Positions 1-64,000 of a stretch of 64,000 nucleotides of DNA are shown here, one piece after another; position 1 is the stretch's first letter; each line of letters starts with the position of its first letter. Source of the stretch: Thuidium tamariscinum (Eukaryota; Streptophyta; Bryopsida; Hypnales; Thuidiaceae); contig OZ019759.1 of assembly GCA_947034885.2 (NCBI GenBank), positions 6,388,501-6,452,500 on the forward strand. Reading direction: 5' to 3'. The notes beneath the pieces are model-generated. The model ran no database searches. It saw only the letters and a program-made list of their open reading frames with translations, and was not told the DNA's origin. The translations under genes were made by a program, and so were the position numbers.

Positions 1-2060
1 AGTGGCCCACAATTTTTGTACTGTACATACCTATTGCATGAGAACATAGTAATCATGTGTCTTCATATAGTGCAGCTTTCCATCCACAAGGCGTTTGTGA
101 ATAGCCCCTATATAGTTTGTGGGTGTATGAATACTTGATACAATATTGATGAACTCTTTGCGCTCCTCAGCAGTCAACATATACGGTGCTTGAGGCATGT
201 AATACTCTGCGTTCACATTCTCTGATGGTTGCAGCCATATTTCTTCATGAATGCCCAAACTCTGTGCATCTTGACGACTTCCAGCACTATCATTCATTGC
301 CAAGAGTGTCTTCACTATGTTTTCACACAAATTCTTTTCGCAATGCATAACGTCTAGTAAATGGTGAATGAGTAAATACTGTAACACAACAATTTTCACT
401 ATGGATTAGTGAACATAAAAGTTTCGTATGTCAACTTCTCTAATGACAAACTCCTTTGACAATTCTCACACATGAAATGCACTACATGATGGTTGCAAAA
501 CTATTGACACTCAGTTTCACAGTCTCTCACCTTCCTCCGAGTTTAATTCACAACACAGCTCACTCCTTCAGACAAAAAACGTTTGCCACAATAAGAATGT
601 ACATATGCAAAAATAATGACCTGCCAATATGGGAGTTCAAACAAAGCGCACAATCGTTTCACACCCGTGAAGTGCACTGGATCATCTTTGCCATTCTCTC
701 TGCCACCCATATCTAGATATGCTTGTCGCCATGCTCCGTACCGTATGACATCAAGTCCTGATACAACCGGTGGTTGCGTACGTTGTTCAGTAGCTCCACT
801 GAATCGTTTATTTCGGCTTGGAAATAATCAATAGCTCAAACACCTTTCCACAATTCTTGGAGCTCCTTCATCAGTGGCCTCAAAAATATGTCCATGATTT
901 TTGTGGTTGGTGAGTGCTTCCCAGATATCAAAATGCATAGAGAAATGAAGAATTTCTTCGTGACAAACCAAGGTTCAAAATTGTAGATCAAAATGAGCAC
1001 TAGCCACGTCGGCCAATTTGTATTGCTCAATTTGAATGGATTGACACCATCCAAAGTTAATGCAAATCGCATATTCCTCATCTCTGCACCAAAGTTGCCA
1101 AACACTAGATCAGTGTCGACGTGCTTCCAAGCAGGACTATCAACTACTGATCGCATTACGCCATCAGTACTGATATGCTTGGTATACCCAGTCAACATCC
1201 CAGCTATTTCAACGGACCTCCACATGCGCTTCAGACGAGGGATGAGAGGAAAGTGACAAATCACTTTAGCTGGGACTGTTGCATTGCCGTCAATCCAGTG
1301 GGATCGATTGCACATCAGACAAGACTCCAAATTCGCACGCTCCTCTTCAAATAAAACACATCCATCAGGACAAGCATGCACATTGTTGTACGTCAAGCCC
1401 AACTTCCTGATACTGCGCCGGGCAATGTAATGGGAGGATGGCAACTTATTCTCGGCTGGTAGCAAATCACTTGACAGATAATGCAACAACTCATCTGCAA
1501 ACTTATTGCTCACTCAAAAAATGGTACACATGTTCATGATGATAATAGTAGCAGAGACAACGCTGGTTTTTGATCCAGGATACAACGGTGTGGTTGCTTG
1601 CTCATACAATTCTTCCAGTCCATCAACTGTGTCACTATCCACATCCTCATTCTCTTCAACATCTGCCACATCAGGAACCTCCATTTACAAAGCATCGCCG
1701 CGATCGAAGGCCTCCATAACTTGACGATGCACCTCATGGTGCTCATCCAATGGAACATCATGTATAGCATCTGCTCCACCATCAACATTGTTACTTTCAA
1801 GAGGCTCAGTTTCCAAAATAGGTTCAGTGTGTTGAAGATCATCATCTACAATATCATTGTCATATGCATCATCTTCCACCCAAATTCCGCGTTCTGGGTA
1901 ACCATCAATGGGGTCACCCCTATCATGGACTTCATTAGGAACGGATCTCTACCAATAGCTGCATGGTGTTTATGGATAATGTCGATAGTTTTTGTCGTCC
2001 ACCATGGCAATTGCGACAAGGGCATCTAAATACTTGAACATCTTGCTCCGTTGCCACTTG
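1..2060 (-). pseudogene. CACTA (EnSpm) TNP2-type transposase, broken, runs off left edge
   Basis: Three blocks on the minus strand match the TNP2/Transposase_21 plan. An acidic stretch with a frameshifted Cys motif (CPCRNC near 2,010-2,030) resembles the N-terminal transposase-associated domain. The block 1,513-836 carries the family signatures HACPDGCVLF, CLMCNRSHW, FPLIPRLKRM, DSPAWKHVD and, further on, LRPLMKELQELWKGV. The block 378-31 carries LLDVMHCEKNLCENI, the usual LDVMHIEKNVCE element, and a C-terminal HDYYVLMQ. A plausible intron acceptor (ttgtgttacag) lies at 379-391, so the ATG at 399 is probably not a true start. Between 836 and about 560 the normal central region is missing or very divergent. 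Frame changes in the N-terminal part mean the copy is dead. The protein would cut and join CACTA ends in the nucleus. Confidence 0.85.
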
Positions 2061-4672
2061 TAGCTCGGTTTGCAAAATCAAATCCCCCACTAGAATGTGA
2101 CGTAATGCTCATCCATCCGTACTAAAGCGTATATGTGCATGTCGTTGCGGAATGTGCGAACTTATGTATGCCTACTAACAATGCAATATTCCTTTCACTT
2201 TAACACGCTTTGAAATCAATGTGCACTACTTCCCTAAATTCCTGCACAAATATAGCCATAAATGATAGTTATTGCCAGAAGGAATTGCTTTTCAAGAAAA
2301 GCTAATCTGCTTGCCACAATAACCATTATCCTTATAAAGTTAGTGACTCTGAATGAGGATACTAAGCCTAACATGACTGAAAACACCAAGAACTAATGTT
2401 CACTTATTAGACATGGAAATTGAAATTGAGGCACCTCTCTTTCAGAACGGGCACTGTCACTAACAATGTAATGGGCCATTTTCATGCACTAGAAACAAGC
2501 TTGTTCGGTTACATCTTCCACTTGCAGGGAAAGTGCTTAATGTGCACGGAGATGTCAAAGCCGGTAGAACTTTGGGCAATCTACTATGTATGAGACAGAG
2601 AAAAGAACAATTCTACCAGCTTCTTCGAATGCCTCTACAAATTGGTCGACAGTTTTTTTCTACTTGTACGTCCTTCACTATCTCATACTTCAACGTAGAA
2701 TGGAACTCATAGTTACCTAGAGCTTCTAATTGCCACAAACAAGGTTTATGGTTTGAAAACCACTTAGCAACACAACCGTTGAGGTTCTAAAGATTAAAAC
2801 AAAAATTGAGAACAATTGCCTCACTTCTACACTAACATAATAATGCTTTACAAACTTGGAAGTGCCTCTTTGATATTGACATGCACTGCTCTACATTCAA
2901 GGTACGAGATTATACCGTCAGTGCTGCAAATGTTTCACAACATTTCATGGAACTTCATCTCGTACTTATCCATTTGTTAAATCACGAATTCTCTGAGATG
3001 GGAAGGGTAGAAGCACAATACGCCCCCTAAAATGTACGTCATAAAAGAACTTTTTTGCAATGACTAATGGTTAAAATATTTTGTTGCTATTTTAAACAAA
3101 AAGTTTCTTTACTCTATGAAGACCAAGAAGATGAATAATCTAATAAGAATTAGTTTTCTACAGCAAAGTATGCAATAGCTTCTATTCTCCTAGCCTGAAG
3201 ACCTTACTTTATTTATATGAAAAGTACGTCAGCATTGTCTAAACATAAGAAAGACAATTGAGGAGGGTTCTAGATTGATTGAATTAACAATTTTTCCAAA
3301 TGAATGAACAGAGTAGCTCCTAGATGAAGCACACTTTGTTAAAAATATGGCATAGTTGTAATCATTACAGTTATGTAGCAGCCTCTGTGGCACTTTCTTT
3401 TGCAATTGAAAGTGGATTAGCAAACCAAATTTCGTGGGTGATTTTATGATGCTACTATCTATGTGAACCTGAATTTCAAGAAGGGCTGAAGGTCAAGTCC
3501 CAAAAATCACTTCTACCTCAAAAGACATGAAAAAGTACTGGTATTTCTTCCACAGTACTGAGAGTACTTGGAGAATTTGTTCAAGAAATTCTCTAGTGCG
3601 TACATGTAATTTCTATTAGAATTCTACTCAACATTGTCCATTATTGCTGGAGTAGTTTATAATGAGCAACGTCTTCAATAATTATTAAGAATAGTTGATA
3701 AGAAATAAGAAAAATAACCTCAGTGATTGGACAAACTTAGCATACATAAACAGAGCTTCGAGAAAATGTAAATGTTAGCTGCAATCGTACGTATTGTAGC
3801 ATGATTTAACCCTATCATGAATACGAAAGAGAAAAAGTTCCTCAAGTTCTCCAATTCAATGAGATGCGATGCGGTGCAGTGTGCACACAGCATGAGTATA
3901 AAGAGCCCTTGCTCTTGTACCCCTTTCTATGGTTCTTTAATAGTACTTATTCCAATGAAGGCATTTATTTTAATATTTTCAACAGTCGTCTTCTTCCACA
4001 TGAAATAATCCCTCACAACGTACATTAACAATTGAAACAAACAAAAATCCGAGTATCACCTAGTGCAATTGAATTCAAGTACTACGGTGAAAATGACGAT
4101 GTCCAGTTTGGGTGAACTTCCCACAAGAAGTTCATACCTCCCTTGACAAGTATGCAATTGTGGTGCTCAATTGAGAGCTGCACCCAACTCCTGAGGCCTC
4201 TTCTAGGGTTCACTTCTGAACATGCTCTACCAGTGCAGTATCAAATTCTGATAAACTTATCACTGTTTTTAACTTTCGAATATTTTCCCATAGCATGTGC
4301 TCTACATGCTAGCATTTTCATGTCAAACTCATGAAGCAAGTCAATCAGTATCTATCAGTGAACGCAGCTTTCATCACAAAGGACGAATCCAGTTGCTACA
4401 ATGTGGTCGGTCACAAGCACTCCTATATTGTGCTTCCACTCTGCATACTGTGAAGTATAGTTTTCTGAGAACTGAAGTCCAATAAGACTGTAAGGCTATG
4501 GAGGAAAATACTTGAACAAAGAAGTCACTGAATTTCTAAAGCGGCAAAAGAGGAGTGGGTGGGAAGGTTTCACTTTCCAGACATTTTGGTTCAATGGGAA
4601 CTGGATACACATTCCGCACACGAAATACTAATGCAACCCTGGACTTAAGCTATGCCTTTGAGGATTCAACTT
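2061..4672. other. AT-rich non-coding stretch, nothing recognised
   Basis: I found no protein family, RNA gene or clear repeat here. It lies upstream of the TNP2 fragment and may be the internal non-coding part of the same CACTA element. Small open frames exist but none looks like a conserved protein. Confidence 0.4.
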
Positions 4673-5023
4673 TCAAGGCAATATAGAAGCTGATGACTTG
4701 ATGTCTATGTTGAAACTAGCCATATCGGCAAACACGAGGTTATACAACCAATTATCATAGTCCTCTTCCCAAGTGTCAAAGGGGAAAACACCATTGTAGA
4801 ACCAAGACATGCAGTAGAGGTTGCTACTGTAAACATCACTTAAACTTTCGGGCATGAAATTTTTGGTGCGCACAAAACCTAGGTTATACCAAGACATGTG
4901 TTCCATGTAATGGAAGAGGAGGTTCTGTAAGTACCGGTCATGTGCATCCTCGTACAATTCGAAGTCATCATAAGAAGAGAATTGACCCTCCTCTTCAATG
5001 TTCATGTCATCCATGTCCCCCAC
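4673..5023 (-). CDS. Acidic open frame, function unknown
   Basis: A 116-codon frame rich in Asp, Glu, Tyr and Trp (for example DDMNIEEEGQF, TWEEDYDNWLYN). A possible 3' splice site lies just upstream (caaacag near 5,045), so this may be an internal exon whose first Met is accidental. I do not recognise the family. It lies between the two CACTA-type genes and could be a further exon or gene of that element. It could also be a chance frame. Confidence 0.25.
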   Translation of the reverse strand: MGDMDDMNIEEEGQFSSYDDFELYEDAHDRYLQNLLFHYMEHMSWYNLGFVRTKNFMPESLSDVYSSNLYCMSWFYNGVFPFDTWEEDYDNWLYNLVFADMASFNIDIKSSASILP

Positions 5024-7400
5024 TCTCAGTCGCTTCCACTAACCTGTTTGAACTTGCATGTGCAAAGCACGCTTTCGTTACTTGGGACGACGACGTTCAT
5101 AGTCAGCGGTTTCATGCGTGACCCTCCGTCTTTGATTGGAACAGATCCAGTGGGCACTCGATTTGTGTACAACAAAGAAGATCATGAACCTCACGTAAAG
5201 AACTTATGGAAAAACGTACCGTAGCAGACAAACCTCCCCGACCTGTCATTGATGTTGATGAAGTTTGACACATCCAATGTTGACTAGTCTCCAACTGCAA
5301 CGACAGGGAGCACAAGAAGATTGCAATGTGTCAAATCCGAATTGTGAGAGACGTCTAATGTGGCTGAAAATAAGAACGTTTGCAACAGCAAGGGGTCATT
5401 ACTCTTTCTGTGCAGGAGGTATTGCAATTCCATAGTCAGTGAAGTAGTTGCGATGTTCACCGAACTCTTCACACTCAAATCCAGAAGTGATTCCGTAGAA
5501 TCCCAAAAAAACACGCCAAAATAATTTGGGTACTCTTAGAGCTACGGCATTTTCTCAGAGCTGAGAAGAACTGAGCAGGCAGACAGGTGTGGCTATGCCA
5601 AATTTCTCACGCCGACTTTGTCGTTACTTCAAACAATTTCTGATTATCAGGAATGTGAGATCGAATGAATGATTAGTTGGGTACGCCGCTTCCTTATGAT
5701 GCCAGTGCCCAGGAAGGAATTCCGAATGAAAGGACACAGTAATCACAAAAGAATTGACGGCATTTTCCACAGGAAGAGAGCAAACTGGCATCTTTCTGCA
5801 GCGTTTGCAAGCACCGACCACTTTTTCCCAAGGACCGTGACAATATGTCTGAAAGTAGTATACGGAGCTCCTACACTGTGGAACTAGTTCTCCCCCATCT
5901 CCCGTATTGAATACGAGTGCGAACCTCATTTTGTGACTGTAGTGAACCCTCAACGGACAGCATGCCTTGTCGTTAAAGCTGATGTCATCGTTACGCCACG
6001 TGTCTTCCAAAGGAACACATGCGTTCTCGTGAAAGCCAGTTTTCTCTCCAGTCTAACCTGAAACCCTAACTACTGCGACGCTTTTGTATTCACAATCAGG
6101 CAATGAAGGAGTCATGGAAGTCCACAGTGTTGTAGTGAGTGAGCATCCAGAAGTAGTTTGCACGGAGGACTTGCCAAGAGTAGAAGGAGGCGACCCCGAA
6201 ATAAGCGAAGAAGGAGTCTGTCTTTTCCAGCATTTCATCACGCACCTGACTTTGGAAGCAGCGAACGACTCAATGAGTACCGACGATCGTGGTCGCGAAT
6301 TGATCGGCACAAGTCGGCTACAGGGATTGCGCTCACAGGATGGCACGAATGGAGGTGGCAGCCCAGCTGAATGTTCGGGAAGGAGTGGAGCATAAGAAAC
6401 GGCGGCAAGAATAGGTCACAAACTTCTGGTACGTATCATGCATTGAATGATCAACAGCCTTTGCCAATGCCACGTTCTCACCCTGGTCCTGCGTAGCTTC
6501 TGGGACTACACACTCCATTGTACATTAACAGATGTTTTACAACCATGGATGTGGTGAGATGATGCATGTTGATCAAGTGGAACTGCCGTCACGGACATGG
6601 GTATGAAGGTGGTAGTAGTAGGCGGTCTAAGTGGTCTTAGGTTTTTTTAGGTAAATTCCAGCTTCAATGACGGCTATATGAGGAAGGAGTTCAGGTATTC
6701 ATCCTCCTCTGTCATCACTTAATCAGAGACCTGTTAGTGTTGACGTTTCCTGTGACGAAGAGTAGCGTGCACCTGCACCGCATTGGCATCTGTGTTCGTG
6801 TATTGCATAGGAACACTGCAATTCTGAGGCATGTGACGATACTGATCTAGTTTAGCAGACTTCATATTGTACGCAGCTTGTTGGAATTGCTGGTTTTCTG
6901 CTGAGTCAGAGGTTGTCACAATTCATGTGAATTTCAGCGGTTTCCTTGAGTTGCATGAAGTGTTGTTTGTGTACTACTAGAGTCAAATATTTCTTGATAA
7001 CATGTGAGGAAGTTACACTGCCCGTATAAATGTCGCATATAGGAGATCCAAGTCCTAACAGAGAAAAGTACTGAAAAATGTTTTTTAGAACACCTCGTCA
7101 GTCCGAGCATGTGCACGACGTTAGTGTCAAGGCTTGACCATGCTTGATACTCAGAAAATTAGACTCAACCTTCTTGTAGTCGTTTGTGGTCGTTGTCATG
7201 TCCATCACGTCTTCTTGTCAGACTAGAGTGTCTCGGACCTGTCATGGAAGAGGCACCACTAAATTCGGTATTGGGAGTGCTGTCATGACAACTTTCTATC
7301 TTGTGAAGCTGCATGTTTTGAAGTGCATGAATAAAGTCATGTGTGAGCACTGTGCAGAAGGAAGAAGAGCGTTTTCATCAGTGGGCTCCAGCCCGACTCA
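5024..7400. other. Unassigned stretch between CACTA-type genes
   Basis: Several frames of 60-130 codons on both strands overlap each other (for instance 5,624-6,010 minus, 6,084-6,395 plus), and none shows a recognisable domain. Base composition is more balanced than in the neighbouring AT-rich blocks, so decayed coding sequence is possible. I cannot assign it. Confidence 0.35.
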
Positions 7401-7439
7401 GAATGGTTGGATCAGTAGCAAAATTGCAGAAGAAGCGGA

Positions 7440-10400
7440 CAGTCATGTCGAGGATGGAGGGAGGATTAGACTAGGCAAGTCGTCATCAGGTGGACATGCA
7501 AGTGCATTCAGATCTAGAGAGAAGGAGTAAATCTACAAATGACCGGCCAACAGCGAGTTCTGGCAAAGGAAAGGGCAAATCCCGTCAGGAGACTCCTCCA
7601 CCGAAGAAAATGAAGCCACTACGCCGTGCCCGTTCTAATTCTGAGTCCTACGAAGATGCGAAGGACGATCGTGACTGGAGGTGATTTCTCTCAAGCCATG
7701 CAATCATGCAATAGCTCCCAATACACAAAGTAGGCAGATTATGTCTGTCCGTGTTTGCCAAGTTGGGATGATCGATTTTGTTCCACGATTGTGTCTAGAA
7801 TGTCGTTCTCAGGAGATGCTGCACGATGTCAAAGTGGATATCAGGATGTGCTAGTACATGTGAAGCTAGTACGCAAGCATGTTTATCAGAATAAGTGGAT
7901 CCATATCACAGTAATTTGCTTGCCATATCGCTTTGGGAGGCCAAAGAGAGCACTCAGTCCGACAAGGGTCACCTGAACACTGAGTTTCACGTACTGGCAT
8001 GAGCCGTCGCTAGTAGACTAGTTCAAATCTTGCACGTCAATGTTCACTTTGGGCTAACTTTCAGAACTTTTTGACATAGGTGAACAATGCTTACAGTGTC
8101 ATGTCAAGAGCTTCACACAGTCTGATGAAGGAAGATCTACGACTTAGTGATGGCAGGGTTGTGTTGTGCAGTCACCAAATTGTTCTGTGTTCAAGTGTCT
8201 GATGGACCATTTCTACTCTTGTGTTATAGCTCGATGTTTTTCTTGGTGAGGAAGTCAGTGCGTGCTTGCGAAATCTGACTTGGTAGTGCATGCAGTGCTT
8301 CATGTGGCACTCCAGTGACAAGTTAACATTCTTACGACTTTGTTCAAATGGTGATCCATGCACTGACCAGTGATTCCTTCTGTATTGTTTGGTTTGAAGC
8401 GGCGGAGAGGGCTCGGACGGAGACTACAACGTCTCTGAAGGCAGTGACAGAAGTGGGTCGGACTCCGACCAGATGCCTAGAAGCCACCAAGGTCGAGGGA
8501 AAGTCTTGAAGAAACCCGTCACTCTTGACATCAATGGCTTACTATGGGGCATCATAAAGGAGTGCTTGGCAGATGATATAAAGAAATATGCAAAGAATTT
8601 GGATCCCACAGCGAATTGGGAGTCGCAGCCATCAGCGTTGAGATCTTAGTTGTTCAAGCGCTTATACAAGGTTCAGTTGTCCTAGACCTTCAACTTTAAC
8701 TCCCTCTAAGATTACTTCACGTTATTAGTGTCGAACTGCAAGTTTGCTGGCAATAACTTCCACGGTACTGTGAAATGTTTATAGAGGTCGACAAGCTAAT
8801 AGACATTGAGCTTGTATAGTGACGTTGGTAGTGACATAAAATACTGTAGGTCTGTTCTATTTTCTGAGATGTGGGATCGCAAATAATCTCATGCTTCATC
8901 GGTTTGTGTTGAAGCAGACTGGGACATGCTGGGGCAGTCGTTCAAGCTTAGTGAGAAGTGGGTTGGTCCAACTTGCACAAAGGTGTTGATCACTACTTGT
9001 TGGAGATTGAACACCTTAATTGACGTTGGCTAGTTGAAGCCAGCGAATGTGACTAAGGAGCAATGGAATCTTCTCGTTCGAAGACGCTTGACGAAGGATT
9101 CACAGATTCGGTCGGAGCACATGAGGTCTATTTCGCAGGGGAAGGGATCAAAGTTGGCTCAACTGAAAGCCATTGAAAAAGATGCCATCATCAAGCTGGT
9201 AAGATGGTAGCAAGAAGTAGTTTTTGGCTCCAGAATGTACTTAAAGTGATTTGCGTTTAGTTTGTTTCTGCCAGGCACCTTTGTAATCTTTGAAAGCGCA
9301 TGAACTGTGCTAAAGAAGCTGTAGGCACAAGATCATTACGCATTGTTACAGTATGTGAAAGAGTGAGTAGGTAGACCTTGTCCTTGCATTTGTATTAGTT
9401 CCTTCAAAAATGGAGTTCTAATTCATTCTTGAATTTCATCATGCATCGCAGACTTTGCAGCACAGTCGTAAACCTTATCAGACTGAAATTAATGATGAAG
9501 TGGCACGTGAATATATACGACAACAGTTGGAGAAAAGGAAGGCAGCGCTGCAGAAGGGTTGTGACATGGATGACGTACGTAGTCGTGTTCTCGACATGGA
9601 AGAGAGCGTGTCAAGGCTGGAAGAGAAAATCGGAGCCTCCCAATCTCGAATGGAAGATATGTTGAAGACTTTGATGGCATCACATAGTGGAGCCTCACGT
9701 CAAGTACGTCAAAGTCGTACCCCCATTCCAAGGTCTCCGGAGGTGATGGAGCACGATGGTTTGTTCAGCAAACAGAATACACCATCAAGACCAAGCCGTG
9801 TGACCTTGCAGAGAACCTTCACAACGGGGACAGCCGACTCCACCAAGCAGCATGTGGGCAAAGGTCCTGGCTTAGTTCACAAAGCACCAAGCTTTGATGC
9901 ACAGGTCGAGGAATTCTTGAAAGTGCTCTTGCAGGACCTGGATGAAGTCTTGGACTTGGCAAACGGTGCCAAGTCACCATACACAGTAATCGTGAACGAT
10001 GAATGCGCTGACATCCCCAATGAAGTGGTGAAGCAGGTGATGTCGGAAGCGGAAGAGGCTGAAGCATTGGTGGAGACGGGCGGGAAAACAAATGTCACGT
10101 CGCTGCAGAACGCGGTGAGTGTCTTGCAGTTCGCAATGCAGTGCTGAATTCACACAGGTAGGTCGTCATTAATTACACAAGTGTTAGTCTTTTGTGACAA
10201 TTGAACCAAGACTTTGTGTAGTGATGTACTACAAGTCACTGTTCATAGTGCACCCACGTGAGAAGTGATTTCATGTAAGTCTTTGATGATCGTGAAGCTG
10301 GCACTCCATCATGAAGTTTTGAAGTTTGTGGTTGAAATGTGAGGAGCAGGAAGCCACAGTGGAGTCCATCTCATGTCCACGCCGAGTTCTTGTTCAGTCG

Positions 10401-10740
10401 CAACTGACAAAGCCTACGACTCAATCTGGATTGCCGAAGTCGACGAGAAGCACTGCTGGAAAGGTTTGTCATGCTGTTGAGAACATGGACTCTAGGACCT
10501 CAGTAACATATTTTTTGAATTGTGAACAGGCGTACCTTGGACGAATACATAGATGACGTATTGTATTGTAGTGTTTGAAGTAGTTGTTTCAATTCAGTGA
10601 AACTGTTGCAGTAGTTGCCGGAGCAAGACGAGAGCATAGTGTGCGGTGATGATAGACTGAATTGTCCAAGCTTGCAAGTCGCGAATGGGAAGAAAGCTGA
10701 GCCGTCGAAGAAGAAGTGATTTCACCATCTCCTCAGCAAA
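7440..10740 (+). pseudogene. CACTA second gene, Ptta/En/Spm (Transposase_24)-like, multi-exon, decayed
   Basis: A series of plus-strand coding blocks separated by GT-AG-like introns. Block 7,480-7,681 is basic and low complexity (SSGKGKGKSRQETPPPKK) and ends at gtgatt. Block 8,401-8,680 reads through GLLWGIIKECLADDIKKY. Block 8,915-9,207 carries VTKEQWNLLVRR and RSEHMRSISQGKGSKLAQL, which fits the conserved Transposase_24 core (a run like SEINKxNRxxxxxxHxxGSK). Block about 9,450-10,147 gives a coiled coil (residues about 20-75 of that block: LEKRKAAL, MEESVSRLEEKI) and a Ser/Arg-rich linker. Short blocks at 10,347-10,461 and near 10,600-10,710 may be further exons. TAG codons at about 8,647 and 9,031 interrupt the frame. 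The product would be the DNA-binding accessory protein of a CACTA element. It points away from the TNP2 fragment, so one divergent element or two elements are both possible. Confidence 0.55.
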
Positions 10741-12500
10741 ATGGCTCGTGAGTAAGCACTTCTTTGGGCAGAAGCAAATCATAGTACACAATGAAGTCTT
10801 ACTCCGTTCACAAGCAATGAGTTCTCTAAATGTACTTGATGAGCTGCAGATTAGAGAGTGGTCTGAGCAAAAGAGTGTTTCATGTCGCTATCATATTGAT
10901 ATATGTATAGAAGGCAAGTCGAATTCTGCTATCAAACCAGTACAAAAGCATTGTCCATGTTGTCGTCCTGTGTTGTGATGCAGGAAGTGTCATGACAGTG
11001 GAAGTGAAATCAATTTTGGAGAAGCATGCATGTGGAAGGTTATATGCATGCACATCAATTTTTGGTACATCCATGTGCACTGTAAAAATGAAGGTCTTAT
11101 ATCGCTCATGCACGACTAGTAGGTACTAAGTTCGACCTGTGAACATGGTACCCCGAGGAAAGTAAGAAATTTTTTTTTCTGTTTACTTGATTTAGAACGC
11201 TGGCTTGTGAAGGGTGCATCCCCTTTTGTTTGTGGCAAAGAGTTTTTAATGTGGAAAGTGCCCACGACTACACACATTGTAGAAAACACCACTGTTGTCT
11301 GACGTTGCTCATGAGTCTCGTTTTCTTTCATGAGAATTAGCGATTTCCAATCAATCTGAATGATTCACACCGAGTACTTGCAGTAGTGCATGCACTGCAG
11401 GCCACTATTCTTCCGATTTCAGTATGCTTCCATGCTTCAATGTACAGAATGAGCGCTAATAAATATTTCTTTAGTACGCTCACCAAAGCCATGGAAAATG
11501 AACTACCAGCTCTTCCACTGAATGAGTGCATGTTCGACCTCGAGGTCTCGAAGACTATTTTAATGAACAGGAACATTGGTTGCTACAAAACAGTGCATGC
11601 TGTTCATAAAAGCGTGAGAGCTACCACAATTTAGGACACGCACCGATTATAGTCGACACTTCAAACGCTCAGCAAAAGCGTCGAATTTGACAAGATGTGG
11701 GCGTTCGTGTTGTTAGTTTCGGTGATTTTGAAAATAGTATCTACCTGCGATTGAACACTGCCATGAAGTTCCGAGGAACACGGTCTGTGTAGTGTCCATG
11801 GTCTTGAGCATGTTGCCCATATTAGCAGAAGTGTTTCCCGTTGCATACTCAAACCGGATGAGCAAGAGCACAAGACAGGTGAAATAGTGAAGAACAGCGG
11901 CCTCATGTTCTGGTTCCATCAATTTTCACAGAGTCAGTTGTAATATTTTGTCATCAGCAAGTCTAAGAAGCCTATCCAGAAGAGACAGCACGTTTGTCTC
12001 GCCATCCCCATGAACTTTGCCCTACGAATGATCTTCATTATCAGGCAATACGAGTTTTTGAAGAAGACATAGTGGACTCAAGAGTCTAGCGCTCTGATTT
12101 TAGTGTCCATGCAAAACGCAAGAAATCCTGATTACAGGAATAGAATGCAGTTGTGCAGCAGAGCGGGAAGCGCTTATAGGACGCCTCTCTTATGTTTGAG
12201 TAGCCCATCCGTGTTTACGAGGCGACCATGAAACAATGGTTACTGGGTTGTTAATCAGACGTCAGTGTAGGCGTGTCCAAATTTGCTGGAAGGACATAGC
12301 AAACGCATCGTCACGTCGTGATGGCTTCAACAGGAAGCCTAACGGCACCATTGAGCACAGGCCACGTGACGGGGCGATGCTCCATTACTTAATATATCTG
12401 GTTCTATCTGAGGGACTGAGTGGTTCAGAGGTTTGAGCCACGTGTCAGCAATATGAAGCAACCTGGCAGTGACGTGGCATGACCGGGGTACTTTCTATAG
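10741..12500. other. Unassigned stretch right of the CACTA gene
   Basis: Open frames on both strands (for example 10,685-10,978 plus, 11,337-11,576 minus, 11,661-11,906 minus) overlap and lack recognisable domains. It may hold 3' exons or the right end of the CACTA element. I could not find a convincing CACTA terminus. Confidence 0.3.
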
Positions 12501-14420
12501 GGCTGCAAACACCTTATTTTGGTTGCTGTTGTAGTTGAACAAGCCAGTTTGATGACCTGTTCATTAAAATCAAGCCCTGTTTTCTCCATGTCAGTTATAA
12601 GGGATTTTGGGTGATATCAGTGTCCACAGACAAGGATGTTTTTCCAATCACTTTCTCTTATTGTAGTACTTGTCACAAAGAATGATGGTTTCTTATAGTG
12701 TGCGGTAATAATAAAAAATTATGATATTTTTTAGCAAACTTCGACAATCTTTTTGGCATAGTAAATTAACATTGATAAAAAGATAACTTTCTAAAAAATT
12801 TTGTAAGACAAAGTTCACTTATTTTTTCCAAAAATCCGTTTGAGATTTCAAGCTTCTAATCAAAAGTAATGTGCAAAAATCATAGAAGGCTTCAAAGGCC
12901 AAAAAATTACCAAAAATTTCAACATTATCTCTTCTTTTTATCCATAAATTTTGAAATAAAGATCCAAATGTCAAATCAATTTTTGGACATTTAATTTAAC
13001 TTCAATTCAAACCTTTTTTTGGTTTAGAAATTTTCTTAAAAAATTCATCTATTATACCTAATTGATGTCCAAAGTGTATTGACTTGTGTTGAACATAGAA
13101 ATTGAACTTTATTTAGTGTATAAATGTATTCTAATTCCAATAGTATTGAAATTGACTCAAGCGTGGTGGACTAATTGAGTCCATTGGTTGAATCCCAAAG
13201 ACGTGGGATCAAATCCTACAAGTCCCAAAACGATGCCAGGTATCTAGGTAGTAATGTGGTATTGCCACATGGGTTGTCTTGCCTAGGTGGCACGTCCAAA
13301 TTGGTGATGTAGCATTTGTGAAGGGACAAGCTTTTAATCTCTTATTAGTGCTGTTAAAAATTTATCTTTTCCTAAAATCAAATGAATAAAATAATTAACT
13401 TAAAAAATTGTTCTAAACTTCTTATCAACAAACAAAACCCTAAACCCTATTAAAATTTTAAAAACTTGCCCTAGGACAGCATGACAAAAATAAAAGAATG
13501 ATTAAGAATTCTTTGTTGATTTTCTAAACCATAGACTCTTCAAATTACTAAATAGAAGTGTCTATTTATGTTTCAATATCATGTCATAATTTTTTGCGCC
13601 TTAAAGGCCTATTGAATTATTTGATAGAATTTGAGAAGTTTTAAGAACCATAGGAAGAGTACTTGGCATTTGAGATAGGTTCTTTAGGTTTCAAATTATA
13701 ACATGGATTTTAGACTTTTTAGAGAACTTCAAATAATATGTGATTTGTTGAAAAATGAATCTATATTTGTACAATCCTTAGTTTATAGATACATTTGCTT
13801 GTGGTTTTCAAAGAATATAAAATTAAGAAAATTAATTTTTCTGTAATATGACAATGAACAATGAATTATGAAAAAATAAAATTCATGAGACATATTTTGT
13901 CTATATTATTCTATAAAATTATGCATGTTAAAAAAAATCTGAACCTTGAACTTCTCTCATTGTTCATTTCTCGATATATATCGTATAAATTATTAGAATA
14001 AAAAAATGCGGTCTTCTTGTATAGGATTTAATGATTGCAGTACCTTTCTTTCCCTTAAAAACAAAACTGTAGGCTATTCCTTTCAATGATCCAACATGAA
14101 AGAGTATTTTGTTATAAGACAAGAATAAAAAACAAATCAATTCCCTAAACACAAAGATTCAATTTTGATTTATAGAAATAAAGCCATTCACTATTTAGAC
14201 AAGCCCAAACAATAGAATTTCTTCACAATAAGGTAAAGCCAAAAATAAAGTATATATTAAAAAGAAGGTAACACAATGCAAATAGTGATAAAGTTCCATC
14301 GTATTATCGTATAAGAAAACTCTAAGAGACTTTTTTTTATATATAGTATTACAAAAAGTCACAAGTGACCTAGATGATTACGAGGCAAGCTATGCAACCA
14401 TATTTAGCACCCTAAACCCT
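12501..14420. other. AT-rich non-coding block with a tRNA-like SINE trace and telomere-like motifs
   Basis: Strongly AT-rich with no coding signal. At about 13,160-13,225 there is a tRNA-like segment: GTGGG, seven-base loop ATCAAAT, CCTAC form a T-arm, preceded by a GGTGGACTAATTGAG stretch resembling an A box. This suggests a decayed tRNA-derived SINE rather than a working tRNA. CCCTAAA-type telomere-like motifs occur at about 13,437 and 14,410. Confidence 0.4.
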
Positions 14421-14426
14421 AAACAT

Positions 14427-16886
14427 TTGGGTCCTCATGTGCATTGCTTGATTCACCACGCTCATGGTTGGATGATTCTCCAACCACAAGTTTGCGCTTG
14501 CCGCGAGTGCGTGAAGTTGGTCCATTTGCATTTAGAATGGATTCTAAGACGTTGGAATCCTTCAAGGCTTGGAGGGTCCTCATGGTCTATAGAGAGTGTT
14601 GCTCCAATAAATAGTCAACTATTTGATTCGTGTAGTAGGGCCCATATGTAGAGTCAAGCAATGCCATACTAGTAAGATCTTCTTTAGAGGCATTTGCAGT
14701 TTGGTCGCACTCTCTTTTTCCTTCAAAATTCCAACGGTGACATTCCGGATGACGTCCCTACTTGAAGGTTTGTGATTGTTTATCAAAAAATCCACCAAGG
14801 CATTGGAAAAAAAATGCCCTCCTCCCCTCGTTCTGTAGACCTTTTCCCATGAGTTTGGATGCAACTTGAACGATCTCTACTGGGTCAATTTCCCAATTCA
14901 ATTGGGAACTAGCTGTGCCCTTTTCTTGATCATGTTGGCCTTGTTGCCAATTCTAAATCAAGTCTCGGCCCTATAATCTGGTCTCCAGAGTTGTGTCACT
15001 AGTGTGTTCCCAAGAGGGCGGCATATATGTCATCAAGTTGAACAAGGCATATAAACGATCATGGAATGGGGCTGAAGAAATAACACAACGTCTCCTTATT
15101 AGGCATTATGTAATTAGACATTGAGGATGGTATACGTGCATGCATGATCCAAGTGCCCATCCTCCTTCAGGGCCGAAGGATTCTTGACATATAGGACATT
15201 TTGTATGGTCCAAAATAAAAGTTGCTAGCTTCGGCCATAGAAGTTGTCGTTGTTTCTCATCTACGTAGCACGACATCTGGTTTTTGTGGTCCCAACCAAG
15301 TTGTGTCCAATTGATTCCTTCATTTTCAGTTGTGTTCAACATGGGTATATTCTCAAGAAACATATCCTCCATAAATGCCCACAATGTGAGTCCATTCTCA
15401 CGTTTAGGGGCATTTGTGACGAAGTTCTTTGAAATTTTGTCCAATTCCTTTGCAACTTGCTGTGATCTGTCCATGGAGAGAATGCACGCAACCTTCCAAT
15501 GATAATATGTTGTTGCCAACTCATTCAATCGTGCATGAAGTATGTTGTTTTCCTCTTGAAGGCTTAGTTTCTTTGAAGATGGTACGGGGAGTGGAAGTAT
15601 AGGGAATGAAAGTAAATCTTGAGTCTCTTGAATACCATCTGTCTCCACAATAGCATCTTCTGTGACGGTAGGAAAAATCGTAGTTGGCAATACTGAAGAA
15701 TGTTTGATACGCTTGCTAGGAAGAGTATACTGAATGAGACCGCTAGTGAGGTCTTCCACGATCCTTTCCAATGATGGGGATCATGTTCAATGAAACCTTC
15801 GTCCATATCTGACAAAGTAATCGTTTCATATTGCTTTTGTTGAAGGCGTTGAAGTTCTTTAGCTTGTTTTGAAATGAGAGCATTCTTATGTTCCAAATTT
15901 GATTGCAATTTCTTCACATCAGATTGGAGTGAAGCAATTGTTGTGTCTTTGGTCTTCAAGAGGTCAAAAGCCTTATTGAGAGCCGTGGTTGAGTCCCCTT
16001 GAGCTAAAAGAACAGGAACACTCGCATCCACAGGCATTTCATCATTTGATTCAAAGTCGAAGACATTGGTCGCATTTTGTAGTGGTAATGATGGATTGGG
16101 AATCGTTGCTGAGGTTGATCCAAGTTCAATTTGATTCGGTGAGCATGGGACCTTAGAGAGGCGTCTAGGTTTCCGCCCTCATGATGATGAAGCTCCTTTG
16201 ACAGCTGGATCTTGAATTACTAGTATAGGGGCAATTTGTGGAACAACTCGTATTGGCCTTTGAGCATGTGTGCCATTGGAATTGCTATCTTCTTCAGATT
16301 CCAATGTACTAACTTCGATGGCACTCTTGTCTTGAGGATCTTTTCGAATTGGTCCAAGTCCACCTTCCGGAAACTTCAAAATTCCTCTTGGTATTGATCC
16401 AATTTCTGGGCGTGAAACATACATACTTTCCTTGATGGTGGACCAATCAATTTTTTTTTTTAAAACCACCTTAGAATACGCTCCCCGAGAAATGGAAAGT
16501 GTGACTTCATTCCTTTCTACAAAAGGAGTGTTGTAGAGGACTTGCCAAATTTCGATGCACCTTTGAACAAAAGCTGGATTTTCACAATATTTCAAGTTTG
16601 TCTTGTTTGTGTGCCGATTGTGATGATGGAGCCATGCCGGAAACAATTTTCCAATGTGACACCATTCAATGTAATCTTCACATATTTGAATTGACCAAGG
16701 CTTATCCTCCTCGCTCCAGCCTTTAAATGCGGGGTGATCAGGATGGTTCAACATGTGTAATCGCTTGTGATGAGTATTGCCCATGTGCTTCCGATTTTTG
16801 TTTAGTATAGACTTCCTCGCAACATAAGTGGTTCGTGCATTGCGCGGAACAACGGGAGGCACTTCCAAGGTCTGCTCTGTAGCCAT
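14427..16886 (-). pseudogene. Decayed gene: unknown N-terminal domain, coiled coil, C-terminal RING-like finger
   Basis: One long reading path runs leftward from ATG 16,886. Residues 1-235 form a conserved-looking domain of unknown function (WSEEDKPWSIQICEDYIEW, Trp/His rich). A TGA near 16,176 interrupts it (SSS-stop-GRKPRR, probably an old CGA). Next comes a coiled coil (TIASLQSDVKKLQSNLEHK). A one-base shift near 15,775 moves to the frame holding CPICQESFGPEGGWALGSC and MHVYHPQCLI, a RING-type Cys/His pattern. It continues past a TAA at 15,106 into RRRCVISSAPFHDRLYALF and YMPPSWEH. Further TAG codons and an A-run frameshift near 14,810 precede the probable natural stop at 14,427. RING fingers usually mean E3 ubiquitin ligase or zinc-binding scaffold activity. 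I think this is a repeat-associated gene family of lower land plants, but that rests on memory of similar sequences. Confidence 0.6.
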
Positions 16887-17054
16887 GAGATAAGTTGGTG
16901 TTCAAAACACCAATAAGGAAACGTGGATGAATGAAGAAAGAAGTAATTACTCAACCCAAAGTTAATGCATGTAGCCAATAAAGGATGCAAGACAAAGAGC
17001 CTCAATGGAGAATGAAGGTACCAATGCCTTGTAGGAGAACGGCTTTATAGGGGC

Positions 17055-17390
17055 AAGTACGAGTCAAATCTAGGGCGCGTGCGAATCAAAGGCAACCACG
17101 GGTGGAGCCAGGGCGACTGCGGCTAGAGGCGACTACAACTAAGGGCAACCTCAGGTTTGTGTAGGGCGACCGCGTATTAGGAGGGGGCGACCTCGAGTGT
17201 GGATGGGGCGACTTTGGGTGAGCCGCGGTCGCCTAAACCTACAATTGCCCTTAGCGCGGTCACCCTTACGTTCAATCGCTACCCGCAGTCGCCCTGACCA
17301 GCAGTTACCTTAGCTGCAATTGCCCTGACCCGCTGTCGCCCTAGCCGCAGTTGCCCTGATCCCTATATTCGCATGCGCCCTAAATATTGC
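17055..17390. repeat. GC-rich imperfect inverted repeat built from GGGCGAC units
   Basis: The left half (about 17,065-17,215) repeats motifs such as agggcgactgcggcta. The right half (about 17,222-17,388) carries their reverse complements (gtcgccct, agttgccctgat). Both outer ends share TAGGGCGC followed by TGCGAAT, in opposite orientation. The two arms of about 160 bp could fold back. It lies between the RING-type gene and the E0 tail gene and stands out as GC-rich in an AT-rich region. No target duplication was found. Confidence 0.65.
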
Positions 17391-17460
17391 CACGAGGGCA
17401 TCCAAGTGGCATTATTTTCCATGTGGTAATTTTTAAAAAGTCAAAGGTAAATTTGACTTT

Positions 17461-17936
17461 TATGGACGTCGTGGAGGGTCGACTGGACGTTTCACGACGT
17501 CGCGATGTTTGACAGAACAACCTTGGATGGACCCCCCTCGAGTCGACAATGTTAGCTTCAGTGGAGACGGAGAGCAAGTGCGCACTAGAAGAAAAGCCTC
17601 AAAATCTGCGTTTGTTTCAACATAACTCACTTGACGCGTTATGTTGAAACAAATGCAGATTTTGAGGCTTTCTTCTAGTGGCGCGACTTCAACCATCTGC
17701 GACTTGGCGGGCTGTTGACGACGTCGTCCTTGATATTTTCCTTGGAGAAGTCTATGGCCGCAGATGCCGCAGTAGTGGCAGAACGCAACAAATACGATTT
17801 GGATGAAGGAGCTAATCGTCCTCTCCCTCCACAAGAGTCTAGCCCATTAGAATGGGATTTCTCGGATCCCAAAAGCAGACTCCTCATGAGTCGTTGCTTT
17901 TTCATCAACTTGCAAGAAGGATCCTGTAAGTCTACC
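17461..17936 (-). pseudogene. E0 tail gene, 5' part, cut by a CACTA MITE and truncated on the left
   Basis: Minus-strand reading gives KKQRLMRSLLLGSEKSHS then AIDFSKENIKDDVV. This matches the tail gene of E1 (KRQRLTRSLFFGSKK and AIDFSKGNIEDGVV at 49,960-46,200). A probable 3' splice site (ttgcaccag) starts the exon near 17,936. The frame is interrupted at 17,680 by the 98-bp CACTA MITE. With the MITE and one GCG removed it continues as CSPSPLKLTLSTRGG, parallel to CSPSLLRWPSSSRGQ in E1. Similarity fades near 17,465, so the C-terminal half seen in E1 is missing here. Function is unknown. The protein is basic and Ser-rich with no domain I can name. Confidence 0.7.
17583..17680. mobile_element. 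98-bp CACTA-type hairpin MITE with 3-bp target duplication GCG
   Basis: The element starts CACTAGAAGAAAAGCCTC and ends with the reverse complement ending TTTCTTCTAGTG. The arms are 44 and 43 bp, differ by one indel and one substitution, and are separated by an 11-base loop (TCACTTGACGC). Direct copies of GCG flank it at 17,580-17,582 and 17,681-17,683, the 3-bp duplication typical of CACTA elements. Nearly the whole element is terminal inverted repeat. Confidence 0.93.
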
Positions 17937-18181
17937 TGGTGCAAGAACAAGACATTTTCATGCAGAGAAATGCACACACCGACTATAGAAGCAGACATAC
18001 AATGAATACAAATTTGGAAATGCGAGGCATACAACAAAAATCCTTGCTCTAACAAAAATAACAAAGCCTTAGAGAAATTATGAGCCAAAATTGAAAATAG
18101 TATTTACAAAATAATGTATGGTACAAAAGTTTTTCACACAACATGCCGTCCTACAATTGTTAGGGTAGCACTATGCCACGC

Positions 18182-21100
18182 CTACTTTTTACAATTTCGT
18201 GGATAGATTATTTTCTCGGTGCAAAGGGTGTAGCGCGACCCGATGACCTCTGCGGACTCTTTCATGCCCTTGACTACGTTTTTGAAGTAAGGGTTATTGT
18301 GACTGAGTGGCTGTAAGCTAATTCAATTGTCCTCTACGTACTTTATGAGCTCGCCTTCGGGGCAATGTTCATGCAGACACTGCAGCCATGGGAGGAGCTC
18401 TTCCATGAGCATGTCGTCCCTGTGCTTAGCGTAACTCCAAGACTACAGAAAAATGGCGTTGCCATTTGCATTGCAGATATTCTTTATGGGAGTATTATCA
18501 ATGAGAAGGATTTTGTGCATGTAGAACGGTCTGTTTCCATCATTGATGGGGAAGAGGTTGTCCTCTAAGACTTTCATGAAGAGTTTTTTCCCCCTATGGT
18601 GAAAGAATTTGCCAGGAGCCGTTTCTATCTTGGTGCACTACTCCTGGCCTAGGATATCATACGGGGCCTTGCAGCCATGGAATAGGTGCCCAGCGATGGG
18701 TTCCGCATTTTTCTTCAATATGGTTGTCTACACAACGATCTTATCCGCAATCTCCCACAACTAGCGCAAGAACTCTTCGGCATTTTGTCGGGCGAATACA
18801 AACTTGGACCCGATGCTGGTCAGGTTTCTATGGCACAGAACATTGTCTTCGAGATTGTAGGACTCAATTTTGTCCCTGTAGCATTTCTGCATGCTTTGGC
18901 AAAGCACTCGGTTCAAATCCAAGACAATGTTCAGCCATTTCCTCCACGGTGGATGCACTAAAAGTGGCACGTTCCTCGGCACGACCTCTCTCCGCTTCTC
19001 CGTCTCTACTTAACGAAAGCAAAGCAACAATGAGATGGAGTTACCTGTTGAAATGCGGAATTGGGAGAGCTAGGAAGTGGAGACTTGCATTGGAATCCAC
19101 TTATCGATTGGTGTCCCCCATTAGAAAAAACTTTCATTGGGATCGGGCGGTGCATGCTAATATTTTTTGGAAGCTGGGCATCAAGAAAATGTACAATTAG
19201 ACTAGTCCACACTTGAATTTTTAAGAAAATTTGCATACTTTATTTACATATGTTATAAAAGTACATACTACAAAATTTTCTTTTCATTGAGTTGACAAAA
19301 CTGTACACTTAGTTGCAACTAAGCTACACTATACTACAGAGACTTTGGCCACAGACGGGTTCTCCGTCAACGCCACGGATTCAAGATGACGCGACACCAC
19401 CTTGTCATGAATCACGAAGAGAAGTGAGAGTCCAGCATAGTTACAATTTTCCATTTCCCTTTGATTAGACAGAAGGACCTCAAGTTCTTAAGACTCAATC
19501 AAACTTGTAAGGATTTGAACTGAGTACCTGAGTAGCATTGTCGGCCACTTCATCTCCAATACCCACAACCTCTTCATACTTATAATCTACAAGATCTTCT
19601 TGTCTGTGGGATTTTGTCTCGGGCTGCACCGGATCTTGTTCCGACATCACACATGGTGGCACTTCCAAGGTGTCAACGTTATTGTCAACTTGAGGGTAAG
19701 GCAATTGGCTCACCAACACCTACACCTGTTGCGGGACGAGGATGCCAGATGGAACCACGAGCACACCTTGGCTGCCAAAAAAGGGCTGAGCAAACGATGG
19801 CCGTTGGAAAAACATTTTTTGGGACTCCAGAAATTCTGTGATTTGGGAGAGCTGTGCCTCCATCCTCTCCATCTTCTGCTTTGATGTAGCACTCTTGGCC
19901 TTTGCTTCCTCTAGGGCTTTCTTTATTTGTGCCCTCTCCGCCATCCTCACCTTTCACCTTGCCTTGATTTATTCTTGCTCCTTCTAGTATCCCTTCTCGA
20001 TTTTGATGACTTTGCCATCTCAAGCTTGGACAACTGTCCCATCTAGTGCAACAAGGGGCTTCATCTCCTTCACCTTAAGAGGCCCATTGTAGTCTTTGTC
20101 GTCGTCGTCGAACTTGTGGGGCCTGTTCAGCTCTTCCTCATTGGAGGAATCACTCCTAAGCTCATGGATCACGAGCAGGGGTCTCACCACTTCTTCTGTA
20201 GTCTCCTCCCCCACGTTCAGAATGGGGTCCTCCATTTGAACCTTGTTTTCTTTGCCAGATTCTTCTAACTCCAACCTTTGCCTCTTGGTATCACCTACAT
20301 TGTCCACCTCCATTGATAGTATTGCCTCTGTCTCCAAAGGATGCATCTCCACGTTGTCGTGGAGAACACCTTCCGAGACTCTCCTTCGACGCTAATAGTC
20401 GTTGTCCAACTTGTTGTCCAAATTCACTAGACAAAACAGGGGCAAGACGGCCTGAGACTCCTACGACTCATTCATAGGCTCCGAATCATGCTGAGATCCC
20501 ATTGGGTCGCCTTGTGTGTCCATGGGGTCGCCTTAGGTACCCTCAGTCCCAACTGCTACATCACTTGTGAAAGTCGGAGAAGACATCTACGAATGCACTT
20601 AGAACGTATTTGTTCCATATCCATTGATGCCCTCTACCCCTGCATCATTGCTGACTTGTGGGCCAATGGACTGCCGCCTACACTGCCTTTATTCCGGCAC
20701 GTCAACTAGAAGGACAAAGTTCACGACTGGAGATGAAGGGGAGTTAATTTCCGCTGCATCTTTGGAGACAGGGCAAATATATGTCACAGAATAAGGCGAG
20801 TTCGAGAACAAGTAATCATTCTTGTCCATTTTCCTCGCCAAATAAGAGATCTTGAGGAGAGACTTTGCGTCTTCATGATCACTAAATCCGTAAAAATACG
20901 CCCCGAACATCTGCAGGAATTCGGGTGAGGAATAAATTATACATATAGAAACAATCCCTGATATCCTTGATTCAACAATATGAAAAAATCAAGTGAAACT
21001 GCAAAACTCATATTACAAGAAGAAGACACATATTCCTAAGTTATCGTCGACTTGATGATAAGTGCTACAGAAGTAAGAAACAAACCTTTGATGCTAACAT

Positions 21101-24038
21101 GAATTTAGGGCCTATATAGAGGTCGAGGACATTTTCGTCAGATACTGCAAAATTTTGGAGGATCTGTAGGTAGAACTCCATTCTTAGTTTTGTTGGTTGT
21201 ATCCTCCACTTAGCCTCCGTATTCTTTGAGGCATCGATATAATACGTGCATGAAGCTGGTGTGTCATATTCATCCTTCATGTTCCCTCGGCCCTTTGCCT
21301 CAAACTCGCTCCCTCTCTTGAAGAGGAAGAAAAGTGGTACGTCGGGAGCTATCATACGACTAGTGTTGTTCCCCATCATCTCTCCCTTATTTGGACGTAA
21401 AGGGCCTTCATGTAATCGTATTCTTTAAGTTTGTATGTTACAAACTTTAACGCCATTTTCACATCATCTCTCCCCCGCAAAATAAAGAGCCACATGTTGG
21501 GCTCTGTCATTTTTGGGTCAAGTTTTTCTTGAAGAAAACTCAAGAAAGGCTCCAACGATGCCACCTTCTCCAATGGGTCCATACTTGGGATCTCCCTCGT
21601 GTCCAGCACAGCAAGATTTACATTTTGGGGAAGGTACCAGTATTGTGAGCTCTTCACTAGGGCCTTCATTGTGACATCAATGCCGCGCGTTTGAACTCCA
21701 CCCAATGGATCCAGTAATTAGTACTTAAGTTTCATGAAGCGGCAAAACATGTAGAAGACCTCAAGATACAACTTCTCGAGGTCCTTGGCCCGCTTCAACC
21801 ATGCTTCATTCTTCAAATGAAGAGAAAAATACCCCGCCTTCGGATACGACAACAAAAGTCCCACATCCTGGAAGAAAAGCGATGTCTAGTCTTCCAAGCC
21901 TTCCACATTCTATAGGCAACCTCTCCTTCGACTTCAAAAAACTTCAGATCTGGATTTATGGCCATTAAGTCTTGAAGGATGACTTTCTTCCGCTTTCGTC
22001 GCTCTACCCATTTTCCATGAGCTAGACTATAAGGCACCATGATTTTGTTCTTAGGTACCGTGACTTTTGGATAAACAACTTTTTGTCTTGGTGTTTCAAC
22101 CAACAAATGCTGTGCAAGGACTTTGTAGTCCAAGTCTGTGAATCGTCTACATTCCACAATGCTTAAAGAACTCTCTATTGAGGGAGGAGTTCTTTGCTTT
22201 GTATCCCTTTGTATCCTTGTAATGCTTTAAGGACATGGGATCAATCAGCTCACCATCCAAGTGCTTCATGAGGAAGCACTTCCAAAATTCCCACATATCA
22301 TCTGGCAGAGTTATAATCTGAATTTCATTTTTCAGATCTGTGGGCCTTTTAATTGAGGCATCATCCCTCATAGGATTGATGTTTTGGAATCACTGGACAA
22401 CAGCATTCGTAAATTTCTGTAAAGATTGTAAAAGGTCAGGTGAGTTAATCAGACATAGTTGAGGATATTCATAATATTGGGCAACGATATTCTCTTTACT
22501 CCAAAGAAGAGAGAGCACAAAAAAACAAGGTAACGTTAGCAAATTCTACTTCCAAAAGAAAAGAGTAGATATTGTTGACCTGACAATAAACCTCACACAA
22601 CAACACCTACCGTAAAATTTGTACAGTCGAAAATGGCACCGTTCTGTCGCGTAGACCCCTCTGTTTATATGTCCGAGGGGCGCTTGTAAGCAATCCAAAT
22701 ATTGCGGCAGTTGATTATCTAGTTCCCCCAAGTTGGCTACACAAGATTCAGATGGTTTGTATAATTGTAGAACCGTGAAATGTTTCTCACATGACCGGCA
22801 TCCAAGCTCCATACAATAAACGCATCCCAAGCTTGCAGCTCAGTTCTACGCTTCTCTCCGCGAGGGAGTACATCTTGAAGTTGCTTGGAGGTAGTAGTAT
22901 TGTGCTATCCATTAATAATCATAAAATTTCCTCGTTTGATTTCGTCCCATTGCTCAGGCTTCTTCTTAAAGAGATGACCGTTTTCATCCACAGAAGTGAG
23001 GCAAACCTTCTGTCGTTGCTTAATGTCGCCAAGCTGTATAAGTTGATTCCTTGCAGCTTTGACAATGTCTTTTTGCAATGTACAAATGATATACTGATCA
23101 TCAGCAATGATACATTGTGAAATTGGTATAGAAATTGTCTCCATTTCGAGCAAAAAACAATCTTTGTGCTTTGCCCAAAAGTCACGCCGAATTAAGGCAA
23201 ACTTTTTGTGATCTTGCAACAAAGTTTCCTCTTTCTCTGCAGAAGCAAAGACATTTGTCAGTCCTGAGGCTAATCCAAACGCAACCGTTGAGGCCAAAGC
23301 CTGCGCAGTAGACTTTTGCCTCTTCTAGCTCGATTCCCCCGGTTCGGATGTTGTTGTGGCTTGCTTTTGGGGTTGAGACCTAGGTTGCCAATGAGTTGGT
23401 TGACTTCTCCCCAAGGAAGCAGATGCAAGTGCTCGAGCTTGGGGAACTTCGAGACCCTTAGACCCACTAGTGGTGATTCCTCCAACAGTAGGCTTTGTCT
23501 CTTTATTTTTGTAGGCGTACCTATCCAAGGACTACCAAATCAGATGGAGCCTCTATGCAATGGACCTCACAAACCCGTCTTTCCATGGCACGTATCCCAT
23601 TCTTAAAAAATCTTCATTTAGAGACTCCATGGGGGACTTATCCATTGCATCCATTAAAGTCGGAAGGTCGAACTTCGCGCGCTAGGCATGCACGTTTATA
23701 ACGAGTGAATGGCAGTGGCATCTTTACTTGTCGGTATTGTCGATGTCTCAGAGAACGATGACAACGTAACTATGTTGGCAATCTTCTACCACTGACACCT
23801 TCTCATGTATATTCCAAGGCAGGTAATTTTCGGTACCGCAAAGACAGTAACGGAGGTACACATAATCCTTCCACCTGCTCACACCAAATGTCCAGGTAGC
23901 TACATGGTCTTTGAACTCCCAGAGCTGCATGTAGCTTTCTTCTATTTCAGAAATGAAAGGCCCATCGTGCATGGGATTTATAAATGGTTGAAGGTGAGTG
24001 GAGGTCTTTGAGTAATCGTAGTTGTCTTCAATCCCCAT
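18182..24038 (-). pseudogene. E0 large gene: unknown N-domain, ParB-like, methyltransferase-like, acidic/coiled-coil linker, FCP1/NIF-like phosphatase
   Basis: Parallel copy of the E1 large gene (63,029-50,246 without insert B); the two confirm each other. In order: YDYSKTSTHLQPFINP (about 24,020) and FDLPTLMDAMD (unknown domain); QCIIADDQYIICTLQKDI; WDEIKRGNFMIING-stop-H, where E1 reads NGQHS, a possible ParB/DGQHR-like box; NEIQIITLPDDMWEFWK and KRKKVILQDLM; MTEPNMWLFILRG and ENVLDLYIGPKFMLASK, a possible methyltransferase motif I; acidic linker about 20,350-20,030; coiled coil about 19,950-19,800. Then come WLNIVLDLNRVLC, IVV-stop-TT, and a segment matching E1's ILIDDSPEK: the HAD motifs of FCP1/NIF phosphatases. 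GT-AG-like introns separate the blocks. Several TAG, TAA and TGA codons and at least one frameshift make it dead. Domain calls other than FCP1 are tentative. Confidence 0.7.
21041..21061. promoter_or_regulatory. 21-bp palindrome inside an E0 large-gene intron
   Basis: Sequence matches the two inverted half-sites TTATCNTCGA and TCGANGATAA with one mismatch. It sits about 25 bases past a 5' splice site. The same intron of E1 has a decayed copy at about 53,323. A more decayed copy lies at 22,568-22,588, also just past a donor site. Confidence 0.6.
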
Positions 24039-24303
24039 CGTAACGAGTTGCAAAAATATAGACAAACAAGTGTTAGTCATTGTTTTGTCGACTCGATTAT
24101 ACAAATTTACTACGTGTTCTAATGTTACTTGTTTAACAGTGTATTCTTCAAAATCATTAATACTGACGATTTATTTCTCTATGAAATGATAGTTTGTAGA
24201 CTTCATATACCAAATATGGTCTCATCACCTTTGAATTTAATATTTCTAGACTTTTGTATTAGGTCTTGTGTTTCAGAGTTTGAGTTTCTTAACGTCGAAA
24301 TGG

Positions 24304-24705
24304 TTATCTTCGGATCAAAGATAACGAAAGTATTTTAATTTCAGAGTACTACTATTAATCATCTCAAGATGACTCGGCGATGATTGTCAAGGACTGGAGG
24401 GTTAATATCATTATCATCAACTCGATGATAACTTGTTGGTGAGTGTGGATGAGTACTTGGTTAAAGTCGATACCATCGATAGCATTTTGATTTGGAGGCT
24501 AATCTGGATAAGTATTGGTTAAGGACCACATTTATCAACCATTGGATAAGTGTACGCTACATAAGCAGAGGTTACTGCTAGACTTCTACTATCATCAATC
24601 CGAAGATAACTCTATGGAATATGAGAACGAATATCGAGTGATGAAAATTATGATGGACTGAATGGTATGTAGAGAATTCAATGACTACTTGGTGGTGTGA
24701 GCCCT
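24304..24705. promoter_or_regulatory. E0 palindrome cluster upstream of the large gene, left part
   Basis: Copies of the 21-bp palindrome at 24,304-24,324, 24,411-24,431 and 24,589-24,609, 0.3-0.6 kb upstream of the minus-strand large gene. The cluster is split by the LTR-type insertion at 24,706 and continues at 30,378. Position suggests promoter or transposase/ParB-like binding sites. Both roles are inferred. Confidence 0.6.
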
Positions 24706-26539
24706 CAAGATGGCACTTGGAACTCCACATCCATTTTTCGCGAATGATTTGCGAAATTTAGTTTAAAATACAAGAAAAATACATAAAAAGAGTGTTAGGA
24801 GAGTTTTGGTAGTAGTCTCTACCAAAATGGTGAAGAACCATCTTAGAAGGTGGAAAATTCTTAATTCTAAGAATTTCCATCATTCTAAGCCTTAAGAGTG
24901 AGTTTGAAAGCACATTTAGTAATTCCGAGAGGTATGAAAGAATGAGAGTTAATCAGTCCTAATGTCTGTCTGTGCAAAATCAACCTTTTAAGAATGCAAG
25001 TGGCATATTGACTAAGCAAATAGAGTCTAATACAAGTCTAAAGGGTTTATCAAGGCCTAAATTCGATTTTAATGTAAATTGGGTTTAGAAGTAGACTTTT
25101 ATAAATAACTTTGAGAATAGAGATATCAAGATATAGAAAATGGATAAATTGGCAATTGAAGACTACATAAAGGTGTTCCAAGGGTAGGAGCATGCCATGA
25201 GCGGACAAGAATCAAGCAATTGTCCAAGATTCTCAGGTATCGGGAATTAAATTGTCCAATTGAGCAAAGTAATTCCAAATTACTAAAAATAGACAAGTGC
25301 AAGATAGTGTGGAGCTTACACTTAGAATCTAGGAGTACCCTAGATGTTACCCAATTTATTTCATATTTTTTCGAAATTCCACGTTGACTCCATGGGAAGT
25401 CAACCACACATAAACATATTCATAAATTCCTAGAAATTACGTATGTTGCAGTAAAATCTCACTAAAAATTAAGATAGGTTTTTGTATGCTTAATAAGTGC
25501 CCAGTCAAGTTTAAAGAGATTCCGACATTCCCAACTACCAGAACCGGCATCGACATCAGATTACAACATAATTTATAATTTGGCGGCAGGTTGACCGGCG
25601 TATCAGGAGCGAATGATGTCCAATTGACGCAAATGGGGAGACATTCCTTGCTCTCATAGACCATTCCTAACGCCCCTAGCTTGACAGATTCATCAAAATG
25701 CGCAAATCCTAAAAGTTAAATTTTTAACTTTTAATTGGAGTTACTGTAATTCCAAATTGGGTGCACAAACGCCCTAGGAATGAGGGCTAAGGGGTCCGTT
25801 GTGCTAATTGGGGTCTTCTGAAGATAATGGCGTAGATGGATTTCTATTTTGGATTGTTCCCTAAAAGATAGAGAGGGTCAGCTCTTAGTTTGACTTTTTA
25901 ATCATTAATTGTGGTTAATTAAAAGTGATGTTGGAAATATCTCTTGAAAAATCAAAGATTGGATTTAGTCAAGATCTCTTTTTTGCATAAAAATCCATCT
26001 TTGGGCTAAAGAAAGACAATTTTCAAAATAACTTTTGGTTAATTTGCAAAATATCTACGTAGATTAGGGTTAATTTCAAAATATCTTACGTTAAGATCTT
26101 AGATTAAGATCTTGGATGTGATTTGGCCAAGATTTTATTAGCTAAATGGGGGTGTTTCTAGAAATTTCCACCATTAAACAAGTATTATTTTGAAATTATA
26201 TTAGGGTTTTTTAAGGGGAGAAATAACAAAGTATTTTCACTAGCAACTTACCAAGGAGGGCTCGGCCATGGGTATATAAGGGTCCCCCCTCAAGGTTTCC
26301 AGTACCCTTTTCTTTTGTGCACCGACACTTTATTCTTCTACTCTTATTTTGTGTTACCGACGTGTTGGAGCACCACTTTGACTAAAGTTCTTGGCCAAGT
26401 TTTGTTTGAGTATTCTATTGTTGAATTCTAAAAGGCTTAGGGCCCCTTCAAATGATCCTTATTTTCTACCTTTGTGCTAGAGGCTAAGCCTGAACTTTTC
26501 ATTGGCTACCATTTTGTGGAAATTTTAAGCATTGAGCAT

Positions 26540-26690
26540 CAAAGTTCGGTTTAAACACTGCCATGTGAACCTCCTTTGGTTGCAAAATCTTGGGATACTA
26601 GAAAATTTTGAGAATTTAAAGTGAAAGTTCGGTTAAATACTGTCATGTGTACCTCCTTTTGCGAATACAATCCTTGAAATACTATTTGAC
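26540..26690. repeat. Short tandem duplication inside the LTR-type element
   Basis: The segment beginning aaagttcggtttaaacactg at about 26,542 is repeated about 86 bases later as gaaagttcggttaaatactg. Both copies continue into catgtg-acctccttt and end near a nnnaatcttgggatact / aatccttgaaatact pair. It lies downstream of the TATA box. No function can be assigned. Confidence 0.6.
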
Positions 26691-27763
26691 GACTCCTATA
26701 CAGTGAAGCTTTGAACCCTTTACCTCCACAACTGATAAAGCTTGGAAAACAAGCCAAATCATTATCAATGATTTGAGTAGGGGAGATAATAGCTAAATTT
26801 CCTTAAAGTGCTTCATGATTCTAAGACATTTGAGAATCTAAGGAAATAGTAACACTTTAAGGCTCCTAAACCAAACACTCTCATCACCATTTCTTTGTTT
26901 TGTTTTAACTCTCCATCCGTTTTCATTATGCTCATTAGATAGGAATTTGATAACTTTCTTAACCCATAGAGGTATTAGACTAATAGTGCCTTTACCACTA
27001 CCATTTAGTTCAATTTTAGTTTAGTAGTCAGTCTATAAAGAAAATCCAAAAAGATCAAAATTAGGACCAAGGCAGGTTGGGCCATAAGGTAGTAAGGCGG
27101 GCTGGGCCGTAAGGCAGTAAGCCAACAACCACGATACCAATCAAGTAGCCGCGGGTACCAACCTGAGCAACCGCGTGGTCCAATAGAGGAATCCGACAAG
27201 GAAGTCGGGTGCAGGGGGAGTCCAGCAAGGGGAGTCGGGTGCAAGGGGAGTCGAAAGTCCAGAGAGTGATCGATATACCCAAAACTCAAATCACTTTTAA
27301 AACTCCAAAAATTAGATTTGGAATCAAAATCACTATTGGCAATTGTGGCCACACCTTTAATTTGTTTTTTGTTTGATTTTTACACTAAATCCAACACTTG
27401 AAGTCTCAAAAATTCTTCACACATTTTCAACATTCCAACACCGTAGCCATCTCTCTCTCCAAAACATTGCAAAAGACCTCAAAGCAAGAATGAGAGAGAA
27501 GGGAGAGAATTAAAAAGATTAAGGTGACTGAATCCTCACCTGTGAAGCAATTTACATTAAAAAACTAATTTCTAAAGAATAACACTATAGAGTCTGATTC
27601 TTATTCTTGAGGGTTGACCTTTGAGAATAAAAAACCAATTTCTTTAGAATCCTACTATTGAATTTTGTTCTTGTTCTTTGGGAGTGTTCTATATTCTTTG
27701 GTAGTTAGTTATTAATTAGATTCTTAGGGATTTTGGATTTTGTTGGTTTTGTTTTATTAAGCC

Positions 27764-27966
27764 TAATAAGCCAAAAAGAAAACAACAAATTGACAACCAA
27801 TTTCTTTAAGAATTAAGGAAAATTCAAAAATTATTTAGATTTGAAAAGATTTGGTTATAATTTTTAATTCCCACTAATAAGCCAAAAGAAAAAAAACAAA
27901 ATTAACAACTAATTTCTTTAAGAATTAAGGTCAATTTAGAAATTGATTAAATTTGAAAGGATTTGG
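27764..27966. repeat. 111-bp tandem duplication that supplies the empty site for the adjacent MITE
   Basis: Two copies start taataagcc at 27,764 and 27,875 and share ttctttaagaattaagg. The first copy reads gatttggttataattttta. The second reads gatttgg, then the 744-bp MITE, then ttggttagattttta. The first copy is therefore the unoccupied version of the insertion site. Confidence 0.75.
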
Positions 27967-28710
27967 GGGTGATTGCAAGAAAGGCCTCCTGTATTTTGTC
28001 TAATTTTGGAATAGTACTCATTTTTTTTTGGGAGTACTTTAAAAATAGAAAAACAATTTTTTTTAAAAATGAAAAATATGCTCAATGTATATTTCTTGAA
28101 GAAGAAGGTACCTTATGAAGGAAAAGTGAAGGAAAATTTTCTAAGTAGGTGAACTAGACAAGTGCAAAATATCATGAAAATGAGTACTTTTACATTTTTT
28201 TCTATAATAATTTATAAAAAATAGTAAAAAGACATTTTAAAAAAAAGTAAAAATTGGCAATTTGAGAAGGACTAATGGTGATTACATTTCTTCAAGAGAA
28301 TTATTTTGAAACCATTTTTGATGTTCAGAATTCTATACGCAAGGGGCTCCTATTTGCATCAATGTAGAGGACATACAATAATGTTTTTTTAAAATATTTT
28401 TGGTCAACTTATAAATCTTTAGTGTATAAATAGACCATACAAATTTCAAGTCTACGTCATTAATTTTGGATACTCCACAGTACTAAAAAACCCTAAATTG
28501 CAAAGTGTGACAAATTAGGTAAATTAAAATTTAATTAGAAAATGTTTTTTGGAAATTTTTGGAAAATAATGAATTTCTTTACTATCAAGTTGGCCATCTT
28601 CAATAAAAATTTCAAGTACATTGGCTTAATTCCCCAAAAGTTATAATCAATGGCATGAAAGTCACTTGGATTGTGACGCCGAATAGTACAGCCCTTTCTT
28701 GCAATCACCC
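27967..28710. mobile_element. 744-bp AT-rich MITE, inverted ends GGGTGATTGCAAGAAAGG, 4-bp duplication TTGG
   Basis: The left end GGGTGATTGCAAGAAAGG (27,967-27,984) is repeated exactly in inverted orientation at 28,693-28,710. TTGG flanks both sides (27,963-27,966 and 28,711-28,714). Comparison with the neighbouring 111-bp duplication unit, which lacks the insert, shows the four bases were duplicated on insertion. No open frame is present. The superfamily is unclear. A 4-bp non-TTAA duplication is unusual and is known in groups such as Sola1 or Ginger. Confidence 0.88.
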
Positions 28711-30377
28711 TTGGTTAGATTTTTAGATTTCTTACAATTTAGTTTCCTTTCGAAATTAGAATAGGAACTTAAAAAGGAAAAAACAATAACAAAACTTAAC
28801 CCCTAAATTCCCATTGTCCCCTCGGGGGACAAATCAGATTTCGAGTAGATTCTTGTGATCTCAAATTTTGGTGAATTGTTTTGAAACTTTCCCGTAAGAT
28901 AAAGAATCTGATTATCTACCTGGGAATATAATTTTTATTTCAATTGGAGCCCAAGCGAAAAAGTTATACCACAAAAACCCTGAAACTAAATTCAACGGGC
29001 AGCACAAAAAAAATGGCAAAAAATGGCAAAAAATTAAAAAAAAAATTCCCCTTTAAGTGTTTTCTTTTTGTCTACATGTGAAGCTTTGATTCGTTCTATT
29101 TGGTCTAATAATGAGAAAGTTAAACACAATTTTGTTTTTCGGGCAATTTTAACATCTTTTTGAAAAAATAACTTGTAGGGTTCATTTCTGAATGCAATTT
29201 TCACAAATTTTCACAAATTTTTTTTGAGAATGTTGTGTTTGATTGCTAAAACAATTTCACCATTCATTTGGGATTATTGTCTTTCAATCCAATCTTGGAG
29301 TTATTAACAATTTTGTTTTTTTTCCAATCTTGGACCTACTTCTACTTAGCATTTTTTTAAAGAATGAAAATCAAGTGCGTTTTTTTTTTAAAAATTTCCT
29401 AGACTTTCAACTCAATTCTTCAACATAAATTTTTTTTAATTCAAAGTCTATAGTGCAAAAAAATTCACAATTGGCAGTCAAAGTCATCTGAAATTGTAGT
29501 TCAGTGTTCAAAAAAGCTTTCTTTTTCAACTTTGGACGTTAATATCTTTCAATCTATATATTCAAACTTCATGAAATTTTTACCATGTGAGCTAAGACAA
29601 GTAAAGTACAAGATCCTATGGTTAGATTCTAAAAAAATTTCTTTTTTTTACTCTTGGACGAACACAACAAAAATGGCAGTTTTGAGTAGTTTTTGACAGA
29701 AAAATGGCCTTGGGAATTTAGTGGTTAACCAATTAGTTAGAACTTGCAATTGATTTTCAAATTAAAATAGATTTACTTTTAGGAATTTAGTTGTTTAAGT
29801 AGGTTAAATTAATTCGTGGTATTTTCTCATTACCGAGGAATTGGGAATTTACAAAGAAATACACGATTAATTTAAATCTATGTAATCATTAGTGTTTTTA
29901 TTTTCAATTAGGTTAGAATTTTATTTTACCAACAATGTGGGAAATTATCATGGATTAGATGGAGAGCCACGATGATGTCACTAGCGAGATCTCGAGTGAT
30001 TACCTCTACATGATGATGTTTGATGACAGGACAATGGAAATTTATACTGAGGAGGTAAACCAATCCCACTTGATTTTTATTCTCATTATTTTGTTGTTAA
30101 ATTTCTTTTTACCAAATGGTTGGAATTAGGGATAGATAGAATTTTACATGATAAATTAGGATAGAATAGAGTAGTTAATTTTCATAATAGAATTAAATTA
30201 GAACCATTTAACTATCAAAATTTAGTAGGACAATTAGCAATTAGAAGACGTGATTAAAAGAGTTCATTGCTTGGAAAGCACTCTTTGAACACCCAAATAG
30301 AGGAAGTAATTGATTAAATATAGAACCTGTGTGATAGATTTAAACTCAAGGGTGGAATTAGAATTGCTCACAGGTGG

Positions 30378-30553
30378 TTATCCTCGACTTGAGGATAGCC
30401 TCCATTTTTAGATGGTGTGGACTAAGAAATTATGTGGTAAGAAACATTAGTTTGAGGAGGGTTATTTAATTTTTAAACCACATAACCTGAATTTAGGTCT
30501 TACATAACAACTTCTAAAAGACTACTAGGTGGTTATCCTCGCTTCGAGGATAA
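30378..30553. promoter_or_regulatory. E0 palindrome cluster upstream of the large gene, right part
   Basis: Two copies of the 21-bp palindrome at 30,378-30,398 and 30,533-30,553, each preceded by ggtgg. They continue the cluster at 24,304-24,609 once the LTR-type insertion is removed. Confidence 0.65.
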
Positions 30554-32314
30554 CATCCAATACTGGTTGTCAAAAACTAATAAAATATGTGCTCAAAATC
30601 GTTCATTTGGGGCGGGTTTAGGTGTGTTGAAAACCCAAAATCCTAATTCCAACCATCGCTAGGGAATTGATCTGGCCTAAACCCTAAATCCTAATTGTAA
30701 TAGGAGATTTAGGGTTCCACTTTCTTTCACTTGGACCCTAAACCCTAAACCCTAGTGTGCCTCACAGGTTTTCAATGCTACCCCATCAATCCTAAAACAA
30801 AAACTCTTAAATTTCCATGGATATTCATACATTCAAAACTCCCTCAAAAAACCCTGACTATATTCTAGGAATTGCATACTGAACTTGTAAGTCTTTTATA
30901 AGAAAGTAGGGAACAGATAAGAAAACTTTACAACGAAAGACTTACATGAACAGAATTGCTTCTACAGTGGCGTGATGAACCTCTAGGAAATTGGGTCCAA
31001 CCAAAAATTGGCTGCTGTAAAACAAGATTAACATTCACAAGAATCATTCACAAAACATTTACAACAACTCTAAAATGAACATACACCAAACTAAACCAAA
31101 AGCAATGAGGGCCCGGACTGCATAACAGCTCAAGAGAATTGTAAAGCACATGAGGACATAGAACAAGTCATCATGCAAGGAAATCAATCACCACGCTTTC
31201 AAAAACAGAGCATGCACAAGACCTGATGTGCATGGAATTTCATCGGAGATGAACTCATCATCTACAACACCCTGATTTACAAGCCAATTGCATGCACACC
31301 CAATCGGCAAATTAAAGAAACAAGTGAAACTCAAACCGCTTACTGTAAGAGAATATGTTGATAGTTGAAGCCGAAGACCCTACAACACTACGTCGCTACA
31401 CCAACTTTGGAGCATACAGGCGCAAATGAGCTAAGACTTCATCAAACTAAACCACTGCCTTCAAACCGCAACCTAGTTGCCGCATTACAGACACCTCCGT
31501 CTTCAAAAGTCGCGCAACCTCCGCCCTCACGATCGCAAGCAATTATGATCGCAGCTCCTTCAACACCAGTGCACAAAACACACTCTGAGTAAAACACAAA
31601 TATACAACAAGAAGCGATGAAGAAAACACAACACGATGAAGAACACTAAACCTTACAAAGAACACACACATGAGAAGAAGCGACGACAAGAAACAAAAAA
31701 TAACGCAACCCGATTAACCTCCAACCTAGCGCGTAAGTGAAGTCTCCGCGCATGTTGGGGAGAGATGACCCTCAATCCTAACTGCCAAGGTCCACAGGCA
31801 AATTTGGGTATGCCAAACCTATGGCTTCGGATCCCAAGCTTTGGGTCGGTTGGCAGGCCCAGGAGCAATGCACCGTCCGTATAGCTTCGAAATATCCGAG
31901 CCTGTAGGTTTGGAAAACATGATTGAAGGATTTTGTAGGTACGTGGAATGTACTTGAAGGATTTTGGAGGTACGAGGAATGTGGTTGAAGGATTTAGGAT
32001 TGTAGAATGTTCGCATATTCAAAGGCAGTTTTCTCTTCAAACAACTCATTTTCATTGCAATACGAATTGGAAATCATGAATCTTAAAAAGAAATTAGAAT
32101 TTGTAGAGAAACTATGAATTTTTAAGTTAGAACTGTAGAAGGCACCCTAAACCATACTCTAGTAAATTTGCCTTAATTCTCAAACCGAAATTTTAAAAAA
32201 ATAGACCCCCTAAACTACAATCAAGCATTGGTATAGATTCAAGGCACATTTGACAACACTTTAATATAACTCTACAATCAAGAATTGGATGCACTAACAA
32301 TTATGGATACTACT
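30554..32314. other. E0 spacer with telomere-like repeats
   Basis: Non-coding. Holds interstitial plant telomere-like motifs (accctaaaccctaaaccct at about 30,737, related motifs from 30,660). A tandem duplication near 31,920-31,990 repeats a gtacgtggaatgt/gtacgaggaatgt segment (tgaaggattttggaggtacg). Short open frames here do not look conserved. Confidence 0.5.
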
Positions 32315-32782
32315 ACCATCCTCAGCGGTGCTATTTTGTGAGCCTGCGAGCATGAGCCTGTGAGCGTAGAGCAGGGATTCTGTGAGCAGAGAGCCCAATA
32401 AATAGAAAATACAATATTGAATTCAATTTTTAAGGGAAAAAACAAATATCCATAAAATTTTTGCAACGTTTTTAATTTATTTAAATATCACATAATGTAT
32501 TTCTATAGACCTATGACCGTGGACTTATGACAAAAAATATGTACTCTTTCTGTTAGAGTTGTCGGTTTTGAAAATGTACCTAGAAAAACAAGTTTGTGTT
32601 GTGAAAAAGTAAACTTGTCAAAGTTTAAATAATGAATAATGATGGAAACAAGTCTATATAGAAAATTCCACCAAATATCAATATTTTTCCAAAGGAATAT
32701 TAATATCACTGGACCTACATATATAAATTGAGCCTAAAGTATTTCATACTGAAATTTCAAGCACCCCTAGATTCCTGAACTT

Positions 32783-34192
32783 CTAGGTATGTTGAAGATC
32801 CTGAACTGGAATGTTGATGATACCAGCCTTAATGAGGAGGCCCTTCACTTCATTGAAACTGAAACTTGGAGAATGAATGAACTTGTCTTCTACAAGGTTC
32901 ATTTTGCAGAAGTAGCGGAATAGGTAATAAAGATGTTTAGAATTCACATATTGATGGTGTCCACCAATTGCTAAGACAGCCATGTCCACAAAATCTGGAC
33001 ATGTGCACTCCGAGTACATACCGAGTGTGATTCGGTAAACTTTCTGATTGGGCTCTGTTCCAGACTAAAGGGATATAATGGCTCCTAGTCCAGGAAAGGG
33101 GAGTATAGTAACTCCCAAGATTGTTCCTTTCACATTCCCAGCACTTTCCCACTTATTGCAATGCTCAACAGTTGGAGCATTTGCAATATGCCTAATAGGC
33201 TTGTTTCTTCGAGTAGTGGGATAGCTATCAACGTTTAAAGGAATGGGCTGATTACAGAACACCGCCTCAAAAACATCGGACATCGTAAACAAGCGTCTAG
33301 GTGACATAGGCGGTCGGTCTTGAAGTTGAAAGCTTGCTTCTTGCAATAAAAGTGTTTCCTTGCGAGTCAAGTTAGTACCCGTCAATACAAGCCATACGTC
33401 TGGAACTTGAGGCCAATCAATAACCCAAGCACGCTTTGAGCCCTCAACACAACAATGAATATCATCTGAACAGAACCAAAAATCTGTCATAATTTCCTTG
33501 TTTCCACCATATTGTTTCTTCCTAGGTACCCTGGTATGTTGGAGCAGGAGTGCCTTTGGATCCCTTTGCAATTTTAGCAATACAACGAATGTTTGATCCT
33601 CGCTGTTGGGCTTGACATTTGCAGTTTGACTTGTGGGATAGTCTTGCAATATGCCATTGAGAAGTATCGCAGTCGCTCTCCAACGCGGTTGTTACATGTG
33701 GTAAATGCTCAAGGGAAGCTGATGTAGTTGCTTCCTTAAAGGCCTCTGTTGGTGTGAGTGTCGATCTCTGCATAACTCGAGGTTGAGAGAAATTGACCTT
33801 ATTTGGTCAATGAGAATCGCCATCCGAGCCAACAGGAAGGTCAAGCTTCCGCTTACTTCTCCCAAAGACCTCCTCTCCCTCCAAGTGTGGAATATGAGTG
33901 GCAACATCAACTACTCCAGGAAGAACATTCAATGCCTCTGCAATCTTTTTGGGGTCGCCACTGCGTCTTGCACTTCTTAACTTGAGTTCCTCCCTTGATG
34001 GCCTTGACCTTGTAGTAGTGCCCTTTAAGAATGCTCAATAATTCGTCATTTGTATGAAGGCTCGAATGTAGTCATCACATGTGGTAGAGAACAAATCATT
34101 ACCTTGATTACCCGATTGCTGTAACCATTTGTTATGTATGGTTTTAGATAAGTTGCATAATGGCAAATCAGCCATTTCGTCTACGGTTAGAC
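32783..34192 (-). pseudogene. SWIM-type zinc-finger protein, 3' part of a MULE-like gene
   Basis: Reading starts at a probable splice acceptor (ctcttgtag) at 34,193 and gives MADLPLCNLSKTIHNKWL, then DDYIRAFIQMTNY and PHLEGEEVFGRSKRKLDLP. After a frame change near 33,640 comes TDFWFCSDDIHCCVEG and PDVWLVLTGTNLTRKE. Near the end, VYRITLGMYSECTCPDFVDM plus YVNSKHLYYLF forms a SWIM-like CxC...xH finger in which one expected Cys is Ser. Two TGA codons (NY-stop-AFLKG, GDSH-stop-PNK), one frameshift and a TAG at 33,065 make it a pseudogene. The 5' half, where a transposase core would be expected, is absent, and the upstream space is taken by the divergent methyltransferase-like gene. Confidence 0.65.
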
Positions 34193-34363
34193 CCTACAAG
34201 AGAGAAATTGTAGTGAGACCCATAATGCAATAAATAAACATTCACAAATGAAAACTCTTTACACATCCCCTAAACGCTAAAATTCTTCAAACTATATCAA
34301 GCTCTAAAGTCCAACCTTGGCTTTGAACAAAAGCTCAGTGCTTCCTGTGCTCAATCTAAAAAT

Positions 34364-37300
34364 TTGTCCATAAATCATATCCTACAAAAACTTTTAATCT
34401 CAACAACATGCACCCATGTTACCTCTCGGCTCCACGTATACAAGGAAGAAACACCAAAGGATGAACAATCCCGTGAAGGGATATGTGAGGCAATGAAGAT
34501 TGGTAGTAAGGAGAAAACTTCAAAACTGACCCAAAAATTGGGAAAGCTTGTTGCGGTGGCAAACCCTGCCCTTGGTGTTGAGTGGCTCCAAGAAGTATGT
34601 ATATCATTCATTTCCATTTTCTTCTTTATTTCATTCCATTGAATCATTTTAATTATTTTTTTTTGTAGATTAAACGCCATTGGAGTTCCAACATTACTCC
34701 CGAGATGACCCTTGAAAAGCTTCAGTTGATTGCAACATGCAATGTGAAGCCAAAGCAGAAGGTGAAGTGGCTACGATGGTGGAACTCCTTGGTTCAAACT
34801 AGAGAAACACGACGTTTTCCAATGAAGCCTGTTGAAGAAAACGAGTTAAAGTCATTCCTTGCAAAGGCGTATTGGTATGCCGGGGTATGTAATCTTTCTT
34901 ATCCGTAATCAATTTGACTTTATTATTGGAAATTGAAATCAACTTGTTATAATGTAATGCCCTTTAATTTGTCCTGGCATGTATAATTTTTAGTCCTAAT
35001 TTTATCTTTTTTTTCATACAGATTGAGGAGGTGGGAAACAAAATGTTTGATGGCTTTGTAAAGAAGGATCAACTGAAATTGTCCATGGACTCTCCATTGG
35101 AGCCGGAATCCTTCTCAGAGTACTTAGAAGAATAGAGAATGCATATTTAGGATCACGCATTCTCGATGCATTTTCAGGAACATGATGTGTTTAGAAAGTT
35201 AGATGACTTTAGAACACACAAGGGCTCTGACCTGGTTGTGAAACGTGTTGTCTATCGGTGAGAATTTTTATTTCAATTGCCTTCTTGTTTCTATTGTTTG
35301 AAATTAGATTATTGGATGTAAAATAAATTTAACCCATGACCATTTTTTTTCTTGAGCAGGTATTTTATGTATGAGCTGTATCCTAAAGGAGCTATTGCCA
35401 AGAGAGATCTTCCTCCCTTCCTACGATTTTGGATGGATGTGGCATCGGAACACTGTATTTTTTCTGGGCCTCAATTGAAGTGGTGGACGAGTGCCTACTT
35501 GAAATACGGTGCTTGGTACCTTGATTGTCCACTTGAGTTCACACCACTTTCAGAGGAGCACTTGAAGCGCTCCATCAACTCCCAATAGGCTCAACCCGAT
35601 ATTGCTGAATTCACTAGTCTAGATAAAGAGGCCAAAGCCAAGGCCCTCAAGAAGCAGGAAGAATCGGATAAGAAGATAGCCCTGAAGAATGTTGAGGCTG
35701 TGGATAAGGCAAAGGAAAGAGTGATGAGGAAGGAGAAGAAGCCTGATGACTCTAGCAAGGCACCCACAATTGAGAAGTCTAAGGGAAAGAGCTCGAAGCA
35801 ACAACTTCCTTCTCCATCTACAAAAGATGAAAGTTCTCATCATCAACGGTCTACATCTCGAGGCACCAAACGAGATGTAGAATACCTTTTTTTAAGTGAA
35901 GATGGCATGGTACATAGCCCTTTAGCTTTAGAGATCCTCAATGACTCGGAGATTACCATCAAGGAGTTCATTGTGAACTTTTCTCTTGCGGATGTGCTAG
36001 ATGATCCTCTACCAGAAGTTTACCATGACATTGTCAAATTCATGGACAAGGTTTGTACTACAGTCATCTAAGTTATTTTCTTTATATTTTCTTGATGTCT
36101 TTAATTCTGGCTTGACTACTTTTATGTTTATAAATTACTGAATCTGTGAATTCTATGCAGCATAAAGGATCCAAGGAAAGATTTTTCAAAGGAGTTCGAA
36201 GTGAGAAGCCTTGTGTAGATCTTATGATTGCGGATATGCCAGAGGGTCTACCGGTCCCTAACCTCTCTTTCCCTCCTAATTCTGTTCCAAAGTGGAATAT
36301 GGACTCGCCCAATTGGCTTCAAAACGTTTTTGAGTTTGCAGATGGGCACCTTCATGATAATGCAGCTCTTATCATCATTCACCCATGGATTGGCTCTACT
36401 AGAGGAAAGATTCTAGGATATGCAAAAACATTTTCCTTTCTAAAGAAGGAGTGGTGGGGAATGAACCACCTTCATCTTGCTTCACCCGTTTCACCTTCAT
36501 CCACGGTATTGTACTATTAATACATTTTTATGGTTTATCATATTTCTTTTGGATAATTGAGAATTTCAGACTTTTGCGCTTGTTTTAAGTGTCCTTTGTA
36601 AAATAATAGCTTATCACTATATTGTTTGAACTTGACTCTGATTACATGTTCATTTATTTCTTATTCTCTTATGTGGTTTAGATTTTGTCTCAATTTTTGT
36701 ATTTGAATTTAATTACTGAGTATCAATTTCCTTTGCAGACACAATGGTTCGGAATTGTTTTGTTAGTCAGGAACTTGGTTGATGTCGGTATTTCTCGATT
36801 CCAATTCCAAGCATGCCTAGCCTTGAAGGATTTCGGAGTAGATCTTTCCGTTGATGATATCCTTCAGAACTACATCAAGAAGGAGACCCTCACCATGGAC
36901 AACAACTCCAAACCTTAGAGAGGAGCACGAGAGAAAGATCCACGTTTTCTACAAATGTTGATTGAAGCTTCTTCACTCCCCAACGATGTTGTTATAGATT
37001 GTACTGCAGCAATAGGTAAGTTGTAATCCTTTCTCTATTTTTTTTCTATTGCTTAACTCTTTGAATTTCATACACTCTTTTGTAAATTTTTTAATAGCTT
37101 CTTTTGTTGGTTATTTTTTGTAGGGGCCTCTATTCATGCTTGCAGGATTTTGAATAGGCATATCATTGCGCTTGAAGAAGACAAGGCCATCTTTGATGCG
37201 GTTTTGGAGCCAATGATTCGATTAGCTCCAACTGTTCTAGCTTCAGCTGGGTCAATTACAGTGCTTACAAATGATCCAGATGGTGAAGATGTTGTGGTTC

Positions 37301-37750
37301 CAAAGATTGTGAAGAAATCTCGTTTCAGTAAGTAAGTCTATCCTTATTTTGCATCTCTATTCACAAATACAAGTTGATATATTCACCATTTTATTGCCAA
37401 TCGTTTTGTATATTTGTTTCAATATGCAAGAGGTACTTCACTTCTTTCTAATATTCTATTTTCTAATTTGGAGCATGACTTCTAATCAAGCAAATCACCG
37501 ACCGTTCTTCACTTTACCTAGATTTTTTCCAAGCTCGGAAAAGTCATATGTATTGCTGCCATATGCAGAGGCATTAGCCTTATCACTTGCATCTAAAGAT
37601 GATATTCCTATGAGGGTAAAGAGTAGAGCTTTACATCCATGAGTTTTACAGTATGTAGATGTAATAGCCAATGAGTCTGAGGAGACATCATCGACTAATA
37701 GTAGTAGCCCTTCTCACTGTTCTCAGACTATGTCCATATCATCTACATGA
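34364..37750 (+). pseudogene. DNA N6/N4-methyltransferase-like gene, eight or more exons, five in-frame stops
   Basis: Exons with GT-AG borders: 34,364?-34,594; 34,669-34,884; 35,022-35,257; 35,360-36,050; 36,161-36,505; 36,739-37,015; 37,124-37,327; 37,491-37,750. All join in one frame. The N-terminal part is unknown (WLRWWNSLVQTRETRRFP), then a Lys/Ser-rich linker (KSKGKSSKQQLPSPSTKDE). Exon 5 has DLMIADMPEG, a possible form of catalytic motif IV (DPPY-like). Exons 6-7 join as VVIDCTAAIGASIHACR then NRHIIALEEDKAIFDAVL, a good AdoMet-binding motif I with following acidic residue. The order IV then I suggests a beta-type amino-methyltransferase. Stops: TAG at 35,133, 35,148, 35,586 and 36,916; TGA at 37,640. 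There are no frameshifts and the introns are clean, so inactivation is recent or the stops matter less than they seem. The start codon is uncertain. Confidence 0.65.
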
Positions 37751-38115
37751 TTCCAATTTTGTTTATACTATATTGACTTAGATTTCCTATAATATATTAC
37801 ATGTGTTTTGATGTAATTGCATAATTCCATCAATAGACCTAAAGTTGTTATTCTCGAAGGTTTTTTTCCTCTTCAATTTAACTAAGTAGAAATTCAATTT
37901 TAGTCACTAGATGATATTGCAAAAAAATGATTAAATCTTTCATATCAAGGCTTTCATTTTTCATTACTTTAAAATCCACGGCCATAGGCCCTCATAAAAT
38001 ATTTACAAAATCTGTCATACTTCCAACATTTACAATCGTAAGTGACCACTCAAATTTTTGTTTTAAAATCTATAGGCTCTTAGGCTCACAGAATAGCAAC
38101 CCTGTACCATCCTCA

Positions 38116-39200
38116 ATAATTCTAAAATTTGAGGAATTACTACTTGAATAACTACTATGTATATGTACCCAACTTCAACAACCCCAAAAACTGACATTTG
38201 TACAATTAGTGAGGCATGCCATATTTAGAATAAAATTTCTCTCTATTTGAGTATATGAATCACAAGGTATAGGTTACATTAGTTGAAGCTGGAAAGTTTG
38301 TTTTTGGATTTATTACAAATATTTTTTATGGTCTAGGTTCTTGGGTTCTTACGACATCTATTTTTTCATTTAAAAATTAGAGTTCTATAGCTCTATAAGT
38401 TGTCATTTGATACTTTTTAATTGTAACTTTTATTATTTTAGTACTACTTGCATATAATATATTGATTACAAGTCGTTGTTCAATTGAAGGTTCGATCCTT
38501 CTTCAATTCCTTCTTTATTTTTTTGGTCATGGCATCTTCAAAATGTATTAGTTGAAAAAGAGAAAGATAACAAGGAAAACATTACCAAAACCGAACTTTA
38601 AAAAAAAATACTTTAATGGAATTTACTACAGAAAGAGAACCTTATTGAATTTAAGGTTAAGGGTGTTTCAAAGGCATTAGAACTATATTGGAAACATAGG
38701 AAGTTTGGGGTTTAGGGTTTTGGAAGTGGCCAAATATATATAAAGAAGAGAAAATTGTAAAAAAGACTACTTCGGTAGCATTAGCTATTTTTGATGAATT
38801 AAAATTTTCTCCCTAAACCTTGCAATTGGAATTATACCATATTATAGCTCTTTACATTCCATCAACATATTACAGATGCTCATATCAATTGACATAAACA
38901 TTAATTAATTCCTATTATAAAACAACACCATTACACCACTATATGGCCGAACTAAATATAAAAAAAAAAACCTCATGTGGGAATTAAATTCATCCAATCA
39001 TTAGTATAATATTGATCCAAGAGTCTTTGAAGAATGAAAACACAACTATTCAAACTTTTTTCTTCTACAAATGATATAAGGAAATAAAATCTTCACATTC
39101 CTAAAGAAAAAAAATGTATGAGCCAACATCATAGAAGAACCTTTTTTTGTAATTTCAGCAGTTCTCATTTCTTAGTTCAATCTTTTAGTACTAGATAGAG
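38116..39200. other. E0 spacer between the Mutator-like element and the tandem array
   Basis: AT-rich and non-coding. A tRNA B-box-like word (GGTTCGATCC, about 38,489) sits in a short GAAGG/CCTTC stem, perhaps a SINE trace. A TTTAGGG-like motif lies near 38,710. Nothing else recognised. Confidence 0.4.
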
Positions 39201-41150
39201 GGTCAATTGTGCTAAATTTGAATCCATTTGAATCCATTTGACGTCAATTTTGAAGCATCTATAAAATTGAACTTCACAATGACAATGACTTGAACTGCAC
39301 AATTCAATGCGATTTTTGCAACAAACTAATACGATTCTGCAAATTGAACCTAAAATATAATTGTGGAGGTTTATTCTAAATTCTAGATTTTTCTTGGGCC
39401 TTTTTTGACGTGAATTTTCAAAGATCTGTGAAATTGAAGATGACAATGGCTGGACTACGTCTTTCAACGAATTCAATGGGATTTGTGTAACAAACTAAAA
39501 TGATTTTGCAAATTGAGCTTTGAATATAATTGTCAAGGTATATTCCAACTTCTACATCTTCTTTTTGGCCATTTTCCATTTGTTTTTAGAAACATCCATG
39601 AAAATGGAACTTCACAATGTCTGCATTGGGTCTTTTATGGAATGCAATGACTTTTTTGGAACAAATTAATATGATTTTGAAAATTGCTCTTAAAATATAA
39701 TTTTTGAGTTATATTCCAACTTATGCATTTTTTTATGGGCCATTTTCAACGTCAATTTTGAAACATCCATAAAATTCAACTAACTTAACAATGCCTAGAT
39801 TGATTGGATCTTTGTTGGAATTCAATGACATTTTTGGAAGAAACTAATATGATTTTGCAAATTGACCTTACAATATAATTGTGGAGGTATATTCTCAATT
39901 CTACATTCTTTTTCGGCCATTTTGGACGTGAATTTTGAAACGTCCATGAAATTGAACTTAACAATGGCAGGGCTGGGTCTTCAGTTTATAGAATTCAATG
40001 GGATTTTTGCAAGAAACTAATATGATTTTGAAATTTTGCCTTACAAGATAATTGTAGAGGTATATTACAACTTCTACATTTTTTATTTTGCCATTTTGAA
40101 TGTCAATTTTGAAACATCCATAAAAATGGAACTTCACAATGCTTGGACTCGGTTTTTTATGGAATTCAATGACATTTTCGGAACAAATGTATATGATTTT
40201 CCAAATTGAGCTTACAATATAATTTTAGAGGTATATTCCAACTTCTACAATTTTTTGTTTGCCATATTTGACCTAAATTTTGAAACATCCATGCATTTGA
40301 ACTTGACAATGTCGATATTGGGTCTTTCATGGAATTCAATGACATTTTTCGGAGAAACCAATGTGATTTAGCAAATTGACCTTAGAAAATAATTGTGGAG
40401 GTACATTATTATTTGTACAATTTTTTTTGGCCATTTTCAACGTCAATTTTGAAGCATCCATGAAATTGAAGTTCACAGTGCCTGGACTGTCTAGGTCTTC
40501 TATGGAATTCAATGACATTTTTGGAAGAAAGTAATATGATTTTGCAAATTGACCTTACAATATAATTGTGGAGGTATATTCTCAATTCTACATTCTTTTT
40601 CGGCCATTTTGGACATGAATTTTGAAACATCCATGAATTTGAACTTGACAATGCCTACACTAGGTCTTTCATGGAATTTAATGAAATTTTTCGAACAAAC
40701 CAATATGATTTAGCAAATTGATCATAGAATATAATTGTGGAGGTATATTCTAACTTATAGATATTTTTTTGGCCATTTTTTATGTCAATTTGAAAACATC
40801 CATGAAATTGAAGTTCACAATGCCTAAACTATTTGGGTCTTTTTTGGAATTCAATGACATTTCTGGAAGAAACTAATATGATTTTGCAAATTGACCTTAC
40901 AAAATAAATTTAGAGGTATATTCCTACTTCTACATTTTTTTGGCCATTCTTAATATGAATTTTGAAACATTTGTAGAATTAAACTTATAATTACAATGGC
41001 AGGGCTAAGTCTTCTTTGAAATTCAATGGAATTTGTGCAAGAAACTAAAATGATTTTGCAAATTGACCTTACAATATAATTATGGAGGTGAATTCTAATT
41101 GGTACATGTATTTTTTTGCTATTTTGTTCGTCAATTTTGAAACAGCTCTG
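39200..41150. repeat. Tandem array of about twelve 172-bp units in E0
   Basis: The landmark tttgaa(a/g)catcc recurs at 39,251, 39,419, 39,589, 39,760, 39,937, 40,111, 40,282, 40,451, 40,624, 40,792, 40,964 and 41,139, giving steps of 168-177 bases. Each unit holds the same ordered words: ggccattttgaacgtcaattt, ttcacaatg, ggaattcaatgac, gattttgcaaattgac, ataattgtggaggtatatt. Open frames on the minus strand here (for example 40,409-40,651) are only by-products of the repeat. The homologous spot in copy B has one to two units. Confidence 0.93.
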
Positions 41151-42742
41151 AATGTGAGTTTTTTTTTAAACAAAAAGTAGGATATGGCCTATTCTTCAGC
41201 CGCAAATGAAATATTTGAGTAGAGTAGTCACAATTATATTTGAGATTGATTATTGGAGAGTAATGTGGGTGAATATTTGAACTACTTTCTATTTATTTTT
41301 TTTACTTATTGACGGCTTAACTCTAAACCTTTGTCTATGAGCAATTTTTTTTAAAAAGAAGCATTTAGCAAGACTTGAATTCCTACATGATTTGATAAAC
41401 AATTCAGTGTGTTAGTGTCATTTAGAAGTTATGAAAAATTTGGGTGGTTCAAAGTGTAGCTTTATTAGGGTTCAGAGAAAATATTTAGGATTCAAGGCTT
41501 CAGAGTAAAGTTTTCTGGCTTAGGGTTTATGTGTTTCAGTTTTACGATTTATGGCCATTCGTTACTGCTTATTACTTATGAAGTTACAATAAATCTCGGT
41601 GGTCTAAAGTTTAGCATTCTTAGGCTTCAAAGTTTAGATTTAGGGTTCCAAGATGCACAATGAGGTGTCATGGGTTAGGGTTTAGGGTTTAGATATATTA
41701 GGATTGGGAGGACTAGGCTTGGAAGCAGAAACCCTTTCAAAATGCATATTTTGAATTTCATCTTTGTTCAGCTTCTAATTTATGTTAGACATCCAAACCT
41801 AAATCCTTTTAAACCCATAGGTATCCTAAATCTCTTAACCCATAGGAGGATCGTCCCTCAACAGTAAGAACCTTAAACCTTGGATGCTGCAGATTTTGGA
41901 TTTCTAAATATGGACCCAGAATATTTACACGATTGGAATGGGGGGAAAATATTGTTGGAAAAGCCATTCCCTAAAGACGGTGGAAAGTGCTAGGAATCTC
42001 CTAAATGTGGGACAGAAGTACTAGAATGGCAAAGGTAGTAGCTATCCATGTAGGGAAGCATCTTCTTTGGGCCGATAAGTATAAATGGTAAAGTTGACGG
42101 CAGAAAGCTGCAAAAGGCGCCCTGAATCTGCTCGCATGACACATGTGCACTACAGTGTTGGGATGTGGAGGGATTTTTGAACTTCAAAATTTCGCGCTCT
42201 GAATTTCCCGCCTAAAGTTCATTTGCTTGGATGCGTCTCCCCAATTAGGTCCATGGACATTGTTTTTCTTCTACAACATTCTTTGCAGGCCTCGGCCTCG
42301 TCTACCTTTGCTTTGTTCTTTATGCGGTTTCTTTCTAGAGTGAGTGCTTGATGCTTCTTTAATAGTTGTTAAACTTTTAGAGTACACAATGCGCATTTCC
42401 TCACAACACACTGTTTCCTTTCGGATCTGCAGGTAATGAAGGTGCTTAGTCGTGATACAGTACATAGAGTATAGAATTTGCAATGCTTTGTCAACGACAG
42501 AGGAATTAGTAGCCAGTATGCATGGTAGTCCTATATATTACTATGCGTAGTCTGTGATATTTTGTATATTACCTATTGTCTCTTTGTTTAGGTCGTTAGG
42601 TTCTTATTTGTTCATGGAACAATTGAAGCATGTGATGTCATCTGCACTCTTTTGTGTAGTTTTCAATTTTGTAAAGCGAAAACTGAAGTCTGGACGTTTT
42701 CGGAATTTCAAAAAACATGCCAAAAAATACGAAAATGAAAGC
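41151..42742. other. E0 leader region homologous to B 56,040-57,540
   Basis: Non-coding sequence similar along its length to copy B (shared words include gattgattattggagagtaa, atggccattcgttact, gacacatgtgcact). Contains interstitial TTTAGGG-like repeats (about 41,676-41,695). Probably promoter and 5' untranslated DNA of the DUF7869 gene. Confidence 0.7.
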
Positions 42743-43508
42743 TTATTGTCGACTCAAAGATAATTAAAAACTGTAATGTTTTTGAATACTTTCAGCCTTT
42801 AGTTGCTGTTGTGTCGACATGAACATATTGAAGTACACAACTTTAAAACAAATATTTATTATCGTCGACTCGATGATAGCATTTAATTAATGTATCTGTT
42901 TTCTGTGTTCATCCAAAGGACCTAATGGATTTGATTGAACTCTCCACAGAGTAACATTTTGTCTTGGATGATATCCTCGATTCGACGATAACTATATGAA
43001 GTGGCGGGGAGGATTTTGGGTTGTGTACTGGTGCACCTATACAAACGGAATGACTTACCTTTATATTTGAAGACACCCTTGGATGTTTATTTGTCAATTG
43101 ATGAGATTGATTTGTAGAGGGAGAGGTCATTGGTGGAGGACAATGTTTGTTGGGCCTATCTTATAATTGGGGATGTGCATGCTATATACCTTCTACATGA
43201 AATCGTATTAAATATTCAATTTTACTGAAGATATGGACAAGTGTTTTGACTTTTAAATAGTTGGACAAACATCATTTTTCTGGTTATCCTTGAGTTGACG
43301 ATAAATACTAAATGCTACTACATACATATTATGAAATGTTTCCCCTCATGACCTACCTTGCTCTTATAGTTTACTAAGACTAGCATTTTGATAATCCGTA
43401 CAATTCATCTCTATCGAGTATCAGTAGTCATCAAAGTCTATTACAATCATAGAATGTTGTATCACAAACAATTTTTAGTTGAACTCTTTATTATTGAGTT
43501 GATGATAT
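42743..43508. promoter_or_regulatory. E0 palindrome cluster before the DUF7869 gene (five copies)
   Basis: Copies of the 21-bp palindrome at 42,743, 42,859, 42,971, 43,284 and 43,488. All five have a positional partner in B. Most have lost CG at the centre by C-to-T or G-to-A change (for example ttattattgagttgatgata against ttatcatcgagtcgatgata in B). Confidence 0.75.
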
Positions 43509-43539
43509 GCTCTTTCATTTGGAGCTTGTTGTCTACAGA

Positions 43540-44966
43540 ATGGATTATCATGGCCCTGAGGATTTTGCAAATCCAGTGACAACACTTCCACTTGATGTTT
43601 GTTTATGTGAGGGACATCCTCGTGGGAAGTGGGTCACGCAGCTGGTCACTCTTCAAGATGAAGACGGAGTGGACATTGCAAGGGGAGTCATTCAAAACAT
43701 TGACCCTGACATGATCTTTGATCAGAATGGAAAATCTCTAGGTGATGGCCGAGTTGCTGTACACATTGTGGAGTCTTTGAATGAAGAACTTTTTTCTTCA
43801 GCGAATATGTGGTCTATACACTCTTGGCACATTAGGAATATATTTTTGTACGATGGTGCTTCTTTGTATGACCATGACAAAACACAAAAATACAACACGG
43901 CCATGAATCCCAAAAGAGCTTGAAAGGGGTTATGATCGTACGAAACAACTTGTGTGAGAATTGATCTTGAGGTCCCTCCCAAGAAACAACTTCTCCTGAC
44001 TATGGAATCGATCACAGCGAATTCCACAAAAACTTGTTGCAGGAAGATTTGTGTGCAGTATTTTCCACGTACACAAGTTCAAGCAATATGGACCAAGCTG
44101 TATGGTGGTGGTGACTTCAAGGCTCGCAATAAGACTTTGTTGGAGGTGCATAGGCAAATCCACAAAGACGTTAATGGCAAAGAGTGGATCACCTTAAAAG
44201 AGAAGGACGTCTATCCTACAGTGTAGTGGATCATTCATGGAATTGCAAAATGTACATTCTATAAGTACAAAGAAAAAGCCAAAACTGGGAAGGAAGCTGA
44301 TGTACATGGAAATTTGGGATCCAAAAAGCCATGCATGGAAACTATTCAAGCAACTACCACACTTCGAAAGTTAATTGAGTCAGATGCTGATAAGATGCCA
44401 TACAAGATGAGGACACTAGAGTCCGGGGAGAAGGTTACTGCCATGGTTCTCTCATCCTTGTTTCGATGGAGTGATCAATTGAAAACAATCAATGATTCCA
44501 ATTCAATCTTCAATTTGCCACCCATTTCTTCTAGTGGTTTGAGCAATATTCGTTGTAATTCATTTCTTGAGTTTGCTGCAAAGGCTCATGGAGATACATT
44601 TGCTAGATGTGGATTGTGTGATAAGTACAATCAATTGAGAAATGCTTGTATAGGTGAAGAGACAAAATCTAAGTGGGCAGAATTGAAAAAAACCCATAAT
44701 CAGGGGCAATTGGCTCATAGGCAACTCTACTACAAACATCGGGACGAATCAGTAAGAACGCCTGATAAAGTGTTGTGCATTATTCACGACAAAACGGATC
44801 ATTCAAAGACCGCTTCTCCACACTTTTCTCACAAAACCAAGGTCACTGAATCGTTCATGAAAATGCCTGTAGCGGTAACAAGTATGATTGCTCATGGGCA
44901 TGGTGATGTGCGATATGCACATTATGGTTTAGACATTTATCCCACTGATTCAAATTATACCATTGA
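43540..44966 (+). pseudogene. E0 DUF7869-type transposase, truncated by E1 insertion
   Basis: Close copy of the gene at 58,240-61,095, colinear without frameshift. ATG 43,540 follows the acceptor gttgtctacag. In-frame stops at 43,921 (TGA where B has CGA) and 44,224 (TAG where B has TGG). The copy breaks after ...TDSNYTI at 44,966, where the left terminal repeat of E1 begins. The missing part holds the second and third catalytic motifs. Nearly all differences from B that I compared are transitions, often CG in one copy and TG or CA in the other. The rest of the gene should lie beyond the right edge of the window, on the other side of E1. Confidence 0.9.
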
Positions 44967-47900
44967 AGGCCTTATTTATTAAATTGAGACAAAATAATGA
45001 TTTTGAGACTTTCAATGTTGAATGCTAAATTGCCATAGGGTAGAAGTTGTTGAATCCAAGGATAAATAGAATCGAACTTGAAGTTCTTTCAAATAATTCG
45101 AAAGAAGCAATTACACATGCATGGGTCATTGACATGATGTGCAAGATGAAGAAAAACAAGGAACTTGAATTCCAATAGAGTTGATAGACTTTGGGCATAT
45201 CTATACATGAAAAGTATGTAAGTCTTGCCTACAAATTTCAATGAAGTGCATGAATTATTATGAAATTATATGATTGACATTGAATAAAGAAAAATTGTAG
45301 AGGCTCATTGTACAAGAATGAAGCCCTCAACCTCTCTTACTATTCTCTATGTCGATTTGGATACTAATTATAGGTAGGACTATACACAAAGAACGGACTT
45401 TGAAAATCTAAGTTTCATTTGCAGACCATTCTATTTTTAGTAAAGACCTTCTGTAGGTAATGGCTTCGAGATGTTAATTCTCTTTCTTAGGCATCACTTT
45501 TTCGTTGTAGAAATAGCCTTTCATGCCTCTATGGCTTTAAGCTTTGCAAGACCTCTTAAGATATCCTCACATCGAGAAGCATAATACGGGCCACTTCCAT
45601 TGTAAAGAGTATCGGTCTCACTCAAACTAAGAGATGGAGTGGCTTTTCGTTTCTATTTGCGCGCGCTTTGAGGAACTCCTGAAGTGGAAAGGGATTTGGA
45701 ATGTTGTTGAGGCGGCCTTGGCACTGACGCCTTCACACTACCTACGTATGCAGGACTAGTTCCCTCGGACTTGGCGTCGAGAGAACGTCGATGCTCTCTA
45801 ATAATTCGTTGACAAAAAAGTCTATCCGAGGATGATAGACGTCTAGCTCCCGCAGACATTGAGGAACGAGTTGGATTATTGTGGAGTCGAGGTAAATAGG
45901 GAGCTCTATATGTTGCGGCAGGTTGGACCACTGTGTCCGCTACTGGTCCAGAAGTTGACTTCATTCCGTTGGTGGGGCTAGTGGACACCGGGGAAGACGA
46001 AGGCACCTCATCCTCGCCTCGAGGATACCCTCCAACATCATCGTCCGGGAGTTCTAGTTTTCTACTCATCGCAGCATCTGTTCGCGAATCGGGCAACCAA
46101 GACTGTCCTCGACTCGAGGATGGCCATCTCAACAGCGAAGGGGAGCAAAAGGGAGTCCTACGCAACGCGCGACTTGATGGGTTTTTGACGACACCATCCT
46201 CAATGTTTCCTTTGCTGAAGTCTATGGCGGTGGATGCTGCGTCAATGGCAGAACACAACATGTAAGGCTTGGACACGGGAGCCGTTTCGCAGCTTCCATT
46301 GTCGAATTCGGAACCGCCGGCGGATTGTGAGTCCCCGATTTGTCACCGGGGACTCACGGGTTCTTTTTTTGAATTCCTACATAAACTAAGGCATAATTAG
46401 GCTTATAAAACCCACAAAAGGGCATTAAACCGGTATTGGCATTACACATACCAATATGCTATTTGGTCATTAGGTGGGATTTATGATAGTTTACATCCAA
46501 AATGGGCCTTGTCTTAGCTAAATAGACGCCAAACTGATAGTGATGTATAGGGTTAGGGTAAGAAGCCTAAAAAGGCCCTGTCTAGGCTAGGAAGTCCTCA
46601 TGGGGGAATCTAAAAGGAATCCCCCACTCCCCATAGCATCGAAGAGAATACGGGTGGAATACTAACCTTGAAATGCAGGTACTGGGCGATTTCCTAATTC
46701 TAGGAGCACGCAGTGGGGATGCAGATTTGCATCCAATTGGGGGGATCCCATGGGTGGTCCCCTCCAAAGTTTGGGAATTTTCCGACATTGGTTGGGCATT
46801 TTCCCAGACAGTCAATCGTGGTGGACTTTGGGTGGGAATTCGAAAGAATATCCCAAAGTCCGGTAAAATCCCACTAAAAATCCGGCGAGGCAGTCTCACA
46901 CCAACGAAGCTCTTCCCCAAGTTTCAAGACAAATCGATAGTTGGAAGATCCCAAATCGGCGAATTTCCTCCCCGACTGACAATTTAAATGATAGAAGCTA
47001 CAGTTGATCGGCATACCGGGGCCATACGACATCGGATCGAGGCCTATTTTGGGTCTATTCCTACCCCCCTCTATCTATTTAGAAGATTGGTGAAGGTTTG
47101 GGGTCCAAAATTGCCAAACTCCAAAAGTTGGGAATTTATCCCAACTTTGACCCCAGCTTACGCTAAGATTCTTTGAGAATTTGGACATAGTTTAAGTGAT
47201 GAGGGATTCCGCTTAGGCGAATTATGGCCTTCCGGACCCAATGGCGCAATCCGTTTGCCATTTGGAGCTAATCTCCAAAAGTTAGCCTTTTGGGGACATC
47301 ACATGGAGGAAAAAATGGGGTTTAAGGCCCTCTAATGCTTTTTTGGAGAGTTTAGGCCCCAATGGCCGTGGGGAACGTGTAGGGAACGCTTGGTGAACTC
47401 CGGGCACATGTGGGAGCAAGTACCACCTCAAAAAGTTAGTGGAGGTGACTCCAAGTGCTTGGTGTAAGTAATTTCAAATTAAGTAGGTGGGAATACATGG
47501 GAACTTCTCCCATGTGAGAACTTGTAGATTTTGGGGAAGGTAAATTAGGTGGTTTTGCAAGTTCTTGTGAAGTTAGGTAAGATTTGAATTACTCAATTCA
47601 AATTGTGTAGATTTTAGGTGGATAGTTAGATTTGGGGTTGATAAACATGTACGGACCTCCTAAATTTCCTCATCTAGTTATTCTTAGTAGATTAAGGGGG
47701 GGGTTGCTCCCTTTTGAATATAAAAGGGGCGGCATTCTCCTCTCATTCTCTCTCTCTCTCTCTCACTCCTACCCATTTAAGGGAGGAGCACTATTAGGCC
47801 CGGGTTATGCCGGATTTCCTTTGGCTTTTGATGCCAAAGGAGCCTTTGATAGTTTTGGGTTTGTTGCACCTTGGTTCTTGTGGTTTGTATTTGGGGACTT

Positions 47901-48063
47901 GAGACCCCCCCAAGTTGTGAGGGAACTTTTACTAATTGATGTTGGGCCACCTTTTGCATTGTGAAACAAGTGAATGTTATTGTGGGAGAGACTTGTGAGG
48001 AACCGAGGGGTGACTTGGGAGGTGACTTAGAGAGTATGTTGCAACTGATACCCACCTTTTCTT

Positions 48064-48290
48064 CCCTCTTCTCTTGTGCACAAGGTTAAGCTAGTCCCAT
48101 AAGGGACGGCGAAGCTTTGACCGTTATTCTTGAATAGGCATATGTCACTCTTCATCTCCCTCTTCTCTTGTGCACAAGTGTAAGCTAAAGCCATAGGGGA
48201 TGGCGAAGCTATGGCCCCCCTCCGTCTTTAGGAAGATAGGAAGTCTTAGCCACGTGTCAAAAACCTCCCCTCACGGCGAAGCTTTGAACC
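48064..48290. repeat. 94-bp partial tandem repeat in the LTR-type element
   Basis: ccctcttctcttgtgcacaag occurs at 48,064 and 48,158, each followed by a ggcgaagct word. A third, shorter ggcgaagctttga copy lies near 48,276. Non-coding. Confidence 0.7.
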
Positions 48291-49241
48291 CCCTAAGTCT
48301 TAGCGGGGTGTCAAAAGAGGCCATCTTTGAGCTAGTCTCAACGTTTAGTGTCCAACATGTTTGGCACTAATGCAACATTTAGCATCCAACAATAGAGTAG
48401 TAACTTTCTTAAAGGGGTATGTAGTGAACCACCCTTTGGATGAACCTGTGTGTTGTCATTTAGCTTAGCATAAATTTGGTTAAATTAGTTTCTTAGGGAG
48501 TGTGACTAGTTGTTAGGCAAGAGTTGTGAAAAATAGAGAGCCAACCAGCCCAACCAGCGCTCAGCCAGACCAGCTAGGCTTCCCCCCCCAGTCGGGCGCC
48601 ACAGCAGCCAGCCGGGTTCTCTAGTCGGTTGTCGCAGCAGACCCGTCGGGCCTCCCCACCGGGTGCCGCAGCAGACCTTGGGTAACGGGGCGGGGTCAGG
48701 GGTTCGGGCTTTGGGGTCCAGGGGTTCGAGTAAGGGGTCCAAGGGTCCAGGGCCTTGGTCCATCCTTCATAAAACTAGTTGGGGTTAGAAAAAACACTTA
48801 GGGGATAGTATAGTTAGAATTAGAGAATACTTAAGAGATAGCATAGTTTGGAAAAGCAAAACCCAACTACAAGGGTAGCTCGGGGAAGTAGTCTAGGAAA
48901 TAGTAGAAGTATAAAACGGCCTAGGAAAGAGGCCTATTTGTAAACCCACCCGGAGGGGGGATAATTAAAGGGACGGAATCGGGTCTCAATCGAAGCCAGA
49001 GGATGACTATGGTGGACATGGCGTGGGGAGCGGTGGAGGTAGGAGAGGCCGCCACATACATACTAGAGGTGGGTTCCTAAACTTTAACCCAATCCTTTCT
49101 CTCTTTAGTGCAATTGATTAGAATAAGCAAGCGGTTAGAGTTAAAGGCCACGAACCAGTTGTGATTAGGAAACCGTGATTAGCAAGTAGGGACTGAAACA
49201 AAGAAACAACCACAAGCTAAAAGGAACAAACAAGAGAGACA

Positions 49242-49640
49242 ACTATGTAGAATAGAGGTATTCAATTAAAATACGTAGAATAGAACTAGAACTAGACGAC
49301 TACGTAGAGTAGAGGTATTCACTTAAAATACGTAGAGTAGAACTAGATCCAGACAACTACGTAGAGTAGAGGTATTCACTTAAAATACGTAGAGTAGAGT
49401 TAGATCAAGACAACTACGTAGAGTAGAGGTATTCACTTAAAATACGTAGAGTAGAGTTAGATCAAGACAACTACGTAGAGTAGAGGTATTCACTTAGAAT
49501 ACGTAGGGTAGGATTAGACCAAGATAACTACGTAGAGTAGAAGCACCCCATTAAAATCCGTAGAGAAGAACAAAGACCAAGACACATACGTAGATTAGAT
49601 TAAAAGCAGAGACAAACACGTAGAATAGACTAAAATCAAC
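49242..49640. repeat. 57-bp tandem repeat, about six and a half units, rich in TACGTAGAGTAGA
   Basis: Units start with actacgtag at 49,242 (variant), 49,299, 49,356, 49,413, 49,470, 49,527 and about 49,584, exactly 57 bases apart. Each unit contains two copies of tacgtagagtaga, so an older unit of about 28 bp was doubled. Decayed short units continue to about 49,740. Confidence 0.93.
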
Positions 49641-51955
49641 ACAAGGACATAGAGATGGGATAGAAAACGCCACACGTAGAGTAGACTAAAACCAGATACA
49701 AGGCATAAAAGTAGGACAAGAGAACGAAACGAGTAGAGTAGGGAACCACGCCTAAGTAGGACCAAAACACACATTAAGATAAGTAGGTTAGTAAAGAAGA
49801 TCCATTGCTTGGAAGGCACAATGGATTGACGCTTAGACACCTGTAGGTAGTAGAATCATTAGGACCAAAGCCTGGTTGTGATCGCTTAATTCCAAGGGTG
49901 GAAATGAAGCGCCCACACGGACGACAACTTTTTTGACCCAAAGAAGAGGCTCCTCGTGAGCCTCTGTCTTTTGTGTGTTGGAACAAAGCGGAAGGTTGGA
50001 CCCTACATTGCACAAAGGTTATAAGAACCCACCATCGATTTCTCTCCATAAGTACATGGATACATGTGAAACGGGCATCCACTTTTTCTAATACAGCTTT
50101 TCAAACATCGAAATAGTGTAATATAGAGAATTCAATACATTTTATTTACAAATAATTATGTCATACATGAAAAAATACAATACGATATGCCTGTACTCCC
50201 TAAATGCGCGTGATACAAAAAAATCTAATTCTAACAACGACGTCTCTATATAATGTTGCTCGTGTTTGCGATATCAAATCAAGTTCCCACGACCTTAGCG
50301 GGCTCCCTCATGGCTTCTATTATTTCCTTTAAGTGGCAGTCGTCGCGGCCAAGTGGATTGACGCCGATCCAGTTGTCGTCGACGTGTTCGAGCAACCCTC
50401 CTTCCTGGTTGCACTTTGAATGGAGTCACCGGATCCACGGCAGGAGCTACCCTATGAGGACGTTGTCCCTGCGCTTATCGTGGGTCCATGACTCTAGAAG
50501 GAGCGTGTTCCCACTTATATTGTGGACACTCTTTTCGGGAGAGTCATCAATGAGAATGGTGTCATGCACAAAAAACGACGCGCCTTGACTGTCAATGCCC
50601 ATCAGATTGCCCTTGAAGAATTTCATGAACAGGGGCGACTTCCCCCAACAAAAAAAATTTCCAGGAGTAGTTTCTATTTTCGTGCATTGCTCCTGGCCTA
50701 AGACATTGTAGGGCGGTTTGCCCCCTTGGAACAAGAATTCCGCAATCGGTTCTACGTTCTTCTTGGCCATGGACGACTACACTACAATTTTATTCGCTAT
50801 CTCCGAAACATGTTGGAGAAATTCGGCGACGATTTGTCATGCGAACACCGCCTTGTGGCCAATGATCATGGGGTTTTGATGGCTGAGAACATTGTCTTTG
50901 AGCCTGTACAGTTTGAATTTGTCGCCGTAGGACTTCAATGTGGTGTGGCACAACACCCCGTTCAGGTCGAAGACAATGTTCAGCCATTTCCTCCTCGGCG
51001 GTCGCATTATAGGACGGTCTATCCTCCGCATGACCTCTCTTCGCCCCTCCGATCCTACCTGATAAAAGCAGGACAACAAAGAATTTGAAGTTATTTGGTT
51101 ACATGCGGAACTGGTAAAGGCAGACTACGGAGAAACACATTGCAATTCTCTATTCAACTGTGTCCTCCTAGTAGGAAGTGCTTTCGTGGGTAGCGGGCGA
51201 TGCAAGCTTATATTTTTTTCAAACTCAACCAAAAACATAGACAATGGAGTACAATTAGACACCATTCACACTTTGTAGATCGTGAAGTATATATTTTATT
51301 GATGTTGTTTCATATATACATTTCAAAGTTTTAGTCCGCCGAAACTATACACTCTCGAGTATTCTACTCTATACTATTATACATGTTGTCCACCGCAGAC
51401 GGGTTCTTCATCAGCGCCAGGCAATCAAGGAGTGGTCACCTCCTCCTACCAAAAACCATGAGTACAAATGAGATTCATGACCACTTCCAATACTTGCTAT
51501 CTCTAACAAGACTTCAAGTTTTCTGAAGTCAATCAAAGTTGTAAGGATCAAAAGTTAGTACCTGCGCGGACTCAGTCGTATCAAGGGCGACCTGCTCTCC
51601 TTATGCAGTAGCAAGAGCATCCACATCGCCTTCTTTAGGGACATTGTCGTCAGGCTCATTCTCTCCGTAGTCTATCTTCTCTTCATCATCCACGAGAGTA
51701 GACACTTCCATTGAGAGTTGCACTTGCTCCGATACCCGACATTTTGGTGCATCTGTGCTTGAGTCCTTTCCGATCATCTCTTCAAGAATATCGTCATGTC
51801 GACGATAATCTCGAGCCTATTCTGTTGCAGGTCCCCTTAGGTGAGGAAGGATAACCTGAAAAGCACCCTCATTAGGCGAGACTACAGTTGGAGCCAACTG
51901 TGACGTTAGGGTGCACGCCACAACCTCATTATATGCCAATGAGGTCACGTGAGCG

Positions 51956-52006
51956 TTATCCTCGACTCGAGGATAAAAGAGTGGTTTATCCTCGACTCAA
52001 GGATGA
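51956..52006. promoter_or_regulatory. Two adjacent 21-bp palindromes in the E1 large gene
   Basis: Perfect copy at 51,956-51,976 and a copy with two changes at 51,986-52,006, 30 bases apart. A further half-matching copy lies at 51,788-51,808. They fall between the linker and phosphatase coding blocks. Confidence 0.65.
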
Positions 52007-54719
52007 AGAAGTCCAGCCACGAGGTCCTCGACCTCCGTAGGAACGGGAGGTGCCGGAACTGACGACGCTAGCATTGATGACTACAACATTGACGCAATCC
52101 CCCCTTGGCTTAATTAAGTTTGAAACATCTTTTTTAGCTCCTTGAATTGACTGGAGAGGTTAGAAATCTTTTGTTGGGACTCTTGCTGCACTTTGATAAT
52201 TTGAGCTCGTGCATAGGCCAACTCTTTGTCCTTTTTTGCATTCTCAACCCTCCGAGCGGCACGTCTGTTCAGCTTTTCTTCCTCTTCCTTCTAATGGTCT
52301 TTTTCCACCTTCATCACCTTACCATCAGGAAGGAGAAGCGACTTCAACTCCGTCACCTTCGGCGGACCGTCGTGGTCCTCATCGTTGTGGTCGGACTTGT
52401 GAGGATGATTGATTGGATCATTGTCACTACCAAAGTCGTAGAATACGGGCTTCTTGTCCTTGTCCACAATGTCTGCGACAGGGATGCCTTGGGTAGAGGT
52501 TCCCTTTGCGAGCTCGTCATCACGCCCTACTTCTTGCATGATGACGTCGTCGTCCGCGGAGCCCTCTTTCATAAATGAATCTTCCCGCTCTCCGAAGTCG
52601 AGCGGGTCCTCGACATCCTCCTCTGTTTGCCTCCGCTTGGCTCTCTTCCACTCGATGTCGGGCTCCATTTCATTGTTCGCCTCTAATTCAGTTTTGAATT
52701 CAGCGATGATATTGGACGGTGCTGCCAACGAAACTTGCAAATCAACCAACTCCAAATCTGGTTGATCAACAACTTGCGTAATTGGTTGTGTAGTTTGTGC
52801 AGTCACGTTTGCATTTGCCATCCACAAGTAAATTTGGAACGTATTCGTCCCAAACTCATCCAGGCCTTATACACCTGGATCTGATGTCACGTGAGGCCCG
52901 ACATTCTCCCTCCGTCGAGAGACTGGAATGTTTTCTGTGGTCAACAAGATTATGGGAGGCAAGACAGGCAAGTTCGAACAAACCTCAACGGGGCTCCAAG
53001 TAGCTGGCTTCTCGTAGTTCAAGGAATAAGGGGAATTCGACATTTTGAAATCCCTCCAATCCATCTTCTGAGCAAGGTAAGAAATTGCCAAATATGCCTT
53101 CATGTCACTCCGATCAACAAAGCCAAAATAATATGCTCCAAACATCTGCCACAACATGTGAGGGAACCAATAAGAATATATAATTACTCTCGGAAGTGAC
53201 AAAAGAGCATCAGATATGATCTCCCGTATCACTGAGTCAATGATACTTGATGACTATTTTTACCAAAGGTCATGTAAATAAAATAAAATATGTTTTACAA
53301 CTCAAGGAGGAATTGGGGGAAGGTATCACCGATGCGAGGATAACTACCAGTGCAAAAAAATCTTACCTTTGTTGCCAGCATGAACTTCATGCCTACATAA
53401 ATGCCGAGAATGTTTTCATTCAGCTTTGCAAATGCTTGAAGCATTTGCAAGTAGAACTCCGTGCGCAGTTCCGTGGACTCTATCTTCCACTTCGCCTCTG
53501 TGTTCTTACCCCAATCCCAGTAATACATATTCCCTAGTACAGTGGAGTATTTTTTCTTCACGAAGTCACAACTGGAGGATGCAAAGTTGTTGTTCCTTTT
53601 GAAAAGGAACATGAAAAGAACGTTGCAGCCGGCGTTCGATTGGTAAGGTTGCCCAACAACTCGACTCTGCCCGGATAGTACATGGAGAGAATGTACTCAT
53701 AAGTTACTAGATTTTGTGTTGCAAATGCCTTCGCCGCCTTGAAGTCATTGTTGTTCTTCAAAACGAAGAGCCAAATGTTCGGCTCCGTCATCTTAGGATA
53801 GAGACTAAGATGAAGGAAGTTTAGGAAGGGGTCAATGGGGCGTTCAGTTTCGGTGGCTTCCACTCTCGAAGCCTCTCTAAAGTCCACGGGAGCAAAGTTA
53901 ACTTCCCTACTGTGATACTGGTAGGTGGAACTAGTCACCAGCACCTTCGCATTGATGTGAACCCCTTGCACTTGCACCCCCCCAGCAAGCTCAGGAAGTT
54001 GATACTTCAACTTCATGAACCTTGTAGATATATGATGAACCTTTAAAAATTGCTTCTCAAGGTCTTTTGCACACTTCAGCCAAGCATCATTTCATAAGCA
54101 TTACTTGTCATAATCAGCCTTAGAGTGTGTGAGCAAGAAGTCCCACGAGGTTGAAGTGAATTTGTATCGTGCCTTCCATGACTTCCACACCTGGTCCACA
54201 ACATCACCACTAGTAGTCAAAAACTTTAGGTCTGGCTTCACAACCATCAGATCCTGAAGTATTACTTTCTTCCGCTTCTTCCTCTCCACCTACTCCTTAT
54301 AGGTTGTATTGTCTGGCACAAGGATCTTTGTTGATGCAATAGAGACCTTCAAATACAGGGCCAAACATCCACGCGTTTTGCCAAAATCCACGTCTGTGAA
54401 GTGGCCAAAGTGTTTAAAAAACTCTCGCTTCAAAGACATGTTCTTGATTCTGAATCCCTTCACGTCCCTGTATAGTTTCAAGGCGCAAGGATCAATCAAG
54501 TTGCCATCAGCGTGCTTTGTCAAGAAGTTTTTCCAATGTATCCATAAAGCGTCGAGTAGGGTGATAATTTGGATCTCATTCTTCAAATTTGAGGTGCTAT
54601 TTATCGTCGCACAATCCCGCTAAGGATTGACATTCTGAAAGCGCCCAATGACTGCGTCTATAAAGCTCTGCATTACCCACCACAGACAAGTAGGTCGATG
54701 TAAGATAATCCATTCTTAG

Positions 54720-54846
54720 TTATCGTCGACCCGACGATATAGGCAATGACTTAATCAAGATATGAAACTCAAAAGTAAACATTCTACACAATGTGATGAC
54801 AACAAACCTAACATGTTTCAACACCTTATCATCAAGTCGAGGATAA
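54720..54846. promoter_or_regulatory. Two 21-bp palindromes in an E1 large-gene intron
   Basis: Copies at 54,720-54,740 and 54,826-54,846 lie inside the intron between the exon ending at 54,868 and the next exon near 54,660. The second lies about 20 bases past the 5' splice site, as in other introns of this gene. Confidence 0.65.
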
Positions 54847-54915
54847 GGGATCCAAAGCAATTTTTACCTTATACTTCTCTAGATCCCACACTGCCTTATT
54901 CTTCCTGGTCACAGA

Positions 54916-54941
54916 AGGCCTTATTCATTATATTGAGACAA
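54916..54941 (+). repeat. Left terminal inverted repeat of B
   Basis: Begins AGGCCTTATTC and ends TTGAGACAA. Three mismatches to the right repeat. AGGCCT is itself a palindrome, as at the start of E1. Confidence 0.9.
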
Positions 54942-55349
54942 AATGACCATTATGAGACTTTTGAAATAGGGCGCAAAAGCTCCATTGATGGAAGAGTTGT
55001 TGAATTCTATGATAATAATCAAGCATTCAAGATTAATTGGAGTGTTGAAGGATTTAGGGTGAACAAGTGAAAGTTTACATGAAGAAGGCACAACAGAACA
55101 GCCAATAACTTAGTCGGAAATAAGGGCCATCTTTTTACAATATAGAGAATGAGATGAAGCCTCAATACACAAGGTGCGGTCAGCATTTATTCTATCTTCA
55201 AAAATGAACAAATGAAGAGCCTCACTGTACATGTGACTCTTTACTACTTTGAGTGTATGAGTTCTATATATGGCCTTTCTATTTATAGTAATGAGAACTC
55301 AGAAGCTTCGAGGGCTTCGAAAAATGTACCACGTCCCTTTCCTCATTTG

Positions 55350-55694
55350 CTATTTTCCATGACTTGAGCTTTTCGCGAGTGCTCTCAAGATATCCTCGTG
55401 TCGAGAAGGATACGGAGGCCCACTCTTACCGTCCTGGTTATCCCAGGACTTCACGTTGCTCGAAATATTATGCTTCCGCTTTTGTGTGCTCTTGCTTGTG
55501 GCATGATCCGAAGCAGAAAGTGATTTTGATCCTCCAATGGGTGGTTTCAATTTTGATGTAATTACATTGTCTTTGTACATGTCAAGGTGTCCAACAGATT
55601 TTGAGCTCATCGAGCGCTGATGATCTCTGAGAACCCTCTGACGAAAGAGGCTGTCCGACGAGGGCAGCCGGAAGAAAGTAAAATGTCCTTGCAA
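55350..55694 (-). pseudogene. B tail-gene fragment (C-terminal part)
   Basis: Encodes SSDSLFRQRVLRDHQRS, a basic Ser-rich middle, then TQKRKHNIS and SRHEDILRALAKSSSHGK, ending about 400 bases inside the left terminal repeat. It corresponds to the last third of the E1 tail gene and, unlike E1, has Gln rather than TAG in the TQKRK site. The 5' part is lost at a deletion junction near 55,687, where sequence passes directly into a unit of the 172-bp array. The first Met is therefore not the natural start. Confidence 0.7.
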
Positions 55695-55990
55695 ATCGAC
55701 TGTGGAAAATGAATTTGGAGGTGTATTCCTACTTCTACATTTTTCTTGGGGTATTATTCATATAAATTTTGAAACATTTGTAGAATGAAATTTATAAAAA
55801 CAATGGTAGGACTACGTCTTCTTTAAAATGCAATGCGGTTTTTGCAAGGAACTTAACTGATTTAGCCTATATCTTTTAGATAGTATAATTGTGAAGGTTT
55901 ATGTAACTTATGAAATATTTTGTTTTAATTTGGCTATTGTTCATATTCATTTAGAAACATGAATTCAATGGGATTTGACAATGTTTAGAG
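55687..55990. repeat. B remnant of the 172-bp array (one to two units)
   Basis: Words gcaaatcgac, gaatttggaggtgtattc, tgaaacatttgtagaa and gaattcaatgggattt follow the unit order of the E0 array. Copies of the landmark lie near 55,768 and 55,955. Confidence 0.8.
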
Positions 55991-57542
55991 TGACTCAGTA
56001 TTTTTTGGAATTCAATGGGATTTCCTGAACAAACTAATTATACTTGAGATTGATTATTGGAGAGTAAAGTGGGTGAATATTCGATCTACTTAGTACCTTT
56101 TTTTTATTTAATACTTATTGGCAGCTAAACTCTGAACATTTGTCCATGAAGGGTTTTTTTTAAAAGAAAAAACATTTAGCAATACTTCATTTCATACATG
56201 ATTTGACAAACAATTTAGCATAGTAGTCTAATTTTGAAGTTCTGAGAATTTGGGTGGTTCAAAGATTACATTTATTGAGCTTTATAGAAAAAATTTAGGA
56301 TTCAAGGCTTATAAGTAAATTTTTCTGGCTTAGGGTTTGGATGTTTGTGTTTTATGGTTTATGGCCATTCGTTACTCCTTATTACTTCAGAAGGTAGGAT
56401 TAATGTTGCTGATCTAAAGTTTAGCATTCTTAGACTTCAAAGTTTAGATTTAGGGTTTAGGATGCACAATGATATGTCATGGTTTGGGGTTTAGGATTTA
56501 GGGTTTAGTAGGATCGGAGGGACTAAACTTGGAAGCATGAACTCTTTAAAAATACTCATTTTGAATTTCATCTTTGTTCAGCTTCTAATTTTTGTTAGAC
56601 ATCCAAACCTTAAATCCATTAAAACCCATAACTATTCTAAATGTCTTAATCCGTAGGAAGATAGACCCTCGCCCGCAAAAAGCCTAAACCCGGGCGGTGT
56701 AGATTTTGGATTTCTAAACATGGACCCAGAATATTTACGCAATTGGAATGGGGGGAAAATACTGCCGGAGAACCAACGGTGAAAAGTGCTACGAATCTCC
56801 TAAATGCGGGGCAAAAGTGCTGGAATGGCAGAGGTAGTACTGTACCTGTCCATGTAGGGAAGCATCTCCTTTAGACCGATAAGCGCAATTAGTAAAGTTA
56901 CCCCGAAAAGCTGCGGAAGGCGCCCTAAATCTGCTCGCATGACACATGTGCACTGCAGTGTTGGGACGTGGAGGAATTTTTGAACTTCGGATTTTCGCGC
57001 TCTAAATTTCCCGCTCTGAATTTCCCGCCTACAGTGTATTTTGCTTGGATGCGTCTTCCCTATCGGGCCCGTGGTCATTGTTTTTCTTCTACGTCATTTT
57101 GCAGGGCATCGGTGTCGTCGCTTTGTTCTTTGCGTGGTTTCTCTCTGGAGTGACATATTTGATGCTTCTGTAGCAGTCGTTAAACTTGTAGAGCACGCAG
57201 TGCGCGGTTTCTCACAGCACATTGTTTCCTTTCGAATCTGCAGGTAATGAGGGGGCTTAGTTGTGATACAGTGCATAGAGTGTAGGGTTTGCAATGCTTC
57301 GTCGGCGACAGAGATTGTACTAGGCAGTATGCATGGCAGTCCTATGCGTAGTCTGTGACATTCTTTGTATTACATATCATCTCTTTGTTTGGGTCGTTAG
57401 GTTCTCATTTGTTCACAGAATGATTGAAGCATGCGATGTCATGTGCACTTTTTTGTGTAGTAGTCGTTTATGTAAAGTGGAACCTGCATTCGGGACGTTT
57501 TGGAATTCCGGAAAACATGCCAGAAAAGACGGAGATAAAAGC
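55991..57542. other. B leader region, homologous to E0 41,200-42,740
   Basis: Non-coding, with TTTAGGG-like motifs near 56,490-56,510. Colinear with E0. Probably promoter and 5' untranslated DNA of the DUF7869 gene. Confidence 0.7.
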
Positions 57543-58208
57543 TTATTGTTGACTCGAAGATAATTCAAAATTGTAATGTTATAGAGTACTTGCAGGCTTT
57601 AGCTTCTGTCCTGCGTACCTGAACATACACAAGTACACTGATTTGAAACAAATATTTATTATCGTCGAGTCGACGATAGTACGTAATGAACGCATCAATT
57701 TTTTTGTTCATGCGAAGGTCCTAATGGATTTAATTGAACTGTGCACATAGTTTCTTAAGTTTCTGCTCATAGAGAATAATATTTCGTCTTGGATGATATC
57801 CTCGATTCGACGATATCAGGGACAGGTCATTGGTGGAGGACAATGTTTGCATTGATTACCTCATAATCGGGTCTTTGCCTGCTATGTAGTTTCTGGCTCG
57901 CAGCATATTAAATGTTCCATTTCATCGAAGATATGAAGAAATGTTTTAACTTTTAAATATTTGTCGACACATCATTTTCCTGGTTATCCTCGAGTCGACA
58001 ATAAGTACGGACTGCCACTACATATAAGTCATGAAGTGGTTCCCCTCGTGACCTACTTTGCTCATATAGTTTCTTAAGACTAACGTTTTCATAATCCGTA
58101 CAATGTTTCTTTATTGACTATCATCAGACATGATAGTATGTTACAATCATAGAATCTTCCACCGCAAAGAGTGTTTACTTAAAATCTTTATCATCGAGTC
58201 GATGATAT
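57543..58208. promoter_or_regulatory. B palindrome cluster before the DUF7869 gene (five copies)
   Basis: Copies at 57,543, 57,659, 57,796, 57,984 and 58,188. These are the best preserved set: 57,659 and 58,188 keep both half-sites with full TCGA cores. The last copy ends 31 bases before the ATG and lies just upstream of a 3' splice site (gatgtctgcag, ending 58,238), so part of the cluster is probably in a 5' untranslated intron. Confidence 0.8.
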
Positions 58209-58239
58209 GTTTTTTCATTTAGAACTTGATGTCTGCAGA

Positions 58240-60663
58240 ATGGATTACCATGGCCCTAAGGATTTTGCGAATCCAGTGGCAACACTTCCACTTGATGTTC
58301 GCTTATGCGAGGGACTTCCTCGTGCGAAATGGGTCATGCAGCCGGTCACTCTTCAAGATGAAGACGGAGTGGACGTTGCGAGGGGAGTCATTCAGAACAT
58401 TGACCCTGACATGATCTTTGATCAGAATGGAAAATCTCTAGGCGATGACCGTGTTGTTGTACACATTGCGGAGTCTTTGAATGAAGAGCTCTTTTCTTCG
58501 TCGAATATGTGGTCTATACGTTCTTGGCACATTAGGAATGTGTTTATGTACGACGGTGCTTCTTTGTATGACCATGATGAAACACAAAAATACAACACGG
58601 CCATGAATCCCAAAAGAGCTCGAAAGGAGTTACGATCATACGAAACAACTCGTGTGAGAATTGATCCTGAGGTCCCTCCCAAGAAACAACTTCTCCTGAC
58701 TATGGAATCGATCACAGCAGTTTCCACAAAAACTTGTTGTAGAAAGATTTGTGTGCAGCATTTTCCTCTTGCACAAGTTCAAGCAATACGGACCGAGCTG
58801 TATGGTGGTGGTGACTTCAAAGCTCGCAACAAGACTTTGTTGGAGGTGCATAAGCAAATCCATAAAGATGTTAATGGTAAAGAGTGGATCACCTTGAAAG
58901 AGAGGGAAGTCTGTCCTACAGCGTGGTGGATCATTCATGGAATAGCAAAGTGTACATTCTATAGGTACAAAGACAAAGCCAAAACTGGGAAAGAAGCTGA
59001 TGTGCATGGAAATCTGGGATCCAAAAAGCCACGCATGGAAACTATTCAAGCAACTGCCACACTTCGAAAGTTAATTGAGGTGGATGCTGATAAGATGCCA
59101 CACAAGACGAGGACACTGGAGTCCAGGGAGAAGGTTACTGCCATGGTTCTCCCATCCTCGTTTCGATGGAGTGATCAATTGAAAACAATCAATGAATCCA
59201 ATGCAAGCTTCAATTTACCACCCATTTCTTCTAGTGGTTTGAGCAATATTCGTCGTAATTCATTTCTTGAGTTCGCTGCAAAGGCGCGTGGAGATACATT
59301 TGCTAGATGTGGATTGTGTGACAAGTACAATCAATTGAGAAGCGCTTGTGTAGGTGAGGAGGCAAAATCTAAGTGGACAGAATTGAAGAAAACCCATAAT
59401 CAGGGGCAATTGGCTCATAGGCACCTGTACTACGGACATCGAGACGAATCAGTAAAATCGCCTGATAAAGCGTTGTGCATTATTCATGACAAGATGGATC
59501 ATTCAAAGACTGCTTCTCCACACTTCTCTCACAAAACCAAGGTCACTGAATCATTCATGAAAATGCCTGTAGCGGTAACAGGTATGATTGCTCATGGGCA
59601 TGGTGATGTGCGATATGCACACTATGGTTTAGACATTTATCCAACTGATTCAAATCATACCATTGGATCTATTGCAAGGTTGTTGCGTGATTTGGAAGGA
59701 GCGCCAAAGAATTCATCACGCACGTTATTTTCAGTAGAAGATAACCAATCCACTCTTACAAAGGCAGTTTTAGATGGAGCGGTAATTTGCTTGGACTCGC
59801 TTCTGCCACCTCCGGATGAACCACTTCCACCTAAACCTCTTCCCCCTGTTCTAATGTTACAACTCGACAATTGTTCAGAGGACAACAAGAATCGTTATGT
59901 TTTTGGTTTTTGCTCTATGCTTGTATACAAAGGCATTTTTTGGGAGGTGTACATCAACTTCCTCATTGTGGGGCACACTCATGAAGACATTGATGCTCTT
60001 TTTGGTCGATGGAGCTCGAGATTGAAGACAAATAACTATCCAACAATTCCTAGGCTTATGAAGTCTTTTATGGATACTGAAGAGCACCCTGTGATTCCTC
60101 ATCTCATTGAAGAAGTTCCTGACTTCAAGGCGTTTGTGCATGGATATCTTGGCACAGGTGGGGATTTCTTGGAGGGTCATTCTAGATCCCAACAATTTAA
60201 GTTTTTCAAGGATTCAAATGGATGGCCTTTGATGGAATACAAGAATTTGTGTACAGATGATAAGTGGTTGCCCGAAGGTGGCAAGGGAATTAGATTGTGG
60301 TCCGAGACTGCACACGGCCTTCCCAAAGTGCCAACGGGTAATCCTCGACCTCTAGTTCCTGAACCGATGAAAGCCCTTCAAGACATAAAGAAGGGTTTGA
60401 ACGGTTTTGTTGCGTACTGGAAGAAGATGGCAGATGACGATTATACAGGGGAATTCAGGCAAAAAAATGGCACCTTGGAAGATTATTGGAAAGGCGTTCG
60501 AACGGCTCTAGATGCACCTCTTCAGCTTCGTGAGTCATTACTCGATGGATTTTGGCCAACTTCTAGAATTACCCCTGATGAGACTGATCGCATGCAAAGA
60601 GACGACACATTGCATGAGGAAGACGCAGAAGATGTACCATTCGTTGGACGTAGACGTGATTGA
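58240..60663 (+). CDS. DUF7869-type transposase, nearly intact (807 codons to the first stop)
   Basis: ATG 58,240 is preferred over 58,207 because a strong 3' splice site (gtctgcag) ends at 58,238 and similarity to E0 is coding from here. N-terminal part has TKTCCRKICVQHF (residues about 164-176) and EVCPTAWWIIHGIAKCTFY, typical of this family. FARCGLCDKYNQLRSAC (C357 and on) looks like a zinc knuckle. Candidate RNase H-fold catalytic residues: D417 in IIHDKMDHSKTASPHF, D543 in LQLDNCSEDNKNRY, and GHTHEDID (578-585). The nuclear product would cut and join the AGGCCTTATT ends. The frame ends at TGA 60,661 inside RRRD-stop-PRPSFRV and continues for 143 codons, so a CGA-to-TGA change is likely. 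It is the only long intact frame in the window and may be the most recently active copy. Confidence 0.88.
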   Translation: MDYHGPKDFANPVATLPLDVRLCEGLPRAKWVMQPVTLQDEDGVDVARGVIQNIDPDMIFDQNGKSLGDDRVVVHIAESLNEELFSSSNMWSIRSWHIRNVFMYDGASLYDHDETQKYNTAMNPKRARKELRSYETTRVRIDPEVPPKKQLLLTMESITAVSTKTCCRKICVQHFPLAQVQAIRTELYGGGDFKARNKTLLEVHKQIHKDVNGKEWITLKEREVCPTAWWIIHGIAKCTFYRYKDKAKTGKEADVHGNLGSKKPRMETIQATATLRKLIEVDADKMPHKTRTLESREKVTAMVLPSSFRWSDQLKTINESNASFNLPPISSSGLSNIRRNSFLEFAAKARGDTFARCGLCDKYNQLRSACVGEEAKSKWTELKKTHNQGQLAHRHLYYGHRDESVKSPDKALCIIHDKMDHSKTASPHFSHKTKVTESFMKMPVAVTGMIAHGHGDVRYAHYGLDIYPTDSNHTIGSIARLLRDLEGAPKNSSRTLFSVEDNQSTLTKAVLDGAVICLDSLLPPPDEPLPPKPLPPVLMLQLDNCSEDNKNRYVFGFCSMLVYKGIFWEVYINFLIVGHTHEDIDALFGRWSSRLKTNNYPTIPRLMKSFMDTEEHPVIPHLIEEVPDFKAFVHGYLGTGGDFLEGHSRSQQFKFFKDSNGWPLMEYKNLCTDDKWLPEGGKGIRLWSETAHGLPKVPTGNPRPLVPEPMKALQDIKKGLNGFVAYWKKMADDDYTGEFRQKNGTLEDYWKGVRTALDAPLQLRESLLDGFWPTSRITPDETDRMQRDDTLHEEDAEDVPFVGRRRD

Positions 60664-61095
60664 CCGCGTCCTTCATTCCGTGTTAACGTTGATACGCACG
60701 AAGGTTCTTTTATTGCAGTGCGCCCTGCTGATGGTGATCTTAAACCATTTTGGCTAGCTCGGGCTATTACGGCTCCAAGTCCAGATCCAGGACATATGCA
60801 TATGATCAGAATTCAGTATTGGACACCTGCTTCAAATCGACACATAAATATAGATACGTATGAGGGATGGGACACGAAACAAGGGAATGTGTGGCGTGAA
60901 GACACTGTGATCAAGCCAACATGGTCAAGCACGGGTTGTATCTTAACGGCTTGGAAGCCTCGTTTCCGAGAGAACACTAAGAAACCAAAAGTGTCGATTC
61001 CAAATTTACAAATTGGCATCATTAAGGCATCAGTAACGGCCTTAAGAATCGAAGAACGCAACGATGAGGCAAATGAGTCTATGGAGGAAGAATGA
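60664..61095 (+). pseudogene. C-terminal extension of the B transposase behind one TGA
   Basis: In frame with the upstream gene. Encodes EGSFIAVRPADGDLKPFWLA, then IRIQYWTPASNRHIN, YEGWDTKQGNVWRED and WSSTGCILTAWKPRF, and an acidic end (NDEANESMEEE). The FWLA...IQYW...GWD pattern resembles small beta-barrel (BAH/Tudor-like) chromatin-reader modules, an inference from pattern only. The full protein would have about 951 residues. Natural stop TGA at 61,093. Confidence 0.75.
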
Positions 61096-61643
61096 GTATT
61101 TTGTAGTTGTAATAGTTAGTTCTATAGGTTTTTGTTGTTGAATTTGAAGGAATAGATTACTTTTTGTATTGTAGTTACAAATTATGAAAATGATTTTTGA
61201 GTACATATAATGTACTGCATATAGAAATGCCTTTCATTACAAATATTGTGACTGAAGAAAAGAGGTTGAATTCTATTAATAGAAATTATGTTTTGTCATT
61301 TGCAAGAGAAAGTTGTGCAAATTTTTTTTTGGCATACAATAGTAGTTCATAAATTTGTGAAGTTGAATACCATATCGTACTCTTCAAATGTATGTTGTAT
61401 GATGTAGAACTTCTCATTTAAAAAAACATGTAAGATTAAAATAATTTGAGTTATTCCGTTTAATAATAAAATAGTTCAAAAACTAAATTTGAATGTTTAT
61501 GAAGAATTATGCCACTTACAATAATAAAAAAGCAATTATAAAATAATGTTTGGGACATTTTTGAGTCTCAATTTAATGAAATCTTTTTTTGCCTTAAAAT
61601 AGAAATGAGACCACAACTTGTCTCATTTTAACGAATAAGGCCT
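61096..61643. other. B 3' non-coding region and right terminal inverted repeat
   Basis: AT-rich, probably holding the polyadenylation region. Near the end, gagtctcaattta and gagaccacaacttgtctc repeat the GAGAC word of the terminal repeat (61,618-61,643), so subterminal binding motifs are likely. Confidence 0.7.
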
Positions 61644-63029
61644 TACATCCTTAGTACAAGTGTTTGTGCGATGCTTGTATGTTACCCAAATGCTTCTACA
61701 ACTAATTATTTGGTTCCCCCAAGTCGGTTGGGCATGGTCCAAGTGGTTAATGCAGTTGTATAACTTGGATATACTTCTCAATTTACTCTCATCAAAAGTC
61801 CAAACAATGTAGACGTCCCATGTCTTCATTTCAATTTTTTGGGTCTCTCTGCAGCCATCTTTTTGAAGCTCCTGAGAAGCGGTTATGCTATGTTGACCAT
61901 TGATTATCATGAACTGGCCATTATTAATTTCGTCCCACGACTTAGGCTTTCTTTGTAGCAGTTTTTTCTTGACATCGACAAGTGTAAGGCACACCTTCTG
62001 TTGCTGCTTAACATCTATTAGCTGAACAAGCTCTTTCTTCACAGCATCCACTATATCTCTCTGCAATGTGCAAATGACATAGTGTGGGCGTGCTATAATA
62101 CATTGCTTGATGTTTATCTTCATTACAGCTTCGTCAAACAAGAAACATGTCTTGTGGTCGGCCCAGATTTGTTTCTGAATTTTCTGGAACTTCTCATGTT
62201 CTGGTACTTCATCTTTGCTTTTTGCCGTAGGAACAGAAACTGTAGTGCGAGCGGATCTTGAACTATGGCCCCTTGCAGGTCTACTAGTTCCAAATTTTTT
62301 CCTTTTCCGGCTTGATTCCCCGCCTTCAAATGACGGCCGCTCTTGTCTTTTGGGCTCACACTTTGTTGATCCAAGTCTTGTGGCCCTCCCTCCTGAACCT
62401 ACATCAAGAGATGATCGAGGTTTTTGACTCTCACTTTGCTGTCGGGGTCTTGATACTTGGTCTGTACTGTGACCTATTGCAGGTTCTTTTTCAACATTCT
62501 CCAATGCATAGCGATCTAGCGTTTGGAAAATTAAATGCAGTCTTGCGGCAATGGATTTTGCAGTTCCATTTTCTCATGGGACGTAACCTGATTTCTCAAA
62601 TTGCTCATTCAAGGACTCCATCTGAGAGCCCTCTAGAAACGTCATGAGATTGGGAAGATCAAAATTCCCATGCGAACAATTTACGTCTAAAACAATGGAA
62701 TGGCAGTGATCTTAAGGCTTCCCAGTTTCGTCAACAACACGAAGTACAATGACAACATAGTCCACTTAGTATTCTTCAATGAGAATCACCTTTTCTTTCA
62801 GGTTCCATGGCATGTACGTATTGGTACCCTACACACCATAGCGCAGGTACACATAGTTCCTGAATCGATTCACCTCAAAACTCGAAGTATCAATGTGATC
62901 ATTGAATTGCCAGAGCATCCCATATATGTCTGCCATTTCTGCGATAAAGGGTTCATCGTTCAAAGGGTTAATAAATGGCTGCAGATGGTATGAAGTAATG
63001 GAGTAGTCGTATCCATCTGTGATCTCCAT
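61644..63029 (-). pseudogene. E1 large gene, 5' part (unknown N-domain, linker, ParB-like segment)
   Basis: Starts at MEITDGYDYS (63,029), which follows a possible acceptor (cctacag). Then HLQPFINPLNDEPFIAEM, a TAG at 62,829, PNLMTFLEGSQMESLNEQF, a Ser/Arg-rich linker (RKRKKFGTSRPARG), and QCIIARPHYVICTLQRDI. WDEINNGQFMIINGQHSITA resembles the xGQHRxxA-type box of ParB/DGQHR proteins, but His-Ser replaces the usual His-Arg. It ends at YKHRTNTCTKD, where B enters; the last seven codons before the next stop come from the B terminal repeat. E0 carries the same segment at 24,038-22,605 with TAG at three positions where E1 has CAA. Part of the stop pattern (TAA before DHCHS) is shared with E0. Confidence 0.68.
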
Positions 63030-63200
63030 CTGTAGGCCTCTGCACAAATCATATTTAGAATGTCAGAAAATTGACAATCATCAATATGGAGATGATATCT
63101 TGCGTTGTATAAGGAACAAATGATTTATTCTTCTTTTTAAGTGTACCCTATTTTAGAGCTTAATTCAAGCATCACCATAAATTTGGTGAAGGTAAAAATG

Positions 63201-64000
63201 TTAACATTGACTCAAGGATAACGAAATGGTTTTGTTAAACCATTTGCTACATGTACAGGCTTTGTATCTTCTACCTTAATTGATTTGGTTTTTTTCTTTG
63301 ATATCTATTCTCAAAGATATTTATCAACGCGGTCATGTTTTCACCTTATCATTTACTTCACTATAAGTCTAAGGTAATCTATTCATATTTTTGAAGATAA
63401 TCTATTCATAATTTTTTTCACTGTGGGTCTAAGATAATCAATTCATATTGTACCCTTAGCATTGGGTCAGTGATAACTACTAACTCAAAATTGTTGATGT
63501 TATCACCGGGTCAACAATGAAAGTAGGACCTTATGTGAACCGAGAACATTGGAGGCAGCCTAAATTGATGTTATTTAGTTAGTTCTAGACGTTTAGGATT
63601 TTATCCTCTAGTCGAGAATAACATGAAGACCTTTCAAACCTTTGCACTAATGTAATTTAGTTCATTGATAACCTTTGCGACATTAGCATCGGATTGACGT
63701 CAATCTTATGACCTTCTATAAATCCTACGCTGAAGATATTTTATTTCATTAACATGTCTGTAAAGTTATCGTTGGGTCGAGGATAACTTAATTAGTCTAG
63801 TCTAAATGTTTAGTTATCATTGGCTTGAGGATAACCTCTTCAATACTTGAAAAGGTATAACAAATCTTATATTCTTATATGCTAAGCTCTGTCAAGTTAT
63901 TATTGGGCTGATGAAAATTTTCTAAATAGTTTGTAGTGAACAAATACAAATTATATTCTGGAGTTGGCACTACCATTTGCAGTTATCATCGAGTCGAGGA
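63201..64000. promoter_or_regulatory. E1 palindrome cluster upstream of the large gene (seven or more copies, cut by the window edge)
   Basis: Copies and decayed copies of the 21-bp palindrome at 63,201, 63,500, 63,601, 63,766, 63,814, 63,896 and 63,983 (runs off the edge). It mirrors the E0 cluster at 24,304-24,609 plus 30,378-30,553, at the same place relative to the large gene. Confidence 0.72.

Follow-up and report, generated by a model that had tools for sequence, protein, structure and literature searches.

A 21-bp palindrome specific to a DUF7869 transposon family in a moss genome, probably a recognition site for a protein encoded by the element

The window, i.e. the whole 64-kb stretch of moss DNA that was analysed, contains two kinds of gene, each in two copies (Table 1). 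The first is a large gene on the minus strand, which runs from 24.2 to ~17.5 kb (copy A) and from 63 to 45.5 kb (copy B); the two copies match exon by exon. The second encodes a transposase-like DUF7869 protein: Pfam assigns the open reading frame 58,183-60,660 to PF25273 (E 7.4e-46), which is present in 19 of the 19 members of homologue set A1 (best E 4e-47). The transposase has 117 homologues, and the named ones come from the mosses Ceratodon and Physcomitrium. Both parts of the gene, on either side of an in-frame stop (58,183-60,660 and 60,664-61,095), match locus L001, a relative from outside this genome. The second, degenerate copy is 88.7% identical to the first (43,118-44,965 against 57,818-59,665). 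Conserved aspartates in the motifs IIHDKMDH, LQLDN and GHTHEDID suggest a DDE/D-type transposase; the structure model is poor (pLDDT 56). The Pfam matches of the DUF7869 protein include neither PF02992 (tnp2) nor Mutator families.

The terminal inverted repeat (TIR) has the sequence AAGGCCTTATTCGTTAAAATGAGACAA, found without mismatch at the right end of the inner element (61,618-61,644, minus strand) and with 3 mismatches at its left end (54,915, plus strand). It also occurs on the plus strand at 44,966 (3 mismatches) and at position 2,759 of L025, a 10-kb stretch sampled elsewhere in the same genome (0 mismatches); nowhere else in the window does a match come closer than 9 mismatches. The inner element is flanked by an ACA 3-bp target duplication, with one extra base at the left end. 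When the insert, the 3-bp duplication and the extra base are removed, the large-gene exon reads in frame (...NTCTKDVTRKNKAVWDLEKYKV), as it does in homologues. The inner element thus carries the DUF7869 domain together with TIRs and a target-site duplication, the criteria for a DUF7869 DNA transposon; it is the one insertion for which both ends are known. It sits within the ParB-like exon of the large gene and cuts this exon in two, and the element that starts at 44,966 begins within the second transposase copy and breaks it at 44,965. The window therefore holds nested copies of one transposon family. For the outer element, no right TIR with at most 8 mismatches occurs in 64,001-84,000 (the best has 9), and the TIR scan did not find the left end of element A. 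The transposase and ParB-like homologue listings share four contig sizes (460,842; 559,682; 50,733; 46,150), which suggests that the two genes may be linked elsewhere too.

The predicted core of one large-gene exon resembles the N-domains of bacterial ParB proteins (ParB/Srx N-domain fold). No sequence homology to ParB accompanies this resemblance: there is no ParB_N match in Pfam, none in NCBIfam and none among PDB sequences, and hhalign gives 0.3% with a reference alignment of just 6 ParBs, those of 20 ParB loci that passed a filter for the nucleotide box. In ParB, the CTP-binding box is an arginine-rich motif. By eye, NGQHS stands in its place here, so nucleotide switching may have been lost in the ParB-like segment. 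Pfam detects no helix-turn-helix in single exons of the large protein in L025 and L014 (the latter a relative outside this genome). The C-terminal part resembles NIF phosphatase (PF03031), as seen in these two homologues; L025:4279-5151 matches this family with E 2e-13. A database search for full-length large proteins returned four exon-sized matches and nothing longer. According to a survey of ParB folds from 2025, sulfiredoxin is the commonest eukaryotic form, and the words plant, moss and transpos are absent from its main text (PMC12704722). Passages of PMC5512222 likewise say nothing about plants.

Table 1. Genes, elements and palindromes of the window (positions in nucleotides; a dot stands for a feature without strand).
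Feature	Position	Strand	Basis or remark
Older, decayed large-gene copy (element A)	17460..24170	-	exon-by-exon similarity to 45.6-63 kb
Palindrome in copy A, intron matching that of 53,323 in B	21041..21061	.	24 nt past matching donor
Three palindromes before large gene A	24304, 24411, 24589 (24304..24609)	.	motif scan
Palindrome pair without assigned gene	30378, 30533 (30378..30553)	.	motif scan
Five corresponding palindromes before second transposase copy	42743, 42859, 42971, 43284, 43488 (42743..43508)	.	motif scan, copy alignment
Second, degenerate transposase copy	43498..44965	+	broken at 44,965 by another element
Outer element	44966..64000	.	left TIR 44,966 (3 mismatches); large gene on minus strand
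Palindrome in ORF of last large-gene exon	46008..46028	.	motif scan and ORF list
NIF-phosphatase-like part of large gene	50282..51124	-	similarity to L025:4279-5151
Palindromes, large gene B region	51788, 51956 (perfect), 51986 (51788..52006)	.	motif scan
Palindrome in later large-gene B intron	53323..53343	.	23 nt past donor
Second palindrome, same large-gene B intron as 54,826	54720..54740	.	motif scan
Palindrome in large gene B, intron after ParB-like exon	54826..54846	.	21 nt past donor
Inner DUF7869 element	54915..61644	.	6.73 kb; 27-bp TIRs 54,915-54,941 (+) and 61,618-61,644 (-)
Five palindromes before transposase	57543, 57659, 57796, 57984, 58188 (57543..58208)	.	motif scan, copy alignment
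DUF7869 transposase-like gene, inner element	58183..61095	+	ORF 58,183-60,660, one in-frame stop, then 60,664-61,095
Large-gene exon with predicted ParB-like fold, split by inner element	61645..62573	-	88 homologues
Palindromes before large gene B	63201, 63601, 63766, 63814 (63201..64000)	.	at most 3 mismatches
Additional palindromes before large gene B	63500; 63983	.	63500, 5 mismatches; 63983, cut by window end

A preliminary description of this DNA had reported about 30 copies of a 21-bp palindrome, and a motif scan bears this out. With the consensus TTATCNTCGANTCGANGATAA, which has 18 fixed bases, the 64-kb window contains 1, 10, 20, 26, 30 and 40 places at up to 0, 1, 2, 3, 4 and 5 mismatches, respectively. 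In 200 dinucleotide shuffles the corresponding means are 0, 0, 0, 0.025, 0.275 and 3.0 (maxima 0, 0, 0, 1, 2 and 9), and 300 palindromes with permuted half-sites give means of 0, 0, 0.01, 0.07, 0.52 and 4.3 in the window (maxima 0, 0, 1, 3, 7 and 27). Because permuted palindromes reach up to 27 places at this threshold, the places at 5 mismatches are little proof on their own. The spacing of the half-sites is fixed: when gaps of 0-19 are allowed, 9 of 12 TTATC/GATAA pairs have a gap of exactly 11. Among the 27 positions that had been proposed, 25 are matches at that very base with at most 5 mismatches; of the two others, 63,983 is a left half-site that the window end truncates, and the copy at 22,568, which lies where an intron site is expected, has decayed to about 6 mismatches (counted by eye). 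Three sites with 3 mismatches each (46,008, 51,788 and 53,323) were not among the listed positions.

The 26 places with at most 3 mismatches all lie in the right 44 kb, the leftmost of them beyond 21 kb, and none lies in the left 20 kb. The left 17 kb is indeed free of sites, as had been noted (0 in 1-17,399), and so are 24,701-30,300 and 30,601-41,199. DUF7869 or large-gene segments hold 24 of the 26; the other two are the pair at 30.4 kb. The clusters described before the two genes are found in both copies of each, at 42.7-43.5 and 57.5-58.2 kb upstream of the transposase copies and at 24.3-24.6 and 63.2-64.0 kb upstream of the large-gene starts. It also holds that transposase and large gene have the sites in common and that each half-site contains a CG. 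Some sites lie inside open reading frames, in L025 and at 46,008 of the window, and the in-frame sites of L025 encode DYPRLED-like peptides. The leader of 2 of 6 transposase homologues with a long N-terminus can encode the palindrome, with scores of 18/18 and 17/18 obtained without a control.

The motif had been considered element-specific, and its distribution in the host genome agrees with this. The assembly comprises 363 Mb in 19 contigs, and the window lies on a contig of 17.5 Mb. Among 17 stretches of 10 kb taken at arbitrarily chosen round coordinates, 16 contain no site at up to 4 mismatches. The only one with sites is L025 (nine, three of them perfect), and among the 17 the large gene likewise occurs in L025 alone. 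The stretches that adjoin the window (L016-L018) have no site at up to 4 mismatches either.

The leaders of the two transposase copies (42.5-43.5 and 57.3-58.2 kb) are ~20% diverged, and their five sites are in register. When all changes are counted, 9 of 90 core positions differ, compared to 165 of 767 in the flanks (p=0.008); when CpG contexts are excluded, the figures are 2 of 90 and 140 of 767 (p=1.5e-5). The half-sites are thus conserved above their flanks in a diverged copy, the pattern of a protein-binding site that had been suggested. CpG transitions account for 7 of the 9 core changes, which fits selection on the core combined with a loss of methylated CpG as copies age. Neutral inheritance would make the sites remnants of an ancestral element repeat, kept by descent only. 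Copies in one genome do share ancestry and position, but this is the least credible of the explanations considered here: the core has ~8-fold fewer non-CpG changes than the flanks, the sites are kept in homologues that are 38% and ~30% identical, and new arms stay dyad-symmetric.

Relatives outside the genome show which part of the site is constant. Four contigs with relatives belong to a cyanobacterial bin, isolate AVDCRST_MAG81; they are probably plant contamination, because they have introns and moss-like proteins, and all the outside relatives read at the DNA level come from this one bin. L001, the one locus that a protein search of GTDB contigs gave, has a transposase with 47% identity and a palindrome of the form TTTAGNTCGANTCGANCTAAA, with TTTAG arms (5 sites at up to 3 mismatches, on both sides of the gene). 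A scan of the 4.8-Mb bin with the TTTAG form at up to 2 mismatches gives 12 places on three contigs, those of L001, L014 and L015, and the reversed pattern gives 1. L014 and L015 were found through the palindrome, and their large genes (~30% identity) were therefore recognised only afterwards; their own form is TTCAGNTCGANTCGANCTGAA, with TTCAG arms (16 sites at up to 3 mismatches). L039, found by protein, has a large gene with 38% identity over the ParB-like exon and five sites of the TTATC form, two of them perfect and three with 1-2 mismatches. Searches of viral contigs with the transposase and the ParB-like exon, and an exact pattern scan, gave no confirmed relative or match, and a search of 96 related genomes gave no relative either.

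In a motif-free scan for palindromes (10+1+10, at most 1 mismatch), the TCGANTCGA core appears in 24 of 32 palindromes from L001, L014, L015, L039 and L025, in 4 of 19 from the window and in 0 of 29 from 190 kb of other DNA of the same genome. Since the core is kept across families, TCGANTCGA and the geometry are the constant part and the outer pentamer the variable one. In relatives the outer arms may read TTCAG or TTTAG. This bears on the suggestion that a host GATA-type factor is recruited by the GATAA/TTATC half-sites, so that the element borrows host activation. The half-site fits a GATA core, and the sites cluster in promoters; but relatives swap exactly that pentamer while they keep TCGANTCGA and the spacing, and the dyad spacing is fixed, which makes such a factor very improbable.

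The transposase itself could be the protein that binds. CACTA (En/Spm) elements have subterminal CpG-bearing repeated motifs bound by TNPA, a 3-bp target duplication and two genes. The moss elements likewise combine a repeated CpG-bearing motif, a 3-bp target duplication and two genes, but their TIR, AAGGCCTTATTC, begins with AAGGCC and not with CACTA, their transposase is of the DUF7869 and not of the tnp2 type (no PF02992), and their sites are internal rather than subterminal. By analogy with the CACTA motifs, the DUF7869 protein would bind the palindromes to bring about synapsis and to repress its own promoter, and the large gene would carry sites because it rides in the same element. The clusters lie directly upstream of the transposase in both copies, sites flank the transposase gene on both sides in L001, and a transposase is the only protein that an element of this kind cannot do without. 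However, the inner element has 5 sites within 0.7 kb in its middle and none with at most 3 mismatches near its TIRs, and the contigs of L014, L015 and L039 are about equally dense in sites, whereas the transposase was found only on the contig of L001. Binding by the transposase is therefore unlikely, if the strongest of the rivals to a large-protein dimer.

The position of the sites in introns raises the question of whether they are read as DNA or as RNA. Twelve large-gene introns could be read at two intron positions; they come from copies A and B of the window, from a pair of copies in L025, and from L014, L015 and L039. With donors inferred from protein homology and a criterion of at most 3 mismatches to the family's own form, a site starts 20-26 nt after the donor GT in 11 of them, close to the 20-25 bases first described; the twelfth holds the decayed site at 22,568. 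L039 has one perfect site 20 nt past a donor. In homologue read-throughs into the first intron, 22 of 41 distinct tails fit the palindrome at 15/18 or better, 16-31 nt past the inferred donor, 14 fit at 16/18 or better, and 19 stay below 15/18. Permuted palindromes (n=200) on the same tails reach means of 0.79 (at least 15) and 0.10 (at least 16), with maxima of 7 and 3. Because the most favourable codons were taken, all these scores, those of the controls included, are upper bounds. The half-sites are thus kept in other members of the family, in L039 as in the read-throughs, which is part of what a check of the preliminary description called for.

An RNA hairpin near 5' splice sites could control large-gene splicing. 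The donor offset agrees with this, as homologues of ~30% identity whose arms differ show it too, and so do some symmetric arm changes: pair 1/21 is complementary in 13 of 16 cases in L014/L015 (expected 8.8, P 0.037) and in 8 of 12 in L025/L039 (expected 5.3, P 0.051). In the window, however, 9 of 10 arm pairs are no more often complementary than when the partners are shuffled (the tenth, pair 6/16, is so in 12 of 26 cases, expected 7.7, P 0.05), C stands opposite C at two sites in both diverged leader copies, and further sites lie ahead of genes or in 3' regions. A hairpin is thus improbable, and these comparisons speak rather for a DNA site recognised by a dimer.

A pure DNA-marking role does not predict the offset of 20-26 nt from the donor. 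One idea is that a bound protein would act as a roadblock and slow the polymerase at the donor.

The palindrome is an element-specific dyad with fixed geometry, a core kept amid diverging flanks and family-specific arms, and it accompanies both types of gene. The reading that best explains this, to which we give a probability of about 0.6, is that it would be recognised by a sequence-specific DNA-binding dimer which the transposon family encodes itself and uses for self-recognition and for anti-silencing or regulation. The likeliest candidate is the large protein, with its predicted ParB-like N-domain. A dimer of this protein would bind wherever the site occurs, be it in a promoter, a leader or an intron; it would mark the DNA of the element as its own and control its expression, in the likeliest case through chromatin that is held open or reopened over the element. 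With a CpG in each half-site, binding would fail on methylated copies. In new families, the protein and the outer arms would change together while TCGANTCGA stays. Anti-silencing seems the favoured use of the site because of the precedents of VANC and VirB; the chief alternative is that the site serves to repress the promoters of the element itself.

That a transposon has a motif array of its own and a protein that evolves with it is a known principle. According to PMC5735166, VANC binds short motifs that lie in introns, between genes and at the ends of VANDAL elements, and it induces a loss of methylation; motif and protein evolve together, and the VANC21 motif is the 9-mer YAGTATTAY, with targets often in tandem repeats. 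The moss system is similar to these Mutator-like elements of Arabidopsis in that a short motif is repeated in non-coding parts, including introns and intergenic regions (PMC5735166, PMC10398659), in that the motif diverges with the element family, and in its plausible link to DNA methylation. It differs in having a dispersed 21-bp dyad, instead of a 9-mer, with some sites in open reading frames, and a DUF7869 instead of a Mutator-type transposase.

With ParB-parS, VirB and KorB, the moss elements would share a ParB-like N-domain, as predicted, and they have palindromes spread over kilobases (PMC10770331, PMC11790492, PMC12704722). VirB, a relative of ParB, loads at palindromes, slides and counters silencing, and does so from distant sites, according to PMC10770331. 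Here, in contrast, the carrier is a eukaryotic transposon, the site has 21 bp with a central base rather than 16 bp, and the link to the ParB family lies at the level of the fold, without a sequence match and, by eye, without the arginine box. A bolder version of the preferred reading is that a ParB-type protein and a parS-like array were captured by a eukaryotic transposon, with VirB-like loading, spreading and anti-silencing, the lineage-specific arms serving as private codes; this is possible but doubtful, if somewhat less so than binding by the transposase.

The literature searched contained nothing that names DUF7869 and nothing that joins moss, DNA transposon, ParB and transposase; nor did the searches turn up the transposon family, a dyad of this sort with interchangeable arms, or a ParB-fold protein of a plant transposon. 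Sequence analysis by itself pairs the site with a candidate protein, with TTATC, TTCAG and TTTAG as natural variants of specificity. If the preferred reading is true, motif-based self-recognition, known from VANDAL elements, would have evolved again in another type of transposon and another group of plants, and this second origin would perhaps have involved a ParB-fold protein.

The large gene of the DUF7869 transposon family appears, by sequence comparison, to include an NIF (FCP1-like) phosphatase domain; in the window, two segments are assigned to this domain on the basis of their similarity to L025, a 10-kb stretch of the same genome which carries both the 21-bp palindromes and the large gene. 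In L025, palindromes lie within open reading frames and would encode DYPRLED-like peptides, and in some of these frames the peptide is retained while the DNA site has decayed.

Tandem units are arrayed near one transposase copy. Only a single related unit precedes the other transposase copy, so the unit was probably amplified by one copy.

Features in the window and in same-genome stretches
Sequence	Position	Feature
Window	836-1,513	CACTA-type element fragment, tnp2 (PF02992)
Window	18,185-19,239	NIF domain
Window	39,234-41,144	Tandem array, units of roughly 170 bp
Window	50,282-51,124	NIF domain
Window	55,670-55,863	Lone related unit
L021	185	TIR-like sequence
L025	1-1257, 3202-4209, 5618-6325	Palindrome-containing open reading frames

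The outside relatives of the transposase (L001) and of the large gene (L014, L015 and L039) lie on contigs of the cyanobacterial bin AVDCRST_MAG81 which appear to be plant contamination. A parallel case is protein P0187, whose name refers to a Nitrosocosmicus bin.

Sequences related to the tnp2 fragment occur in two other sampled stretches (L024 and L026). L021, a 10-kb stretch with neither large gene nor transposase, matches 19 bases of the terminal inverted repeat (TIR) of the DUF7869 element with two mismatches, and this may be one end of a non-autonomous copy.
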